Positions 1 through 64,000 of a DNA stretch of 64,000 nucleotides are shown here, one piece after another. Numbering within the stretch: position 1 is the stretch's first letter; every line of letters starts with the position of its first letter. The stretch is from contig NZ_LQBL01000032.1 of the NCBI RefSeq assembly GCF_001483745.1, positions 186,001 to 250,000 of the forward strand, read 5' to 3'. The notes below the pieces were generated by a model. The model saw only the letters and a list, made by a program, of their open reading frames with translations. It was not told the DNA's origin and did no database searches. This stretch comes from Serinicoccus chungangensis. Lineage in GTDB: Bacteria > Actinomycetota > Actinomycetes > Actinomycetales > Dermatophilaceae. The position numbers and the translations under genes were made by a program.

Positions 1-898
1 CGACCACCCGCGACACCCACTCGCGCACCAGCGCGCGCAGCGCGTCCGGTGACGTCGGGGCGAAGGTCAGCCTCGGCGGTGCGGCGGGGCGGTCGTCCAG
101 GACGCCGGCCGTGGACGGGCCCTCTCGCGGCGTGGCGGGGGCCCAGGCGACGTGGCAGCCCGACTCCCCGACGGCGAGCAGGACGGACTCCTCGGTCCCC
201 GAGCCGGGGCGCGCGAGGGTGAGCTCGGCCAGCAGGCCCGCCCCGAGCGCGGCCGCCGCGGCGTCCGGGTCGTCCGGGTCGAGCACCACCGGCTCACCCC
301 GACCCGCTCGCGCGTCCGGGGGCAGCACCGGGGTGAGGGCCTCCTCGGCCAGCTGTCCCGGGTCTACGAGCAGGTCGAGCCCGTGCCACCCACCCGCGTG
401 CAGGTCCTCGACGACGCCGCCGGCCGCGACGAGGTGCAGCAGGCGCAGGTCGGGCCGCTCCTCGGCGCCGGCGAGCCGTCGCTCCACGACGAGCAGGGCC
501 TCGGCGGCCAGCCGCACGTCGAGCATGACGAGCACGAGGTCGGTGAACGCGGTCCCGGCGGCGAGCGCGCCGTCGGCGTCGAGCAGACCGCGACCCTGCA
601 GCGACAGCAGCGCCTCGGCCCGGTCCGGCCGGGGCCGCTCCTGGGCCGCAGGGGGGCCGGCGCGCGGTGTCGGGCCGGTGACGCGGCCGAGCCGGGCAGC
701 ACCCTCGCCGAGGGTGGCGGCGTCGAGGGTGGCGGGGTCGAGGGTGTCGGCGCCGGGGGTGGCGGCGTCGAGCGACCGGTCGTGCGCGTCCTCGAGCAGC
801 TCGAGCTCGACGGCTGTCACCACCAGGACCGGCCCACCCGGGAGGCCGGGACCGGGCGGGGTGGTCCCGGTCTCGGGCCGGCCGTCCAGGTCGCTCAC
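1..898 (-). CDS. EspG-like ESX/type VII secretion-associated protein (partial, C-terminus outside window)
   Basis: An open frame starts at a GTG (896-898) that overlaps the stop of the upstream gene as GTGA and runs off the window edge after 299 codons. It has no stop and the same coupling as its neighbours, which supports it over the other frames here. The protein opens with a Gly/Pro-rich stretch, then a short Asp/Ala/Thr/Leu-rich repeat (about residues 43-65). A mixed alpha/beta region follows, with segments such as LVLVMLDVRLAAEALLVVE and WHGLDLLVDP. Layout and neighbours resemble EspG-type chaperones of ESX loci, which bind secreted WXG100/PE-PPE partners in the cytoplasm. No diagnostic motif is visible, so the family call is inference from context. 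Confidence 0.45.
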   Translation of the reverse strand, partial: MSDLDGRPETGTTPPGPGLPGGPVLVVTAVELELLEDAHDRSLDAATPGADTLDPATLDAATLGEGAARLGRVTGPTPRAGPPAAQERPRPDRAEALLSLQGRGLLDADGALAAGTAFTDLVLVMLDVRLAAEALLVVERRLAGAEERPDLRLLHLVAAGGVVEDLHAGGWHGLDLLVDPGQLAEEALTPVLPPDARAGRGEPVVLDPDDPDAAAAALGAGLLAELTLARPGSGTEESVLLAVGESGCHVAWAPATPREGPSTAGVLDDRPAAPPRLTFAPTSPDALRALVREWVSRVV

Positions 899-2208
899 GG
901 GAGCCACCGCCCGAGGCGCACCGGGCCGGGCAGCACGGGCGCGCGGACGACCGGCATGAGCAGCGGGTCGCCCGCCCTGCGCCACCACTCGCGGACCGGC
1001 TCGGTCCCGGGCAGGCGACCGACGAGGCGGTCGACCAGCTCGCGGGAGGGCAGCCGCACCCTCCCCCCGGGCAGCCCCACGACCCGGTGGCGGACGCCGG
1101 CGGGTCCGAGGAGGCTCTCGCGGACCCCCCGCAGCCGACTCAGGGCCCGCTGCGACGCGACGGCCACCCGTCGACCGGTCCGCTGCAGGAAGGGAGGGCC
1201 GTGCCTCCGGGCATACCGGACGAGGGCCGAGCCACCGTCCCACGCCGCGTTGCCCGACGACCAGGCCGCCCACACCGTGAGGAGGCCGACGCCGACGCCA
1301 CCGACCGCCGGGTGGAGGGCCGTGCCCGGCACGACCATGAACCCCCCGACGATCCCGGCGGCCGCCAGACCCCTCGTCACCTCGCCCCGCCAGCCGGCGT
1401 AACCGCCCCCGTCCCGCACGTCGCCCCAGGCCCCGAGCCAGGCCGTGACGAGGCGGTGCGGCCCGGGGACGAGCGCCACCCGGCCGAGGGCCGCCCCTCC
1501 GCGGACCCGCACCAGGGCCCGCAGCCGGGACAGCGCCCGCGCGGCCCGACGCAGCGCCTGCCGCCGGAGGTCGGCGGCCCGGGACCAACGGGCCCTCGCC
1601 AGCTGGACCGCGAGCTGGGTGGTGCGGACGACCCGCTCACCGGTCCCCCAGGCATACCCGAACGCCTCCACGGCCTTCCGGGGCGCGGTGGCCAGGTCGC
1701 GCACCTCCTGGAGGAGGTCCCAGGCCTGCGCCACCCGGCGTGCGGCGGCGCGCTCCTGCTCCCGGAACTCGTCCTCGACGGCCGCGACCCGCCGCCGCGC
1801 GAGCGCCTCCTCGTGCTGCAGCTGCTCGATGCGACGCCGCCGGAGCAGCTCGAGCCCCGGCTCGGGCGGCGGTCCCGGCAGCTGCAGCGCCAGGACCTCG
1901 GCCCGGGCCCGCTCGGCCCGCCGGGTCCACGTGCTCACCTCCTGGCTCGCCACCCGTGCCGCGGCCGCGCAGTCCAGCACCGCCGTCGCCGCCTCCCGGG
2001 GCGCCCCCGCCGCCGCGCGGGTGACCCGGTGCACGGCACGGGTCCGCGCGGACGCCTCCCAGGCGGCGAGCCCCGACCACCCCGGCTGCTGCGGGGCCCC
2101 GCCCAGCAGCCGGTCGGCCGCGGCCTCGATCTGCTCCCCGGCCGCGCGCAGCGACCACGCCGCCCGCTCCATCTCCTCCGGCGACGTCCGCAGGACCGAC
2201 GTGCTCAC
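895..2208 (-). CDS. Large WXG100/LXG-like type VII secretion-associated protein
   Basis: A 437-residue protein of unknown function. The first ~90 residues look like a helical hairpin of the WXG100 kind with GWSGLAAW at the turn (about residue 43). A long, charged coiled-coil-like stretch follows (about 120-270), rich in Arg and Glu. One hydrophobic region (about 290-340, including GLAAAGIVGGFMVV and GVGVGLLTVWAAW) could span a membrane, and a basic Arg-rich C-terminus ends the protein. The GTG start overlaps the stop of the 106-residue gene upstream (GTGA), and its own stop overlaps the EspG-like gene, so the three are probably one operon. It may be a secreted substrate or a membrane-associated partner; no toxin domain is recognisable. 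Confidence 0.5.
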   Translation of the reverse strand: MSTSVLRTSPEEMERAAWSLRAAGEQIEAAADRLLGGAPQQPGWSGLAAWEASARTRAVHRVTRAAAGAPREAATAVLDCAAAARVASQEVSTWTRRAERARAEVLALQLPGPPPEPGLELLRRRRIEQLQHEEALARRRVAAVEDEFREQERAAARRVAQAWDLLQEVRDLATAPRKAVEAFGYAWGTGERVVRTTQLAVQLARARWSRAADLRRQALRRAARALSRLRALVRVRGGAALGRVALVPGPHRLVTAWLGAWGDVRDGGGYAGWRGEVTRGLAAAGIVGGFMVVPGTALHPAVGGVGVGLLTVWAAWSSGNAAWDGGSALVRYARRHGPPFLQRTGRRVAVASQRALSRLRGVRESLLGPAGVRHRVVGLPGGRVRLPSRELVDRLVGRLPGTEPVREWWRRAGDPLLMPVVRAPVLPGPVRLGRWLP

Positions 2209-2525
2209 GGCACCATCCCTGCCCTCGGGCCGCGGGCCCACCCCCCGGCCAGGGACCTCTCCAGCTCGAGGTAGTCCGCCCGCGCCTGGCGCACCGCCCG
2301 CGCCAGCGACTCCCCCTGCCCGGCGACCTCGCGCAGCCCTGAGCGCCACCGGCCGGCGGCGTCGGTCGCCGCCCGGCTGAGCGGTCCGCCGCCGGCCGCC
2401 GCGGCCACGGTCACCAGGGCGCGGGCGAGCCCGTCGGCGACCTCCTCCAGCGCTCCTCCTGCCGCCTCCAGCTCCCCGGCCGCGGCCTGCAGGTGCTCGG
2501 CGTCCACGCGCACGGCATACCCCAT
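2205..2525 (-). CDS. EspC/WXG100-like small type VII protein
   Basis: A 106-residue, Ala-rich, almost wholly helical protein that starts MGYAVRVDAEHLQAAAGELE and has a central RWRSGLREV segment (about residues 61-69). This matches the shape of EspC-type (DUF2580) or WXG100 proteins, small helical-hairpin proteins exported as dimers by ESX systems. There is no signal peptide, as expected. It is the first gene of a three-gene overlapping cassette (GTGA overlap downstream). The start ATG lies inside a GGTATGCC-containing segment. The family assignment rests on size, composition and context; a generic helical protein is the alternative. Confidence 0.55.
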   Translation of the reverse strand: MGYAVRVDAEHLQAAAGELEAAGGALEEVADGLARALVTVAAAAGGGPLSRAATDAAGRWRSGLREVAGQGESLARAVRQARADYLELERSLAGGWARGPRAGMVP

Positions 2526-2630
2526 CGGTGCTCCCCCTCGATCGTCGACCCGGGCCCGGCAGGCCCGACTGACACCGAGGCTAGGGCAGTCGCCGCCGCC
2601 CGGGGAGAGTTGTCCACAGGGGACCGGGGC

Positions 2631-4547
2631 TCACCCCCGGAGCACGGGCCGCAACCCGTCCAGGACCGCGACGTCCTCGATCGTCGAAGGCACCATCGGG
2701 GTGTCGCCGTCCGCGATCTGACGCATCGTCCGGCGCAGGATCTTGCCCGACCGCGTCTTGGGCAGCGCGTCCACGACGTCCACCTGGCGTAGGGAGGCCA
2801 CCGGGCCGACCTCGGCCCGCACCCGGTCCACGAGCTCCTGCCGCAGACGGGCCTCGCCGGCCTCGTCCGGGTCGATCCCGGACTTGAGCACGACCAGGGC
2901 GCGGGGCACCTGCCCCTTGAGGTCGTCGGCGACCCCGATGACGGCGCACTCCGCGACCGCCGGGTGCCCGGCCAGCGCCTCCTCCAGGGCGCCGGTGGAC
3001 AGCCGGTGCCCCGCGACGTTGAGCACGTCGTCGGTGCGACCCATGACGTAGACGTAGCCGTCCTCGTCGACGTAGCCGCCGTCGCCGGACAGGTAGTAGC
3101 CGTCGTAGGCGGAGAGGTAGGAGGAGACGTAGCGCTCGTCGTCCTGCCACAGCGTGGGCAGGGTGCCGGGCGGCAGGGGCAGCCGCAGGCAGATCGCCCC
3201 CTCCGTCCCGGCAGGCACCTCCTCGCCCCGCTCGTCGAGGACCCGCACGTCGTAGCCGACGGTCGCCGGACCAGGGCTGCCGGGGCGGATGTCCAGCAGC
3301 GCGCCGTCGGGGCCGACCGGGTTGATGGCGATCGGCCAGCCGGTCTCGGTCTGCCACCAGTTGTCGACGACCGGGACGCCGAGGTGGTCGGACGCCCACC
3401 GCCAGGTGTCCGGGTCGAGGCGCTCCCCGGCGAGGAACAGCGCACGCAGCGAGGAGAGGTCGTGGGCGGGGACGAGCTCGGCGTGCGGGTCCTGCTTCTT
3501 GATGGCCCGGATCGCGGTCGGGGCGGTGAACGCCGCGACCGCGCGGTGCTGGGCGATCATCCGCCAGTAGGCACCGGCGTCCGGGGTGCCGACCGGCTTG
3601 CCCTCGAAGAGGATGGTCGTGGCCCCGGTGAGCAGCGGGGCGTAGACGATGTAGGAGTGCCCGACCACCCAGCCGACGTCGGAGCCGCACAGCCACGTCT
3701 CCCCCGGCCGGACGCCGTAGAGGTGCGTCATCGACCAGCGCAGGGCCACGGCATACCCCCCGCTGTCGCGGACGATGCCCTTGGGCCGCCCGGTCGTGCC
3801 GGAGGTGTAGAGCACGTAGAGCGGGTCCGTCGCCCGCACCGGCACGCAGGCCGCCGGGGCGACGGCGTCGGGGTGCATGAGGCTCGCCCAGTCGAGGTCG
3901 CGCTCCCCGAGCTCGCAGGTCAGCTGCTCGCGCTGGAGGATGACGCAGTGCTCCGGCTGGTGCGACGAGCGGGCGATCGCCTCGTCGAGCATCGGCTTGT
4001 AGGGCACCACCCGGGTCGGCTCGATGCCGCAGCTCGCGGAGACGACGACCGTGGGTCGCGCGTCCTCGATGCGCGCGGCGAGCTCGGCGGGGGCGAAGCC
4101 CCCGAAGACCACGGAGTGCACCGCACCGATGCGGGCGCAGGCCAGCATGGTGATGACCGCCTCCGGGACCATCGGGAGGTAGACGACGACGCGGTCGCCC
4201 CGGCCCACCCCGAGGTCGCGCAGCACGCCGGCGAAGCGTGCCACGAGGTCCAGCAGCTCGGCGTAGGTCCAGCTGCGGACGGTGCCCGTCACCGGGCTGT
4301 CGTGGACGAGGGCCGTCTGGTCGGCGCGCCCGTGCACCACGTGCCGGTCCAGGGCGTTGTAGCAGACGTTGAGGGTGCCGTCCGGGAACCAGCGGTAGAA
4401 GGGCGCGTCCGCGTCGTCCAGGACCTCGCGCGGCCGGTGGATCCAGTCGATGTCGCGCGCCGCCTGCTCCCAGAAGGCCCGGGGGTCGGCGAGGCTGGAG
4501 GCGACCTGCGCGCGGTAGGCCTGCTGCGGGGTGGCGTCGCTGCTCAT
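2631..4547 (-). CDS. prpE: Propionyl-CoA synthetase (acyl-CoA synthetase, AMP-forming)
   Basis: Activates propionate (and probably acetate) with ATP and CoA through an acyl-AMP intermediate. At 638 residues it has the full length of the Acs/PrpE family. Visible motifs are the ATP-binding loop YTSGTTGRPKG (about residue 247), the adenylate motif NWWQTETGWP (about 396), YLSGDGGYVDEDGY, GRTDDVLNVAGHRL, and PKTRSGKILRR with the C-terminal catalytic lysine (about 602), the usual acetylation target. The segments RDSGGYAVALRWSM and WVVGHSYIVYAPLL match PrpE better than AcsA. The ATG at 4547 is preferred over an in-frame GTG at 4562 because homologues begin near it. It is divergent from the LOG-family gene. 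Propionate or acetate activation fits the glyoxylate genes at 25-29.6 kb. Confidence 0.85.
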   Translation of the reverse strand: MSSDATPQQAYRAQVASSLADPRAFWEQAARDIDWIHRPREVLDDADAPFYRWFPDGTLNVCYNALDRHVVHGRADQTALVHDSPVTGTVRSWTYAELLDLVARFAGVLRDLGVGRGDRVVVYLPMVPEAVITMLACARIGAVHSVVFGGFAPAELAARIEDARPTVVVSASCGIEPTRVVPYKPMLDEAIARSSHQPEHCVILQREQLTCELGERDLDWASLMHPDAVAPAACVPVRATDPLYVLYTSGTTGRPKGIVRDSGGYAVALRWSMTHLYGVRPGETWLCGSDVGWVVGHSYIVYAPLLTGATTILFEGKPVGTPDAGAYWRMIAQHRAVAAFTAPTAIRAIKKQDPHAELVPAHDLSSLRALFLAGERLDPDTWRWASDHLGVPVVDNWWQTETGWPIAINPVGPDGALLDIRPGSPGPATVGYDVRVLDERGEEVPAGTEGAICLRLPLPPGTLPTLWQDDERYVSSYLSAYDGYYLSGDGGYVDEDGYVYVMGRTDDVLNVAGHRLSTGALEEALAGHPAVAECAVIGVADDLKGQVPRALVVLKSGIDPDEAGEARLRQELVDRVRAEVGPVASLRQVDVVDALPKTRSGKILRRTMRQIADGDTPMVPSTIEDVAVLDGLRPVLRG

Positions 4548-4648
4548 GGGGCCATCACACACCCCCGGGACGGGAGCGCGCCAGCGCCGAGCGCCCGGCG
4601 GTCGCCCGCGCGCGACGGGCGGTGCCGGGGGCCGCGGACGTCGGCCGT

Positions 4649-4654
4649 TAGGGT
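4649..4654 (+). promoter_or_regulatory. Putative leaderless -10 element of the PpnN-like gene
   Basis: TAGGGT ends 8 nt before the ATG at 4663. The TAnnnT hexamer at this distance, with no purine-rich ribosome-binding site, is the actinobacterial leaderless arrangement. Confidence 0.5.
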
Positions 4655-4662
4655 CCCACGGT

Positions 4663-5874
4663 ATGCAGCAGCGCCAGGGTCCGGTGAGCGATCAGGTCTG
4701 CGACCGGCCGGTCGGTGCGGGAGAGACGTCCGAGGTGCGCTACGGGCGCGTCGAGCCGCGCCCGTGCCCGGACGAGCGTGAGGTCGAGGACCCCGGCACC
4801 TGGCGGCGCTGGCTCCGGACGGAGGGTCCGCTGCCGCCGCTGCGGGTCCAGGGCCTGGACCTCACCCGCGACCGCGACCTGCTGCTGGCCCGCGACGACC
4901 TGGGCGACCTCGTGGTGCTCGGCGGTCGCCTGGACGCCGAGGTCGAGGCGCACCTGCGCCGGGCCGGGGCCCTCGTCTTCCCGGCCGCACCGCACGCGCC
5001 GGTCGACCCCTACCGGGCCCACCTCTACACCCCGCAGGAGCTCTACGCCGGGGTGGAGGAGCACGGGTACGACCGCACCCCGGACGCGCGCGCCTACCGC
5101 TGGTTCGCGGACGCGACGCTGCGCCACGACGCCTACGTCACCGCGCTGCGCGCGATCCACGACGACGCGATGACCGACGCCCTCGTCGCCGCGCTGGAGG
5201 GCCGCCAGGTCGTCGGCGTCATGGGCGGGCACGCCCTGCGGCGAGGGACCGAGGACTTCGCCGCCGCGGCCCTGCTCGGTCACCGTCTGGCAGACTCCGG
5301 CGCGGTGGTCCTGACCGGCGGCGGTCCGGGCGCCATGGAGGCCGCCAACCTCGGCGCGTGGGCCGGCGACGAGGAGCTCCTCGACCGGGCCCTGCAGGGT
5401 CTGGGGCAGGTGCCCGACTTCGCGCCGGACATCGGGGCCTGGGCGCGGCCGGCGCTCGCGCTGCGCGCCGAGGCCGGCCCGGGTGAGGCAGCGGGCCCCC
5501 GCGGGCTGCGCAGCGTCGGCATCCCCACGTGGTACTACGGCCACGAGCCTCCCAACGCGTTCGGCCAGCTCATCGCCAAGTTCTTCTCCAACGCGCTGCG
5601 CGAGGACCTGCTCCTCGCGCGGTCCCGGCACGGCCTCGTCGTCCTGCCCGGGGCGGCCGGGACCGTGCAGGAGGTCTTTCAGATGGCGACGCGGCTCTAC
5701 TACGAGGTGGACGCCGAGGACGGGCTCACGCCGCTGGTCCTGGTCGGCCGGGAGCACTGGACGACCCGGCTGCCGGTGTGGCCGCTGCTGGGCGCCCTCG
5801 CCGCCGGGCGACCGATGGCGCGGGCCCTGCACCTGGTCGACACCGTCGAGGAGGCCGCGGACCTGCTCGGCTGA
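4663..5874 (+). CDS. LOG-family nucleotide 5'-monophosphate nucleosidase (PpnN-like)
   Basis: A 403-residue Rossmann-fold protein of the lysine-decarboxylase-like LOG family. The signature is VLTGGGPGAMEAAN (about residue 222) and LPGAAGTVQEVFQ (about 328), the variant of the PGGxGTxxE nucleotide-binding motif; the size and N-terminal extension match E. coli PpnN/YgdH rather than short cytokinin-activating LOGs. Such enzymes cleave nucleoside monophosphates to ribose 5-phosphate and base, so a nucleotide-salvage role is inferred. The start ATG at 4663 is 8 nt after a TAGGGT hexamer (4649-4654) with no ribosome-binding site, which suggests a leaderless transcript. It is convergent with rlmN. 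Confidence 0.7.
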   Translation: MQQRQGPVSDQVCDRPVGAGETSEVRYGRVEPRPCPDEREVEDPGTWRRWLRTEGPLPPLRVQGLDLTRDRDLLLARDDLGDLVVLGGRLDAEVEAHLRRAGALVFPAAPHAPVDPYRAHLYTPQELYAGVEEHGYDRTPDARAYRWFADATLRHDAYVTALRAIHDDAMTDALVAALEGRQVVGVMGGHALRRGTEDFAAAALLGHRLADSGAVVLTGGGPGAMEAANLGAWAGDEELLDRALQGLGQVPDFAPDIGAWARPALALRAEAGPGEAAGPRGLRSVGIPTWYYGHEPPNAFGQLIAKFFSNALREDLLLARSRHGLVVLPGAAGTVQEVFQMATRLYYEVDAEDGLTPLVLVGREHWTTRLPVWPLLGALAAGRPMARALHLVDTVEEAADLLG

Positions 5875-5883
5875 GGCCTGCCG

Positions 5884-7059
5884 TCAGGAGGGCTGGGCGG
5901 TCGCCGCGAGCTGGCCGCAGGCGCCGTCGATGTCCGACCCGCGGGTGTCGCGCACGGTGGTGGGGATGCCGTTGGCCAACAGCCGCTCGACGAACTGCTG
6001 CTCGACCCCGCGTCGGGAGGCGGTCCACTTGCTCCCCGGCGTGGGGTTGAGCGGGATGGGGTTGACGTGCACCCACCCGCGCCCGCGGGCGTTGAGCTTC
6101 TCGCCGAGCAGGTCGGCCCGCCAGGCCTGGTCGTTGATGTCCCGGATGAGGGCGTACTCGATGGACACCCGCCGCCCCGTCGTCTCGAAGTAGCGGCGGG
6201 CGGCGTCCAGGGCCTCGTCGACCTTCCAGCGGGTGTTGATCGGCACCAGCTCGTCGCGCAGCTCGTCGTCCGGGGCGTGCAGGGAGAGGGCCAGCGTCAC
6301 GGGGATGCCCTCACCGGCCAGCCGGTCGATGGCCGGGGCCAGCCCGACGGTGGACATCGTCACCCCCCGCGCGGACATCCCCAGCCCGTGCGGCGGGGGC
6401 TCGACGAGACGGTGGATGGCGCCCAGGGACGCCTTGTAGTTGGCCAGCGCCTCACCCATCCCCATGAAGACGACATTGCTGACCCGCACCTGCTCGGCGG
6501 CGTCCCCCTCGCCCTCTCCCCCGGCGAGCTGGCCGTGCCGCAGCGCCCGGGCCGCCGCGACGACCTGCTCGACGATCTCCGCGGTCGACAGGTTGCGGGT
6601 GAGACCCGCCTGGCCGGTCGCGCAGAAGGGGCAGTTCATCCCGCACCCGGCCTGGCTGGAGATGCACATGGTCACCCGGCCGGGGTAGCGCATGAGCACC
6701 GACTCGACCATGGCGCCGTCGTGCAGCCGGTGCACCTGCTTCAGGGTCGCCCCGTCGTCGGCGGACAGTGCGCGGACCGGGGTGAGCAGCGGGGGCAGCA
6801 GTCCCTCGACGAGCTCGCGCCGGCCCGCTTTCGGCAGGTCGGTCATCTGGTCGGGGTCGGTGACCAGCCGCTCGAAGTAGTGGCGGCTCACCTGGTCGGC
6901 GCGGAAGCCGGGGATGCCCAGCTCCGTGGCCCACTCCTTGCGCCCGGCGAGGTCGAGGTCGGCGAGGTGCGTCGGGGCCTTGCCGCGGCGGGGAGCCGTG
7001 AAGGTGAGCTGGCCGGGGACGGGTCGGTCGGCGGTCGGGGCGGGGAGATCGGTCGTCAT
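5884..7059 (-). CDS. rlmN: 23S rRNA (A2503-C2)/tRNA (A37-C2) methyltransferase RlmN
   Basis: Radical-SAM enzyme that methylates C2 of A2503 in 23S rRNA and A37 of some tRNAs, tuning translation fidelity. The 391-residue protein has the CxxxCxxC iron-sulfur motif as CGMNCPFC (C139, C143, C146) and the C-terminal cysteine that forms the methyl adduct in [12 protein letters not shown] (about C381). The usual GMGEPLxN segment reads [12 protein letters not shown] purine-rich GGGAGGG precedes the ATG. It is the distal gene of the rpsB–tsf–pyrH–frr–cdsA–rlmN series, as in other Actinobacteria, and converges with the PpnN-like gene 10 bp away. Confidence 0.95.
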
Positions 7060-7082
7060 GGCCCTCCCAGTGTCTCAGGGAC

Positions 7083-7967
7083 TCAGACCAGCAGGTGCAG
7101 CAGCGCCCAGCAGACGGGTGCGGTCACCACGAGGGAGTCCAGACGGTCCATCACGCCGCCGTGCCCGGGCAGGATGCTGCCCATGTCCTTGATGCCGAGG
7201 TCACGCTTGATCGCGGACTCGGCCAGGTCGCCGACGGTGGCGAAGGCGGCCGCGCACGCCCCCACCACGAGGCCGGCCCACCAGGCGCCGTCCAGGAGGA
7301 GGAGGACGCACACGGACCCCACCACGGCGCTGGTGGCCACCGACCCCGCGAAGCCCTCCCACGACTTCTTGGGCGACAGCGAGGGGGACATGGGGGTGCG
7401 TCCGCGCAGGACGCCCACGGCATACCCCCCGGTGTCGGAGGCCACGGTGACGAGGATGAAGGTGATGATCCGGCCGACGCCGTCCGGCTGCGCCAGCATG
7501 AGCGAGGCGATGGCGGCGAGCAGGGGGACGTAGGCGACGATGTAGACGCCGCCGGCGACGTCCCGGGCGGCGTCCCGGGGCGAGCCGACGCTGCGCCAGA
7601 GCAGGATGAGCGCGGTGGCCGCCGCGAAGCCGACGGCGAGCGCGTCCGCCCCCTGGTAGTAGGCGAGCGGCACCAGGGCGACCGAGGCGAAGACCGGCAC
7701 CCGGGGCGGGTCGACCCGCCCCGTGCGCAGCGCCTGGTCGAGCTCCCAGACCCCGACCACCGCCGCGGCCGTGACGAGGTAGACGAAGGCGGCCTTCCAG
7801 AAGACCAGGCTGGCCAGGATGACGAGCACGAGGCCGACCCCGACCCCGATGGCGGCGGGCAGGTTGCGGCCGGCCCGGGAGGGACGCCCCGAGCGGCGGG
7901 CCGACCCGGCGGCCGCCCGCGTGCCGGGGTCCGGCGTCGCGGGGGCCGTGGCGCTCGGGTCGGTCAT
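7083..7967 (-). CDS. cdsA: Phosphatidate cytidylyltransferase
   Basis: Makes CDP-diacylglycerol from phosphatidic acid and CTP at the membrane, the branch point to phosphatidylglycerol, cardiolipin and phosphatidylinositol. The 294-residue protein has a disordered cytoplasmic N-terminus (about 40 residues), then roughly seven to eight hydrophobic helices. It closes with the family signature: SAIKRDLGIKDMG, then PGHGGVMDRLD near the C-terminus, containing the Mg-binding acidic residues. The ATG at 7967 is chosen because a GAGGGGGAA stretch precedes it and homologues start there; a longer in-frame start reaching into frr is rejected. It lies 28 bp after frr, probably co-transcribed. Confidence 0.93.
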   Translation of the reverse strand: MTDPSATAPATPDPGTRAAAGSARRSGRPSRAGRNLPAAIGVGVGLVLVILASLVFWKAAFVYLVTAAAVVGVWELDQALRTGRVDPPRVPVFASVALVPLAYYQGADALAVGFAAATALILLWRSVGSPRDAARDVAGGVYIVAYVPLLAAIASLMLAQPDGVGRIITFILVTVASDTGGYAVGVLRGRTPMSPSLSPKKSWEGFAGSVATSAVVGSVCVLLLLDGAWWAGLVVGACAAAFATVGDLAESAIKRDLGIKDMGSILPGHGGVMDRLDSLVVTAPVCWALLHLLV

Positions 7968-7995
7968 CGGGTCGTTCCCCCTCGGGCTGAGCTGC

Positions 7996-8562
7996 TCACA
8001 CCTCGAGCAGCTCGGCCTCCTTGTGCTTGAGGATGTCGTCGACGACCTCGACGTGCCGCCGGGTGAGGGCCTCGAGCTCCTTCTCGCCCCGGGTGCCGTC
8101 GTCCTCACCGATCTCGCCGTCCTTGACGGCCCGGTCGATGACGTCCTTGGCGTGCCGGCGCACGTGGCGCACGGTGACCTTGGCGTCCTCGCCCTTGGCG
8201 TGCGCCAGCTTGATGTACTCGCGCCGGCGCTCCTCGGTGAGCTGCGGCATGACGATCCGGATGGCGTTGCCGTCGTTGCTCGGGTTCGCCCCGAGGTCGG
8301 CCTCCCGCAGCGCCTTCTCGATGTCCTTCATCGCCGACCTGTCGTAGGGCGTGATGAGCACCGTGCGGGCGTCCTGGATGCTGAAGCTCGCCAGCTGCTG
8401 GAGCGGGGTCGGCGCACCGTAGTAGTCGACCTGGAGCTTGGTGAACATGCCGGGGTGGGCGCGGCCGGTGCGGATGGACGCCATGTCCTCGCGGGCCACC
8501 TCCAGCGCCTTGTCCATCTTCTCCTCGGCCTCCATGAGGGCCATCTCGACGACCTCGGACAT
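7996..8562 (-). CDS. frr: Ribosome recycling factor
   Basis: Splits post-termination ribosomes together with EF-G. The 188-residue protein is of family length (about 185) and shows conserved [12 protein letters not shown] (about residues 28-39), [34 protein letters not shown] and the C-terminal long helix [21 protein letters not shown]. An AAGGAG stands 8 nt before the ATG, so this gene is translated from a conventional site. It sits between pyrH and cdsA in the standard order. Confidence 0.97.
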
Positions 8563-8618
8563 CGTGGGTGCTCCTTGCGTGGTATGTCGTGGTGCGGCTG
8601 GTGCGGGCGGCGCGGCGG

Positions 8619-9392
8619 TCAGCCCGCCGTCACGAGTGTCCCGATCCTCTCACCCTTGATCGCCCGGGTGATGGAGTCCTCGCCGTCCATGCCGAAGACG
8701 AGCATGGGCAGCTCGTTGTCCATGCACAGGCTGAACGCCGCGGCGTCGACGACGCGCAGGTTGCCGACGAGGGCGTCGGAGAAGGTCAGCTCCTCCAGCT
8801 TGCGGGCCTGGTCGTCGGTGCGCGGGTCCGCGGTGTAGACGCCGTCCACCCCGTGCTTGCTCATGAGCACCTGGTCGCACTTGATCTCCAGGGCCCGCTG
8901 GGCCGAGACGGTGTCGGTCGAGAAGTACGGCATACCGGCGCCCGCGCCGAAGATCACGACCCGCCCCTTCTCGAGGTGGCGCATCGCGCGACGGGGGATG
9001 TAGGGCTCGGCGACCTGGCCCATGGTGATGGCGGTCTGCACGCGGGTGTCCACCCCCTCCTTCTCCAGGAAGTCCTGGAGGGCGAGGCAGTTCATCACCG
9101 TCCCCAGCATGCCCATGTAGTCCGCCCGGGCCCGCTCCATGCCCCGCTGCTGCAGCTCGGCGCCGCGGAAGAAGTTGCCCCCGCCGATGACCACGGCGAT
9201 CTGCACCCCGGCGCGATGGGCGTCGGCGATCTGGTGGGCGATCCCCTTGACCACGTCCGGGTCGACGCCGACGTGCCCTCCGCCGAAGGCCTCGCCGGAG
9301 AGCTTGAGCAGGACCCGGCGCGCCCGACCCGGGTGCCGGGCGGACAGGTCGTGGCTCGATGCGGTCCGGTGCGCGGGCGCGGTCGTGGTCAT
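8619..9392 (-). CDS. pyrH: UMP kinase
   Basis: Phosphorylates UMP to UDP in pyrimidine nucleotide synthesis; bacterial hexameric amino-acid-kinase family. Seen in the 257-residue protein: [12 protein letters not shown] (nucleotide loop), [29 protein letters not shown] (UMP contacts), [13 protein letters not shown], and [21 protein letters not shown]. The ATG at 9392 is preferred because GGAGGA lies 7 nt upstream; the in-frame extension to 9446 is not typical. The first ~25 residues are a variable tail. It lies 56 bp upstream of frr. Confidence 0.96.
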
Positions 9393-9485
9393 GGTGGGTC
9401 CTCCGGTGATCGAGGCTGGGCGGTCGCTCGATCCTGCCACACGCACCGGGGTGCGGCGATCGCGCCGGGTCAGCGCACCCGCGCC

Positions 9486-10448
9486 TCAGCGGGGCGTCGG
9501 GAGCTTGGTGCCGGCCACCTGCCGCTCGTCCAGGACGGCGCGCCGGAAGCGGTAGAGGCGGGCCGGTCGCCCCCCGGTGTCCGCGGAGATCTCCCCCGTC
9601 TCCTCGACGAGCTCCTGCCCGGTCACCAGACGCCGGAAGTTCTGCTTGTGCAGCGCTCGCCCGGCGAGCGCCTCGACGGTGCGCTGGAGCCGGCCCAGGG
9701 TGAAGGTCTGGGGCACGAGCTCGAAGACCACGGGCCGGTACTGGATCGTCGCGCGCAACCGGGACAGCGCCGTGGCGAGGATGCGGCGGTGGTCGGACTC
9801 CAGGGGCTCCCCCGGCACCAGGGACGCCCCGGCCTCGGGGATGAGGCCCGCCTCCCAGAGCAGCTCGTAGCGCTGCAGGGCCAGCTCGGGAGCCCAGGCG
9901 CGCCCGCCCAGCCCGAAGCAGATGTCGGCCCGGTGGCGGCGGGCGCTGCGGGCGCCCACGGGCGCACCCGCCACCCACCCGGTCAGCAGCGGGGCCACGG
10001 TCTGCTCGACGAGCCCGGCCCCCGACGTCCGCGGGTCCTCGGTGCCGCGGTGGTCCTCCCAGGGGAAGAAGGCGTACCAGTCGCGCCACTGCGGTCCGGG
10101 GACGGCTCTGGTCAGCCCGAGGTAGGAGACCGAGACGGCCCGGCGCGCCCCCGGGTCGCCGTCGGCGAAGGTGTACAGCTGCTCGACGTAGCCCAGCCGG
10201 TGCCCCGTCTGCTCCTCGACCCAGGCGCTCAGACCGGCCTGCATCGAGCGGTGCTCCGAGCGCAGCGGTCCGGCCGGCAGCCGGGGGCGCTCCCCCGACG
10301 TCAGGACCAGGGGCCGGTCGTCGTCGACCGCGGTCACCACGGCGACCAGCTCGGCACTCAGGTCGGCGGACACCGCCTCATCCTGCCTCCCCCCGGCCTG
10401 ACGGACCACCTCGACCCCGGTCGGGCGCGCCTCCTGGGGCTGCGGCAT
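9486..10448 (-). CDS. Nudix-domain winged-helix regulator (NrtR-like)
   Basis: A 320-residue protein with an N-terminal Nudix-like domain (opening AVVTAVDDDRPLVLTS) and a C-terminal winged helix (about residues 245-300, including TLGRLQRTVEALAGRALHKQNFRRLV). This is the architecture of NrtR, a repressor of NAD biosynthesis that binds ADP-ribose-type ligands. The catalytic Nudix box is degenerate: around SAWVEEQTG the REuxEExGu pattern is only partly kept, as expected of a sensor rather than a hydrolase. Its position between tsf and pyrH is unusual. pncB and pncA in this window would be natural targets, but no operator was identified. It could be an unrelated Nudix-wHTH regulator. Confidence 0.6.
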   Translation of the reverse strand: MPQPQEARPTGVEVVRQAGGRQDEAVSADLSAELVAVVTAVDDDRPLVLTSGERPRLPAGPLRSEHRSMQAGLSAWVEEQTGHRLGYVEQLYTFADGDPGARRAVSVSYLGLTRAVPGPQWRDWYAFFPWEDHRGTEDPRTSGAGLVEQTVAPLLTGWVAGAPVGARSARRHRADICFGLGGRAWAPELALQRYELLWEAGLIPEAGASLVPGEPLESDHRRILATALSRLRATIQYRPVVFELVPQTFTLGRLQRTVEALAGRALHKQNFRRLVTGQELVEETGEISADTGGRPARLYRFRRAVLDERQVAGTKLPTPR

Positions 10449-10476
10449 ACCCTCCGGTCCACCAGCGGCACCGACG

Positions 10477-10516
10477 CCGGGAGGCCGGACCCGACGATGC
10501 GGGCCCGGCCTCCCGG
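10477..10516 (-). terminator. Hairpin between tsf and the NrtR-like gene
   Basis: Perfect 12-bp stem CCGGGAGGCCGG (10477-10488) / CCGGCCTCCCGG (10505-10516) whose loop can itself pair (CCCG/CGGG). A second hairpin, CTGAGC-GGC-GCTCAG, lies at 10523-10537, next to the tsf stop. Neither has a T tract, common in high-GC Actinobacteria. It probably ends the rpsB–tsf transcript. Confidence 0.65.
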
Positions 10517-10544
10517 TCGGTGCTGAGCGGCGCTCAGACCGGCG

Positions 10545-11372
<828 letters not shown>

Positions 11373-11405
11373 GAGTGCTTGCTAGCTCCTTCGTGAGAAG
11401 TGGGA

Positions 11406-12374
11406 TCAGGACTGGGTGGTCTCGGCGGTCGCCTCGGTGGGCTCGCCCGCCTCGGCGGTCTCCGCCGCGGCCTCGGTGGCCTCGGCGGTCTCGGTCGCGG
11501 TGTCGGCCGCCTGGGCCTCCTCGGCCTCGGCAGCCGCCGCGGCCGCGTTGGCGTCCTCGGAGGTGGCCTGCTCGGCCCCGACGGTGGGCTCGGACTCCTC
11601 GGAGCCGGCGAGCAGCTCGCGCTCCCACTCGGCCATCGGCTCGTTCGCGGCCGCCTCCTCGCCGGAGGCGGCGCTGCTGCCGCCGGAGCGGGAGATGAGA
11701 CCGTCGGCGACGGCGTCGGCGACCACACGGGTCAGCAGGGTGACGGAGCGGATCGCGTCGTCGTTGCCCGGGATCTTGTAGTCGACCTCGTCCGGGTCGC
11801 AGTTGGTGTCGAGGATGGCGATGACCGGAAGGCCGAGCTTGCGGGCCTCGGTGACCGCCAGGTGCTCCTTCTTGGTGTCGACGACCCAGACGGCCGAGGG
11901 CACCTTCTGCATGTCCCGGATGCCGCCCAGCGTCTTGGCGAGCTTCTCGTACTCGCGACGCATCATGAGGAGCTCCTTCTTCGTGCGGCCGCTGCCGGCC
12001 ACGTCGTCGAAGTCGATCTCCTCGAGCTCCTTCATGCGGGTGAGGCGCTTGGAGACGGTCTGGAAGTTGGTGAGCATGCCGCCCAGCCAGCGGTGGTTGA
12101 CGTAGGGCATCCCGACGCGCGTGGCCTGCTCGGCGATGGACTCCTGGGCCTGCTTCTTGGTGCCGACGAACATGATCGACCCGCCGTGCGCGACGGTCTG
12201 CTTGACGAAGTCGTAGGCCTCGTTGAGGTACGTCAGCGACTGCTGCAGGTCGATGATGTAGATGCCGTTGCGCTCGGTCATGATGAAGCGCTTCATCTTG
12301 GGGTTCCAGCGACGGGTCTGATGCCCGAAGTGGACGCCGCTCTCCAGGAGCTGGCGCATGGTGACGACGGCCAT
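11406..12374 (-). CDS. rpsB: 30S ribosomal protein S2 with long acidic tail
   Basis: S2 binds the 30S subunit near the S1 site and is needed for mRNA docking. The 322-residue protein starts [20 protein letters not shown] and contains all core segments ([63 protein letters not shown]). The core ends near residue 230. A tail of about 90 residues follows, almost only Ala, Glu, Thr, Ser and Gly, much longer than in E. coli; such tails occur in Actinobacteria. The ATG at 12374 is fixed by homology; a much longer open frame upstream (to 14027) runs antisense to the aminotransferase and is spurious. Confidence 0.96.
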
Positions 12375-12620
12375 GCCGTGTCTCGCTTTCTTCTCGATGG
12401 CAGTTGTGTCCTGGCCCGGGGACGCTCCCCACCCGCGTCCGTGCTGGCACGGAGGCGGGACCGCGGGGTGCGCCACCGGTGACGAGCCGCCTACCGAGGA
12501 GGTATGCGGTGTGCACCGGTCGCGCCCGGGCGCGAATTCGCGCGTCGCACCGGCCCGAGGGCAGGACGAGACGCACGTAGGTCCTAAGGTACGGCAGCGG
12601 CCGGTCTGCGGACGAATCGT
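12375..12620 (-). promoter_or_regulatory. rpsB leader / divergent promoter region with palindromes
   Basis: About 250 bp between rpsB and the aminotransferase. It holds a perfect 14-bp palindrome GCGCGAATTCGCGC (12530-12543) and a short hairpin TCCGTGC/GCACGGA (around 12440-12455). A long 5' leader before rpsB is usual in bacteria and can carry S2 autoregulation, but no known S2-leader consensus could be recognised. A GGTATGCG near-copy of the window's repeated octamer is at 12501. Confidence 0.4.
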
Positions 12621-12632
12621 TACCGTGGCCCG

Positions 12633-13796
12633 ATGAGCGATCCTCTCGTCCAGCGACTCCAGCCGTTCGGCACCAGCGTCTTCGCCGAAATGACCCAGCG
12701 TGCCCTGCAGTTCGACGCGGTCAACCTCGGTCAGGGTTTCCCGGACACCGACGGCCCGCAGGAGATGCTCGACCTCGCGGCGCGCGGCCTGCAGGAGGGG
12801 CTCAACCAGTACGCCCCGGCCCGCGGCCTGCCCGTGCTGCGCGAGGCGGTGGCCGAGCACCAGGAGCGGTGGTACGGCATACCTCTCGACCCGCAGACGC
12901 AGGTCCTCGTCACGGTCGGCGCCACCGAGGCCATCGCCGCCTCCCTCATCGCCCTGGTCGAGCCCGGGGAGGAGGTCCTGGTCATCGAGCCGTCCTACGA
13001 CTCCTACGGTGCCGCGGTCGCGATGGCGGGCGGGGTGCGCCGCAGCGTGCAGCTGCGCTTCCCGGACCTGTCCCTCGACCTGCAGGAGCTGCGCGCGGCC
13101 GTGACGGACCGCACCCGCGTCCTCGTCCTCAACACCCCGCACAACCCCACCGGCAAGGTCTTCACCGCCACCGAGCTGGAGGGGATCGCCGCCGTCGCGC
13201 GGGAGCACGACCTCGTGGTCGTCTCCGACGAGGTCTACGAGCACCTGGTGTTCGACGGGCGACGCCACCTCCCCGTCGCCGGGCTGCCGGGCATGTTCGA
13301 GCGGACGTTGACCATCTCCTCGGTGGGCAAGACCTTCTCCCTCACCGGGTGGAAGACCGGGTGGGTGAGCGGCCCGCGGGAGCTGGTGGACGCCGTCGCG
13401 GCGGTGAAGCAGTTCCTCACCTTCGTCGGGGTGACGCACCTGCAGCCGGCGGTCGCCCACGGTCTGGCCATGCCCGACGCGTTCTTCCACGGGTTCGCCC
13501 GCCGGCTGCAGGACAAGCGGGACCTGCTGGTCGAGGCGCTCGGGGAGGTCGGGGTGCCGGTCAGCCCCTGCCAGGGCAGCTACTTCGTCATCGCCGACCT
13601 CGCGCCCCACGGCGTCGAGGACGCCGTCGACTTCTGCCGCCGCATGCCCGAGGAGCTGGGGCTGGTCGGCGTGCCGGTCTCGGTGTTCTGCGACGACCCG
13701 GCGCCGGTGCGCAGCCTGGTGCGCTTCGCCTTCTGCAAGCAGGACGAGGTTCTGCGGGAGGCGGCGCGCCGCCTGCACCGGCTCGGCAGCGCCTGA
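12633..13796 (+). CDS. Class I/II PLP aminotransferase (DapC / kynurenine aminotransferase-like)
   Basis: A 387-residue fold-type I aminotransferase. Visible: [12 protein letters not shown] (substrate loop), [12 protein letters not shown] (phosphate cup), [24 protein letters not shown], and [16 protein letters not shown] with the PLP lysine (about residue 231). The GKTF and GWKxGW forms match the actinobacterial N-succinyldiaminopimelate aminotransferase (DapC) / methionine or kynurenine aminotransferase group. Exact substrate is uncertain. The ATG follows a TACCGT (12621-12626) by 6 nt without a ribosome-binding site, so it is probably leaderless. It begins a three-gene plus-strand group with the RDD gene and xerC. 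Confidence 0.85.
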
Positions 13797-13809
13797 CAGG
13801 CTCGCTGGT

Positions 13810-14379
13810 ATGCCGTCCGCGCCCCCGACGAGAGCGCCCGCGTCCTGGCGTCCCTCGCCGCGGGCCCGGGTGGGGTCCTGGCTCGGGGACTGGGCGGTCG
13901 TCGGTGGGTGGCTCGGGGTGCTGACCCTGGCCGGCCTCGTGCTGCGACCGACGCTCGGGGTCTCTGCCACCGTCACCGTCACGCCGGGTTCCCTGCTGGC
14001 CTCCGACGTCGCCGTCACGCTGGCCACCGTGGTCCCCTACGTGTGCTACCTCGCGCTCACCGAGTCCTCTGCCCGTCAGGCCACGCTCGGCAAGCGGTGG
14101 GCAGGCCTGGTGGTGACGGCGCTCGACGGCACCGCGCCGAGCCGCTCCGCGGTCTGGCTCCGCAACGTCGTCAAGGCCCTCCCGTGGCAGCTGGCACACC
14201 TCGGCGCGAGCAGGGGGATCCTGGAGGTGCAGGAGGGCTGGGGCCTGGGTCTGGTGGTGCTCTCGCTCGTGCTGGCGGTGCTGTGCGCCGCACCGGCTCT
14301 CGTCGGGGGCCGCGGCATCCACGACCGCGCGGCGGGTACCCGGGTGGCGCGGGTCGCGAGCCGGGGAACGGCCCCGTGA
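13810..14379 (+). CDS. RDD-family membrane protein
   Basis: A 189-residue integral membrane protein with four hydrophobic segments (about residues 28-47, 63-83, 115-130, 140-165). The RDD signature appears in degenerate form: [12 protein letters not shown] near the N-terminus (Arg and Asp of the family at R20/D26) and [11 protein letters not shown] after the second helix, a well-conserved mark of the family. Function unknown; some relatives are ion antiporters. The ATG lies in a GGTATGCC octamer. The stop overlaps the GTG start of xerC. Confidence 0.75.
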
Positions 14380-15335
14380 GCGAGCCACGCCGGTCCGGCG
14401 GCGGCGGTGAGGGGCGGCCCGGCCGGGCCGTTCTCGGCGAGTCCCTGCTGGCAGAGTTCGCGCAGCACCTGGAGATCGAGAAGGGGCGCTCGTCGCACAC
14501 CGTCCGCGCCTATCTCGCCGACCTGCGCGCCCTGGACACCTTCCTGGCCCGCCGGGAGGTGTCCGACCCCGCCGCCGTCAGGTTGGGGGACCTGCGCGCG
14601 TGGTTGGCCGGGCTGGGCACCGCCGGCGCGGCCCGGTCCAGCGTCTCCCGTCGGGCGGCCAGCGCGAAGACCTTCTTCCGGTGGGCCCAGCGCACCGGAC
14701 GACTGCCCGCGGATCCCTCGCTGCGGCTGCTCGCCCCGGGCAAGGACGCTCACCTGCCCGGGGTGCTCCGGGCCCCGCAGGCCGCAGCGCTCATGGACCT
14801 GGCGGCCGTCGCTGCCGACGACGAGGACCCGCTGCACCTGCGCAACCGCGCCATGCTGGAGCTGCTCTACGCCTCCGGGATGCGCGTGGGTGAGCTGACC
14901 GGTCTCGACATGGACGACCTGGACCTGGGGACCGGGACCGCCCGGGTGCTGGGCAAGGGCGACAAGGAGCGCGTGGTGCCCTTCGGTGCCCCGGCGGCGG
15001 AGGCGACCACGGCGTGGCTCGACGCGGGACGTCCTCGTCTGGTGACGGCCGAGTCGGGGCCCGCGCTCTTCCTCGGCCGCCGTGGGCGCCGGGTGGACCA
15101 GCGGCAGGTCAGGTCCAGCCTGCAGGGTCTCCTCGCCCACCTGCCGGACACCCCGCCCCTGGGGCCGCACGGGCTGCGGCACAGCGCGGCCACCCACCTG
15201 CTCGAGGGCGGTGCGGACCTGCGCACCGTCCAGGAGCTCCTGGGGCACGCCAGCCTGGCGACCACCCAGATCTACACGCACGTGTCGGTCGAGCGCCTCC
15301 GCTCCGCCTACCAGCAGGCACACCCGCGTGCCTGA
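14376..15335 (+). CDS. xerC: Tyrosine recombinase XerC
   Basis: Site-specific recombinase that with XerD resolves chromosome dimers at dif. The 319-residue protein has an N-terminal SAM-like core-binding domain ([21 protein letters not shown]) and the full catalytic set: Arg in [12 protein letters not shown] (about residue 172), Lys in [38 protein letters not shown] with the nucleophilic Tyr. The GTG at 14376 overlaps the RDD stop (GTGA), so translation is coupled. In Actinobacteria xerC usually lies near dprA as here, although on this strand it is convergent with the M23 gene. Confidence 0.9.
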
Positions 15336-15378
15336 CCGGACTCCACCTCCTCCGTCCCTGCCGGGCCCACCCACGCGA

Positions 15379-16149
15379 TCACCGGACCTCCTCTCGGGCG
15401 TCCTCACCGGCCCCACCGGGTCCGTCCGCCGGTCCGGCACCCGCCCTCCCGGTGGCCCGACCCTCGTGCGGGAGCAGGGTCAGCTCCACGCCGAGCAGCA
15501 GCGGCGTCGGGTCGACGTAGCCGTCGCGACCCCGCACGGCCCCGAGGTGCAGGCAGTCGTGGACGGCGCAGTGGCCCCCGGACGTCAACCGCCCGAGGGG
15601 GTCCCCGCGAGCCACTCGTGTCCCCTGGGCCACCCGGGCCCCGACCGGCTGGTAGGTGCTGCGCAGACCGCTCGGATGGGTCACGCTCACCACGCCCATC
15701 CCGGCGACCTCCCCGCTGAAGCTCACGACACCCCCGTCCACCGCCAGCACCCTCTCGCCGGGCAGACCGGCGAGGTCGACGCCTCGGTGGCCACGCCCCC
15801 AACGGTGCTCGGGCGGGTCGAAGCCCTGCAGGATCTCGGGGACGCCGGCGAGGGGCCAGCCCCACAGCGCGGTGCTCTGCCGGTCCCCCGTAGCGGTGTC
15901 CACGGTGGGCACGCGCAGACCCAGCAGGACCGAGACCAGCGCGCCCGAGGAGGAGACCACCGGCGCGGCCGCCACCACCGGGGTGGAGGACCCGGCGAGC
16001 ACCGCCACGGCTGCCAGGGCCGCCCAGGCGGCCTGCCTCGAGCGGCCGACGCGCCCGGCTCGACCGAGGCGGCGCGCGTGGCCGGCGCGGCGCGCGGGGC
16101 GGGGGGCGCCAGCGCCGTCCGCCGTCCCGGGTCCCCCGGCCCGGTTCAT
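15379..16149 (-). CDS. M23-family (LytM-type) peptidase-like exported protein
   Basis: A 256-residue protein with an Arg-rich start, a hydrophobic signal/anchor (AAWAALAAVAVLAGSSTPVVAAAP, about residues 40-65) and a C-terminal LytM domain: RGHRGVDLAG carries the first zinc His and Asp, later GGHCAVHDCLHLG. In classical LytM enzymes the last motif is HxH; here the first His of that pair is Cys (CLH). CLHWG-type forms are common in actinobacterial relatives, so this may be a subfamily trait or reduced activity. Role: peptidoglycan hydrolysis or hydrolase activation outside the cell. The ATG overlaps the dprA stop (ATGA). Confidence 0.8.
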   Translation of the reverse strand: MNRAGGPGTADGAGAPRPARRAGHARRLGRAGRVGRSRQAAWAALAAVAVLAGSSTPVVAAAPVVSSSGALVSVLLGLRVPTVDTATGDRQSTALWGWPLAGVPEILQGFDPPEHRWGRGHRGVDLAGLPGERVLAVDGGVVSFSGEVAGMGVVSVTHPSGLRSTYQPVGARVAQGTRVARGDPLGRLTSGGHCAVHDCLHLGAVRGRDGYVDPTPLLLGVELTLLPHEGRATGRAGAGPADGPGGAGEDAREEVR

Positions 16150-17258
16150 CGGGCCCCCACAGGTCGCCGTTGCCACCCGTCGAGGAGCTCCTCGGCCAGA
16201 CCCGCACGCTCCAGCTCGCGCAGCGCCCCGAGCGTCTCCCGCAGCGTCAGGCCCGACCGCGCCATGACGTCGTCGACGGCGCTCGAGGAGCGCGGCCGAA
16301 GCCACTGCCACACCCGCCGCAGGTCCTCCGTGAGCCCGTCCGCGGCGCGGCTCTCCCCCTGCTTGACCGGCGCGAGGTCGTCACCGATGCGCCCGACCAG
16401 CTCGGCCACCTCGGCGCCGTCCGTGACGAGCTCGGCGCCGAGCCGGATCTCGGCGTGCGTGCCCTGCGACATGAGGCTCTCCACCGAACCCGGGACGGCC
16501 ATCACCGGCCGCCCCAGCTCTCGGGCGTGCTTGAGCGTCGACCGCGCGCCGGAGCGCAGGCCCGCCTCGACGACCACCGTCCCCCGGGCGACGCCGGCGA
16601 TGATCCGGTTGCGGGCGAGGAAGCGCATCCGGGCCGGAGCTCCGCCCGGCGGGGTCTCGCTGACGAGGACACCGGTCCGGCGGATGCGGTCGATGAGCCC
16701 GGTGTTGGCGCGGGGGTAGGGCACGTCGACGCCTCCGGCCAGCACCGCGACGGTGGACCCCTCCGCCGCGAGCGTGGCGCGGTGGGCCGTGGCGTCGATG
16801 CCGAAGGCCGCCCCGGAGACGACCGTGAAGCCTCGGGCCACGAGATCGACGCACAGGCCGGCGGTGACGTGGTCGCCGTAGGCCGTGCTGGCCCGGGCAC
16901 CGACCACCGCGACGCTGCGGTCGGCCAGCGCGGCGAGGTCACCCGGGCCGGTCGCCCAGAGGCACCACGGCGGGTGCTCGAGCTGGTCGAGGCCGTCGGG
17001 CCACTCGGGGTCGCCGGGCACGAGGATGCGGGCCCCCAGCCGGCCGGCGATCCGCTCGTCGTCGACGGCCTCGGCCCGCGCCAGCCGCGCCACGAGCCGC
17101 CCGAGGTCCGCCCCACCGGGGGCGCGCCCGTCGCGCACGGCGCAGCCGACGGTCTCCACGACCCCGTGCTCGGCCACCACCTGCTGCACCCGCTCGTCGT
17201 AGGGCTCGGCGAGCCGGGACAGCAGGATGCGCGCCCGCCGCTCGTCCTCCCGCCTCAT
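16146..17258 (-). CDS. dprA: DNA-processing protein DprA
   Basis: Binds incoming single-stranded DNA and loads RecA during transformation. The 370-residue protein has the Rossmann-like core: SVAVVGARASTAYGDHVT (about residues 112-129), GFTVVSGAAFGIDATAHRATLAAEGSTVAVLAGGVDVPYP, FLARNRIIAGVARGTVVVEAGLRSGARSTLKHARELGRPVMAVPG. A winged-helix DML1-like domain closes it (about 310-360). Start and stop overlap yifB and the M23 gene by 4 bp each, so translation is tightly coupled. With the ComM-like neighbour this is the usual competence-related pair of Actinobacteria; the rest of an uptake machine is not in the window. Confidence 0.95.
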   Translation of the reverse strand: MRREDERRARILLSRLAEPYDERVQQVVAEHGVVETVGCAVRDGRAPGGADLGRLVARLARAEAVDDERIAGRLGARILVPGDPEWPDGLDQLEHPPWCLWATGPGDLAALADRSVAVVGARASTAYGDHVTAGLCVDLVARGFTVVSGAAFGIDATAHRATLAAEGSTVAVLAGGVDVPYPRANTGLIDRIRRTGVLVSETPPGGAPARMRFLARNRIIAGVARGTVVVEAGLRSGARSTLKHARELGRPVMAVPGSVESLMSQGTHAEIRLGAELVTDGAEVAELVGRIGDDLAPVKQGESRAADGLTEDLRRVWQWLRPRSSSAVDDVMARSGLTLRETLGALRELERAGLAEELLDGWQRRPVGAR

Positions 17259-18784
17259 GCCACCTTCACCCCGCTCGGCGTCCGTAGGTCCAGCGCCAGG
17301 GTGACGTCGTCGAGCTCGGGGCGCTCGGCACCGCGGAGGTCGGCCAGCGTCCAGGCCACGCGGAGGGCTCGGTCCAGGCCGCGCAGCGTCAGGGCGCCCC
17401 GGTCCATGGCCCGCTCGAGCGGTCGTCGCTGGGCCGGGCCCAGGCGCCAGGGCCGCTGCCGCAGCACGGCACCCGGGACCTCGCTGTTGAGCAGCCAGGG
17501 AAGGGCGCGCCACCGGTCCCGCTGATGCTCGCGGGCCCGCAGCACCCGGTCCGCCACCACCACGGAGGGTTCGCCCGGCGGGAGGGCGAGATCGCCGCGG
17601 GTCACCGCGCTCACGCCGAGCTTGAGGTCGATCCGGTCGAGCAACGGCCCGGAGAGCCGGCCCAGATAGCCGGTCCGGCGGAAGGGTGGGCACGAGCAGG
17701 CACCGCCGGCGCCGCCGCAGGGGCACGGGTTGGCCGCGAGCACGAGCTGGAACCGCGCGGGCAGCCGCACGTGCCGGTCGGCCCGGGCGATGAGCACCTC
17801 CCCCGACTCCAGGGGCTGTCGGAGACCGTCGAGGACGTCCCGCCGGAACTCCGGCGCCTCGTCGAGGAAGAGGACGCCGCGGTGGGCTCGCGACACGGCA
17901 CCCGGATGGATGAGGCGGGATCCGCCGCCGATGACCGCGGCCGTGGACGCCGTGTGGTGCGGCGCGACGAAGGGCGGGCGCGTCACCAGCCGGTCGTCCG
18001 CCGGCAGGGCGCCGAGGACGGAGTGGATCCCGGTCACCGCCAGCGCGTCGTCGGCGCCCAGCTCGGGCAGGATCCCGGGCAGCCGCTCGGCCAGCATGGT
18101 CTTGCCTGCGCCCGGCGGGCCCACGAGGAGCAGGTGGTGGCCCCCGGCCGCGGCGATCTCCAGCGCCTGCCGGGCCACCGCCTGCCCCACGACGTCGCCG
18201 AGGTCGGGCACCCGGGCCGGGGGTGAGGGCGAGGCGGGGGGCAGCTCGAGGTGCAGCTCCTCGCCGCCGGACCGGGCGAGGTAGAAGGCACGGACGTCGT
18301 CGAGCGTGCGCACCGGGTGCACCCGCACCCCGGCCACCAGGGCCGCCTCACGCCCCGCGTCGGCGGCCACCAGCACCTCCTCGACCCCGTCGGCCGCCGC
18401 CGCCAGCGTCATGGGCAGCACCCCGGGCACCGGCCGGACGTCACCCGCCAGACCCACCTCCCCCACGTGGGCGATGCCGCGGACCGCCGCCGCGGGCACG
18501 TGACCCTCCGCGGCCATCATCGCCACCGCGATGGCGAGGTCCAACCCGCTGCCGGCCTTGGGGACGCCCGCCGGTGAGAGGTTGATGGTCCACCTCCTCG
18601 GGGGGACCGGCATCCCGCAGTTGCGCAGGGCGGGCCGCACCCGGTCCGGCGCCTGCCGGCAGGCACTGTCGGCCAGGCCGGTCATCACCGTCGCGGGCAG
18701 CCCGTCGGCCCCCTGGGCCTCCACGGTGACCAGACGACCCTCGACGCCGCTCAGCGTGACGGCGTGCGTCCGGGCGAGCGCCAT
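17255..18784 (-). CDS. YifB/ComM-family Mg-chelatase-like AAA+ ATPase
   Basis: A 509-residue protein with an N-terminal Lon-protease-like S5 domain (ATVMTGLADSACRQAPDRVRPALRN, INLSPAGVPKAGSGLDLAIA), a ChlI-type AAA+ module (Walker A GPPGAGKTMLAERLPG, about residue 220; Walker B GVLFLDEAPEF; arginine finger region), a CPCG/CSC zinc-like cluster (NPCPCGGAGGACSC), and a C-terminal Mg-chelatase domain. ComM of Vibrio and Haemophilus is a branch-migration helicase that helps integrate transformed DNA. It lies between yraN and dprA with overlapping ends. Confidence 0.92.
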   Translation of the reverse strand: MALARTHAVTLSGVEGRLVTVEAQGADGLPATVMTGLADSACRQAPDRVRPALRNCGMPVPPRRWTINLSPAGVPKAGSGLDLAIAVAMMAAEGHVPAAAVRGIAHVGEVGLAGDVRPVPGVLPMTLAAAADGVEEVLVAADAGREAALVAGVRVHPVRTLDDVRAFYLARSGGEELHLELPPASPSPPARVPDLGDVVGQAVARQALEIAAAGGHHLLLVGPPGAGKTMLAERLPGILPELGADDALAVTGIHSVLGALPADDRLVTRPPFVAPHHTASTAAVIGGGSRLIHPGAVSRAHRGVLFLDEAPEFRRDVLDGLRQPLESGEVLIARADRHVRLPARFQLVLAANPCPCGGAGGACSCPPFRRTGYLGRLSGPLLDRIDLKLGVSAVTRGDLALPPGEPSVVVADRVLRAREHQRDRWRALPWLLNSEVPGAVLRQRPWRLGPAQRRPLERAMDRGALTLRGLDRALRVAWTLADLRGAERPELDDVTLALDLRTPSGVKVA

Positions 18785-19161
18785 CAGGCCACTCCCCGCA
18801 GGTGGGTGAGCCGGGTCGGCGCGTCCGACGGGCTCAGCAGGCCGAAGACGTCGATCCGGAAGTCGGCCCCCCGGCGCCCGTGGGCGTCCAGCCAGGCCCA
18901 GGCCAACCGCCGCAGCCGGTGCGCCTTCTCCCGGCCCACCGCCTCCACCGGCTCACCGAAGCGGGCCGAGCGCCGCGTCTTGACCTCGCAGAAGACCAGC
19001 TGGTGCCCGTCGTGGGCCACGACGTCGAGCTCACCCTCCGGGCAACGCCAGTTGCGCTCCAGCACCATCCAGCCCATCGCCCGCACGTGCGCACAGACCA
19101 GCTCCTCGCCCCGGTCGCCGATCTCCCGGGCCCTCGCCCACGGCATACCCCCGTCGTCCAT
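18784..19161 (-). CDS. YraN/UPF0102 endonuclease-like protein
   Basis: A 125-residue protein with the UPF0102 restriction-endonuclease-like fold: GDRGEELVCAHVRAMGWMVLERNWRCPEGELDVVAHDG, then QLVFCEVKTRRSARFG, carrying the E-x-D…ExK nuclease residues (E44, D46, E58, K60 approximately). The ATG at 19161 is chosen because GAGGAGG stands 5 nt before it; a GTG at 19182 and an ATG at 19146 are alternatives. It overlaps yifB by one base (TGATG). Function unknown; constant association with dprA and yifB suggests DNA processing. Confidence 0.85.
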   Translation of the reverse strand: MDDGGMPWARAREIGDRGEELVCAHVRAMGWMVLERNWRCPEGELDVVAHDGHQLVFCEVKTRRSARFGEPVEAVGREKAHRLRRLAWAWLDAHGRRGADFRIDVFGLLSPSDAPTRLTHLRGVA

Positions 19162-19289
19162 CTCCCCCTCCTCACCGACCACCGTCGGCGGTGGTCACCC
19201 CCAGCCAACGCACCGCTCGACCCCGTCGCAAGGGTCGGGCGGTCGGCTGTGGACGGGCAGGAGGTCGGCCCGGGGGTGTGGACGGCCGG

Positions 19290-19610
19290 TCAGCGACCGT
19301 CGGTGAGGCCCTTGACGTCGAGGTCGGACTTGGCGAGCTCCTCGACGTTGACGTCCTTGAAGGTGATGACCCGGGCCTTGCGCACGAAGCGGGCCGGTCG
19401 GTAGACGTCCCAGACCCAGGCGTCGGTGAGCGTCACCTCGAACCAGGTCTCCCCGTCCCCGGTCCGGACCTGCACGTCGACCTCGTTGGCGAGGTAGAAC
19501 CGGCGCTCGGTCTCCACCACGTGGGTGAACAGCCCGACGACGTCGCGGTACTCGCGGTAGAGCGCCAGCTCGGCGTCGGTCTCGTACTTCTCCAGGTCCT
19601 CCGCGCTCAT
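19290..19610 (-). CDS. DUF2469-family conserved protein
   Basis: A 106-residue, acidic protein found in nearly all Actinobacteria next to rnhB and of unknown function. Visible conserved blocks: [20 protein letters not shown] (N-terminus), [42 protein letters not shown]. No membrane segment or catalytic motif. The ATG overlaps the rnhB stop (ATGA). A gap of 128 bp separates it from yraN, so the next genes may have an extra promoter. Confidence 0.9.
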
Positions 19611-20332
19611 GGCGCCACTCCTTCCTCGCGCGCCACGGCGGTCGCCGCCGCGGCGATGTTCCAGCTGCGCCGGTGCCAGTCGCTGGGCCCGAGCCGGCGC
19701 AGGGCGTCCTGGTGCTCGGGCGCGGCATACCCCTTGTTCTGGTCCCACAGGTACGGGGCGTGCCGCGGCTCGGTCGAGGCCTGGACCATGAGGCCGTCCC
19801 GCTCCACCTTCGCCAGGACCGAGGCCGCGGCGACCGAGGAGCAGCGCAGGTCGGCCTTGACCATGGTGCGGACCGGCGGGCGGGGCGGGCCGTCGAGCAG
19901 CCCCAGCAGACCGGCGCGGGCCGGGTCGGTCAGCCAGTCGTGGTTCCCGTCGAGCAGCACGAGGTCGGGCCTCGTGGCGTCCAGCCCGGCCAGGGCCCGC
20001 TCCCCGGCGAGCCGCAGGGCCGCCATGATGCCGAGGTCGTCGATCTCCTGGGGCCAGGCGTGACCGACCGCGTGCGCGAGCGCCCAGCGTCGGATCCGGG
20101 GCACGAGGCGCTCGCGCGCCGCGGCGGTGAGCAGCTTGGAGTCCTTGACACCCTGGGGTGCCGTCCGGCAGGACGCGTCGATGGCGACGACGCCCACGCT
20201 CACCGGTCCGGCCAGGGCACCCCGGCCGACCTCGTCCATGCCGACGAGCACGGCATACCCCTCCCGCTGCAGGGTGCGCTCCACCCGCAGGCTGGGTCGC
20301 CGCGTGGGGCGTCGGGACGTGGCCGTGCTCAC
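19607..20332 (-). CDS. rnhB: Ribonuclease HII
   Basis: Removes ribonucleotides and RNA from RNA-DNA hybrids. The 241-residue protein shows [18 protein letters not shown] with the first two catalytic acids (about D32, E33), [23 protein letters not shown] with the third Asp, [21 protein letters not shown] with the fourth, and [29 protein letters not shown]. The GTG start at 20332 overlaps the lepB stop (GTGA). It lies in the standard rplS–lepB–rnhB–DUF2469 order. Confidence 0.95.
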
Positions 20333-21078
20333 GGCGTGTCCGGCACGTCGGCGAAGGTGTCCGGGACGGTGAACCAGTCGAAGTGGTCGAAGGGGTAGAG
20401 CAGCACGACGGCCTGGCCGACGACCGCGTCCAGCGGCACCGAACCCTCCTGGCCGGTGCCGTCGTCGTTGGCCCGCGAGTCGCGCGAGTTCGACCGGTGG
20501 TCGCCCATGAGCCAGATGTGGTCCTCGGGCACGGTGACGGAGAAGTCGGTGGTGCTGGGCTCGTCGCCGGGGAAGACGTAGTCCTCGTCGAGCGGCTCGC
20601 CGTTGACGACCAGCCGACCCTCGTCGTCGCAGCACTCCACGGTGTCACCGGGCAGCCCGATGACCCGCTTGATGAGGTGGTTGCCCTGGGACGACGGCGC
20701 CACCCCCACGAACTCCAGGGTGCGCAGGGCGGCGTTGACCACCGGCCCCCGGTCCACGCGTTGCACCGGCGGGAGCCAGCCGCCCGGGTCCTCGAAGACC
20801 ACGACGTCCCCCCGGTCGACGGCCAGCGGACCGGCCTGCACCTTGCTCACCATGACCCGGTCCCCGTAGACCAGCGTCTCCTCCATGCTGCCGGAGGGGA
20901 TCCAGAACGCCTGCGCCACGAAGGTCTTGATGAGGAAGGAGATGACCAGGGCGGTCGCGGCGATCATGACGATCTCCCGCAGGCCGGCCCAGAAGCCACC
21001 GGTGGGGGCGGGCCGCTCGACCGGCTGCGGGGTGCCCTCGTGGGAGGAGCTGCCCCTCTCCCGGGTGGGTTCGCTCAC
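20329..21078 (-). CDS. lepB: Signal peptidase I
   Basis: Cleaves signal peptides of exported proteins. The 249-residue protein has a ~30-residue cytoplasmic tail, one transmembrane helix ([18 protein letters not shown], about residues 36-55), the catalytic Ser in [10 protein letters not shown] (about S65), the catalytic Lys in [12 protein letters not shown] (about K138), and the box E segment [12 protein letters not shown]. The GTG at 21078 gives the expected short N-tail. Translationally coupled to rnhB by a GTGA overlap. Confidence 0.95.
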
Positions 21079-21145
21079 CGGATGTCGTCCTGTCCTGTGG
21101 TGACTGTGGCCACGCCGACCCTAACCCGGATGGCTGGGAACAGAC

Positions 21146-21180
21146 CGATCCCCCGCCGGGCCGGGCCGGGCGGGGGATCG
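21146..21180 (-). terminator. Strong hairpin after rplS
   Basis: Perfect 12-bp stem CGATCCCCCGCC (21146-21157) / GGCGGGGGATCG (21169-21180) with an 11-nt GC loop, starting 18 bp after the rplS stop. No long T tract follows on the minus strand (TCTGTT only). It probably limits read-through from rplS into lepB. Confidence 0.7.
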
Positions 21181-21197
21181 TCGTCAGCGGGCGAGGC

Positions 21198-21581
21198 TCA
21201 GGCCTGGTCGGCCGGCTTCGCCTTGGCGGCCGGGACGCTGTCGCGGCGCTCGCGGATCTTGGCCGCCTTGCCGCGCAGGTCGCGCAGGTAGTAGAGCTTG
21301 GCGCGGCGCACCACGCCACGGCTCGCGACCTCGATCTTCTCGATGTTCGGGGAGTGCAGCGGGAAGGTACGCTCCACGCCGACGCCAAAGGACACCTTGC
21401 GGACGGTGTAGGTCTCCCCGAGGCCACCGCCGTGCCGGCGGATGACGACACCCTTGAAGACCTGGACACGGGACCGGTTGCCCTCGATGACCTTGACGTG
21501 GACGTTGACGGTGTCGCCGGCCCGGAAGTCGGGGATGTCGCTGCGAAGGCTCGCGGCGTCGAGATCGGCAAGCTTGTGCAT
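21198..21581 (-). CDS. rplS: 50S ribosomal protein L19
   Basis: L19 lies at the 30S-50S interface. The 127-residue protein contains [68 protein letters not shown] and [22 protein letters not shown], the complete family pattern, followed by a short variable tail. The ATG at 21581 has a CAGGAGAG sequence about 7 nt upstream. In most Actinobacteria rplS directly follows trmD; here serB on the other strand separates them. Confidence 0.97.
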
Positions 21582-21703
21582 GATGCTCTCCTGCTCGTGG
21601 GTGCCACAGGTCACCCGCGGCGTGTCGGTCCCGCGCCGGCGCACAGGCTGGCGGGGCACGGTCGTCGTGGTGTGGTCCCCGGTCGGCACCACCCGCACAC
21701 TTC

Positions 21704-21718
21704 CCCCTGTGGCAGGGG
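21704..21718 (-). promoter_or_regulatory. rplS 5' leader hairpin
   Basis: CCCCTG-tgg-CAGGGG hairpin inside the ~170-nt stretch between the rplS start and the likely promoter near 21757-21762 (CAGACT on the minus strand). It may be a leader structure; no known L19 leader consensus was recognised. Confidence 0.3.
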
Positions 21719-21852
21719 CACGGGCTGTTCGGCGCGGACGCCGGGACACAAAGGCCTAGTCTGCCAGAGGTCGCGGGAACCCTCCAAGTCCGCCACCGCC
21801 CGGCCACCGCCCGGGGTCGGGGCGCCGATCAGGGTCGCGGCCGTCCGCCGCC

Positions 21853-21858
21853 TAGCAT
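21853..21858 (+). promoter_or_regulatory. Putative leaderless -10 element of serB
   Basis: TAGCAT ends 7 nt before the GTG at 21866; this spacing decides the start in favour of GTG 21866 over the ATG at 21857, which lies inside the hexamer itself. Confidence 0.5.
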
Positions 21859-21865
21859 GGTCGCC

Positions 21866-22744
21866 GTGCCCCTCCTGACGCTCCTCAGCGACCCGAGCGC
21901 CCGCGACCTCGCCGTGACGACGCCATACGAGGTGGGCGGGGCGGCCGTGTCCGGCGAGCCGCGCTGGCTGCGCCCCGGCTCCGCCGTGCAGGTGACGGTC
22001 GGGCCGCAGCTGCGCCTCGACGAGGACCTGTGGTCGACCTGGCAGGGGCGTGGGGTCGACGTCGTGCTGCAGCCCGACGGCCCGCGCCGGCGGCGGGTGC
22101 TGCTCGCCGACATGGACTCGACGATGATCGAGCAGGAGTGCATCGACGAGCTGGCGGCGCACGCCGGGGTCGGGGAGCAGGTCGCCGGCATCACGGCCCG
22201 CGCCATGAACGGCGAGCTCGACTTCGCCGGCGCCCTGCACGAGCGGGTGGGCCTGCTGGGCGGGCTCCCGGTCGGCGTGGTCGACAGGGTTCTCGCGGAG
22301 CGGATCACCCTGATGCCGGGAGGCCCCGAGCTGCTCGCCACCATGGCGGCGGCGGGAGGGTATGCCGCGCTCGTCTCCGGGGGGTTCACCCTCTTCACCC
22401 GGGTGGTCGCCGAGCGGCTCGGCTTCGACGAGCACCGGGCCAACACGCTCGAGGTCGAGGACGGCCGGCTGACCGGTCAGGTCGTGCTGCCGGTCGTCGG
22501 CCAGGAGGCCAAGCTGCGGGCGTTGCAGGAGATCAGCGCCCGGCTCGGGCTGGGCCACGAGGACGTCGTGGCGGTCGGGGACGGCGCCAACGACCTGCCC
22601 ATGCTGCAGGCCGCCGGCCTGGGCGTCGCGCTGCACGCCAAGCCCGCCGTGGCCCGGCAGGTGCCGGTCCGGGTCAACCACGGGGACCTCACCGCCGTGC
22701 TCTACCTGCAGGGGTATGCCGAGGACGAGTTCGTGCGCCCCTGA
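21866..22744 (+). CDS. serB: Phosphoserine phosphatase
   Basis: Last step of serine synthesis: dephosphorylates phosphoserine. The 292-residue HAD-family protein has LLADMDSTMIEQECIDELA (nucleophile Asp, about residue 83), SGGFTLFTRVVAERLGFD (motif II), and VAVGDGANDLPMLQAAGLGVAL (motif IV). The N-terminal ~75 residues correspond to the reduced regulatory domain of the family. It is inserted on the plus strand between trmD and rplS, which are normally adjacent, and its last codons and stop lie inside a long inverted repeat shared with trmD. Confidence 0.92.
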   Translation: MPLLTLLSDPSARDLAVTTPYEVGGAAVSGEPRWLRPGSAVQVTVGPQLRLDEDLWSTWQGRGVDVVLQPDGPRRRRVLLADMDSTMIEQECIDELAAHAGVGEQVAGITARAMNGELDFAGALHERVGLLGGLPVGVVDRVLAERITLMPGGPELLATMAAAGGYAALVSGGFTLFTRVVAERLGFDEHRANTLEVEDGRLTGQVVLPVVGQEAKLRALQEISARLGLGHEDVVAVGDGANDLPMLQAAGLGVALHAKPAVARQVPVRVNHGDLTAVLYLQGYAEDEFVRP

Positions 22745-22807
22745 GCTTCTGGACATAGCTTTCTGGGGAACGGGCCCCAGAAAGCTATGTCCAGAAGCTC
22801 AGGGGCG
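22736..22807. repeat. 33-bp perfect inverted repeat at the serB/trmD convergent junction
   Basis: Left arm 22736-22768 and right arm 22775-22807 are exact reverse complements with a 6-nt centre AACGGG. The arms include the last two codons and stop of both genes (each ends Arg-Pro-stop as CGCCCCTGA). The core reads AGCTTCTGGACATAG / CTTTCTGG, clearly less GC-rich than the surroundings. It would form a very stable hairpin in either transcript, so a bidirectional terminator is likely, but arm length and perfection are exceptional. Confidence 0.9.
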
Positions 22808-23527
22808 GGCCTCGGAGCCGGCCTCGTAGCGGGCCATGAGGTCGGGGCGGCGCTGGGCGGTGCGGGCCAGACGCTGCTCCTGGCGCCAGGCGGCGATCCG
22901 GCCGTGGTGGCCCGACAGCAGCACCTCGGGCACCTCGTGGCCGCGCCAGCTGGCGGGCTTGGTGTAGACGGGGTACTCCAGCAGTCCCCCCGTGTGCGAC
23001 TCCTCCACGAGGGAGGCCTCGTTGCCGACCATCCCGGGCAGCAGGCGCGCCACCGCCTCGGTCATCGCCAGCACCGCGACCTCGCCCCCGTTGAGCACAT
23101 AGTCGCCCAGGCTCAGGACGCTGAGCGGGTAGCGCGCCGCGAACTCGTCGTAGACCCGCTCGTCGATCCCCTCGTAGCGCCCGCAGACGAAGACCAGCCA
23201 GTCCTCCTCCAGGGCCAGGCGGGAGGCGACCTCCTGGCTGAAGACCTCGCCCCCGGGACCGGGCACCACGAGGCGCGGGGTGCGGCCGGGGACCGAGGAG
23301 CAGATCTCGTCCAGGGCCTCTCCCCAGGGCTCGGGGCGCATCACCATCCCGGCCCCACCGCCGTAGGGGCTGTCGTCCACGGTGCGGTGCCGGTCGTGGG
23401 TCCAGTCCCGCAGGTCGTGGACGTGCACGTCCAGCAGTCCCTCGCGGCGGGCGCGCCCCAGCAGCGACAGGTCCAGCGGTGCGAGGTACTCCGGAAAGAT
23501 CGTGACGACGTCCAGGCGCAGCGGCAT
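22799..23527 (-). CDS. trmD: tRNA (guanine37-N1)-methyltransferase
   Basis: Methylates G37 of tRNAs reading CNN codons, preventing frameshifts. The 242-residue SPOUT enzyme has the trefoil-knot sequence: [92 protein letters not shown]. The ATG at 23527 sits in a GGTATGCC octamer, 5 bp after the rimM stop. The 3' end forms one arm of the long inverted repeat. Confidence 0.97.
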
Positions 23528-23532
23528 ACCGC

Positions 23533-24051
23533 TCACTCCCCCAGCTCGAGCAGCCCGGGCGGCGGGTCCACGACCACGGTGCGCGTCTCCTCGTCGACCT
23601 CCGGCACCAGCTCCTCCACGAAGGGCACGAGGACGAGGGCTCCGGACGGTGCCCGCACCTCGAGCAGGTCCTGGACCGGCCGCAGGTGCAGCGCCGTGAC
23701 CTCCCCCACCGGGCTCCCGTCGACCCGGACGACCGCGAAGCCCAGCAGATCCTCCTCGCGCCACCCCGCGTCGTCGACCTCCTCGGCGTCGGCGTCGTCG
23801 ACGAGCAGCCGGGTGCCCCGCAGCGCCTCGGCGGCGGTCCGGTCGGGGTGCCCCTCGAACCCGAGGAGGTAGGTCCCCTGGTGCTGCCGGACCGAGACCA
23901 GGGTGAGCGGGCCGCGCTGCTGCGGGTCCGTGGCGAAGCGGGCGCCGGGGGTGAGCCGGCCCTCCGGGTCGTCGGTGTGCACCTGCACGGTGACCTCTCC
24001 GCGCAGGCCGTGCGGCTTGCCGACGCGGGCGACGACGAACGTCTGGCTCAT
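23533..24051 (-). CDS. rimM: Ribosome maturation factor RimM
   Basis: Assists 30S head assembly by binding S19. The 172-residue protein has the N-terminal RimM domain ([17 protein letters not shown], about residues 6-22) and the C-terminal PRC barrel ([34 protein letters not shown]). The ATG at 24051 has GGAGACC just upstream. It sits in the rpsP–khpA–rimM–trmD order typical of Gram-positive bacteria. Confidence 0.95.
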
Positions 24052-24133
24052 GGTCTCCTCCGGTCCGGACGGCACGACCCGCCCGGGCGCTGGTGCGCCG
24101 GGGCGGGTCGAGGGGGTGCTGCGGGGTACGGGG

Positions 24134-24376
24134 TCAGCGCGCCCGGTCGGTGTCGACGATGTCCACGCGGACCTTCTCGCCACCGGCGAGGGCGCCGACC
24201 ACGGTGCGCAGGGCGCTCGCGGTCCGTCCGCGACGCCCGATGACGCGACCCAGGTCCTCCGGGTGGACCCGGACCTCCAGGATGTCGCCGTGCCGGGCGC
24301 TCTTGGTGCGGACGACCACGTCACCGTCGTGGTCGACGATGCCCTTGACCAGGTGCTCCAGCGCTTCCTCGAGCAT
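24134..24376 (-). CDS. khpA: KH-domain RNA-binding protein KhpA
   Basis: An 80-residue single KH domain: LEEALEHLVKGIVDHDGDVVV, then HPEDLGRVIGRRGRTASALRTVVGAL with the GxxG-type loop as GRRG. The KhpA/YlqC family binds RNA (with KhpB in many Firmicutes) and influences cell division and mRNA stability. It lies 2 bp after rpsP. Confidence 0.93.
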   Translation of the reverse strand: MLEEALEHLVKGIVDHDGDVVVRTKSARHGDILEVRVHPEDLGRVIGRRGRTASALRTVVGALAGGEKVRVDIVDTDRAR

Positions 24377-24378
24377 GC

Positions 24379-24882
24379 TCAGGCCTCGTCGGTCGGTGCG
24401 CCGCTCTCCGCCGCCTCGTCACCGCTGCTGGACGCCGCCGAGCCCTCGCTGTCGGCCGCGGGAGCGGTCTCCTCCGCGCCGGCCGAGGCCTTGGCGGGCT
24501 TCTTGCGTCGCTGGGTCGTGGCGCCCGAGGCGTCCTCGCCGTCGGAGGCCGCGAGGGCCGCCTCGTAGAGGGCCTTCTTGTCCGCCTTGGGCTCGCGGAC
24601 CTTCAGGGTGCCCTCGGCACCGGGCTCACCCTTGAACTTCTGCCAGTCGCCGGTGACCCGGAGCAGCGCCGCGACCTGCTCGGTCGGCTGCGCGCCGACG
24701 CCGAGCCAGTACTGCGCACGCTCGGAGTCGATGTCGATGAGCGAAGGCTCCTCGGTGGGGTTGTACTTGCCGATCTCCTCGATCGCCCGGCCGTCGCGCT
24801 TGGCGCGCGAGTCCATCACGACGACGCGGTAGAACGGTGCACGGATCTTGCCCATGCGCTTCAGGCGAATCTTGACAGCCAC
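24379..24882 (-). CDS. rpsP: 30S ribosomal protein S16 with extended tail
   Basis: The S16 core (about residues 1-85) is evident: [74 protein letters not shown]. The 167-residue length exceeds the E. coli protein (82) by a tail that alternates acidic/Ser/Ala-rich stretches with one basic patch ([12 protein letters not shown]). Similar tails are known in Actinobacteria. First gene of the rpsP–khpA–rimM–trmD operon; the 127 bp upstream hold its promoter. Confidence 0.96.
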
Positions 24883-25009
24883 GTGTGCGGTGTCTCCTCA
24901 TGAGTTGTCTGTGGTGTGCGACCCGGCGCCGCGTGGGGATGAACACGCACGGCACCGCGGCTGCGATGGACACATCAGGGCACGGTGAGAGGGCCGACCA
25001 CCGATGGGT

Positions 25010-26557
25010 TCACCGTGATTGTGCCACATCTCCTGCGGGTCCTTGCTCCTCGACCTCCGGGGACGGCGGTGCGTGCTGCGCCACGAAGCGCAGCACCTCG
25101 GTGTCGTCGACGCCGGGGAAGACCCCCGGCGGCATGACCGCGAGGAGGTGGGAGTGCGCCCGCGCGCTGGGCCACACCCTCCCCTCCCACGCGCGGGCGA
25201 GGTCGGCCGGCGGGCGGGTGCAGCAGCGCGGGTCCGGGCAGCGGGAGAGCCTGCGCTCCCGCGTGTCCCGTCCCCGCATCCACCGCACCTGGTCGAAGGG
25301 CACGCCGACGCTGACCGAGAACACGCCGGCCGGCGTGGGCTCGGCGACGGCGGTGCACCAGTAGGTGCCGCGGCCGGTGTCGGTGTACTGGTGGTAGACC
25401 TCCCCGAGCGGACGGTCGAAGACGACCCGCGCGGTCCAGGAGCGGCAGACCCGCGCCCCCTCGATCGCCCCCGAGGCGTCCATGGGGAAGCGCACGCCGT
25501 CGTTCTCGTAGGCCTTGTAGATCACCCCGTCGGCACTCGTCCGCATGAAGTGGACCTGCAGGTCGAGGTGCTCGGTGGCGAGGTTGCAGAAGCGGTGGGC
25601 CGCGGTCTCGTAGGACACCTCGTAGGCGTCCCGCAGGTCCTCCACCGCGATGTCCCGGTCGGCGCGGGCCCGCCGCAGGAGCGGGACCGCGGTGCTCTCC
25701 GGCACCAGCGCGGCGGCGGCGAAGTAGTTGATCTCCACCCGCTGGGCGAGGAACTCGGCGTAGTCGCGGGGTGGCTCGTGCTCGAGGACGACGTGCCCGA
25801 GCGCCTGCAGCGCGGCAGCCCGGGGGTCGTGCCCACCGCGCGCGGGGAGGTAGATCCGGTGGTGCGCGAGGTCGGTCACGGTCCGGGTCGACGCGGGGAC
25901 GTCGGGGACGGTGACGATCTCGAACCCCACCCGCCGGGCCACCTGCTCGACGACCGCCCGCGAGACCGGACCCCCGGTATGCCCCGCCTGCGTCACGAGG
26001 CCCGCGGCGGCTGCCTCGATGTCCGCGAAGTAGTTGCCGGCCGCGCGCATGCGGGCCCGCAGCTCGGCGTTGGCCAGGCGCGCGAACTCGGGGGTGGCGG
26101 CCCGCTGCTGCTGCAGTCCCACGACGCTCTCGTAGAGCCCCACAAGCGCCTCCAGCGCGTCGTCGGGCAGGCCCGGACCCACCCGCACGGCCGGGATGCC
26201 GAGGGTCTGGAAGCCCTCGGTCCGCTGGGCCCGCTCCCACCGGACCTCCAGCGCGGCGCGCCGGCTGGGCGGGGCGCCGGAGAGCAGGCTGGTCAGGTCG
26301 GTGCCGAGGGCCGTGGCCACCTGTCCCAGGGTGGACGGACGGGCCTCGCGTCGGCCGTTCTCGATGAGGGACAGCGCCGAGGGGGACAGCCCGGTGCGCT
26401 CGGCCACCGCGGCCAGGGTGAGGCCGGCCGCCCGGCGGGCGTGCCGCACCCGGCGCCCGACGGAGACCGGGTCCACGGCGGGCCCGGTGCCCGGCTCGGT
26501 GCCCTCCAGACGGTCGGACGGACGGAACGGCAGGACGCGACCGGTGGAGGACGGCAT
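25010..26557 (-). CDS. RamB/ScfR-family XRE regulator of acetate and glyoxylate metabolism
   Basis: A 515-residue transcription factor with an N-terminal HTH_3 domain ([43 protein letters not shown], about residues 32-75), an IrrE/ImmA-like peptidase-fold middle (HVVLEHEPP where HExxH is not intact), and a C-terminal short-chain fatty acyl regulator domain with paired cysteines (SRCPDPRCC). This is the layout of RamB, which controls aceA/aceB and acetate genes in Corynebacterium and Mycobacterium. It is divergent from aceA. The ATG at 26557 lies 6 nt from a TATCGT hexamer (26564-26569 on the complement), so it is probably leaderless. Confidence 0.85.
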
Positions 26558-26676
26558 ACCACCACGATAACGAAAGATCCGCCATTCTTGACAGTGGTGT
26601 TCCGGTCCGAGCCCGGCCGGGCGCCGGGACAGTGGTGACACACCCGCAGTCGCCACACCGAGGAGAGGGGTCGACG
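26558..26676. promoter_or_regulatory. Divergent RamB-like/aceA control region with 10-bp direct repeats
   Basis: The 119 bp between the two divergent starts hold two copies of GACAGTGGTG (26590-26599 and 26628-26637, 38 bp apart), a consensus -35-like TTGACA (26588-26593) overlapping the first copy, and the RamB-gene -10 TATCGT on the minus strand (26564-26569). GGAGAGG precedes the aceA ATG. The repeated 10-mer is a candidate operator; the corynebacterial RamB consensus is not evident. Confidence 0.5.
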
Positions 26677-27981
26677 ATGACCATCACCACCCAGCCCACC
26701 GGCACCACCCCCGCCGCCGCCCAGGCGCTGGAGATCGAGCAGGACTGGCGGAGCAACCCACGCTGGGCCGGTGTCGAGCGCCGCTACACCGCCCAGGACG
26801 TCGTGCGGCTGCGCGGCTCCGTCGTCGAGGAGCACACCCTGGCCCGCCGCGGGGCCGAGCGGCTCTGGGAGGCGCTGGAGACCAGGCCCTTCACCCGCGC
26901 ACTGGGTGCCCTCACCGGCAACCAGGCCGTCCAGATGGTCAAGGGCGGGCTCGAGGCGATCTACCTCTCCGGGTGGCAGGTCGCCGCGGACGCCAACCTC
27001 GCCGGCCAGACCTACCCCGACCAGAGCCTCTACCCGGCCAACTCCGTGCCCGCGGTCGTGCGCCGCATCAACAACGCCCTGCAGCGCGCGGACCAGATCG
27101 CCTGGATGGACGGCGACACCAGCACCGACTACCTCGTGCCGATCGTGGCCGACGCGGAGGCGGGCTTCGGCGGCCCGCTCAACGTCTTCGAGCTGATGAA
27201 GTCGATGATCGCGGCCGGTGCCGCCGGCGTGCACTGGGAGGACCAGCTCGCCTCGGAGAAGAAGTGCGGCCACCTGGGCGGCAAGGTGCTCGTCCCGACC
27301 GGCCAGCACGTGCGCACCCTGAGCTCGGCCCGCCTCGCCGCGGACGTGCTCGGCGTCCCGTCGGTCGTCATCGCGCGCACCGACGCGCTGGCCGCGGACC
27401 TGCTGACCAGCGACGTCGACGAGATCGACCAGGAGTTCACCACCGGGGAGCGCACGTCGGAGGGCTTCTTCCGGGTCCGCAACGGGATCGAGCCGGTCCT
27501 GGCCCGCGCCAAGGCCTACGCCCCCTACGCCGACCTCATCTGGGTCGAGACCGGCACCCCTGACCTGGGTCTCGCCCGCGAGTTCGCCCAGGAGCTGCAC
27601 CGGGACTTCCCCGACCAGAAGCTGGCCTACAACTGCAGCCCGTCGTTCAACTGGCGGGCCGCCCTCTCGGACACCGAGATCGCCGCCTTCCAGGACGAGC
27701 TGGGCGACCTGGGCTACGCCTTCCAGTTCATCACCCTGGCCGGCTTCCACGCCCTCAACCACTCGATGTTCACCCTGGCCCAGGGGTATGCCCGCAGCGG
27801 CATGAGCGCCTACGTCGAGCTGCAGGAGGCGGAGTTCGCGTCCGCGGCGTCCGGCTACACCGCGGTGCGGCACCAGGCCGAGGTCGGCACCGGGTACTTT
27901 GACGCGGTGAGCACCGCGGTCAACCCCGAGTCGTCGACGACGGCCCTCTCGGGCTCCACCGAGTCCGAGCAGTTCCACTGA
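26677..27981 (+). CDS. aceA: Isocitrate lyase
   Basis: Splits isocitrate to glyoxylate and succinate, allowing growth on acetate or fatty acids. The 434-residue protein has the class-typical segments: [69 protein letters not shown] with the KKCGH active-site cysteine (about C199), YNCSPSFNW and [22 protein letters not shown] precedes the ATG. It lies between its likely RamB regulator and aceB. Confidence 0.97.
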
Positions 27982-28058
27982 TCGACGCGGATGCGTGGCC
28001 CGACCACCCGGCCCCCGGGGGCCGGGCCACGCGCCCCTCCCGACGAGACGAGGACGAG

Positions 28059-29624
28059 ATGGACTACCCCGCCGCCCTGCTGGACGAGCCCACTGCCGAC
28101 CTGCTGCGCCGGCTGGTGACCGAGACCGCGCCGGCCCGCTCCGAGCTGCTGCGGGCCCGCAAGGAGCAGTCGCGCGCGGTCCGGGCCGGCGCCGATCTGG
28201 CGCCCTCGCCGCGGACCGCCCACCTGCGGGCGGACGACTCGTGGCGGGTGGCCCCTCCCCCGGACGACCTGACCTACCGCCTCGTCGAGCTCGCGACCCC
28301 GGCCACCACCGAGCACGCGACCGCGGCGCTGGCCTCCCGGGCCGACGTGTGGGTGGCCGACCTCGAGGACATGCTGGTGCCGACCTCGGCCCGGCTCGTC
28401 GCGGCGCACCGGGCCATCGAGGACGTCGCGGCCACCCGCACCGGGGACGCCGAGCCCGGGGTGCCCACCCTCATGGTGCGCCCGCGGGGCCTGCACCTGC
28501 CGGAGGCGCACCTGCAGGTGGACGGCGAGGCCGCCAGCGCCTCGACGGTCGACACCTTCACCTTCCTGGCCCGGTGCGCCCGCACGCTGCTCTCCGGCGG
28601 CACCGCGCCCTACCTCTACCTGCCCAAGCTGGAGACCGCGGCGGAGGCGGCGTGGTGGGACGACCTGCTCGGGCGGGCCGAGTCCCTGCTCGGGCTGCCG
28701 CACGGCTGCACGAGGGTCAGCGTCCTGGTGGAGACCGTGCAGGCGACCTACGAGCTGGAGGAGATCGCCCACGCGCTGCGCCGGCGGCTCACGGGCCTGG
28801 CCGCGGGCCGGTGGGACTACATCTTCTCCTACCTGCGGACCTACGGGACCCGCCCGGACCACCTCCTGCCCGACCGGGACGCGTTCACCATGAACACCCG
28901 CTTCCTGCGCAGCTACACCTCGCTCATCGTCGGGGTGTGCCACCGGCGGGGGGTGCAGGCCATCGGCGGGCCGATCGCCCTCGCGCCCAGCGGCCCCTTC
29001 GACGAGTCGGTCGCGATGACCCACGCCCGGGTGCACCGGGACAAGGCGCGGGAGGCCAAGCAGGGTTTCGACGGGGCCTGGGTCGTGCACCCCGGCATGG
29101 TCCCGGTGGCCCGGGCGCCCTTCGAGGAGCGGGACCGCCTGCGTGAGGAGGGTGCCTGGGAGGAGGCCGACCCGGCAGCGGCCGCCACCCTCGACCCGGT
29201 CGCCCTGCGCGACGTGAGCTCCATCCCGGGGGCCTCGACGCTCACCGGGGTGCGGACCGCGCTGCGCTCCTCGCTCAGCTACCTCACCGGGTGGCTCGCC
29301 GGGGAGGGCACGGCGGTCATCGCCGGGCACATCGAGGACTTCGGCACCGTCGAGCTCAACCGCATGCAGCTGTGGCAGTGGCTCAGCCACGGCCAGCGCC
29401 TCGCGGAGGGCCCCACCATGTCCGAGCTGCTCCTGGACCGGATGCTCGAGGACGAGGTGGCGCTCCTGCGACGCCGGGGCGCCCGCGAGGACCTGCTCGG
29501 GCACGCGGTCACGCTGCTGCGCGACGCCGTCGTGGCGGCCGAGCCGCCGGCCTTCCTCTCCCAGCAGGCCTACGAGGTCCTGCTGTCGGTGGACGAGACC
29601 GCCCCGGAGACCGAGGTGGCCTGA
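28059..29624 (+). CDS. aceB: Malate synthase A
   Basis: Condenses glyoxylate with acetyl-CoA to malate, completing the glyoxylate shunt. The 521-residue length fits the A isoform. Visible: VWVADLEDMLVPTS (Mg site region), MVRPRGLHLPEAHLQVDGE with the catalytic Arg, PYLYLPKLETAAEAAWWDDL, VLVETVQATYELEEIAHAL, GRWDYIFSYLRTY, MTHARVHRDKAREAKQGFDGAWVVHPGMV, and a C-terminal HIEDFGTVELNRMQLWQWL. It lies 77 bp after aceA, probably one transcript. The usual DFED is DLED. Confidence 0.93.
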   Translation: MDYPAALLDEPTADLLRRLVTETAPARSELLRARKEQSRAVRAGADLAPSPRTAHLRADDSWRVAPPPDDLTYRLVELATPATTEHATAALASRADVWVADLEDMLVPTSARLVAAHRAIEDVAATRTGDAEPGVPTLMVRPRGLHLPEAHLQVDGEAASASTVDTFTFLARCARTLLSGGTAPYLYLPKLETAAEAAWWDDLLGRAESLLGLPHGCTRVSVLVETVQATYELEEIAHALRRRLTGLAAGRWDYIFSYLRTYGTRPDHLLPDRDAFTMNTRFLRSYTSLIVGVCHRRGVQAIGGPIALAPSGPFDESVAMTHARVHRDKAREAKQGFDGAWVVHPGMVPVARAPFEERDRLREEGAWEEADPAAAATLDPVALRDVSSIPGASTLTGVRTALRSSLSYLTGWLAGEGTAVIAGHIEDFGTVELNRMQLWQWLSHGQRLAEGPTMSELLLDRMLEDEVALLRRRGAREDLLGHAVTLLRDAVVAAEPPAFLSQQAYEVLLSVDETAPETEVA

Positions 29625-29626
29625 CC

Positions 29627-29708
29627 CACCGAGCGTCGCGAATGGTTGGCCTCACCCCCACCGAGCGTCGCGAATGGTTGCGCTCACCCCACCGAGCGTC
29701 GCGAATGG
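29627..29708. repeat. Three direct copies of a 19-bp unit between aceB and the amidohydrolase
   Basis: CACCGAGCGTCGCGAATGG occurs exactly at 29627-29645, 29659-29677 and 29690-29708 (periods 32 and 31). The first two copies continue TTG and the third CTG; the spacers resemble each other (GCCTCACCC / CGCTCACCC). It fills the whole gap between two convergent genes. Each unit contains the palindrome TCGCGA. Function unknown. Confidence 0.9.
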
Positions 29709-29711
29709 CTG

Positions 29712-30794
29712 TCAGTACGCCCGCCCCCGCAGGATGACGTGGGCGGGGTGGGCGAGCACCCGCACGTCCTCGCGCGGGTCGTCGGTGTAGACCACGAGGT
29801 CAGCCGACTCCCCCTCGGCGATGCCCGGTCGCCCCAGCCAGTCGCGCGCCGCCCAGGTGGCGGCCCCGAGCGCCTCCAGCGACGTCATACCGGCGCTGGT
29901 GAGGGCCTCCACCTCCCGGGCCACCAGCCCGTGCGGCAGCTGCCCGCCGGCGTCGGTCCCGACATAGACGGATATGCCGGCCTCGTGCGCCTTCGCGACC
30001 GTCTCGTGCCGACGGGCGTAGAGGTCCATCATGTGGTCGGCGTAGGTGGGGAACTTTCCGCGGCCGGCCTCGGCGAAGCCGGGGAAGTTCTCGATGTTGA
30101 CCAGCGTCGGGACGATGGCGATGCCCTGGGCGGCGAAGGAGTCGATGGTCTCGTCGACCAGCCCGGTCGCGTGCTCGATGCAGTCCGTGCCGGCGGTCGC
30201 GAAGTCCACGAGGGACTGCTCGGCGAAGCAGTGAGCCGTCACCCGCGCACCCTCCTCGTGGGCGGCGGCGACGGCCTCGGTGAGCACGTCCACCGGCCAG
30301 CAGGTGTTGAGGTCGCCGGTCTCCCGGTCGATCCAGTCCCCCACGAGCTTGACCCAGCCGTCCCCGGCCCGGGCCTCCTGACGGACGTAGGCGACGAGGT
30401 CCTCGGGCTCGACCTCCCAGGCGAAGTTGCGGATGTAGCGCCGCGTCCGCGCGATGTGCCGCCCGGCGCGGATGAGGCGCGGGAGGTCCTCCCGGTCCTG
30501 CACCCAGCGGGTGTCCGCCGGGCTGCCGGCGTCGCGCAGCAGCAGGGCACCCGCCTCCCGCTCGGCCAGCGCGTGCTCCTCCGCGCGCGCGTCGTCGACG
30601 GCGCCCTGGGCCTCGAGCCCCACGTGGCAGTGGGCGTCCACCAGGCCGGGCAGGGCATACCCGCGGATCGTCTCGACCTCCCGACCGGCCGGCGCGGTCA
30701 GGCTGACGCGCCCGTCGACCACCCAGACCTCCCCCAGCACCTCCTCGGGTCCCACGAGGACCTGTCCCTCGATGTGCAGCACCGGTGCGCTCAC
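29712..30794 (-). CDS. Metal-dependent amidohydrolase
   Basis: A 360-residue amidohydrolase-superfamily enzyme. It shows the N-terminal metal motif as DAHCHVGLE (about residue 55), a likely carboxylated-lysine/metal segment in GDGWVKLVGDW, the HCFAEQSLVDFATAGTDCIEHATGL block with two His ligands, and GTDAGGQLPHG with the catalytic Asp. This pattern matches imidazolonepropionase/prolidase-like amidohydrolases; the substrate is unknown. The GTG start at 30794 has AAGGAG 7 nt upstream. A GGTATGCC octamer lies 21 bp upstream of the start. Confidence 0.8.
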   Translation of the reverse strand: MSAPVLHIEGQVLVGPEEVLGEVWVVDGRVSLTAPAGREVETIRGYALPGLVDAHCHVGLEAQGAVDDARAEEHALAEREAGALLLRDAGSPADTRWVQDREDLPRLIRAGRHIARTRRYIRNFAWEVEPEDLVAYVRQEARAGDGWVKLVGDWIDRETGDLNTCWPVDVLTEAVAAAHEEGARVTAHCFAEQSLVDFATAGTDCIEHATGLVDETIDSFAAQGIAIVPTLVNIENFPGFAEAGRGKFPTYADHMMDLYARRHETVAKAHEAGISVYVGTDAGGQLPHGLVAREVEALTSAGMTSLEALGAATWAARDWLGRPGIAEGESADLVVYTDDPREDVRVLAHPAHVILRGRAY

Positions 30795-30851
30795 GTCGCG
30801 TCTCCTTCGTCGCAGGTATGCCGCGACCACCGTATCCGCCGCCCCGGTCCG

Positions 30852-30857
30852 TAGACT
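30852..30857 (+). promoter_or_regulatory. Putative leaderless -10 element of the GNAT-like gene
   Basis: TAGACT ends 8 nt before the GTG at 30866, favouring that start over the ATG at 30911. Confidence 0.45.
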
Positions 30858-30865
30858 CCACCCTC

Positions 30866-31570
30866 GTGCCCACCGACCCCTCCCCCACCGCCGGGCCCGC
30901 CCGTGAGCCAATGCGGGTGCCCCGGGTCGACCTGGGCGGCATGCTCCGGGACGCCGCGGCCGGTCGGTTCCCGCCCTCGGACGGAGGCTTCTCCCGGGCG
31001 GCGCCCTGGAAGGACGGGGTGGAGGGGGCTGTCGCGTTCACCGGTCACGCCGTGATGGTCGTCGCGGACGACGTCAGCGACGGGCAGCTGGCCGGCCTGG
31101 GGGTGCACGGCTTCGGTGGCGCCCACGACCCCCGCACCACCCTGGCCCTGGCCGGCGGTGGCCCCGTCGGGGTGCTGGACGCGCTGCTGGTCGGCCGCGG
31201 GACGGGGTCGGGCGGTCCGCTCGTGCCCCGCGCCGACCTCGCCCAGACCGACCGGGCCGCCCACGCCGGCGAGTGGCGCACCGAGGTCGACGTCTACGGC
31301 CTGCCCGACCCCCGGGTCACCTCGCTGGCCACCCTCTCGCGCGGCATCGGTGGCCTGCCCGAGGTCGGCATCCAGGCCGAGGACGGGTATGCCGCCACGC
31401 TGCTGGAGGGCGTCCTCGGCCGGCTGCCCCGGAGGGAGGTCGTGCTCGCGTCGGTGACCCCGGGCAACGCCCGCTCGCTGCGGTTCTTCCTGCGCCGCGG
31501 CTTCGTGCCCGTGGCCAGCGAGCAGCTGTGGAAGCCGCGGCGCCGGCACGCGGCCGAGCCTGGGCGCTGA
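30866..31570 (+). CDS. GNAT-like N-acetyltransferase domain protein
   Basis: A 234-residue protein of unknown role. The C-terminal third carries a GNAT-like motif: EVVLASVTPGNARSLRFFLRRGFVPVASEQLWKPR resembles the acetyl-CoA fold end (NxxSLRFYxRxGF), while the N-terminal two thirds (VEGAVAFTGHAVMVVADDVS, GFGGAHDPRTTLALAG) are not recognised. The start is inferred from the leaderless -10; the region before MRVPRVDLGG is Pro-rich and may be non-coding if translation begins at 30911. It is convergent with the Mug-type glycosylase, 10 bp away. Confidence 0.6.
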   Translation: MPTDPSPTAGPAREPMRVPRVDLGGMLRDAAAGRFPPSDGGFSRAAPWKDGVEGAVAFTGHAVMVVADDVSDGQLAGLGVHGFGGAHDPRTTLALAGGGPVGVLDALLVGRGTGSGGPLVPRADLAQTDRAAHAGEWRTEVDVYGLPDPRVTSLATLSRGIGGLPEVGIQAEDGYAATLLEGVLGRLPRREVVLASVTPGNARSLRFFLRRGFVPVASEQLWKPRRRHAAEPGR

Positions 31571-31580
31571 GCGGGGGACG

Positions 31581-32162
31581 TCACAGCACCCCGGCGGCCC
31601 GGGCCGGCTCGGCGTAGGCACGGGCCAGGGAGTCGACGGTCTCGTGGGCGTTGAGGCCGCTGGGGTTGGGCACCACCCAGAGCCGGGCGCCCGCGAGGTC
31701 CTCGGGCTGGGGTCCTGGCGTCGCCCGTCGCGCGCCGAACGCACTGCGGTATGCCGTGATGCCGGCCACGGCGACCACTGCCGGCCGCGTCTCGCGCACG
31801 GTCCGCTCCAGTCGCCGTCCGCCCTCGCGCAGCTCCTCGACGCTGAGCTCGTCGGCCCGCGCGGTGGCGCGCCGCGCGAGGTTGGTGATGCCGATCCCCC
31901 GCTGCAGCAGGTGGTCACGGTCCCGCTGGCTCATGCCCGCCGCCGGGTCGACCGCACGCTCGATGATCCGGGCCCGCGCCAGGGCGGGGTAGAACCGGTT
32001 GCCCGGGTGGGCGAAGTGGGTCTGCGTCGCCGCCGTCCACAGGCCGGGGTTGATGCCGACGAAGAGCAGCCGCAGCGGCTCGCCCCCGGCACCGGGCAGC
32101 AGGTCCGGCACCTCGGTGTCCCGGAACGACTCGAGCTCGGCGCGGGTGAAGCGGGCCGCCAT
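31581..32162 (-). CDS. mug: Mug-type G:T/U mismatch-specific DNA glycosylase
   Basis: Removes uracil or thymine mispaired with guanine. The 193-residue protein has LLFVGINPGLWTAATQTHFAHPGNRFYPAL, whose GINPG is the Mug/TDG signature (about residues 35-39), GIGITNLARRATARADEL, and the second motif NPSGLNAHETVDSL. It overlaps the upstream M4 peptidase gene by one base (TGATG), so the two are translated together although functionally unrelated. Confidence 0.88.
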   Translation of the reverse strand: MAARFTRAELESFRDTEVPDLLPGAGGEPLRLLFVGINPGLWTAATQTHFAHPGNRFYPALARARIIERAVDPAAGMSQRDRDHLLQRGIGITNLARRATARADELSVEELREGGRRLERTVRETRPAVVAVAGITAYRSAFGARRATPGPQPEDLAGARLWVVPNPSGLNAHETVDSLARAYAEPARAAGVL

Positions 32163-33307
32163 CAGCCCACCTCGAGACCGGCCCCGGCCCACGCCTCCCG
32201 GAGCGTGTCGAGGACCTCCGGCTCGTCGGCATACCGCTCCTGCGCCGACTCCAGGGTCGCCGCCGCGAACCCGGCGAAGCCGACGTCGCGCGGGATGCGG
32301 CCGCGGGTGGCGAGGGTGTCGTACCAGACCTGTCCGGCCCGCTCCCAGGCCCGTCCGCCGAGTCCGGTGGCGAAGAGGTGGAAGGCCTTGTTGGGGATGC
32401 CCGAGTTGATGTGCACCCCGCCGTTGTCGTTGTCGGCGTCGTGCGGGAGGTCGACGAAGTCGTCGAGGTGGGCCGGCTGCGGGTCCCGCCCCAGCACCGG
32501 GTCGTCGTAGGCCGTGCCCGGGTCGGCCATCGAGCGCAGCGCACGGCCCTGCACCCGGTCGGTGAGCAGGTCGGCCCCGATGAGCCAGTCCGCCTCCTGC
32601 GCGTCCTGTCCGCGCACCCGCTGGCTCACCAGCGCGCCGAAGACGTCGCAGACGGACTCGTTGAGGGCACCGGACTGCCCGACGTAGGTCAGGCCGGCGG
32701 TGTACTGCACCAGGCCGTGGCACAGCTCGTGCGCGATGACGTCCAGGCTGCGGGTGAAGCCGGTGAAGTAGAGGCCGTCCCCGTCGCCGAAGACCATCTG
32801 CCGCCCGTCCCAGAAGGCGTTGGCGTAGCTCTGGCCGTAGTGGACGGTGGCCGGCAGGAGCAGACCCCGGTCGTCCAGGGAGTCACGGCCGTAGACCCGG
32901 GCCAGGAGCTCCCAGGTGGACCCGAGCCCGTCGTAGGCCTCGCCGACGGCGGGGTCACCGGTCTCCGGGTCGCCCTCGGCACGGACCAGCCGCCCGGGCA
33001 GGGCGGTCCCGCCCTCGGCGTCGTGGACGCGCCGCCGGGGGGTCGCCTCCTCCGGCACCGCCGTGGCGCTGCCCATGCCCTCGCGACGGGTGTCGGGCGG
33101 AGCCTGCCCGGGCATGGTCGCGGGCAGGATGCCACCCTGCAGCGGCGCGTGCCCGCCCGGCCACCGGGTGGCCTCGATCTCGCGCCTCCCCCGGGTGTCC
33201 GCGCTGTCGCGCAGGGTGAACTCCATGGCCGGCGCGAGCTCGGGCTCGGCCTGGGCGATCCGGGTGAGCAGGTAGCCCGGGATGATCGTGCAGCGTGTCC
33301 CCGTCAT
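32162..33307 (-). CDS. M4-family metallopeptidase, protealysin-like, no signal peptide
   Basis: A 381-residue thermolysin-family zinc peptidase. It has a short propeptide-like N-terminus (CTIIPGYLLTRIAQAEPE), then the catalytic core: DVIAHELCHGLVQYTAGLTYVGQSGALNESVCDVFGALV, where HELCH is the HExxH zinc motif with Cys at x2 and NESVCD supplies the third ligand, and GVHINSGIPNKAFHLFA with the transition-state His. There is no Sec or Tat signal, as in protealysin-type members. It appears leaderless (CACAGT 6 nt before the ATG). Cys inside HExxH is uncommon. Confidence 0.88.
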   Translation of the reverse strand: MTGTRCTIIPGYLLTRIAQAEPELAPAMEFTLRDSADTRGRREIEATRWPGGHAPLQGGILPATMPGQAPPDTRREGMGSATAVPEEATPRRRVHDAEGGTALPGRLVRAEGDPETGDPAVGEAYDGLGSTWELLARVYGRDSLDDRGLLLPATVHYGQSYANAFWDGRQMVFGDGDGLYFTGFTRSLDVIAHELCHGLVQYTAGLTYVGQSGALNESVCDVFGALVSQRVRGQDAQEADWLIGADLLTDRVQGRALRSMADPGTAYDDPVLGRDPQPAHLDDFVDLPHDADNDNGGVHINSGIPNKAFHLFATGLGGRAWERAGQVWYDTLATRGRIPRDVGFAGFAAATLESAQERYADEPEVLDTLREAWAGAGLEVG

Positions 33308-33356
33308 GGACTCACTGTGCCACGCGCCGCCGACAGGCCTGCCTCGTCGGGAGCGG

Positions 33357-34997
33357 TCAGTCCTTGCCGTCCTGCAGGTACTTCTCGAAGCCCGGGGGCA
33401 GCTTGAGCCCGGACAGGTCCTGCCCGGAGGGGCCGTCGTCCGCGCCGGCCGCGCCCGCCGCACCGCCGCCGAAGGCGCTCTCGAAGGACTTCTCCCGGGC
33501 CGCCTGCTCCTTGGCCACCGCCTCGCGCTCCTGCTGCGCCCGCTTGGCCGGGTTGCCCGACTTGCCCTTCTTGCGCTGCGGCGCCTTGCCCTTGCGCGCC
33601 CCACCGGCACCACCGACGCCGGGCATCCCCGGCATACCGGGCATGCCGCCGCCCTTCTTGAGCTGGCGCATCATCTTCTGGGCCTCGCCGAAGCGCTCGA
33701 TGAGCTGGTTGACCTCGCCGACGCTCACGCCCGAGCCGCGGGCGATCCGGGCCCGCCGGGAGCCGTTGATGATCTTGGGGTGGCCGCGCTCCAGCGGCGT
33801 CATGGACCGGACCATGGCCTCGACCCGGTCGAACTCCCGCTCGTCCAGGGAGTCCAGCTGCGCCTTCATGCCCTGCATCCCCGGCATCATGCCCAGCATC
33901 TGCTTCAGCGAGCCCATGCGCTTGATCGCCGACATCTGCTCGAGGAAGTCGTCGAAGGTGAAGTCCTCGTCGGAGAGGAACTTGCGGGTCATCTCCTTCG
34001 CCTGCGCCTGGTCGAAGGCCTGCTCGGCCTGCTCGATGAGGGTCAGGACGTCACCCATGTCGAGGATGCGCGAGGCCATCCGGTCGGGATGGAACAGCTC
34101 GATGTCCTTGATGCCCTCCCCGGTCGAGGCGAAGAGGATCGGCTGCCCGGTGACCGTCGCCACGGACAGCGCCGCACCACCGCGCGCGTCGCCGTCCAGC
34201 TTGGAGAGCACCGAGCCGGTGATCCCCACGCCGTCGGCGAAGGCCTTGGCCGTCTCGACGGCCGCCTGGCCGATCATCGCGTCGATGACGAAGAGCACCT
34301 CGTCGGCCTGGGTCTCCAGCCGGATGTCGTGCGCCTGCCGCATGAGGTCGACGTCGACCGCGAGCCGGCCCGCGGTGTCGATGATGACCACGTCGTGGCT
34401 CCGGCGCCGGGCCTCCTCGACGCCGTCGACGGCGACGTCGACGGGGTCACCGAAGGACCGCGTCCCCTCCCCGGAGTCCATCGCGGCGTCGTGCCCGAAG
34501 ATGTTGCCGCGCTCGGGGGCGAAGACCGGGACACCGGCACGCTGACCGACCACCTCGAGCTGGGTGACCGCGTTGGGCCGCTGCAGGTCGGCGGCGACGA
34601 GCAGCGGGGTGTGCCCCTGGTCGGCCAACCACTTGCCCAGCTTGCCCGCGAAGGTCGTCTTGCCCGACCCCTGCAGACCGGCCAGCATGATGACGGTGGG
34701 CGGGTTCTTGGCCAGGTTGAGCCGGCGCGTCTGACCCCCCAGGATCGCGACGAGCTCCTCGTTGACGATCTTGACGATCTGCTGGGCCGGGTTGAGCGCC
34801 TGGTGCACCTCCGCGCCGAGGCCGCGCTCCCGGATCCGACCGGTGAACTCCTTGACCACCGGCAGCGCGACGTCCGCGTCCAGCAGCGCCATCCGGATGT
34901 CACGGATGGTCGAGTTGAGGTCGGACTCGGTGACGGTCCCCTTGCGCTTGAGGTTGCGGAAGGTCTGCGTCAGGCGGTCGGAGAGGCTGGTGAACAC
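33357..34997 (-). CDS. ffh: Signal recognition particle protein Ffh
   Basis: Binds signal sequences of nascent membrane proteins and docks with FtsY. The 546-residue protein has the N domain, G domain (GLQGSGKTTFAGKLGKWL, about residues 105-122; DTAGRLAVDVDLM; TVTGQPILFASTGE) and Met-rich M domain (MGSLKQMLGMMPGMQGMKAQL). The tail is unusually Gly/Met/Ala/Lys-rich (GMPGMPGMPG, basic KGKAPQRKKGKS). The GTG at 34997 is 7 nt from TATCCT (35005-35010, complement) with no ribosome-binding site. Confidence 0.96.
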   Translation of the reverse strand: MFTSLSDRLTQTFRNLKRKGTVTESDLNSTIRDIRMALLDADVALPVVKEFTGRIRERGLGAEVHQALNPAQQIVKIVNEELVAILGGQTRRLNLAKNPPTVIMLAGLQGSGKTTFAGKLGKWLADQGHTPLLVAADLQRPNAVTQLEVVGQRAGVPVFAPERGNIFGHDAAMDSGEGTRSFGDPVDVAVDGVEEARRRSHDVVIIDTAGRLAVDVDLMRQAHDIRLETQADEVLFVIDAMIGQAAVETAKAFADGVGITGSVLSKLDGDARGGAALSVATVTGQPILFASTGEGIKDIELFHPDRMASRILDMGDVLTLIEQAEQAFDQAQAKEMTRKFLSDEDFTFDDFLEQMSAIKRMGSLKQMLGMMPGMQGMKAQLDSLDEREFDRVEAMVRSMTPLERGHPKIINGSRRARIARGSGVSVGEVNQLIERFGEAQKMMRQLKKGGGMPGMPGMPGVGGAGGARKGKAPQRKKGKSGNPAKRAQQEREAVAKEQAAREKSFESAFGGGAAGAAGADDGPSGQDLSGLKLPPGFEKYLQDGKD

Positions 34998-35091
34998 CCG
35001 CCCAAGGATACGTGCCGGTGCACCACGGCCGCGTCGCCCGTCCACCGGCGGTCACCGCGCTCCCGGCCCGGGACGTCCGCATACTGGACCG

Positions 35092-36033
35092 GTGGGCCCC
35101 TCCGACCTCACCGCCGCCGCGCGCCGCCGCCTGTCGCTGGCGCTGCGGGACCGCGTCGCCGGGGCCGACGCCCCCCGCCGGGCCCAGGCCGTCTGGCTCG
35201 CCCCCGGGCCACGCCGGTTCGCCCCGCACGACCCGATCTGCCGGGTGCACGGGCATGCGGGGATGTATGCCGGCGGCATCCGCGCGCTGCTGCTGCAGTC
35301 GTTGCACCCGCTGGCCATGGCGGGCGTCGCCGCGCACTCCGGCTACCGCGGCGATCCCTGGGGCCGGCTGCAGCGCACCAGCGAGTTCATCGCGATGACG
35401 ACCTACGGCCCGGTGGACTCGGCGCAGCGGGTCCTCGACCGGATCAACCGGGTGCACCGGACCGTCGTCGGCACCTCCGCCGACGGCCGTCCCTACTCCG
35501 CCACCGACAGCCACCTGCTGCGCTGGGTGCACGTCGCGGAGATCGACAGCTTCCTGCGCGCCCACCAGCGCTACGCCCGCACGCCGCTGACGGCGACCGA
35601 GGCCGACGCCTACGTGGCGCAGACCTCGTGGGCCGCCGGGCAGCTCGGGGTCCTCGACCCTCCCCGGTCGGTCACCGAGCTCGGGCAGGCGCTCACGGCA
35701 TACCGCCCCGAGCTGGAGGCGAGCGACGGGGCGCGGGACGTGGCCCGCTTCCTGCTCGCCGAGCCGCCGCTGCCGCCGGCGGCGCGACCGGGCTTCTGGA
35801 TGCTCGCGGCGGGGGCGGTCACCCTGCTGCCGGGGTATGCCCGTGACCTGCTCGGCCTGCACCCGCCCGGCCCCCTGCGCCCGCTCGAGCCGGCCGCCCT
35901 GGCCCTGCTGGACCGGCTGGGCCGGCTCGGCACCGCCGCCGTCGGGTGGGCGCTGGCCGACCCCGCGGATCCCCGGAACGCGCCGACCAGCTCGGCGGTG
36001 GTGGACCGGACCGGCCCGGTCCACGACTCGTAG
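35092..36033 (+). CDS. DUF2236 (MpaB/latex-clearing-like) oxygenase-family protein
   Basis: A 313-residue protein of the ER-bound oxygenase MpaB / rubber oxygenase (DUF2236) family. The family's features are visible: GMYAGGIRALLLQSLHPLAMAGVAAHSGYRGDPWGRLQRTSEFIAMTTYG, then HLLRWVHVAEIDSFLRAHQRY, with conserved His and Arg thought to bind heme b. Substrate unknown. The GTG at 35092 lies 6 nt after a CATACT hexamer, divergent from ffh. The 3' end contains a perfect hairpin (36001-36024, 9-bp arms). Confidence 0.8.
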   Translation: MGPSDLTAAARRRLSLALRDRVAGADAPRRAQAVWLAPGPRRFAPHDPICRVHGHAGMYAGGIRALLLQSLHPLAMAGVAAHSGYRGDPWGRLQRTSEFIAMTTYGPVDSAQRVLDRINRVHRTVVGTSADGRPYSATDSHLLRWVHVAEIDSFLRAHQRYARTPLTATEADAYVAQTSWAAGQLGVLDPPRSVTELGQALTAYRPELEASDGARDVARFLLAEPPLPPAARPGFWMLAAGAVTLLPGYARDLLGLHPPGPLRPLEPAALALLDRLGRLGTAAVGWALADPADPRNAPTSSAVVDRTGPVHDS

Positions 36034-36050
36034 CGCGAACCTGCCCTGGC

Positions 36051-36068
36051 GCCGTGATGTAGCACGGC
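36051..36068 (+). terminator. Hairpin between DUF2236 gene and ftsY
   Basis: GCCGTG (36051-36056) / CACGGC (36063-36068) with a 6-nt loop in the 93-bp convergent gap; no T tract. A GGTCGG/CCGGTC-rich stretch at 36088-36130 follows. It may serve both genes. Confidence 0.4.
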
Positions 36069-36126
36069 ACCGGAACAGGTGCTGGCCACGAGTGGTCGGC
36101 GGTCGGCCGGTCAGCCGGTCTGTCGG

Positions 36127-37311
36127 TCAGCCGACGATCGCCGAGACGAAGGCCTCCGCGTCGAAGGGCGCCAGGTCGTCCGGACCCTCCCCGAGGCCGA
36201 TGAGCTTGACGGGGACGCCGAGCTTGCGCTGCACGTTGACGACGATGCCGCCCTTGGCGGTGCCGTCCAGCTTGGTCAGGACGATGCCCGTAATCGCCAC
36301 CTCCCGGGCGAACTCCTCCGCCTGCCGCATGCCGTTCTGCCCGGTGGTCGCGTCCAGGACGAGCAGCACCTCGCCCACCGGGGCGACCTTCTCCACGACC
36401 CGCTTGATCTTGCCGAGCTCGTCCATGAGCCCCCGCTTGGTGTGCAGGCGGCCCGCGGTGTCGACGAGCACGACGTCGACCTCGGCCTCGACCCCGCTCC
36501 TGACCGCGTCGAAGGCCACGGAGGCGGGATCGGCGCCCTCGGTGTGCGAGCGCACGGTGGGTACGCCCACCCGCTCCCCCCAGGTCTGCAGCTGGTCGGC
36601 GGCCGCGGCACGGAAGGTGTCCGCCGCACCGAAGAGCACGTCCTTGTCCTCGGCGACGAGCACCCGGCCGAGCTTGCCCACCGTCGTCGTCTTGCCGGTG
36701 CCGTTGACGCCCACCACGAGGATGACCGCGGGGTGCTCGCCGGTGCGGCTGGCCGCGATGCGCCGGTCCAGCGACGGGTCCACCAGCCGCAGCAGGTCGT
36801 CGTGGAGCCACTGCCGCACCTGCTGGGGGTCGCTCGTGCCCTCCACCTTCACCCGGGTCCGCAAGGAGTCGACGAGCTCCTGGGTCGCCTCCACCCCGAG
36901 GTCCGAGGCCAGCAGGGTGTCCTCGACGTCCTCCCACGCCTGCTCGTCCAGCCCGCCGCGGGAGAGCAACGAGAGCAGCGCCTGACCGATGGCGCTGTTG
37001 GACCGGGCCAGCCGGGCCCGCAGCCGCTGGAGCCGGCCGCGCGCCGAGTCGGGGCGCTCCAGCGTGGGCGTCGGTGCCTCGGGCTCCTCGACGGCGACCC
37101 CGCCCCCGCGGTCGTCGACCTCGCCCGGGCCGGGTCGCTCCTCGACGAGCACGTCCCCCTCGGGGGTCCCCCCCTCCGGACGCGCCTCGTCGTCCAGGGT
37201 CGCGGTGTCACCGCCCCGCCCGCGCACCAGCGCGACCAGCAGCGCGAGACCCCCGAGCACCACGACGGTGACGAGGGTCAGGATCTCCCAGAGCTCATTG
37301 ATCGGTCCCAC
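36127..37311 (-). CDS. ftsY: SRP receptor FtsY
   Basis: GTPase receptor for the signal recognition particle. The 394-residue protein has an N-terminal transmembrane helix (EILTLVTVVVLGGLALLVALV, about residues 8-28), an acidic linker to about 80, the NG domain with VVGVNGTGKTTTVGKLGRVL (Walker A, about 200), FGAADTFRAAAADQL, VDTAGRLHTKRGLMDEL, TKLDGTAKGG and a GLGEGPDDLAPFD end. A helix-anchored FtsY is typical of Actinobacteria. The GTG at 37311 is favoured over 37317 because GAGACT lies 7 nt upstream. Confidence 0.96.
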   Translation of the reverse strand: MGPINELWEILTLVTVVVLGGLALLVALVRGRGGDTATLDDEARPEGGTPEGDVLVEERPGPGEVDDRGGGVAVEEPEAPTPTLERPDSARGRLQRLRARLARSNSAIGQALLSLLSRGGLDEQAWEDVEDTLLASDLGVEATQELVDSLRTRVKVEGTSDPQQVRQWLHDDLLRLVDPSLDRRIAASRTGEHPAVILVVGVNGTGKTTTVGKLGRVLVAEDKDVLFGAADTFRAAAADQLQTWGERVGVPTVRSHTEGADPASVAFDAVRSGVEAEVDVVLVDTAGRLHTKRGLMDELGKIKRVVEKVAPVGEVLLVLDATTGQNGMRQAEEFAREVAITGIVLTKLDGTAKGGIVVNVQRKLGVPVKLIGLGEGPDDLAPFDAEAFVSAIVG

Positions 37312-37361
37312 CGGCACAGTCTCTCAGAGGCTGCGGCCGGCCCCGAACGAGATCGGCGGGC

Positions 37362-37745
37362 TCAGCTGGCGGCGCGGTACTCCTCCGCGCGGGTGTCCTC
37401 GCCCGGGGCGTCCTCGGCGCCCTGCTGCGCAGGCGGCGCCGCAGGGGGCGTGACCGGGGGCGTGACCGGGGCCGCCTCGGGGGCCGGGGCGTCGGCCCGG
37501 GCTGCGGGGGCGGGCTGGCGGCGCGGCTGGCGGATGGACTGGGTGCGCTCGGCCGCGGACCTCCCGAGCTGCTCCCCCCGGCTGCGGACCTGCTCCCCGC
37601 GTCGGCGGGCACCCGCGATGAGCTCCTCCCCCTCGGGGGTCCAGAACTGGCCCCGCCCCTCGCGTCGGGCCTCGATCATGACGTACCCCACGACCCCCGC
37701 GCCCAGGGCGACACACATCAGCATGGCCAGGACAAGTGCAAGCAT
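37362..37745 (-). CDS. Small membrane-anchored protein with Pro/Ala-rich tail
   Basis: A 127-residue protein of no recognised family: an N-terminal hydrophobic helix (ALVLAMLMCVALGAGVVGYVMIEA, residues 2-26), an Arg/Glu-rich amphipathic segment (about 28-70), then a Pro/Ala/Val low-complexity tail with PVTPPVTPP. CACACT stands 6 nt before the ATG. It lies between the TPR gene and ftsY, with spacing that suggests its own transcript. Confidence 0.6.
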   Translation of the reverse strand: MLALVLAMLMCVALGAGVVGYVMIEARREGRGQFWTPEGEELIAGARRRGEQVRSRGEQLGRSAAERTQSIRQPRRQPAPAARADAPAPEAAPVTPPVTPPAAPPAQQGAEDAPGEDTRAEEYRAAS

Positions 37746-37902
37746 GGAGCCAGTGTGCCGCCCGCGGGCACCCGCGGCCCAGCACGCGCCCGGCGTGTCC
37801 CGCGCGTGTCGCGCCGATCGTGAGCCGGCTCACGCCGCGGACGCACGGCAGGCGCGCACCGGGCGTGCGGTCGGCCCCGCCACCCGCACGCGGTCGGACC
37901 GC

Positions 37903-38409
37903 TCAGCCCGGCAGCTCCCGGGCGATGCGCTCCAGCGTCTGCCGCGTCGAGGCGACCAGCCCGGGGTCTCCCGCCCGCTCCCGCAGCCGCAGGGCACGGA
38001 GGGCGGCCGCGTGCGCCTCGGCATACCTGCCCTCGTCGAAGAGCGCCTTGGCCCGGTGCTGGTGGACCAGCGCCGTCCTGGCCTCGTCGCCGGCGAGCAC
38101 CTCCTCGGCCGCGTCCAGCAGCTCGTGCGCCTCGGCCAGCTCGCCGCGCCAGTGGTGGACGTGGGCCAGCCGCACGGCTGCCGTGGCCCACGCCGAGGTC
38201 CCCGGCTCCCGCTCGTGCAGACGGTCCAGCCCCGCCCGGAGCGCGGCGTCCAGCTCGCCGAGCATCCGCAGCAGCGCGACGGCGTGCGGGTCCTGCGGGG
38301 TCTCCTCGACCCACTCGCGCGTCTCCTCCTCGTCGAGCAGCTCCTCGCGCAGGGTCTCGTCGTCGATGACGTAGGCGGGGAACTCGGCACCGCCGAAGAC
38401 GACGGTCAC
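37903..38409 (-). CDS. TPR-like helical protein downstream of smc
   Basis: A 168-residue acidic protein whose middle (about residues 75-160) reads as two or three tetratricopeptide-like helical pairs: AAVRLAHVHHWRGELAEAHELLDAAEEVLAGD, TALVHQHRAKALFDEGRYAEAHAAALRALRLRERAGD. Such domains mediate protein-protein contacts. It overlaps the smc stop by 4 bp (ATGA), so the two are translated together; a role with Smc is only suggested by this coupling. Confidence 0.6.
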   Translation of the reverse strand: MTVVFGGAEFPAYVIDDETLREELLDEEETREWVEETPQDPHAVALLRMLGELDAALRAGLDRLHEREPGTSAWATAAVRLAHVHHWRGELAEAHELLDAAEEVLAGDEARTALVHQHRAKALFDEGRYAEAHAAALRALRLRERAGDPGLVASTRQTLERIARELPG

Positions 38410-41400
38410 GCCGGGGCCGGCTCGGGCGAGCGCGCGGGGGGCTCGACCCCGTCGGCGGCGACGTCCTTGATCCGCTGGCTGACGACGGTGGTCACGCCGT
38501 CCCCGCGCATCGAGACGCCGTAGAGCGCGTCGGCGATCTCCATCGTCCGCTTCTGGTGGGTGATGACGATGAGCTGGCTGGAGTCGCGCAGCTCCTCGAA
38601 GAGCGTGATGAGGCGACCGAGGTTGGTGTCGTCGAGCGCGGCCTCGACCTCGTCCATGATGTAGAACGGGCTGGGTCGGGCCTTGAAGATGGCCACGAGC
38701 AGCGCGACCGCGGTCAGCGACCGCTCCCCGCCGGACAGCAGCGAGAGCCGCTTGATCTTCTTGCCCGGGGGCCGGGCCTCCACCTCGATGCCGGTGGTGA
38801 GCATGTGCTCGGGGTCGGTGAGGGTGATGCGTCCCTCGCCGCCGGGGAAGAGCCGGGAGAAGACGCGCTCGAACTGCGCAGCCGTGTCGTGGAAGGCCTC
38901 GGTGAACACCCGCTCGACCCGTTCGTCCACCGAGCGGACGATCTCCAGCAGGTCCTCCTTGGAGCGCCGCAGGTCCTCCACCTGCTCGGTGAGGAAGGTA
39001 TGCCGTTCCTCCAGGGCCGCGAACTCCTCCAACGCGAGCGGGTTGACCCGGCCGAGCTGGGCGAGCTGGCGCTCGGCGCGACGCAGCCGCTTGTCCTGCA
39101 CCTCACGGACGAAGGGCTGAGGCTCGGGTGCCTCGGCGTCCGGGTCCTCGGGCGCGGGGTCGTCCGGTCCGGGGATGTGCGGCACGGGCAGGTGCGGGCC
39201 GTACTCCTCCACCAGCGTCTCCGGCGCCACCCCCAGCTCCTCCACGGAGCGCGCCTGGAGCGCCTCGATGCGCAGCCGCTGCTCGGCCCTGGCGATCTCG
39301 TCGGCGTGCACGGAGTCGGTGAGGTCGCGCAGGTCGTCGGCCAGCTCTCGGGCGCGCTGCCGGGCCGCGGCGAGCGCCTGGTCGCGCTCGGCCTGCTCGG
39401 CCCGCACCCGCTCCCGCTCCTGGGTGGCTGCCCCGAGCACGGCCTCGGTGCGCTCCAGCAGGTATGCCGCCCCCACACCCACGGCCTGCGCCGTCGCCCG
39501 CTCCCGGGCGCGGCGCTCGCGACGCTCGGCGGCGCGGCGGCGCGCGGCGAGCTCGCCGGCCGCCGCGGACTCGAGGCTGTCGGCCCGGCCGGCCAGCGCG
39601 GTGACGCGCTCCTCCTGGGTGCGCAGCGCGAGGCGGGCCTCGGTCTCGGCGCTGCGGGCGCGGGCGGCCGCCTCGGCCAGGTGCTCCCGCTGCGTGGTGT
39701 CCGGGTCCTCGGTGCCCTCCTGGGTGGCGAGCTCCTCGGCGTCGGCCAGCCGCTGCTCGAGCTCGGCGAGCTCCTGGCGGGTGGTCGCGAGGGACTCCTC
39801 TGCGGTGGCGATGGCCGTGGTGGCCCGCTCGTGCTCCGCCCGCGCGGTACGCATGGTCTGGCCGAGCTGGGAGAGCTGCTCGGCGACCGCCGTCATCCGG
39901 GCGTCGGAGTCGTGCAGCGCGTCGAGCGCCTGGTCCGCGGCCACCCGCGCCGACTCGAGGTCCTCGCGGGCCGAGCCCAGCGCGAAGGTCGCCCGCTCCG
40001 CGCGGGCCACCGCCTCGCTCACCCCGGCCCGGGCCTCCTCGAGCGCCGAGGTGAGCTCGAGGAGGCTGGGCGCGGCGGAGGAGCCGCCCCGCAGCCACCC
40101 GGGGCCGTAGACGTCACCCTCCGCGGTGACGACCGTGACCCCGGGCAGGGCCCGCACGAGCAGGGCGGCGTCGTCGGCGTCCTGCACCAGCGCCACCCGG
40201 GCGAGCAGCCCGGTGACGGCGCGCAGGAGGGCCCCGTCGCCGTCCCGGGCGCGGACGGTGTCGGCGGCCCAGACGGCGTAGCCGGGCAGGTCGGGCCAGT
40301 CGGAGCGGTCCTCGTCCGCGCCCGCGACGAGCTCGGGCACGAGCAGGCCGGCCTGTCCCTGGTCCTCCTCGCGCAGCCACGCCAGCGCCTCCCGGGCCGG
40401 CTCGAGACCGTCGGCGACCAGCGCCTCCCCGGCCCACCCGAGGGCGGCCGCCACGGCGCCCTCACGACCCGGCTCCACCTGGAGCTGGTCGGTCACGGTG
40501 CCCCGCACCCCCTGCACGTCGTCGGCGGCCAGCAGCGCGCTGGCGCCGTCCGTGCGTCGCAGGCTCATGGAGAGCGCCTCGACGCGCGCCTGCCAGCGGG
40601 CCTGCTCGGCCTGCGCCTCGCGCACCTCCTCGGTGAGCTGCTCGACCTCCGCCTCGGCCTCGCCGCGACGCTCCTCCGCCTGCTCGTAGTGCTCGTCCAG
40701 GCCCTCCTCACCGTGCTCGACGTCGAGCACGGTGCCCTCCAGCGCCGCGAAGTCGCGCTCGGCCTTCTCCGCCCGCTCGACGACGGCCACCGCCACCTGC
40801 TGCAGGCGGGCGATCTCCCCCTCCCCGGCCTCCACCCGCGAGCGCCTGGCCGCGACCTGCCCGGTGAGCCGCGCCAGGCCCTCGCGCCGGTCGGCGGCGG
40901 CGCGGGCCAGCCGCTGCAACCGCGCCTGCTCCTCGGCGTGCGCCTGCTCGGCACCGGTGCGTGCGGCCTCCGCGTCGGCCAGCGCCTGGGCGAGCTCGGC
41001 GACCCGGGCCTGCAGGTCGGCCTCCTCCTGCCGCACCCGCGCGGCCTGCGCGCGCAGCTCCTCGGGGTCACGACCCCGGCGCGACCGCCCGCTCTCCTCG
41101 GCGGCCAGGTCCTCCTCCTCGGCCCCCAGCAGGCGGGCCCGCTCGGCGGCGAGGTCGCCCAGGGCGCGCACCCGTTCCAGCAGCGAGGACAGGGCGTACC
41201 ACCGGTCCTGGACCTCCGTCAGCGCAGGGGCCGCGGCCGCGCGCTCCTGCTCGAGCCCGGCGACCTGGGCGTCGGCGGCCCGCGCCGCCTCCTGCACCGC
41301 CGTGCGCCGCTCGACGAGCGCCCGCTCGTCGGCCATCTCCTGCTCGAGGGCGCTGGTCAGCTGCACGAGGTCGTCGGCGAGGATCCGCAGCCGGGCGTCC

Positions 41401-42068
41401 CGGACCTCGGCCTGGATGGTCGCGGCGCGACGGGCGGTCTCGGCCTGCCGTCCGAGCGGGCCCAGCTGGCGGCGGATCTCCGAGGTGAGATCGGCGAGGC
41501 GGGTGAGGTTGCCCTCCATCGTCTCCAGCTTGCGCAGCGCCCGCTCCTTGCGCTTGCGGTGCTTGAGCACCCCGGCAGCCTCCTCGATGAAGCCGCGCCG
41601 CTCCTCCGGGGTCGCCCGCAGGACCTGGTCCAGCTGACCCTGCCCGACGATGACGTGCATCTCCCGCCCGATGCCGGAGTCGGAGAGCAGCTCCTGCACG
41701 TCCAGGAGCCGGCAGGAGGTGCCGTTGATGGCGTACTCCGAGCCACCGGTGCGGAACATCGTCCGGGTGATCGTCACCTCGGTGTAGTCGATCGGCAGCG
41801 CGCCGTCGGTGTTGTCGATGGTCAGCGACACCTCGGCCCGCCCCAGCGGCTGCCGCCCGGAGGTCCCGGCGAAGATGACGTCCTCCATCTTGCCGCCGCG
41901 CAGGCTCTTGGCGCCCTGCTCCCCCATGACCCACGCCAGCGCGTCCACGACGTTGGACTTGCCCGACCCGTTCGGCCCGACGATGCACGTGATCCCCGGC
42001 TCGAGGCGCATCGTCGTCGCCGAGGCGAACGACTTGAAGCCCTTGAGGGTGAGGCTCTTGACGTACAT
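38406..42068 (-). CDS. smc: Chromosome segregation ATPase Smc
   Basis: Condensin subunit that extrudes DNA loops with ScpA/ScpB. At 1220 residues it is full length: Walker A GPNGSGKSNVVDALAWVMGEQ (about residues 32-52), a long coiled coil (about 170-500), a hinge domain (about 510-680, including TDQLQVEPGREGAVAAALGWAGEALV), a second coiled coil, then LSGGERSLTAVALLVAIF (ABC signature) and PFYIMDEVEAALDDTNL (Walker B). GAGCAGG precedes the ATG. It sits between acyP and the TPR gene. Confidence 0.97.
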   Translation of the reverse strand: MYVKSLTLKGFKSFASATTMRLEPGITCIVGPNGSGKSNVVDALAWVMGEQGAKSLRGGKMEDVIFAGTSGRQPLGRAEVSLTIDNTDGALPIDYTEVTITRTMFRTGGSEYAINGTSCRLLDVQELLSDSGIGREMHVIVGQGQLDQVLRATPEERRGFIEEAAGVLKHRKRKERALRKLETMEGNLTRLADLTSEIRRQLGPLGRQAETARRAATIQAEVRDARLRILADDLVQLTSALEQEMADERALVERRTAVQEAARAADAQVAGLEQERAAAAPALTEVQDRWYALSSLLERVRALGDLAAERARLLGAEEEDLAAEESGRSRRGRDPEELRAQAARVRQEEADLQARVAELAQALADAEAARTGAEQAHAEEQARLQRLARAAADRREGLARLTGQVAARRSRVEAGEGEIARLQQVAVAVVERAEKAERDFAALEGTVLDVEHGEEGLDEHYEQAEERRGEAEAEVEQLTEEVREAQAEQARWQARVEALSMSLRRTDGASALLAADDVQGVRGTVTDQLQVEPGREGAVAAALGWAGEALVADGLEPAREALAWLREEDQGQAGLLVPELVAGADEDRSDWPDLPGYAVWAADTVRARDGDGALLRAVTGLLARVALVQDADDAALLVRALPGVTVVTAEGDVYGPGWLRGGSSAAPSLLELTSALEEARAGVSEAVARAERATFALGSAREDLESARVAADQALDALHDSDARMTAVAEQLSQLGQTMRTARAEHERATTAIATAEESLATTRQELAELEQRLADAEELATQEGTEDPDTTQREHLAEAAARARSAETEARLALRTQEERVTALAGRADSLESAAAGELAARRRAAERRERRARERATAQAVGVGAAYLLERTEAVLGAATQERERVRAEQAERDQALAAARQRARELADDLRDLTDSVHADEIARAEQRLRIEALQARSVEELGVAPETLVEEYGPHLPVPHIPGPDDPAPEDPDAEAPEPQPFVREVQDKRLRRAERQLAQLGRVNPLALEEFAALEERHTFLTEQVEDLRRSKEDLLEIVRSVDERVERVFTEAFHDTAAQFERVFSRLFPGGEGRITLTDPEHMLTTGIEVEARPPGKKIKRLSLLSGGERSLTAVALLVAIFKARPSPFYIMDEVEAALDDTNLGRLITLFEELRDSSQLIVITHQKRTMEIADALYGVSMRGDGVTTVVSQRIKDVAADGVEPPARSPEPAPA

Positions 42069-42192
42069 CGACCTGCTCTTCGCTCTCGGCTCCGGGACGG
42101 CTCGTCCGCCAACATACCTGTCGCGGGTGCTGCCGCCGCGGCGCCGCGCGGCCGCCCGCCCGCCGGGTCCGACGGGGCGGGTCAGCGGCGGG

Positions 42193-42474
42193 TCAGCGCT
42201 CGACGAACCCCGTGATCCCCTCCCGCGCCGGGTGCCGCTGCACCACCACGCCGTCGACCCGACCCGGCCGGCTGCGGGTCGAGGGGTCCTCGCGCAGCAG
42301 GTCGACGAGGCCGTCGACGGCGCCCGGCTCCCCCTGGGCGCTGACCTCCACCCGGCCGTCCGGGAGGTTCCTGGCGTGGCCGACGAGCCCCAGCTCGAGC
42401 GCCCGCGCCCGCGTCCACCACCGGAAGCCGACACCCTGGACCCGACCACGGACGAAGATCAGCGCGCGCTCCAT
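42193..42474 (-). CDS. acyP: Acylphosphatase
   Basis: Hydrolyses acylphosphates such as acetyl phosphate. The 93-residue protein has the full signature: RALIFVRGRVQGVGFRWWTRARALELGLVGHARNLPDGRVEV, with the catalytic Arg (about R18) and Asn (about N36), although the usual GFRxxT reads GFRWWT. It is usually found directly between smc and mutM in Actinobacteria, as here. The ATG at 42474 is 7 nt from TAGTCT on the minus strand. Confidence 0.93.
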   Translation of the reverse strand: MERALIFVRGRVQGVGFRWWTRARALELGLVGHARNLPDGRVEVSAQGEPGAVDGLVDLLREDPSTRSRPGRVDGVVVQRHPAREGITGFVER

Positions 42475-42481
42475 ACCCGCG

Positions 42482-42491
42482 AGACTACGGT
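42482..42491. promoter_or_regulatory. Overlapping divergent -10 hexamers, acyP / oxidoreductase
   Basis: Minus-strand TAGTCT (complement of 42482-42487) and plus-strand TACGGT (42486-42491) share the TA at 42486-42487. Start codons are only 23 bp apart (42474 and 42498), each 6-7 nt from its hexamer, with no ribosome-binding site. Reads as a two-way leaderless promoter. Confidence 0.55.
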
Positions 42492-42497
42492 GGGGGT

Positions 42498-43532
42498 ATG
42501 CAGCAGCCACCCGCCAGCAGCCCCTCCTACGACCCCGTCGCCGACCGACCCGTCCGGTGGGGACTGCTCGCCGCGGGAGGGATCGCCCGGGCGCTGGCCG
42601 GGGCGATCGCCGCCGTGGACGGTGGCCAGGCCGTCGCGGTCGCGGCACGGGACGGCGAGCGGGCCCGGGCCTTCGCGCAGGAGTTCGGCATCCCGCGCTC
42701 CTACGGCGGCTACGACGAGCTCCTGCAGGACCCGGAGGTCGACGTCGTCTACATCTCCTCGACCCACCCCTTTCACCACGAGCAGGCGCTGGCCTGCATC
42801 GCCGCGGGCAAGCACGTCCTCGTCGAGAAGCCCACGACGCTCACCGTCCACGACACCGAGGAGGTCTTCGACGCCGCGCGGGAGGCGGGGGTCCTGGCCG
42901 TGGAGGCCATGTGGACCCGCTTCCAGCCGATCGTGCGCGACGCGCGGGAGCGGGTGCGGTCGGGCGCGATCGGTGAGGTCCGCAGCTTCCACGCGGCGTT
43001 CCCCGTGCCGTTCGACTACGACGAGACCCACCGCCTCTTCGACCTCGCCAACGGCGGGGGTGCCCTCATGGACCTGGGCATCTACCCCGTGACCCTCGCG
43101 CACCTGCTCGTCGGGCACCCGACCCACCTGCACGTCCTCGGCTCGAAGGTCCCCACGGGGGCCGACGCCCTGGTGGCGCTGCAGTGGATGACCGCGGAGG
43201 GCGCCGTGGCCCAGGTCATGACGGACTCGCGGTCGCACGGGACCACCGAGACGATCGTGCGGGGCACGGAGGGGTCGATCACCCTGCACGGCCCGCTCAA
43301 CCACCCCACCTCCTTCACGGTGCGGCGGGGTGAGGAGGAGGAGACCGTGACGGGGGACCGTCGGGGCTACGAGCACCAGGTGGAGGAGGTGCAGCGCTGC
43401 CTGCGGGAGGGGCTGGTGGAGTCGCCGCTGGCGCCGCACGCCGACACGGTGGCCATCATGACGATCCTGGAGAGCGCGCGGCGCGAGCTGGGGGTGCGCT
43501 ACCCCCAAGAGGACGCCCCCCTGCACACCTGA
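42498..43532 (+). CDS. Gfo/Idh/MocA-family NAD(P)-dependent oxidoreductase
   Basis: A 344-residue dehydrogenase with an N-terminal Rossmann fold (VRWGLLAAGGIARALAGAIAAV, about residues 19-40), the family's EKP motif in KHVLVEKPTTL (about 108-118), GGGALMDLGIYPVTLAHLL for the central GxxxDxxxH-like region, and a C-terminal dimer domain. Relatives include dihydrodiol/xylose dehydrogenases (AVEAMWTRFQP favours that group). Substrate unknown. It forms a plus-strand pair with a small membrane gene, interrupting the otherwise minus-strand smc–acyP–mutM series. Confidence 0.85.
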   Translation: MQQPPASSPSYDPVADRPVRWGLLAAGGIARALAGAIAAVDGGQAVAVAARDGERARAFAQEFGIPRSYGGYDELLQDPEVDVVYISSTHPFHHEQALACIAAGKHVLVEKPTTLTVHDTEEVFDAAREAGVLAVEAMWTRFQPIVRDARERVRSGAIGEVRSFHAAFPVPFDYDETHRLFDLANGGGALMDLGIYPVTLAHLLVGHPTHLHVLGSKVPTGADALVALQWMTAEGAVAQVMTDSRSHGTTETIVRGTEGSITLHGPLNHPTSFTVRRGEEEETVTGDRRGYEHQVEEVQRCLREGLVESPLAPHADTVAIMTILESARRELGVRYPQEDAPLHT

Positions 43533-43549
43533 GGCAGGATGGCACCACG

Positions 43550-43837
43550 ATGACCCAGCTGCTCCTCTTCGTGCTCCTCGGGTGCGTGCTGCTCGCCGCC
43601 ATCGGCCAGACGGCCACCCCCCGGTGGCAGCGGCTGCCGCTGCGCCGGTGGACGCCGGTGCACGTGGCCGACCTGGTCGGGCGCGGGGTGCGCGTCTTCT
43701 CCGACGCCGGCAAGGAGCGCCTGCGCCGCCAGGACCTCGCCCGCGAGGAGGTCGAGGGTCGCCGGGGGGACGAGCGGCCCGAGGGCCCGCCGCCTCCGCC
43801 GCCCCCCGGCGCCGAGGACCCGCCGCCGGAGCGCTGA
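43550..43837 (+). CDS. Small membrane protein with Pro-rich C-terminus
   Basis: A 95-residue protein: one N-terminal hydrophobic segment (LLLFVLLGCVLLAAIG, residues 4-19), a basic middle (TPRWQRLPLRRWTP), an Arg/Glu helix and a poly-Pro tail. Not recognised. A weak CAGGAT lies 9 nt before the ATG. It is convergent with mutM (4 bp gap). Confidence 0.5.
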   Translation: MTQLLLFVLLGCVLLAAIGQTATPRWQRLPLRRWTPVHVADLVGRGVRVFSDAGKERLRRQDLAREEVEGRRGDERPEGPPPPPPPGAEDPPPER

Positions 43838-43841
43838 GGGC

Positions 43842-44774
43842 TCAGGCCCGCACCCGCGGCACGGTCTGGCACCGCGGGCAGTAGTGCGAGCTGCGGTTCA
43901 TGAACTCCTCGCGCCGGATGGGGCCGCCGCAGCGCGGGCACGGGCGGCCGGTCTGGCCGTAGGCGTCCAGCGAGCGGTCGAAGTAGCCGCTCGCGCCGTT
44001 GACGTTGACGTAGAGCGCGTCGAAGCTGGTGCCGCCCTGGGCCAGCGCCTCCCGCATCACCGCGGCGGCGTGGTCCAGGAGGCGACCGATGGCGGGGCGG
44101 GTCAACGCCGAGGCGGGACGCCGGCCGTGCACCCCGGCGCGCCAGAGCGCCTCGTCGGCGTAGATGTTGCCGATGCCGCTGACGACGCCCTGGTCCAGCA
44201 GCAGCCTCTTCACCGCGACGTTCTTGGACTTCATGGTCCGGATGACGGTCGGACGGTCGAAGGCGTCCTCGAGCGGGTCGGGAGCGATGTGCGCGACCGG
44301 TTGCGGTATGCCGTGACCGTGCTCGGCGGCGGACCGGGACGCGTCCGGCGCGCCGGCCCCGGCAGCCCGCCGGTGGGCGTCGGGCAGGAGCGGGGTCAGG
44401 GCCAGGCCACCGAAGGTGCGCTGGTCGACGAAGCGCAGCTGCGGGCCGTCGTCGTCGAAGTCGAGGGTGGCGTGCAGGTGCTTCTCCCGCGGGGCGTCCG
44501 GAGGCTCCACGAGCAGCTGCCCGCTCATCCCGAGGTGCATGACGAGGGCGTGCGGGTCGTCGTCGGGGGGGTCCAGGACCAGCCAGAGGTACTTGCCCCG
44601 CCGGTCCGCGGCGAGGACCTGGGCCTGACGCACCCGGGCCGCGAGGTCGGCCGGACCGCCCTCGTGGCGTCGGGCGACCCGCTGGCCCAGGAGCTGGGCG
44701 GTGCTGATGCGGCGCCCGACGACGTGCTCCGCGAGCCCTCGTCGGACGACCTCGACCTCGGGCAGCTCGGGCAC
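43842..44774 (-). CDS. mutM: Formamidopyrimidine-DNA glycosylase
   Basis: Excises 8-oxoguanine and cuts the abasic site. The 310-residue protein begins V-PELPEVE: after removal of the first residue the catalytic Pro and Glu are at positions 1-2. Also visible: GKYLWLVL (catalytic Lys), [31 protein letters not shown] (helix-two-turn-helix) and the zinc finger CPRCGGPI…YCPRCQ with its conserved terminal Arg. About 25 extra residues (Ala/Gly-rich with GHGIPQP) lie in the middle. The GTG at 44774 is 5 bp after the rnc stop. Confidence 0.95.
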
Positions 44775-44779
44775 GGAGC

Positions 44780-45532
44780 TCAGTCCGTCCCGACGTCGAG
44801 CGCCGGGGCCACGCCGGGAGTGGTGGCGACCACCTCGGCGGCGCGGTCGGTCAGCAGCCGCCACCCGTGCTCGGCGGCCTGCTGCTCGGCGAGCTTCTTG
44901 GAGCGACCCACCCCGGTGCCGACGACCTCCCCACCGACGACCGCCCGGGCGGTGAAGGTCTTGTCGTGGTCGGGCCCCTCGGCGTCCAGGACGTACTCGG
45001 GCGGACCGTGCTCGGCCGCCGAGGCGACCTCCTGCAGGCTCGTCTTCCAGTCCAGCCCGGCGCCGAGGTCGGCGCTGCGGGCCATCACCGGGTCGAGGAC
45101 GTGGTGGATGAAGGTGTCCGCCCGGGCCAGCCCGAGGGAGACGTAGAGGCAGCCGATGACGGCCTCGGTCGTGTCCGCGAGGATCGAGTCCTTGTCCCGG
45201 CCGCCGGTCGCCTCCTCCCCCTTGCCGAGCAGCACGAACTCGCCGAGGTCGATGGTGCGCGCGACCTCGGCGAGGGCGCGCGAGTTGACGACCGCGGCGC
45301 GCAGCTTGGCCAGCTGGCCCTCGGACAGGTCCGGGTGCGTGCGGTAGAGCGTGTCGGTGACCACCACCCCCAGCACCGAGTCACCGAGGAACTCCAGCCG
45401 CTCGTTGTGGGGCTGGCCGTTGTGCTCGTAGGAGAACGAGCGGTGCGTCAGGGCACGCAGCAGCAGCGCCTCGTCGCACCGCTCACCGACGACCTCGGCG
45501 AGGTAGTCGTTGAGCTCGGCGACGGGGCGCAT
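44780..45532 (-). CDS. rnc: Ribonuclease III
   Basis: Cleaves double-stranded RNA, processing rRNA. The 250-residue protein has the catalytic domain with [21 protein letters not shown] (about residues 43-63) carrying the Mg-binding Glu/Asp pair, [18 protein letters not shown] with the second acidic pair, and the C-terminal dsRBD ([44 protein letters not shown]). It lies between rpmF and mutM in the usual actinobacterial order. Confidence 0.97.
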
Positions 45533-45545
45533 ACCGCGGTCCGGG

Positions 45546-45740
45546 TCAGCCCTGATGCTCGGTGCGCTCGGCGGCGGCGTAGTGCCGGCCGCCGTAGGAG
45601 CCGCAGGACGGGCACGCCTGGTGCGGGGTCGCCACGGCCTGGCACTGCGGGCAGGTGGTCAGCGCGATCGGGGCGGCCTTCCACTGCGAACGGCGGTGCC
45701 GGGTGTTGGAACGGGACATCTTCCGCTTGGGAACGGCCAC
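45546..45740 (-). CDS. rpmF: 50S ribosomal protein L32
   Basis: The 64-residue protein begins [21 protein letters not shown] and keeps the zinc ribbon: CPQC near residue 30 and CPSC near 43, the zinc-binding (C+) form. Preceded by yceD 1 bp away, so they form one unit with rnc. In Actinobacteria a zinc-free paralogue is often made under zinc limitation; none is in the window. Confidence 0.96.
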
Positions 45741-45741
45741 G

Positions 45742-46344
45742 TCAGGTCCTCTTCTCGTCGTCGTCGGCCGGGCTGGCCATGGCGGCCAGCGCCGACCACC
45801 GGGGGTCGATCACGTCGTGCTCGTGCTCCGGGTCGTCGGCCAGGCGTGCCCCGCACTCGGAGCACAGTCCCGGACAGTCGTCCCGGCACACCGGTTGGAA
45901 GGGCAGCGAGGTCACCACGGCGTCCCGGACGACCTCTTCGAGGTCCATCAGGTCGCCGTCGAGAGTCCGCTGCTCGTCCTCGTCGGCGCTCGCGTCCTTC
46001 TCGCTCCCGGGCCGGCCCGCCACCTGCTGGTGGTGCGCCGCCCGGTCCGGATAGGCGTACAGCTCCTGGAACGGGACCTCGAGGGACTCGACGATCTCGT
46101 CCAGGCAGCGCACGCACTCCCCGACCGCCGTGGCCCGGGCCTCCCCCGTCGCCAGGATGCCCTCGACCACCGACTCCAACCGCAGCTCCACCTGCACCGG
46201 CGCGCCGGGGGGGATCGCGATGACGTCGGTGCCCAGGGGCTCCGTCGTGGTCACCACACGAGAGACCTCGCGCATCGTGCCGGGCCGGCGGACCAGCTCC
46301 CGGGTGTCGAACACCCAGTCGCGTTCCGTCTGCTGGGCAGCCAT
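45742..46344 (-). CDS. yceD: YceD/DUF177-family protein
   Basis: A 200-residue protein conserved beside rpmF in most bacteria and linked to 23S rRNA accumulation. The C-terminal part has the signature LDLEEVVRDAVVTSLPFQPVCRDDCPGLCSECGARL with paired cysteines (about residues 150-165), and the middle has TAVGECVRCLDEIVE. The acidic linker (GSEKDASADEDEQ) is variable. The ATG at 46344 is taken over an in-frame start at 46404 because homologues begin with FDTRELVRRPG-like sequence. Confidence 0.88.
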   Translation of the reverse strand: MAAQQTERDWVFDTRELVRRPGTMREVSRVVTTTEPLGTDVIAIPPGAPVQVELRLESVVEGILATGEARATAVGECVRCLDEIVESLEVPFQELYAYPDRAAHHQQVAGRPGSEKDASADEDEQRTLDGDLMDLEEVVRDAVVTSLPFQPVCRDDCPGLCSECGARLADDPEHEHDVIDPRWSALAAMASPADDDEKRT

Positions 46345-46434
46345 GCTGAAGTCCCTCACGTGTGTCTGACCTGCTGATCGGGGTTCGGCCCTGATCCGTG
46401 GCACGGAGGCGGGAAGGACACAAACCGACTGCTC

Positions 46435-46440
46435 AGACTA
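46435..46440 (-). promoter_or_regulatory. Putative -10 of the yceD–rpmF–rnc–mutM unit
   Basis: TAGTCT on the minus strand, ~90 bp before the yceD start. It implies a leader of about 80 nt that includes TCCCGCCTCCGTGCC (near 46412), similar to a stretch in the rpsB leader. Confidence 0.35.
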
Positions 46441-46460
46441 CCGGAGCGGGCGGTCCGGGC

Positions 46461-46943
46461 TCAAATCTGCCCCAGCGCCCGCAGGACGGGCGCGGGGACC
46501 AGGGCGGAGACGTCTCCCCCGAGCCGGTGGACCTCCTTGACCAGGGAGCTGGAGACGTGCTCCAGCGCCGGGTCGCCGGGCAGGAAGACGGTCTCCACCC
46601 CGGTGAGGTGGCGGTTCATCAGCGCCATGGGCAGCTCGTAGGTGAAGTCCGTGCCGCCCCGCAGCCCCTTGACCACGGCCTGGGCGCCGACCTCCTGGCA
46701 CACGTCCACGAGCAGGCGCTCGGCATACGCCTCCACCCGGACCACCGGGGTGACCTCCTGCGGCAGCGACTCCCGGACGAACTCCAGCCGTTGCTCGACC
46801 GGGAACGTGCCCTGCTTGGCGGGGTTGTGCATCACCGCGACGAGCACCTCGTCGAAGAGCGCGGCGGCCCGCACGACGACGTCGACGTGACCGAGGGTCA
46901 CCGGGTCGAAGGATCCGGGGCACACGCAGCGACGGGTCGTCAT
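46461..46943 (-). CDS. coaD: Phosphopantetheine adenylyltransferase
   Basis: Penultimate step of coenzyme A synthesis. The 160-residue protein has CVCPGSFDPVTLGHVDVVVRAA (T/HxGH family motif with TLGH, residues 7-20), VVKGLRGGTDFTYELPMALMNRHL, and the C-terminal SSSLVKEVHRLGGDVSALVP. The ATG at 46943 has TAGGCT 6 nt upstream, so it may have its own leaderless transcript. It is usually next to rsmD; here a hemerythrin gene is between them. Confidence 0.96.
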   Translation of the reverse strand: MTTRRCVCPGSFDPVTLGHVDVVVRAAALFDEVLVAVMHNPAKQGTFPVEQRLEFVRESLPQEVTPVVRVEAYAERLLVDVCQEVGAQAVVKGLRGGTDFTYELPMALMNRHLTGVETVFLPGDPALEHVSSSLVKEVHRLGGDVSALVPAPVLRALGQI

Positions 46944-46983
46944 GCCCGGAGCCTACTGCCGGCCTGCGCCACGACCGCGCGGC

Positions 46984-47526
46984 TCAGTCCTCGTCGTCGA
47001 GCAGCCCGTCCTCCTCGGCCTGCTCGACCAGCGCGCGGACCTGCTCGATGCCGACCCCCTGGTCCAGGTGGTGCCCCCGGACCTCCAGGAAGGCCGCGCC
47101 CAGATCGGCGCGGTCCTTCTCGGACACCTCGTCGCGGGCCGGGTTGAGGATGGTCAGCTCCTCCTCCGTCAGGTGGTGCTGCAGCACCTCGTTCATCGCC
47201 TCGACCGCGTCGTCGAACTTCTGGGTGTCGGTGCCGGCGCACTCCAGCAGGTCGAGCAGCGCGCGGTTGATCTCGGCGTGCTCCTCCTCGCCGTGCTCGG
47301 CCTCGTGCGCGTCGATGGCCTCCTTGCGGCGCAGCCGGGGGTAGACCTTCTCCTCCTCGGCCTCCCCGTGTGCGACGAGGACCGCGGCGAAGGCCTGGCG
47401 GGCGGACTCGCGGTCCGCGCTGCTGTCGCGCAGGTCGCGCATGAGCTCCTCGAAGAGGCGGTGGTCGGCCAGGATGAGGTCGACGACGTCACCGGAGACG
47501 GGTCGGGGGATCGTGTATGAGGTCAT
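46984..47526 (-). CDS. Hemerythrin HHE-domain protein
   Basis: A 180-residue helical protein. The first ~130 residues form an HHE domain: VVDLILADHRLFEELMRDL (first His pair), VLVAHGEAEEEKVYPRL, HEAEHGEEEHAEINRALLDLL, and HHLTEEELTILNPA, together giving the His/Glu set that binds a non-heme di-iron site. Such proteins sense or scavenge O2, NO or iron. The tail has no recognisable domain. CAGGAT lies 6 nt before the ATG. It is inserted between rsmD and coaD, normally neighbours. Confidence 0.88.
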   Translation of the reverse strand: MTSYTIPRPVSGDVVDLILADHRLFEELMRDLRDSSADRESARQAFAAVLVAHGEAEEEKVYPRLRRKEAIDAHEAEHGEEEHAEINRALLDLLECAGTDTQKFDDAVEAMNEVLQHHLTEEELTILNPARDEVSEKDRADLGAAFLEVRGHHLDQGVGIEQVRALVEQAEEDGLLDDED

Positions 47527-47551
47527 GACCCGATCCTGGCAAACGGCCGGC

Positions 47552-48121
47552 TCAGGCGCTCGCCGGGGTGGCGGGCTCGGCGAGGTGCACGGCGGTCTCG
47601 CCGTAGCGGCGGGTGTCGAGGTGGGCCAGCCCGGAGGGCCAGGCCGGCCGCGGGGACCTGGCGCTGCGCTCCAGGACGACGAGCCCGTCGGGGTCCAGCC
47701 ACGGCACCAGCGCGGCGAGCACCTCACCGAGCTCGGCCTCCCCCAGGTCGTACGGCGGGTCGAGCAGCGCCAGGTGGAACGCCTCGCCCTGCGGCCCGGC
47801 CCTGAGCACCTGGGCGACCGGGGCCGTCCGCACCTCGACGCCCGGGAGCCCCAGGTCGGCCGCGTTGCGCTCCACGAGCCGAGCCGTCGCCCGGTGGCGT
47901 TCCACCGCCAGCAACCGGCCCCCGCCCCGGGACACCGCCTCGAGGCCGAGGGCACCCGAGCCGGCGTAGAGGTCGAGCACGGCGCACCCCTGGAGGTCGA
48001 GCAGCGACTCGATCCGGGAGAACACCGCCTCCCGCACGCGGTCGGTCGTGGGCCGGGTGAGCGCACCCCGAGGGGTGTGCAGGCTGCGCCCGCCGGCGGA
48101 CCCGGCGATGATGCGGGTCAT
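47552..48121 (-). CDS. rsmD: 16S rRNA (guanine966-N2)-methyltransferase
   Basis: Methylates G966 of 16S rRNA. The 189-residue protein has the SAM-binding fold with TRIIAGSAGGRSL (N-terminus), AVLDLYAGSGALGLEAVSRG (motif I, about residues 47-66), and the catalytic LALLDPPYDLGEAEL (DPPY). The ATG at 48121 is 5 bp after the recG stop. Confidence 0.95.
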   Translation of the reverse strand: MTRIIAGSAGGRSLHTPRGALTRPTTDRVREAVFSRIESLLDLQGCAVLDLYAGSGALGLEAVSRGGGRLLAVERHRATARLVERNAADLGLPGVEVRTAPVAQVLRAGPQGEAFHLALLDPPYDLGEAELGEVLAALVPWLDPDGLVVLERSARSPRPAWPSGLAHLDTRRYGETAVHLAEPATPASA

Positions 48122-48125
48122 CGGC

Positions 48126-50426
48126 TCACCCCCGCTCCAGGAAGGCCGCCCGGGCCGCGTCGAGCCGGGTGAGGGCCTCGACGAGCGCGGGGTGCCGCTC
48201 CAGCTCGGGGTCGGCCTCGACCGTGCGCCACGCCGCCTCGTGGGCCTGGACGATGAGCTCCTCGTCACGGGCCAGGCGCAGGAACCGCAGCCCGCTGCGC
48301 CCGCCGCTCTGGCTGGCCCCCAGGACGTCGCCCTCGCGCCGGCTCTCGAGGTCCAGCCGGGCCAGCTCGAAGCCGTCGGTGGTCGCCGCCACCTGCTCCA
48401 GCCGCTCCACGGCGCCCGGGTCGACCCCCTCCCCCTGGGTGAGCAGCAGCGCCAGCCCCGGCCGGCCGCCCCGGCCCACCCGACCCCGGAGCTGGTGCAG
48501 CTGGGAGATCCCGAAGCGGTCGGCGTCCAGCAGCACCATGGTGGTGGCGTCGGGCACGTCCACGCCCACCTCGATGACGGTGGTGGAGACGACCACGTCT
48601 ACGCGCCCCGCGGCGAAGGCCACCATGACGGCGTCCTTGTCCTCGGCGGGCATGCGTCCGTGCAGGACCTCGATGGTCAGCTCGCGCGTGGCGGCCAGGC
48701 CGCGCAGGCAGCGCGCCACCTGGTGCACCCCGTGCAGCGCCGGCGGGGCCGCCCCCGGCCCGTCGGGCGCCCCGAGGAGGTCGGCGCCGTCGTCACCGGT
48801 GGTGCCCCCCGACACCGGCACCGACCCGGTGGGCAGCCCCGGCCCGGCGCCACCGGTGCCGGGCAGGTCCGGGTCGTCGACCTCCCCGATCCGGGGGCAC
48901 ACGACATACACCTGGCCGCCCCCGCGGACCTCCTCGGCGACCCGCTCCCAGGTGCGGCGGACCCAGTCGGGACGCTGGCCGTCGACGACGAAGGTGTGGA
49001 TGGGGCGGCGGCCGCCGGGCAGCTCGCGCAGCGTGGAGATCTCCATGTCGCCGTAGACGGTCATCGCCACGGTCCGCGGGATCGGGGTGGCGGTCATGAC
49101 GAGGACGTGCGGCGCGGTGCCCTCGGGCGCCTTGGCGCGCAGCGCGTCACGCTGCTCCACCCCGAAGCGGTGCTGCTCGTCGACGACCACCATGGCGAGG
49201 TCGGCGAACTGCACGTGCTGCTGGATGAGCGCGTGGGTGCCGATGACGATGCCGGCCTCCCCCGAGGCCGCCGCGAGCAGCGACGCCCGGCGCTCCCCGG
49301 TCGACTGGCTGCCGGTGAGCAGGCTGATCCGGGTGCCCTCGGCCAGACCACCGAGGAGCCCGGCCTCGGCGATCGGGCCGAGCATCTGCGACATGGACCG
49401 GTGGTGCTGGGCCGCGAGCACCTCGGTGGGCGCCAGCAGTGCCGCCTGGCCGCCCGAGTCCACGACGGCCAGCATGGCGAGCAGCGCGAGGACCGTCTTG
49501 CCGGAGCCGACCTCGCCCTGGAGCAGGCGGTGCATCGGGACCGTGCGGGCCAGGTCGTCGAGCAGCTCGGCGAGGACCGCCTCCTGCCCCGCGGTGAGCT
49601 CGAAGGGCAGCCGGTGCCGCAGCCGGGCGCCCAGACCGTCCACGGCCGGGACGCGCGGGCGGGCGGGCACGGCCTCGGCGGAGCGGCGGACGCGGGCCAG
49701 CTGGGCCTGCACCGTGAAGGCCTCGGTGAACTTCAGCCGCCAACGGCCGCGCCGGTGGTCGGCCTCGGTGCGGGGCCGGTGCACCAGGCGGTAGGCCTCG
49801 AGCAGCCCCGGCAGCCCCACCTCCCGGCGCACCTCCTCCGGGACGGGGTCGCGCAGCTGCTCCACGTGGTGCAGGACCAGCTCGAGGCACTGGCCGTGGA
49901 CGATCGGCGACAGCCCCTTGGTGGCGGTGTAGACCGGGACCAGGCCGTCCAGCAGCCACTGCGCGCCGCCCTCGCCGTCCTCACCCAGGGTGGCGTAGTC
50001 CGGGTGGGTGAGCTGGAGGGTCTCGCGCCACACCCCGACCTGGCCCGAGCACACCACGCGCACCCCCGGCCGCAGGCGGTCCTGGTGACCGAAGGGCTTG
50101 AAGAAGGTCAGCTCGATCGTGCCGCCCGCGTCGTCGGCGACCTCCACCACGAGCCGGCGACCCCGGCGGTTGCGCATCTGGTGGGTCGTCGCGGCCCGCA
50201 CCGTTCCGACCACGACGACGTCCTCGCCGTGCGGCAGGTCGCGGAAGGCGGTGGGGCGGGCGGGGTCGAGGTAGGTCCGGGGGAGCCAGTCCAGCAGCTG
50301 GCCCACCGTGCGGATGCCGCGCGCCCGCTCCAGCGTCCGGGCGCTCGTGCCGACGACGTCGCGCAGCCCGATGTCCAGGGGGTTGAGGTCGCCGTCCGCC
50401 ACGGCGCGCAGGTGCCGCTGCGCCAT
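48126..50426 (-). CDS. recG: ATP-dependent DNA helicase RecG
   Basis: Remodels stalled replication forks and D-loops. The 766-residue protein has the N-terminal OB wedge domain (about residues 50-150), the DEAD-like core with [19 protein letters not shown] (Walker A), [17 protein letters not shown] (DEQH box), [17 protein letters not shown], and [19 protein letters not shown] (motif VI). An insert of about 45 Gly/Pro/Ala residues lies within the second helicase domain (about 525-575). It overlaps the DAK gene stop by one base (TGATG). Confidence 0.95.
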
Positions 50427-52108
50427 CACTCGACCCCGATCAGCACGGCATAGGTCGGCTGTCCCCCGTCCAGGACGGAGAGCTCGACCTCGGCGCCGGC
50501 GGCGCGACCGGTCAGCTGCCGCTCGACCTCGGCGCGCACCGGCGCGTCGCCCCCCTCGCCGAGCAGGACGGTGACCAGCTCGACGCCGGGGTGCCAGAGG
50601 GTGTCGAGCACCGCCTCGGCGGCCGGCGCCAGGGCGTCCTCGACGGCGACGATGGCGTGGTCCACGATGCCGAGCCACTGGCCGGGGCGGCACGGACCGA
50701 CGGGGGTGTCGGCGCCGCGGTCGGCCCGGGTGAGCGCGCCCCCGTGCACCCCGCCGGCGGCCTCCCGCATCGTGCGTGCGGCGCCCTCGAGCCGCCCGTG
50801 CGGGTCGAGGACGGCCAGGGCGGCCAGCCCCTCGGGCAGCGAGCGGGTGGGCACCACCTCCACCGCCAGTCCCTCCCGCCGCGCCTCCGCGGCCGCGGCC
50901 CGCGCCACCATGACCATGTCCTCGTCGTTGGGCAGCACCAGCACCCCCTCGGACTCGCAGGCCCGGATCGCGGCGAGGAGCTGGCCGGCCGAGGCGCGAC
51001 GCCGTGGGCCGCTGGGCACGAGGACGGCACCGGCCGACGCCATGAGCGCGGCCACGCCCTCGCCGAGCACGCAGCTGACCACCTGGAGACCGGTGGGCAG
51101 ACCGGCCGGACCGCCGTCGGGGCGGCCGTCGCAGCGGGGGCCGTCCCCTGGGCCGTGGGCCGCCCCGTCCCCGGTGAGGGAGGTGTGCCGGACCTCGCTC
51201 ACGACGCCGGCCAGCCCCCCGGCCTCGAGCGCGGCCGAGGGGTCGTCGAGGTGGACGTGCACCTGGTAGTCGTGCGGCCCGCCGGCCACGACCACGGAGT
51301 CGCCCACGTGGGTGAGGTGGGAGCGCAGCCGCGCGGCGCGCTCGGGGTCGCTGCCGGTCAGCAGGAACATGACCTCGACGGTCCCGCCGGCCTCCACCGC
51401 CCCGCCGGACGCGGGCTGTCCGGCGCCGGTCGACCACCAGCCGGGCACCTCGCCGTCGGCGCCGGCCGGCCGGTCGAGCAGCACGGTGTGCAGCGCCTCG
51501 ACGACCAGCACCAGCCCTGCCCCGCCCGCGTCCACGACCCCGGCGTCGCGCAGCTCGGCGAGCTGGTCGGGGGTGCGGGCGAGCGCGTCCTGGGCGGCGT
51601 CCAGGGCGGCCGCGACCACCTCGGCGACGTCGCGCTCCCCCGCCTCCACCGCCCCCCTCGCGCCCTGGGCGGCGGCCCTGGCGACGGTGAGGATGGTCCC
51701 CTCCACCGGTGTCGCCAGGGCGTCCCAGGCGCTGCGCGCCGCCTGCTCGAAGGCCGCGGCGACCTCCTCGGGGCCGACCGCCCCGACGTCGGGGCCGACG
51801 GCGTCCGCCAGCCCCCGGGCGAGCTGGGCCAGGATGACCCCCGAGTTGCCGCGGGCGGCCAGCAGCATCCCGCGGGCGATGAGGTGCAGACCGTCCCGCA
51901 GGCCGCCGCCGTCCTCACCCAGCTCGACCTGGACCCGGACGTGCTCCAGGGCCCCGTCGAGGGTGAGGAACATGTTGGTGCCGGTGTCGCCGTCGGCCAC
52001 GGGGAAGACGTTGAGCGCGTCGACCTGCTCGCGCGCCGCCGCGAGGGACAGCCGTGCCGTCATCGCCCACCGGCGGGCGGTCGCGAGGTCGAGGGCTGGT
52101 CCGGGCAC
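50426..52108 (-). CDS. DAK2/DegV-type protein (FakA-like fatty acid kinase)
   Basis: A 560-residue protein matching the FakA (YloV) layout: an N-terminal DhaL/DAK2 kinase domain with [18 protein letters not shown] (Mg-ATP Asp cluster, about residues 32-49) and [18 protein letters not shown], a linker, and a C-terminal DegV-like region ([50 protein letters not shown]). FakA phosphorylates fatty acids carried by FakB; no FakB is visible here. The GTG at 52108 follows TAGGTT by 6 nt on the minus strand. It is co-directional with recG. Confidence 0.82.
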
Positions 52109-52153
52109 GCCCCCAACCTAGTGCCCGCCCCCGACCACCCCCGCAGCCCCGCA

Positions 52154-52285
52154 CCGGACGCGTGCTCAGCCCGCACAGGACGTCCGCTCAGCGCCATCCG
52201 GACGCGTGCTCAGCCCGCACCGGACGTCCGCTCGGCGCCATCCGGACGCGTGCTCAGGCCGCACAGGACGTCCGCTCGGCGCCGT
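52154..52285. repeat. Three tandem copies of a 44-bp unit upstream of rpmB
   Basis: Units begin at 52154, 52198 and 52242 with period exactly 44, and a fourth starts at 52286 but stops after CCGGACGC. Each unit is itself two related halves (GGACGCGTGCTCAGC… and GGACGTCCGCTCAGC…). Copies differ at only a few bases (e.g. CAGCGCCATC / CGGCGCCATC). It occupies most of the 300-bp divergent gap between the DAK gene and rpmB. Confidence 0.92.
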
Positions 52286-52331
52286 CCGGACGCACCCACG
52301 CCGGGATTTGGGCGCCGCGAGCGCCGTCCGG

Positions 52332-52337
52332 TACGCT
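52332..52337 (+). promoter_or_regulatory. Putative rpmB promoter -10
   Basis: TACGCT, with TTGGGC (52308-52313) 18 bp upstream as a possible -35, and a leader of about 65 nt to the rpmB GTG that contains AGGAG 6 nt before the start. It lies just after the 44-bp repeats. Confidence 0.4.
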
Positions 52338-52408
52338 GGTCCGGTTGCCCGCGCGCCCCGACGCCGTGGGCCCTCGACCTCTCACCGGACGACCTTCAGG
52401 AGAACACC

Positions 52409-52594
52409 GTGGCTGCCACTTGCGACGTCTGCGCCAAGGGACCGAGCTTCGGTCACAGCATCTCGCACTCGCACCGCCGCACCAAGCGCCGTTGGAACCC
52501 CAACATCCAGCGCGTGCGCACCACCATCGGCGGCACCTCGAAGCGACTCAACGTCTGCACCTCCTGCCTGAAGGCGGGCAAGGTCACCCGCTGA
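52409..52594 (+). CDS. rpmB: 50S ribosomal protein L28
   Basis: The 61-residue protein has [33 protein letters not shown] and ends in a [10 protein letters not shown] zinc ribbon half; with CDVC near the start this is the four-Cys zinc-binding form. The GTG at 52409 has AGGAG 6 nt upstream. It is isolated on the plus strand between the DAK and thiL genes, the usual order. Confidence 0.97.
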
Positions 52595-52668
52595 CCTCCC
52601 CCTCGGCAGGCACGTGAGCCGGCGGCACCCACCAGGGTGCCGCCGGCTCCGTCGTTCCCGTCGCCCCC

Positions 52669-53688
52669 TCACCCGCCGTAGTGGTCCCAGCCCCCGCGGG
52701 CGGGGTCGAGACAGTCCGGGCCGAGCCAGACCCCGGCGCCGCCGCCGTCGGGCGCCACCACGTCGCCGAGGAGGACCCACCCGTACGGCACGGCGTCGGG
52801 GACGAAGGTGGCGAGCAGCACGTGCTCCTCCCCGCCGCCCAGCACGGCCCGGCGGGCAGCCTCGGCCGGCACCCCGTCCAGGGCGGCGGCGAGGGCGTCC
52901 ACCGCCCCGGGCCGCAGGTCGATCCGCACGTCGCTGGCCCTGGCCACGCGGTCGGCGTCACGGACCAGCCCGTCGGACACGTCGATCATCGACGATGCCC
53001 CCGCGAGCGCGGCCCGCGGCCCCTGACCCAGGTCGGTCCAGGGACGCCGGTGGTAGTCGACCCACGCCCCCTCGTGGCGTCCCTCGAGCAGCTGGGCGAG
53101 CCCCGCCCCCGAGCGACCCAGCGGCCCGGAGACGGCGAGCACGTCACCCGGACGGGCACCGTCTCGCCGGACCGGGTGCTCCACCCCCTCCGGCAGCTCG
53201 CCCAGCGCGGTGACACCGACCATGACCACGCCGTCCGGCGCCGCGCCGAGGTCACCCCCGACGACCGGGACACCGCTGCGCCGCGAGGCCCACGCCATAC
53301 CCTCCGCCAGGCCGCGCGCCCACGCCACCGGCAGCCGCGGGTGCGCCGCGAGCGTGACGAGCAGACCGGTGCCCGCCCCGCCCATCGAGGCGATGTCGGC
53401 GAGGTTCTGCGTCGTGGCCTTGACCCCGACGTCCTGCGGCGTCGACCAGTCGTCGCGCCAGTCGTGGCCCAGCACCATGGTGTCCGTGGTCGCGAGCACC
53501 GCTGCCCGCCGCACCCGCAGGTATGCCGTGTCGTCACCCGGGCCCACGAGCACGCCGTCGACCGGCTGGTCGGCGAGGGCGGCGAAGACCTCGGCGAGCA
53601 CGCCCCGCTCCCCCACCTCCCCGAGCAGCGGCCCCGTCGTCGCGCCCTCACCGGGGCCCACCCGTCCACCGTCCTCGCTCGCGTCCAC
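52669..53688 (-). CDS. thiL: Thiamine-monophosphate kinase
   Basis: Phosphorylates thiamine phosphate to thiamine diphosphate. The 339-residue PurM/ThiL fold has GVLVGPGDDTAYLRV (ATP/metal loop), VLATTDTMVLGHDWR, KATTQNLADIASMGG, PVVGGDLGAAPDG, SSMIDVSDGLVRDADRVA and GGGEEHVLLATF. The GTG at 53688 is taken over a longer frame to 53709 because TACCGT lies 6 nt upstream on the minus strand. Divergent from the Lrp-domain gene. Confidence 0.92.
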   Translation of the reverse strand: MDASEDGGRVGPGEGATTGPLLGEVGERGVLAEVFAALADQPVDGVLVGPGDDTAYLRVRRAAVLATTDTMVLGHDWRDDWSTPQDVGVKATTQNLADIASMGGAGTGLLVTLAAHPRLPVAWARGLAEGMAWASRRSGVPVVGGDLGAAPDGVVMVGVTALGELPEGVEHPVRRDGARPGDVLAVSGPLGRSGAGLAQLLEGRHEGAWVDYHRRPWTDLGQGPRAALAGASSMIDVSDGLVRDADRVARASDVRIDLRPGAVDALAAALDGVPAEAARRAVLGGGEEHVLLATFVPDAVPYGWVLLGDVVAPDGGGAGVWLGPDCLDPARGGWDHYGG

Positions 53689-53694
53689 CCCCGC

Positions 53695-53704
53695 ACGGTA
53701 GCCT
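53695..53704. promoter_or_regulatory. Overlapping divergent -10 hexamers, thiL / Lrp-domain gene
   Basis: TACCGT on the minus strand (53695-53700) and TAGCCT on the plus strand (53699-53704) share TA at 53699-53700. thiL then starts 6 nt away (leaderless), while the plus-strand gene has a short leader with AGGAGG (53725-53730) and starts at 53736. Confidence 0.5.
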
Positions 53705-53735
53705 CCCACCCACCGAGCCGGATCAGGAGGAAGCC

Positions 53736-53969
53736 GTGGTCAAGGCATACATGCTCGTCCAGACCCAGGTCGGGGCGTCCGCGCAGGTCACCCGCACCCT
53801 CCGGGGCCTCGCGGGGGTGGTGAGCGCCGAAGACGTCGCCGGGCCCTACGACGTCATCGCCGTCGTGCAGGCGCCCACGGTCGCCGAGCTCGGCCGAGGG
53901 GTGATCGCCCGCGTCCTCGAGGTCCCCGACATCACCCGCACGACGACGTGCACGGTCGTCGAGCTCTGA
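53736..53969 (+). CDS. Stand-alone Lrp/AsnC ligand-binding (RAM) domain protein
   Basis: A 77-residue protein corresponding to the C-terminal RAM domain of Lrp/AsnC regulators: VKAYMLVQTQVGASAQVTRTLRGLAGVVSAEDVAGPYDVIAVVQAPTVAELG, with the VAGPYDVI motif; there is no DNA-binding domain. Such single-domain proteins bind amino acids and can partner full-length Lrp proteins. The GTG at 53736 has AGGAGG 5 nt upstream. Its 3' end overlaps the DUF3515 gene by 22 bp. Confidence 0.85.
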   Translation: MVKAYMLVQTQVGASAQVTRTLRGLAGVVSAEDVAGPYDVIAVVQAPTVAELGRGVIARVLEVPDITRTTTCTVVEL

Positions 53970-54421
53970 GGGGCCTGCTGCCCGCGACCGCCGTCGTGCT
54001 CGCGCTGGGCGGGTGCGGGGACGGGGCGGTGCGGGCGGTGCCCTTCGACGCCGCCGACTCCGCGCCCTGCCAGGAGGTGGCGCGCCACTGGCCCAGCACG
54101 ATCGGGCCCTACGAGGCGCGGGTCACCGCCGTCCAGTCCGAGGGGGTGGCGGCCTGGGGCGACCCTCCCATCGTCGCGCGCTGCGGCAAGGCGCCGCCCG
54201 GTCCGACGACCGACCCGTGCATCGACGTCAACGGCGTCGACTGGGTGGCCACCCAGCTGGACGACGGCGGCACGATGTTCACGACCTACGGGCGCGAGCC
54301 GGCGCTGGAGGTGCTGGTGCCGGCGGACTACGACAGCCACCCCCTGCTGCTGCCGCCCCTGGGCGACGCCGCCGAGGCGGTGCCGCAGACCCTCGGGGAG
54401 TGCTCCTCGACCGACGGCTGA
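53948..54421 (+). CDS. DUF3515-family lipoprotein
   Basis: A 157-residue exported protein. The N-terminus has basic residues, a hydrophobic segment (LLPATAVVLALGGC) and a lipobox-like LGGC (about C23), so it is probably a lipoprotein. The DUF3515 body follows: CQEVARHWPSTIG, AAWGDPPIVARCG, VDWVATQ, FTTYGREPALEVLVPADYDSHP. The family is confined to Actinobacteria and usually lies next to ddl or thiL as here. Function unknown. The GTG start overlaps the preceding gene; start placement is moderately sure. Confidence 0.82.
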   Translation: MHGRRALRGLLPATAVVLALGGCGDGAVRAVPFDAADSAPCQEVARHWPSTIGPYEARVTAVQSEGVAAWGDPPIVARCGKAPPGPTTDPCIDVNGVDWVATQLDDGGTMFTTYGREPALEVLVPADYDSHPLLLPPLGDAAEAVPQTLGECSSTDG

Positions 54422-54423
54422 GG

Positions 54424-55557
<1,134 letters not shown>

Positions 55558-55612
55558 CGCCGCCGAGCCTAGCCAAGGTGGTGCGGGCGCCCGCGCAGGA
55601 CGCGCACGCCGC

Positions 55613-56614
55613 TCAGTGACGCTCGTGCTTGCGCGCCCGGGTCATGAGCTCGCCGGTGAGCCGCTCCGGGGTGACCGACCCGTCCACCACGGCGCTGACG
55701 CCCTGGCAGATGGGCATCTCCACCCCGTGCCGGGCCCCGAGCTCCACGACGCTGCGGCAGGACTTCACGCCCTCGGCGGTCTGGTGCGGCACCGCGAGAA
55801 TCTCCGCGACGGTGCGGCCCTGCCCGAGCGCCACGCCCACCCGGTGGTTGCGCGAGAGCGGCGACATGCACGTCGCGATGAGGTCGCCGACCCCGGCCAG
55901 CCCCATGAGGGTGGCCGGGTCCGCGCCCAGCGCCTGCCCCAGGCGGGCGGTCTCGGCCAGCCCCCGGGTGATGAGGCTGGACTTGGTGTTGTCGCCGTAG
56001 CCGAGCCCCTCGGCCATGCCGACGGCCAGGGCGATGACGTTCTTCACCGCGCCGCCGAGCTCGGCACCCACCACGTCGGTCTGGGTGTAGGGCCGGAAGT
56101 AGGGCGTCATCACGGCGGCCGCGACCCGGTCGGCCGTCGCGTGGTCGGTCCCGGCGACGACGCTGGCCGCCGGCTGCCGGGCGGCGATCTCCCGGCTCAG
56201 GTTGGGGCCGGTCACGACCACGACGCGGCGCTCGTCGATGCCGCTGGCCACGATGACCTCGCTCATCCGGCGCCCGGTCCCGAGCTCGATGCCCTTCATG
56301 AGCGACACCACGGGGGCCCCGGCCGGCAGGTGGCCGCCCCAGCCGTCGAGGTTGTCCTGCAGGCTCTGGCTGGGCACCGCGAGCACCACGAGGTCGGCCC
56401 CCTCGGCCGCCTCCCGCGGGTCGGCGGTGGCGGTCACGACGGGCCCGAGCTCGACGTCCGGCAGGTAGTCCGGGTTGCGGTGCTCCTCGCGCACCTGCCG
56501 GGCCACCTCGGGGCGGCGCGCCCAGAGGGTCACCCGCTCGGCCCCGGCGTCCGCGAGGACCTGCGCGAAGGCGGTGCCCCAGCTCCCGGCACCGAAGATG
56601 GCGGCCCGCGTCAC
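55613..56614 (-). CDS. gpsA: Glycerol-3-phosphate dehydrogenase [NAD(P)+]
   Basis: Makes sn-glycerol 3-phosphate for phospholipids. The 333-residue protein has the N-terminal AIFGAGSWGTAFAQVLADAG nucleotide loop, VLAVPSQSLQDNL, LMKGIELGTGRRMSEV, TGPNLSREIA, GAVKNVIALAVGMAEGLGYGDNTKSSLITRGLAE (catalytic Lys), and LAGVGDLIATCMSPLSRNHRVG. The GTG at 56614 overlaps the plsC stop (GTGA), so acylation and G3P supply are made together. Confidence 0.96.
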   Translation of the reverse strand: MTRAAIFGAGSWGTAFAQVLADAGAERVTLWARRPEVARQVREEHRNPDYLPDVELGPVVTATADPREAAEGADLVVLAVPSQSLQDNLDGWGGHLPAGAPVVSLMKGIELGTGRRMSEVIVASGIDERRVVVVTGPNLSREIAARQPAASVVAGTDHATADRVAAAVMTPYFRPYTQTDVVGAELGGAVKNVIALAVGMAEGLGYGDNTKSSLITRGLAETARLGQALGADPATLMGLAGVGDLIATCMSPLSRNHRVGVALGQGRTVAEILAVPHQTAEGVKSCRSVVELGARHGVEMPICQGVSAVVDGSVTPERLTGELMTRARKHERH

Positions 56615-57345
56615 CGGCCCTCCCCGCGGTGCTCGTGCGGGTGCGCCGGCGGCTCCTCGCCCCGCAGCGTCGCCAGCTGCGCGGTGACCGCCGCCATGAT
56701 GCGGGTGGTCGCCTCGGTGTGGGCTCGCGGGTCCTCCGGGCGGTCCTGCAGGTCGGAGAGGTCCACCGGCGGCCCGGCCAGCACCTGCTGCACGGGGCGC
56801 GCCAGGAGGTTCCCCGGGCGCCGGGCGTAGCGGCCCAGGATGCGCTGGGCGCCCCACTGGGCGACCGGGATCACCGGGGCGCCGGAGGTGAGGGCCAGAC
56901 GGCCGACCCCCGGCTTGGCGCGCATGGGCCACAGGTCCGGGTCCCGCGTCAGCGTGCCCTCCGGCATGATGACGATGCAGCGACCGTCGTGCAGCGCCTC
57001 GCGGGCGGCGACGAGCGCGTCCCGGGCCCGCGAGCTCGCGCGGTAGACCGGCACCTGCTCGAGGTGGGTGAGGGCGCGGCCGAGCAGCGGCACCTCGAAG
57101 AGCGAGGACTTGGCCAGGTAGAACGGCGGGTGCCCGTGGTCGACGAGGTAGTGGGCCAGCGTGATGGGGTCCACCTCGGAGTAGTGGTTGCCGGCCACGA
57201 TGAAGCCGCCCCGCTCCGGCAGGTGCTCGCCGCCGGCCCAGTCCCGCCGGGTCGCGACCTGCAGCAACGGCCGTACGGTGGTGATGACCGCGTGGTAGGA
57301 CCACGGCAGGTCGTGGTGGCTGGGCTGGCGTCTCACGACGGTCAT
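56611..57345 (-). CDS. plsC: 1-acyl-sn-glycerol-3-phosphate acyltransferase
   Basis: Adds the second acyl chain in phosphatidic acid synthesis. The 244-residue protein has the acyltransferase motifs FIVAGNHYSEVDPITLAHYL (NHxxxxD, catalytic His about residue 53) and IVIMPEGTLTRDPDLWP (EGT), plus KPGVGRLALTSGAPVIPVAQWG. Coupled to gpsA by a 4-bp overlap. Confidence 0.9.
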   Translation of the reverse strand: MTVVRRQPSHHDLPWSYHAVITTVRPLLQVATRRDWAGGEHLPERGGFIVAGNHYSEVDPITLAHYLVDHGHPPFYLAKSSLFEVPLLGRALTHLEQVPVYRASSRARDALVAAREALHDGRCIVIMPEGTLTRDPDLWPMRAKPGVGRLALTSGAPVIPVAQWGAQRILGRYARRPGNLLARPVQQVLAGPPVDLSDLQDRPEDPRAHTEATTRIMAAVTAQLATLRGEEPPAHPHEHRGEGR

Positions 57346-57382
57346 CTTTGCATCCGGGCCGGGTGGTCGCGAGGATGCACCG

Positions 57383-58066
57383 GTGACCCCGACCCCCCGC
57401 GCCCCCCGGCCCGCGACCCGGTGGCGCCTCGTGGTCCCGCTCCAGCAGGCGGAGCGCGCCAAGACCCGCCTGGTGGCGCCCGAGGGGGTCGACCGGGTCG
57501 CGCTGGCCCGCGCCATCGCCGCCGACACGCTGGAGGCGGTATGCCGTGCCCTCCCCCCGGGCGACGTCGTCGTCGTCACCTCGGACGAGGCCGGTGCGGC
57601 GCGGGCGGCCGCGCTGTGCGCGCAGGTCGTCGACGACCCCGGGGGCGGGCTGAACGCCGCCATCCGGGCCGGCCTCGAGGTCGCCGGCGACCCGGGTGAC
57701 GGGACGGCGGGCGGGGCCGGCGCACGGGGTCTGGCCGTCCTGCTCGGTGACCTGCCGTGCCTGCGGCCCGCAGACCTGGTGGCGGCGCTGGACGTCTGCG
57801 CAGGCCACCCGCGCGCGGTGGTGCCCGACGCCGACGGCTCGGGCACCGTGCTGCTCACCTCCGTCGACGCCGACCTCGAGCCGCGCTTCGGAGCGGGCAG
57901 CGCCGCCCGGCACGCGAGGACCGCCGCGCGACTGGGGCTGGACCTCCCGCGCCTGCGCCGCGACGTCGACACCAGCGCGGACCTGGGCGACGCCATACAC
58001 CTGGGCCTGGGGCCGCGGACGACCGCCGCGCTCGCGGACGCAGGCCCCCCGCCGACCTCGGCCTAG
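57383..58066 (+). CDS. cofC: 2-phospho-L-lactate / phosphoenolpyruvate guanylyltransferase (F420 biosynthesis)
   Basis: Activates 2-phospholactate or phosphoenolpyruvate with GTP in coenzyme F420 synthesis (CofC/FbiD family). The 227-residue protein has WRLVVPLQQAERAKTRLV (nucleotide-binding N-terminus), VDDPGGGLNAAIRAGLE, LAVLLGDLPCLRPADLVAAL and a SGTVLLTSVDADLEPRFGAGSAARHAR substrate region, all typical. The GTG start follows a weak GAGGAT by 6 nt. Other F420 genes are not in the window. Confidence 0.88.
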   Translation: MTPTPRAPRPATRWRLVVPLQQAERAKTRLVAPEGVDRVALARAIAADTLEAVCRALPPGDVVVVTSDEAGAARAAALCAQVVDDPGGGLNAAIRAGLEVAGDPGDGTAGGAGARGLAVLLGDLPCLRPADLVAALDVCAGHPRAVVPDADGSGTVLLTSVDADLEPRFGAGSAARHARTAARLGLDLPRLRRDVDTSADLGDAIHLGLGPRTTAALADAGPPPTSA

Positions 58067-58069
58067 AGT
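58064..58069 (+). promoter_or_regulatory. Putative leaderless -10 of the small CSD-like gene
   Basis: TAGAGT ends 7 nt before the ATG at 58077; the hexamer straddles the cofC stop codon, so this gene probably has its own transcript. Confidence 0.45.
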
Positions 58070-58076
58070 GGGCGGC

Positions 58077-58313
58077 ATGCAGGCCAGCGTCCACACCTAC
58101 GACCTGGACGCGCGCACGGGCGAGGTGCTCCTCGACACCGGCCGCGTCCTGCCCTTCCCGGCCGCCGCCGTCGAGGCGAGCGGTCTGCGCCACCTGCGGG
58201 TGGGCCAGCGGGTGAGCATCGAGGTGGCCGACGGCGCGGACCCCGAGACCGCGGGCGCCACCGTCTCCCGGGTGTGGATCGTCGGCATCGGCGAGGGCGA
58301 GACCATCGCCTGA
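58077..58313 (+). CDS. Small beta-barrel protein (cold-shock-like fold), unknown function
   Basis: A 78-residue protein beginning MQASVHTYDLDARTGEVLLDTGRVLPFPAAAVEASGLRHL, followed by RVGQRVSIEVADG and a VSRVWIVGIGEG strand. The TG-x-VLLD-x-GR-x-LPF pattern and alternating hydrophobics suggest an OB/cold-shock-like barrel, but the aromatic RNA-binding motifs of true CSPs are not evident. It is conserved beside cofC in relatives, as far as I recall, but its role is unknown. Confidence 0.55.
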   Translation: MQASVHTYDLDARTGEVLLDTGRVLPFPAAAVEASGLRHLRVGQRVSIEVADGADPETAGATVSRVWIVGIGEGETIA

Positions 58314-58326
58314 GGGCCCAGCCCTC
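58312..58326. terminator. Hairpin at convergent end of the CSD-like gene and HU gene
   Basis: GAGGGC-CCA-GCCCTC (58312-58326), at the stop of the plus-strand gene and 14 bp beyond the HU stop. No T tract; could act in both directions. Confidence 0.5.
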
Positions 58327-58339
58327 CGTGGCCGGCCGC

Positions 58340-59116
58340 TCAGCGCTTCCTCTTCTCCTGGTCCTTCTTCCGGCCCGTGGCCGGGGGCGCGCCCTTGCCC
58401 TTGCCCTTGCCCTTGCCGCCCTTCTTCTTCCCCTCGCCGCCCTTCTTCTTCCCCTTGCCGCCCTTCTTCGAGGACGACCGGGTGGACTCCGCGATCACCT
58501 GGTCGTTCTTGACCCGGGCCAGCTGCGCCTTCTTGGCCGAGATCATGCCGGCCGTGATGTCCTCGCCACCGGCGAGGACCAGGCCGGCGCCGCCCGGAGC
58601 CGAGGGACGGGTCTCGGCCTCGGCCGGTGCGGCGTCGCCGGGGGCCTCCTTGCGCACGCTCGACGGGGTGCCGGACGCCGCCCTCCTGGAGGCCCGCCCC
58701 TCGCGCGCGGCGGGGGCGGCCCGGCCGCCAGGAGCGCCCTCACCCGCGGAGCGTCGCACGCTGGCCGGCGCCCCCGACCGGCTCCCCGTCCCGTCGACCA
58801 CCGCGCCCCGCACCCCGGCGGAGCCCTCCGCGGGGAGCCCCGCGGGGTCGGCGACGACCTCCTTGAAGTAGCTCCCCGGACGGAAGCGCGGCGTCGTCGT
58901 GCGCGCGATGGGCACGCGGTCCCCGGTCCGCGGGTTGCGACCCGTCCGCGGGGCCCGCTGCACCCTCTCGAAGGTGCCGAAGCCGGTGATCGCCACCGAC
59001 CCCCCGGAGGCCACCTCGCGCAGCACCACGTCGACCAGCGCCTCCACGGCCGCGGTGGCGGCGGCCCGGCCGCCCAGCCGTGGCGCGAGCGCCTCGATCA
59101 GGTCTGCCTTGTTCAT
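58340..59116 (-). CDS. hupB: HU-type nucleoid protein with long Lys/Gly-rich tail (HupB-like)
   Basis: The first ~90 residues are a complete HU/IHF domain: MNKADLIEALAPRLGGRAAATAAVEALVDVVLREVASGGSVAITGFGTFERVQRAPRTGRNPRTGDRVPIARTTTPRFRPGS. The remaining ~165 are disordered: an Ala/Gly/Pro region, then a KG-type tail (KKGGKGKKKGGEGKKKGG…) with little else. Lys-rich tails are known in mycobacterial HupB and streptomycete HupS and help compact DNA. It is a single-copy-looking gene between cofC and gltX. The tail codes for near-repetitive codons (58393-58460). Confidence 0.92.
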   Translation of the reverse strand: MNKADLIEALAPRLGGRAAATAAVEALVDVVLREVASGGSVAITGFGTFERVQRAPRTGRNPRTGDRVPIARTTTPRFRPGSYFKEVVADPAGLPAEGSAGVRGAVVDGTGSRSGAPASVRRSAGEGAPGGRAAPAAREGRASRRAASGTPSSVRKEAPGDAAPAEAETRPSAPGGAGLVLAGGEDITAGMISAKKAQLARVKNDQVIAESTRSSSKKGGKGKKKGGEGKKKGGKGKGKGKGAPPATGRKKDQEKRKR

Positions 59117-59255
59117 GCCGCACCTCTCCACCGTGCCGGGCGTGTGTGTGCAGGTCAGGCGACCGCGCCACGCCCTCCCCACGCTACCGCGACACCAGGC
59201 CCCGACACGAGGAACGGCCCCCACCGCGCGTGCGGTGAGGGCCGTTCGACACGGG

Positions 59256-59328
59256 TAGCCCCGACGGGATTCGAACCCGCGCTACCGCCTTGAGAGGGCG
59301 GCGTGCTAGGCCGCTACACAACGGGGCC
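59256..59328 (-). tRNA. tRNA-Glu (anticodon CTC)
   Basis: A 73-nt cloverleaf on the minus strand: acceptor GGCCCCG with 3' CGGGGCT and discriminator A, anticodon loop CTCTCAA giving anticodon CTC (reads GAG), and T-arm GGGTTCGAATCCC. CCA is not encoded. The GltX gene that charges it lies just upstream in transcription direction (59585 onward). Confidence 0.93.
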
Positions 59329-59413
59329 GTGTCCGGCGCTGAGAGCGCCGAGCGGAGAGCCTACCCGAGAGGGCGGACCTCCACGAAATCGAGAGCGGCG
59401 TCTCGATGTCGCG

Positions 59414-59485
59414 CTGGGGTACCAGGACTCGAACCTAGAACAACTGAACCAGAATCAGCCGTGTTGCCAATTACACCATACCCCA
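59414..59485 (-). tRNA. tRNA-Gln (anticodon CTG)
   Basis: A 72-nt minus-strand tRNA: acceptor TGGGGTA pairs with TACCCCA, discriminator G; anticodon loop TTCTGGT gives CTG (reads CAG); T-arm has GGTTCGAGTCC. It follows gltX and precedes tRNA-Glu, the order found around gltX in Mycobacterium. Confidence 0.93.
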
Positions 59486-59584
59486 AGGGGTATCTCCGTC
59501 CCCGTGCGGGGCGGCGAACCGAGGAACCACTCTACCGTGACCCGGTCGTCGACCCAAATCCCCGGGCGGCCCCGCGGTGCGCCG

Positions 59585-61138
59585 TCAGAGCGAGGCGCGC
59601 AGCCGCCGGAGCCGGTCGAGCGTCTCCTCCCGGCCCAGGATCTCCATCGACTCGAAGAGCGGCGGGCTGATGCGCTGGCCGGACACGGCGGTCCGCAGCG
59701 GCCCGAAGGCGAACCGCGGCTTGAGGCCGATCCTGTCCACCAGCGCCTCGCGCAGGGCTGCCTCGATGCGGTCGTGGGTCCACTCCACCCCCCCGCCGAG
59801 CGGCTCCGGGGCAGCCCCGGAGATCGGCTCGAGCGCCGCGACCGCGGCGTCCAGGACGGCCGGGGCGTCGTCCTTGAGCTGCCCCCGGGCGTCGTCGGCG
59901 ATCTCCAGGTCCGCCCCGCGGACGTAGAACGGACGGACCATGGGGACGGCCTCGGAGAGCACCTGGATGCGGGTCTGGATGAGGTCGGCCACCGCCTCGA
60001 GCCGCGCGAGCTCGCCCATGTCGCTCTGCTCGCCCAGGACACCGGCCTCGCGCAGGACCGGCAGCAGCCGGGAGGTGAAGTCCGGCAGCGAGAGCCGGCG
60101 CAGGTGGTCGCCGTTGATGGACTCTGCCTTCTTCTGGTCCCAGCGCGCCGGGTTGGGGTTGACGTCGGCGACGTCGAAGGCCTGCACGAGGTGCTCGGGG
60201 TCGAAGATGTCGCGGTCCGGACCGATCGACCACCCGAGCAGGGCGAGGTAGTTGATCATCCCCTCCCGGACGAAGCCCCGCTCGCGGTGCAGGAAGAGGT
60301 CGGACTGCGGGTCCCGCTTGGACAGCTTCTTGCTGCCCTCCCCCAGGACGAGCGGGAGATGCGCGAAGGTCGGCACCCGCTGCGCGACACCGATCTCGAC
60401 GAGCGCGCGGTAGAGCGCGATCTGCCGTGGCGTCGAGGACAGCAGGTCCTCGCCCCGGATGACGTGGGTGATGCGCATCAGGGCGTCGTCGACCGGGTTG
60501 ACCAGCGTGTAGAGCGGGTGGCCGTTGCCGCGGACGATGACGAAGTCGGGCACCGACCCCGCGCCGAAGGTGACCTCCCCGCGGACCAGGTCGGTGAAGG
60601 TGAGGTCCTCGTCGGGCATCCGCAGCCGCAGCACCGGCTCCCGGCCCTCGTCGCGGTAGGCCTGCCTCTGCTCCGCGGTGAGGTCCCGGTCGTGGTTGTC
60701 GTAGCCGAGCTTGGGGTCGCGGCCCGCCGCCCGGTGCCGCGCCTCCACCTCCTCGGGGGTGCTGAAGGACTCGTAGGCCAGGCCCGCCTCGAGCAGGCGG
60801 CGCGCCACGTCGGCGTGCAGGTCCGCGCGCTCGCTCTGCCGGTAGGGACCGTAGGGCCCGCCGACGCCGGGGCCCTCGTCGTAGTCCAGGCCCAGCCACT
60901 CCAGCGCGTCGACGATCTGCTGCATGGACTCCTGGGAGTCCCGGGAGGCGTCGGTGTCCTCGATCCGGAAGACCAGCGTGCCGCCGTGGTGGCGGGCGTA
61001 GGCCCAGTTGAAGAGCGCGGTGCGCGCCAGGCCGACGTGCGGCGTCCCGGTGGGGCTGGGGCAGAAGCGCACGCGGACGTCGGGGCCGGTGACGTCGTCG
61101 TGCTCGGTGGCGGAGACAGGGGCGGAGTGCGTCGTCAT
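59585..61138 (-). CDS. gltX: Glutamyl-tRNA synthetase
   Basis: Charges tRNA-Glu (in Actinobacteria usually also tRNA-Gln, later amidated by GatCAB). The 517-residue class I enzyme has [29 protein letters not shown] (HIGH-like PHVG), [20 protein letters not shown], and the KMSKS-type LSKRDPQSD motif (about residue 265). The C-terminal anticodon domain is complete. TAGGCT stands 10 nt before the ATG. The downstream tRNA-Gln and tRNA-Glu share its direction, which fits a coordinated charging unit. Confidence 0.96.
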
Positions 61139-61217
61139 GATGGGTGCCAGCCTACGTCGGGCGTAGCCCGGTGCACGCCCCTCGGCCGCCGCCTGGACCG
61201 CCGGCCCAGGGGAGGCC

Positions 61218-61802
61218 TCAGCGGCCCATGAGAGCGGTCGTCACCGATTCCTGCACCCAGGAGAGGAAGTCGTAGTAGGCCATCTTCTGCGCGAGGGCAG
61301 GATCCAGGTCGGTCTCGCCCGACAGGGCCGCCTCGAGCTCCTCGTGCAGACGTTCGGAGTCCTCGTCGGTGCGCAGCCCGAGCCGTTCCCCGAGGATGAG
61401 CCGGGCGTCGGTGAGGGCGATCGCGAGGGCTCGCGCCTGGTCGAGGTCAAGCTCCAGGCGGGGCGGGGTCGCCTCCTCGAGGGCCGCGATGGCCGTGGCC
61501 AGGGTGCCTGCCTTGCGCTGGCGCAGGCCGTGCTCGGTGAGGCGACGGAACTCGGCCGCCTGCTCGTCGTCGTCGCGGGAGGCCGGCGGCAGCAGGCGGC
61601 GCAGCGCGGGGTCGCTGGGCTCGGTGGGGTCGACCTCGTCCCCCAGCCCGGCGACCAGGTCGAGGAAGGGGTCGCCGGTCTCCGGGCGCTCCGGGGCGAC
61701 GAAGTCCCGGGTCAGCCGCAGGACGTGGACGACGACGGCGATCTCGTCGGCGTCGAAGGAGCCCACCAGCCGCTCACCCGAGCGCCGGAACGCGCGCGCC
61801 AT
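61218..61802 (-). CDS. DUF2017-family protein
   Basis: A 194-residue acidic helical protein, member of the actinobacterial DUF2017 family found next to clpS. Conserved parts: [81 protein letters not shown]. Function unknown; 3 bp after clpS, so co-expressed with the Clp adaptor. Confidence 0.85.
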
Positions 61803-61805
61803 ACC

Positions 61806-62138
61806 TCAGTCGTCCTTCTGGAAGGTGGCCCACAGGCCGTAGCCGTGCATGGCCTCGGTGTCGGCCTCCATCTTCTCCCGCGTGCCGGTCGAGACGACCG
61901 CGCGGCCGACGGTGTGCACGTCCATCATGAGCTTCTCGGCCTTGCTGCGGCTGTAGCCGAAGTGCGTCTGGAAGACCCAGGTGACGTAGCTCATGAGGTT
62001 GACCGGGTCGTTCCACACCAGGGTCACCCACGGGCGGTCCGACTCCGGGCGCTCCAGGACGGCCACCCCGCCCTGCTCCTGCGGGGTGGTCTGCGGGTCG
62101 GCCGGTGGCGCCGGCGGGCTGGGGGTGTCGATCGGCAC
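61806..62138 (-). CDS. clpS: ATP-dependent Clp protease adaptor ClpS
   Basis: Hands N-degron substrates to ClpAP/ClpCP. The 110-residue protein has the conserved core WVTLVWNDPVNLMSYVTWVFQTHFGYSRSKAEKLMMDVHTVGRAVVSTGTREKMEADTEAMHGYGLWATF; the acidic-Asn-Asp NDPVN loop that binds N-degrons is intact. The Pro-rich N-terminus is variable. The GTG at 62138 is 6 nt from TATGGT on the minus strand, 22 bp from the divergent pncB start. Confidence 0.93.
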   Translation of the reverse strand: MPIDTPSPPAPPADPQTTPQEQGGVAVLERPESDRPWVTLVWNDPVNLMSYVTWVFQTHFGYSRSKAEKLMMDVHTVGRAVVSTGTREKMEADTEAMHGYGLWATFQKDD

Positions 62139-62144
62139 GCCCCC

Positions 62145-62154
62145 ACCATAGGGT
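62145..62154. promoter_or_regulatory. Overlapping divergent -10 hexamers, clpS / pncB
   Basis: Minus-strand TATGGT (62145-62150) and plus-strand TAGGGT (62149-62154) share TA at 62149-62150. Both genes start with GTG exactly 6 nt away on each side, leaving 22 bp between start codons. Same layout as at 42482-42491. Confidence 0.6.
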
Positions 62155-62160
62155 GCGGGG

Positions 62161-63462
62161 GTGAGCCCGAGCACCGCCCTGCTGACCGACCACTACGAGC
62201 TGACGATGATCCAGGCCGCGCTCGCCAGCGGTCACGCCGAGCGGCGCTGCGTCTTCGAGGCGTTCGCCCGCCGGCTGCCCGAGGGGCGGCGCTACGGCGT
62301 CGTCGCTGGCACCGGACGCGCGCTGGAGGCGCTGCGCGACTTCCGCTTCGGCGAGGAGGAGCTCGCCTTCCTCGCCGACCGCGAGGTGGTGGACCGCAGC
62401 ACCCTGGACTGGCTGGCCGACTTCCGGTTCAGCGGCGACATCTGGGGGTATGCCGAGGGCGAGGTCTACTTCCCGGGCTCCCCGCTGCTCGTCGTCGAGT
62501 CGGGCTTCGCCGAGGGGGTGGTGCTGGAGACCCTCTTCCTGTCGGTCCTCAACCACGACTCGGCCGTGGCCTCGGCGGCGTCCCGGATGACGGCGGTCGC
62601 CCACGGCCGCCCGTGCATCGAGATGGGCAGCCGACGCACGCACGAGGCCTCGGCGGTGGCGGCGGCGCGGGCGGCATACCTCGCGGGGTTCTCCTCCACC
62701 TCCAACCTCGAGGCGGGCCGGCGGCACGGCATCCCGACCATGGGGACGGCCGCCCACTCCTACACCCTCCTGCACGACGACGAGCGCCAGGCCTTCGCCA
62801 ACCAGCTCGCCAGCCTGGGGCTGTCCACCACCCTCCTGGTCGACACGTACGACGTGACCGGCGCCGTCGAGCTGGCGGTCGAGCTGGCCGGGAGCGAGCT
62901 CGGTGGCGTGCGGCTGGACTCCGGTGACCTGGTGAGCCAGGCCTTCGAGGTCCGCAGCCAGCTGGACCGGCTCGGGGCGCCGGACACCCGCATCGTCGTG
63001 ACCTCCGACCTCGACGAGCACGCCATCGCCGCGCTGCAGGCGGCGCCCGTGGACGCCTACGGCGTGGGCACCAAGGTGGTGACCGGCTCGGGTCACCCGG
63101 CGGCGGGGATGGTCTACAAGCTGGTGAGCCGGGAGAGCGGCGCCGGCCGGATGGAGGGGGTGGCCAAGGCCAGCAAGGACAAGGCGAGCGTGGGCGGGCG
63201 CAAGTACGCCCTGCGCCGACGGTCCACCGGGGGCGAGGCGACCGAGGAGATCATCGGGATCAACGAGCGACCCCAGGACGACGGCGACGACCGTCCCCTG
63301 CTCGTGCCGCTGGTCGAGCGCGGCGAGGTGGTCGCCCGCACCGACGTCGAGGCCGCGCGGGAGCACCACGAGCGGGCCCGGGCAGAGCTGCCGCAGCGGG
63401 CGCTGCGGCTCTCCCTCGGCGACCCGGCGCTGGCGACGACCTACCTCGACGACTGGACCTGA
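62161..63462 (+). CDS. pncB: Nicotinate phosphoribosyltransferase
   Basis: First step of the Preiss-Handler NAD pathway from nicotinate. The 433-residue protein has ALLTDHYELTMIQAALASGHAERRCVFEAFARRLPEG (N-terminal substrate region), GMPCR-equivalent EMGSRRTHEASAVAAARAAYLAG, and RLDSGDLVSQAF, with TSDLDEHAIAALQAAPVDAYGVGTKVVTG, a barrel end typical of PncB. It is opposite clpS and convergent with pncA, so two NAD-salvage genes flank the same gap. Confidence 0.93.
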   Translation: MSPSTALLTDHYELTMIQAALASGHAERRCVFEAFARRLPEGRRYGVVAGTGRALEALRDFRFGEEELAFLADREVVDRSTLDWLADFRFSGDIWGYAEGEVYFPGSPLLVVESGFAEGVVLETLFLSVLNHDSAVASAASRMTAVAHGRPCIEMGSRRTHEASAVAAARAAYLAGFSSTSNLEAGRRHGIPTMGTAAHSYTLLHDDERQAFANQLASLGLSTTLLVDTYDVTGAVELAVELAGSELGGVRLDSGDLVSQAFEVRSQLDRLGAPDTRIVVTSDLDEHAIAALQAAPVDAYGVGTKVVTGSGHPAAGMVYKLVSRESGAGRMEGVAKASKDKASVGGRKYALRRRSTGGEATEEIIGINERPQDDGDDRPLLVPLVERGEVVARTDVEAAREHHERARAELPQRALRLSLGDPALATTYLDDWT

Positions 63463-63494
63463 GGGCCGGGGCCCCACGGCCTCCGGGCGCCGGA

Positions 63495-64000
63495 TCAGGG
63501 ATGCGCCGGTCCCCCCGCCGGGGTGTCGTGCGCCACGACGACGCCGGCGTCGCGCATCTCCCGCAGCGCGGCCTCCGTCGTCCGGGGCGCGACACCGGCG
63601 CACAGGTCGAGCAGCACGTGGGTCTCCAGCCCCTCCCGACGGGCGTCCAGCGCCGTCGCCCGGACGCAGTGGTCGGTGGCGATGCCGCAGACGTCCACGG
63701 TCGTGATGCCCCGCTCGCGCAGCCAGTCGGCCAGCCCGAGCCGGCGGCCGTGGACCTCGGTGCTGCCCTCGAAGCCGGAGTAGGCCGCCTCGTGCTCCCC
63801 CTTGCGGAAGACCGCCTGCACGTGCTCCAGCGCGGCGGCGAGCTCGGGCCGGAAGTCGGCGCCCTCGGTGCCGACCTCGCAGTGCACCGGCCAGGAGGTG
63901 ACGAAGTCGGGCTCGCCGTCCGTGGCCCAGTGCTCGCCGGGGTCGACGTGCCAGTCGGCGGTGGCGACGATCGTCGCGTACTCCTGCGCGTGGGCCACCG
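63495..64000 (-). CDS. pncA: Nicotinamidase/pyrazinamidase (N-terminus outside window)
   Basis: Deamidates nicotinamide to nicotinate, feeding pncB; in mycobacteria it also activates pyrazinamide. About 168 residues are visible; the N-terminal ~20 residues with the first catalytic Asp lie beyond 64000. Present are TADWHVDPGEHW (metal His/Asp set), FRKGEHEAAYSGFEGS with the catalytic Lys, and DVCGIATDHCVRATALDA with the nucleophilic Cys. It is convergent with pncB, 32 bp apart. Confidence 0.92.
   Translation of the reverse strand, partial: VAHAQEYATIVATADWHVDPGEHWATDGEPDFVTSWPVHCEVGTEGADFRPELAAALEHVQAVFRKGEHEAAYSGFEGSTEVHGRRLGLADWLRERGITTVDVCGIATDHCVRATALDARREGLETHVLLDLCAGVAPRTTEAALREMRDAGVVVAHDTPAGGPAHP

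What the first reader, a model, noticed from the sequence alone, without database searches (positions are those of the whole stretch)
1210..62680. GGTATGCC / GGCATACC octamer is strongly over-represented, independent of reading frame
By eye I counted 35 exact copies of GGTATGCC on the two strands (15 as GGTATGCC, 20 as GGCATACC on the plus strand). Examples are 1210, 2514, 3750, 7419, 8929, 13807, 22359, 22713, 25976, 27785, 31748, 35834, 39461, 44305, 53520, 57538 and 62673. With a base model of about 73% GC the chance expectation is near 2. Most copies extend to GGTATGCCG(T/C), and near-copies with one change exist (8581, 12501, 35264, 54678). The octamer is not a codon-pair effect: it encodes Gly/Arg-Tyr-Ala, Gly-Met-Pro, Ala-Tyr, Gly-Ile-Pro, His-Thr and Val-Cys, using TAT, ATA, CAT, GCA and GTA codons that are otherwise rare here. 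About 25 copies are on the sense strand of their gene, 9 antisense, one intergenic, and several sit on start codons (10444, 13807, 23523, 26553). It behaves like HIP1 in cyanobacteria or uptake sequences in Neisseria. A recombination (Chi-like) site, a DNA-uptake or packaging signal, a methylation or nucleoid-protein site are all possible. dprA and a ComM-like gene in the same window make uptake worth testing.
Basis: partly seen in the sequence, partly recalled or inferred. Interest (0 to 1): 0.85.

Follow-up and report, generated by a model that had tools for sequence, protein, structure and literature searches.

The report
Strand-read genome-wide octamer in Serinicoccus relatives
These bacteria carry a short DNA word hundreds to thousands of times in their chromosomes, spaced as if something reads each DNA strand separately; the best guess, not proven, is a self-DNA label for gene exchange.

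Summary
The window holds 35 exact GGTATGCC (chance about 0.5-1.7) and its genome 1375 (reversed-word control 18). It is a DNA-level signal: synonymous-codon shuffles give 5+2 copies where 82+45 occur. The host is in the Serinicoccus/Ornithinimicrobium clade. 29 of 30 congeners carry 285-2180 copies, one carries 38; 6 of 10 sampled genomes from other genera of the family carry 372-1105. The core is GTATGCC, with species dialects (GGTATGCCGT; AGTATGYCG).

New here: copies in the same orientation avoid each other within about 750 bp (pooled over three genomes, 12 pairs under 150 bp, 69.5 expected), while opposite-orientation pairs do not (78). The effect is strong in G007, repeated in G022, weak in the own genome alone. 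Something reads the word in one direction, strand by strand. There is no replichore bias and no consistent gene-strand rule.

RecBCD-Chi is not supported: RecC was not found in the 6 high-count genomes of other genera and was found in the 4 low-count ones. Enrichment (18-28-fold over order-2 Markov) is uptake-sequence-like, not Chi-like.

Best explanation (0.42): a transformation self-recognition signal read when one strand is imported. Main rival (0.22): a Chi-like site for a non-RecBCD nuclease. The reader protein is not identified.

The parts
1210..1217 (-). GGTATGCC copy
1651..1658 (-). GGTATGCC copy
2514..2521 (-). GGTATGCC copy
3750..3757 (-). GGTATGCC copy
7419..7426 (-). GGTATGCC copy
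8929..8936 (-). GGTATGCC copy
10444..10451 (-). GGTATGCC copy; its ATG is the predicted start of gene 9486-10448
12876..12883 (-). GGTATGCC copy, antisense
13807..13814 (+). GGTATGCC copy; its ATG starts ORF 13810-14379
19142..19149 (-). GGTATGCC copy
19724..19731 (-). GGTATGCC copy
20252..20259 (-). GGTATGCC copy
22359..22366 (+). GGTATGCC copy
22713..22720 (+). GGTATGCC copy
23523..23530 (-). GGTATGCC copy; its ATG is the predicted start of gene 22799-23527
25976..25983 (+). GGTATGCC copy, antisense
26553..26560 (-). GGTATGCC copy; its ATG is the predicted start of gene 25010-26557
27785..27792 (+). GGTATGCC copy
30654..30661 (-). GGTATGCC copy
30815..30822 (+). GGTATGCC copy, intergenic
31386..31393 (+). 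GGTATGCC copy
31748..31755 (+). GGTATGCC copy, antisense
32228..32235 (-). GGTATGCC copy
33631..33638 (-). GGTATGCC copy
35697..35704 (-). GGTATGCC copy, antisense
35834..35841 (+). GGTATGCC copy
38020..38027 (-). GGTATGCC copy
38997..39004 (+). GGTATGCC copy, antisense in the gene used as SMC query; orthologous site exact in 9 of 30 species rows (some rows do not cover it)
39461..39468 (+). GGTATGCC copy, antisense in the gene used as SMC query; orthologous site exact in 17 of 30 species rows (some rows do not cover it)
44305..44312 (+). GGTATGCC copy, antisense
53520..53527 (+). GGTATGCC copy, antisense
55420..55427 (-). GGTATGCC copy
57538..57545 (+). GGTATGCC copy
62447..62454 (+). GGTATGCC copy
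62673..62680 (-). GGTATGCC copy, antisense
8581..8588 (+). one-change variant GGTATGTC
35264..35271 (+). one-change variant TGTATGCC (keeps core GTATGCC)
46722..46729 (-). one-change variant CGTATGCC (keeps core GTATGCC)
53744..53751 (-). one-change variant TGTATGCC (keeps core GTATGCC)
54677..54684 (+). one-change variant GGTATGTC
16146..17258 (-). dprA (context only; DNA-processing protein of transformation)
   Evidence: Pfam PF02481 E 9.4e-65
17255..18784 (-). ComM/YifB-like Mg-chelatase family gene (context only; the ComM name is recalled)
   Evidence: Pfam PF01078 E 1.5e-82

Best explanation
GTATGCC (dialects GGTATGCCGT and AGTATGYCG) is most likely a self-DNA recognition signal for natural transformation: an uptake sequence working in a monoderm (Gram-positive) bacterium. 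Shown here: it is a DNA-level word, hugely enriched, shared by 30 of 31 genus genomes and part of the family, poor in two sampled prophages, conserved at orthologous sites, and subject to orientation-specific exclusion over about 750 bp. Inferred: a surface or import protein of the competence system (ComEA/ComEC or its pilus) recognises the word and favours import of the strand that carries it in one orientation. DNA with the word recombines back into the population more often, so the word spreads by biased gene conversion (molecular drive). A second word of the same orientation on the same imported piece adds nothing, hence the exclusion over about one fragment length. An opposite word promotes import of the other strand and so is a separate signal. 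In Gram-negative Haemophilus the word is read on double-stranded DNA at the outer membrane (recalled), where orientation should not matter; in a monoderm only one strand enters. The receptor is not identified.
For: Size of enrichment: O/E 17.8 (own), 28.4 (G007) and 25.1 (G022) under order-2 Markov, against 2.29 for E. coli Chi (PMC3784561, passage). Reversed control 10+8 against 677+698. Family-restricted and patchy spread with dialects. Same-orientation exclusion 12 observed / 69.5 expected under 150 bp, rising to random at about 750 bp (650-900), opposite orientation flat (G007+G022+own pooled); replicated in G022. The variants TGTATGCC, AGTATGCC, CGTATGCC also keep away from same-orientation exact copies under 700 bp: 36 same / 97 opposite in G007, 23 / 50 in G022, 7 / 12 in own. 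No replichore bias, as reported for Haemophilus/Neisseria uptake sequences (PMC1939737, passages). Prophage DNA is motif-poor: 3 copies in about 50 kb sampled where host density predicts about 16 (my arithmetic). ComEC in 29 of 31 genus genomes and 15 of 15 tested family genomes, two of them partial; ComEA, ComEC and DprA in the own genome; secretion/pilus-superfamily ATPases in 31 of 31. Two species carry prophages in comEC at about the same codons, as if mobile elements gain by silencing transformation. The congener with fewest copies, G023, has a partial comEC with a frame break near a contig end.
Against: I found no uptake or transformation experiment for these species (search). ComEC matches over its whole domain in the 4 low-count relatives of other genera, so uptake machinery alone does not predict the word. 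No receptor found. In Haemophilus, orientation had no significant effect on uptake (PMC1939737, passages), so the strand rule is an unproven extension; whether USS or DUS show the same exclusion could not be tested. The exclusion is strong in G007 and G022, which are related, but weak taken singly in the window's own genome (8 same, 20 opposite under 400 bp, p 0.036) and in G019 (13/27, p 0.038), and absent at 400 bp in the eight named loci (3/4; 4/14 at 700 bp). In unbiased word scans only G007 singles the word out; in own and G019 other words score as low. The G023 frame break may be an assembly error.
Confidence: 0.42

Rival explanations
1. A Chi-like site for a helicase-nuclease other than RecBCD (AdnAB or AddAB type): the enzyme runs in from a DNA end, meets the word in one orientation, stops degrading and starts recombination. 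A second same-orientation word just beyond is redundant; opposite words serve the other end.
For: Directional, strand-independent exclusion is what one expects of a site met by a travelling enzyme. Density 0.39/kb (own) to 0.6/kb (G007) is not far from the about one Chi per 5 kb of E. coli (PMC3784561 passage). Outside the home genus the word is abundant exactly where RecC was not found (6 of 6) and scarce where RecC is present (4 of 4), as if it served another end-processing enzyme.
Against: Enrichment is about ten times that of E. coli Chi under the same order of model. No leading-strand bias: 150 of 296 in G007, about 97-102 of 224 in G022 (my reading of the skew and gene-strand tables). 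Exclusion ends near 750 bp although mean same-strand spacing is 2.5-4.8 kb. No Chi is known for AdnAB (recalled). AdnAB/AddAB were not searched (caps spent).
Confidence: 0.22
2. RecBCD-type Chi site.
For: RecC matches in 30 of 31 genus genomes, 28 over the curated cut-off; octamer; directional reading.
Against: RecC not found in the 6 high-count genomes of three other genera, and found in the 4 low-count genomes of four others. RecC also in low-count G024, G027, G036 and in G023.
Confidence: 0.04
3. Some other oriented intracellular signal (replication restart, mismatch-repair strand mark, chromosome organisation) kept by selection at a minimum density per strand.
For: Strand-wise spacing and conservation at orthologous sites (57 of 94 exact against about 41 expected from same-composition words, comparisons not independent).
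Against: Scarce in the one genome sampled from each of four genera of the family and in G023, where no replacement word with the spacing rule was seen in 222 kb; no replichore polarity and no consistent gene-strand polarity.
Confidence: 0.2
4. A methylation / restriction-modification or nucleoid-protein mark, or a HIP1-like repeat fixed by mutation or repair bias.
For: Abundance and frame independence.
Against: A strand-blind mark or a mutational process gives no same-orientation exclusion. The palindromic relatives GGTATACC and GGCATGCC are rare. Two prophages integrated in such chromosomes carry few copies.
Confidence: 0.1

Closest known systems
Haemophilus USS / Neisseria DUS (DNA uptake sequences)
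   Same: Same order of density (0.4-0.6 per kb in own and G007; [quoted passage not shown] here only prophage poverty).
   Different: Found in monoderm Actinomycetota with no known receptor. Same-orientation copies exclude each other over about 750 bp; in Haemophilus orientation had no significant effect on uptake, and 230 USS pairs lie within 100 bp, with 109 opposite pairs within 14 bp. Here only 4 of 274 adjacent G007 pairs lie within 50 bp, so terminator-like inverted pairs are rare.
E. coli Chi (RecBCD)
   Same: Asymmetric octamer, directional reading, scarce in foreign DNA sampled here.
   Different: O/E 18-28 instead of 2.29; no leading-strand bias; RecC not found in high-count relatives of other genera.
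HIP1 of cyanobacteria (recalled)
   Same: Ubiquitous frame-independent octamer.
   Different: HIP1 is palindromic; this word is not, and its palindromic relatives are rare.
Micrococcus luteus Flp/Tad-pilus-dependent transformation
   Same: Actinobacterial competence with ComEA/ComEC and Flp/Tad pili, no ComG (PMC6370729 passages); ComEA, ComEC and ATPases of the pilus/secretion superfamily are present here; a Tad operon was not itself annotated.
   Different: Word searches for uptake sequence, uptake signal, sequence-specific, heterologous and foreign DNA found nothing in two M. luteus papers (PMC4322843, PMC8467076); neither was read whole.

Membership tests
DNA uptake sequence (USS/DUS) | Short word at extreme over-representation genome-wide | tested here: met
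   1375 vs 18 reversed control; O/E 17.8-28.4
DNA uptake sequence (USS/DUS) | DNA carrying the word is taken up or transforms preferentially | not testable with these tools
   needs a transformation assay
DNA uptake sequence (USS/DUS) | Uptake machinery present | tested here: met
   ComEC 29 of 31 genus genomes and 15 of 15 family genomes, 2 partial; ComEA, DprA in own; but ComEC is also present in low-count genomes
DNA uptake sequence (USS/DUS) | Known sequence-specific receptor such as ComP | not tested
DNA uptake sequence (USS/DUS) | Dialects among related species | tested here: met
   AGTATGYCG 1276 in G019 and 260-703 in six others, against 51-189 in the other 23 motif-bearing genus genomes
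DNA uptake sequence (USS/DUS) | Orientation-independent action (as reported in Haemophilus) | tested here: not met
   indirect: same-orientation exclusion only
DNA uptake sequence (USS/DUS) | Under-represented in foreign DNA | tested here: met
   3 copies in about 50 kb of two prophages (ends only), about 16 expected
Chi (RecBCD) | RecBCD present in carriers | tested here: not met
   RecC not found in 6 of 6 high-count genomes of other genera; present in 30 of 31 of the home genus
Chi (RecBCD) | Leading-strand bias (as in E. coli; recalled) | tested here: not met
   150 of 296, about 97-102 of 224
Chi (any helicase-nuclease) | Directional reading | tested here: met
   orientation-specific exclusion
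Chi (any helicase-nuclease) | Word alters nuclease and promotes recombination | not testable with these tools
   biochemistry or genetics needed
FtsK KOPS-type polar motif | Strong replichore polarity (recalled) | tested here: not met
HIP1 | Palindromic octamer (recalled) | tested here: not met
   the word differs from its reverse complement; palindromic relatives rare
Restriction-modification motif | Methylated in vivo | not testable with these tools
   no kinetic or Nanopore data

The most novel reading that the evidence does not exclude
The first DNA-uptake sequence of a Gram-positive (monoderm) lineage, and one read strand-specifically: the orientation of the word decides which single strand is imported, and its spacing records the length of imported or converted DNA (about 0.75 kb).
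Probability: 0.38. Interest if true: 0.93.

Novelty: new variant of a known kind. Interest (0 to 1): 0.82.

Why it matters
To my knowledge sequence labels for sexual DNA exchange are established in two Gram-negative families, Pasteurellaceae and Neisseriaceae (the two named in the abstract of PMC7811141). A label in Actinomycetota would show that the system evolved again in cells without an outer membrane, and the strand rule makes its mechanism testable from genome sequence alone. If it turns out to be a Chi for a non-RecBCD nuclease, it would be a Chi far more enriched than that of E. coli. Either way, orientation-specific exclusion is a test that can be run on any abundant DNA word to ask whether it is read directionally. 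Practically, the word could help to make these bacteria genetically tractable.

Tried and rejected
Codon or codon-pair effect: rejected by synonymous shuffles. RecBCD-Chi: my leading idea, dropped. Type IV pilus gain as the cause: the best-scoring T2SSE ATPase class (E about 1e-64 to 1e-70) has no member in the own genome, G007, G022 or G011, judged by best E-value only. A replacement word in G023: GGTAGCGGC (42 vs 6.1 expected) shows no exclusion (2 same, 3 opposite under 700 bp). A strong/weak site polarity test between exact sites and variants gave 28 variants on the 5' side and 38 on the 3' side, not informative. Regular spacing of all copies: not seen (CV 0.96-1.10). A search for the comEC-prophage integrase in viral contigs found no relative. 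Exact word in papers: 400 papers hold it as a string, 20 were listed and none of those is about an over-represented genomic word by title; the other 380 were not seen. Searches for an Actinobacterial uptake or over-represented word, or for competence in these genera, listed no report of one by title or abstract start; of the papers they listed I searched three for passages (PMC6370729, PMC4322843, PMC8467076). All papers cited were seen as listings or passages, none whole.


Full report
What was checked. The window has exactly 35 GGTATGCC copies (15 plus, 20 minus) where shuffles give 0.48 and order-2/order-3 Markov models give 1.1/1.7. The whole genome (3,556,988 b, 33 contigs; window = contig 32, 186001-250000) has 677+698 copies against 10+8 of the reversed word. 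In 464 kb of this genome the word stands 161 times (order-3 expectation 8.3; order-2 9.0, O/E 17.8). Its preferred continuation is G at position 9 (130 of 161) and T or C at position 10 (119 of 161), with no further strong flank.

It is a DNA signal, not a protein or codon one. 50 shuffles of synonymous codons, which keep every protein and the codon usage, give means of 5.3 sense and 1.6 antisense copies; 82 and 45 are found. In G007 it is 106 and 135 against 5.4 and 3.3. The rare Tyr codon TAT (174 of 2296 in own) takes over in GG-TAY-GCC (67 of 78). The word may even bend the proteome: Gly-Tyr-Ala occurs 71 times against 21 Ala-Tyr-Gly in the own sample, 92/50 in G007 and 47/22 in G022, against 12/14 in G023, which nearly lacks the word, and 15/26 in G019, which uses another dialect; Arg-Tyr-Ala, which the word can also encode, shows no such excess (32/28 in own). 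Copies lie in genes on both strands and between genes: own 82 sense, 45 antisense, 24 intergenic, 10 at gene edges; G007 106, 135, 44, 11; G022 89, 83 and 52 intergenic/edge. So gene strand leans one way in own and the other in G007.

Where it occurs. The dprA neighbourhood matches named Serinicoccus and Ornithinimicrobium records (Serinicoccus is NCBI family Ornithinimicrobiaceae). In the 31 genus genomes held, own included, 30 have 285-2180 copies and one, G023, has 38 (reversed control 7). In a sample of 159 genomes of the order, own included, of 10 from other genera of the same family 6 have high counts (G047 1104, G180 1105, G152 841, G138 546, G064 493, G110 372; reversed controls 10, 33, 12, 100, 62, 110) and 4 have low counts (G080 41, G124 54, G166 48, G096 6; controls 13, 21, 9, 4). 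The split is by count: as a ratio to the reversed control G166 (5.3) is not below G138 (5.5) or G110 (3.4) by much or at all, and in the genus G023 (5.4) is little below G009 (6.3) and G021 (6.8). The 148 sampled genomes of other families hold at most 136 copies (G137, control 33). Short loci from the high-count genera show the same extended word GGTATGCCG in G047, G138, G180 and G152; in G110 and G064 (3.8 kb each) one near-variant each was seen. The tree of RecC plus SMC places G023 with G016 (533 copies) and G021 (312), so loss in G023 is likelier than late gain; the root is by midpoint only.

Dialects and core. Seven genus genomes prefer or share AGTATGYCG (G019 1276; G041 703; G006 599; G015 538; G008 475; G010 451; G020 260, a 75%-complete genome) where the other motif-bearing genus genomes have 51-189 and G023 has 9. 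Six of the seven form one clade in the tree; G020, without a RecC match, is not in it. In G019 AGTATGCCG is 85 against 1.9 expected. In G007 the variants TGTATGCC, AGTATGCC and CGTATGCC are 3.5-7.7 times over expectation; a top-five variant set containing them obeys the spacing rule against exact copies (22 same, 65 opposite under 500 bp; 308 and 306 at 1.5-4 kb), while in own the top-five set, partly other variants, gives 15 and 19. With just these three variants, under 700 bp: G007 36 same / 97 opposite, G022 23 / 50, own 7 / 12. The common core is GTATGCC.

The spacing rule. In G007, 93 of 274 neighbouring pairs have the same orientation. With 700 kb (429 copies), same-orientation pairs reach 0.16, 0.44, 0.40, 0.59 and 0.95 of the random number at <100, 100-200, 200-400, 400-700 and 700-1000 bp, while opposite pairs stay at 1.2-1.4; of 143 words of similar count (the list includes the word itself) GGTATGCC has the lowest share of same-orientation neighbours (0.369; median 0.52). 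An unbiased scan of 1685 7-mers in G007 puts GTATGCC first (95 same, 227 opposite under 700 bp, p 6.5e-14); the same scan does not single it out in own (p 0.015; other words lower) or G019 (a core word ranks first at p 0.019, no better than the field). A second genome, G022, sampled after the rule was stated, repeats it (exact word: 7 same, 32 opposite under 400 bp; 19 and 50 under 700 bp, p 2.4e-4). Pooled over G007, G022 and own, same-orientation density of GTATGCC rises to random at 750 bp (650-900 within 2 log units; gain 74 log units over a flat curve); opposite pairs show no dip. Taken singly under 400 bp, own (8/20), G019 (13/27) and the eight named loci (3/4) are weak or silent. G007 and G022 are related, so the replication is not fully independent. 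Convergent and divergent opposite pairs are about equally common in G007, and total spacing is near random (CV 0.96-1.10). A mutational bias, a strand-blind binding site or a codon effect would not be expected to give this; a reader with a direction would.

No leading-strand preference: 150 of 296 in G007, taking the two GC-skew changes near 0.28 and 1.9 Mb as terminus and origin (my reading), and about 97-102 of 224 in G022 depending on where the terminus is drawn. RecBCD: RecC matches in 30 of 31 genus genomes but was found in none of the 6 high-count genomes of other genera and in all 4 low-count ones, and also in low-count G024, G027 and G036. Shared ancestry may underlie this split. E. 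coli Chi is over-represented 2.29-fold under an order-2 model (PMC3784561, passages), about ten times less than this word.

The own genome has the ComEA-ComEC pair (SLBB+HHH; Competence+Lactamase_B), DprA and a ComM-like gene, and ATPases of the type II/IV/Tad secretion superfamily; ComEA, ComEC and Flp/Tad pili serve transformation in Micrococcus luteus (PMC6370729, passages). ComEC is found in 29 of 31 genus genomes and in 15 of 15 tested family genomes, so it does not separate high from low counts. In G002 and G018 prophages of about 40 kb interrupt comEC in the same short region (own ComEC residues about 281-294); of 10 of their proteins tested, 8 match PHROGs families (integrase, tail, primase, polymerase) and 2 match none (integrases). 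I read the two ends of each prophage, not the middle. These hold 3 copies in about 50 kb, about 16 expected at host density. G023 has a comEC fragment whose frame breaks just before a contig end; this could be an assembly error. Sites are more conserved than same-composition words across eight named relatives (57 of 94 comparisons exact, about 41 expected from the control rates; comparisons share sites and history), and the four sites in SMC recur at orthologous positions in 6 to 17 species.

Interpretation. Magnitude, dialects, near-variants, poverty in prophages and lack of polarity are those of uptake sequences. The strand rule is the new element. In Haemophilus orientation was reported without effect on uptake (PMC1939737, passages), as expected if the word is read on double-stranded DNA at the outer membrane. 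A monoderm imports one strand. If the word in one orientation selects that strand, a second same-orientation word on the same piece is useless and an opposite word is a new signal. That predicts exclusion of same-orientation copies only, over one fragment length, as seen. The main rival, a Chi-like stop for AdnAB/AddAB, predicts the same directionality and is favoured by the RecC pattern outside the genus, but not by the magnitude or the short reach. I put 0.42 and 0.22 on these. The reader protein is unknown and no experiment is available.

Noticed in passing
G002:C1:1161102-1202035 (L134, L135) and G018:C46:68443-109701 (L136, L137): Two prophages of about 40 kb with serine integrases of the same family interrupt comEC in the same short region (own ComEC residues about 281-294); they look like transformation-silencing or comEC-targeting phages.
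   Followed up: partly
G047, G064, G110, G138, G152, G180 versus G080, G096, G124, G166: Outside the home genus, RecC presence and high motif count are mutually exclusive in this sample (6 high without, 4 low with). Cause unknown; shared ancestry not ruled out.
   Followed up: partly
G023 sample (L083-L088, L133, L210-L216): GGTAGCGGC is over-represented (42 vs 6.1 expected) in the one genus genome with few GGTATGCC, without orientation exclusion.
   Followed up: partly
G023:C11 (L133) 7186-8504: comEC reading frame breaks near the contig end; real or assembly error.
   Followed up: partly
G015:C1:1055794-1056114: ComEC match covers only positions 1-110 of 270 in a single-contig genome; possibly a damaged comEC.
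   Followed up: no
G000:C2:34422-34446: Intergenic inverted pair GGCATACC/GGTATGCC 17 bp apart, able to form a hairpin like Neisseria uptake-sequence terminators; such pairs are rare here.
   Followed up: no
word continuation GGTATGCCGT(C): ATGCCGT of the extended word equals the start of the Neisseria 12-base uptake sequence (recalled); probably coincidence.
   Followed up: no
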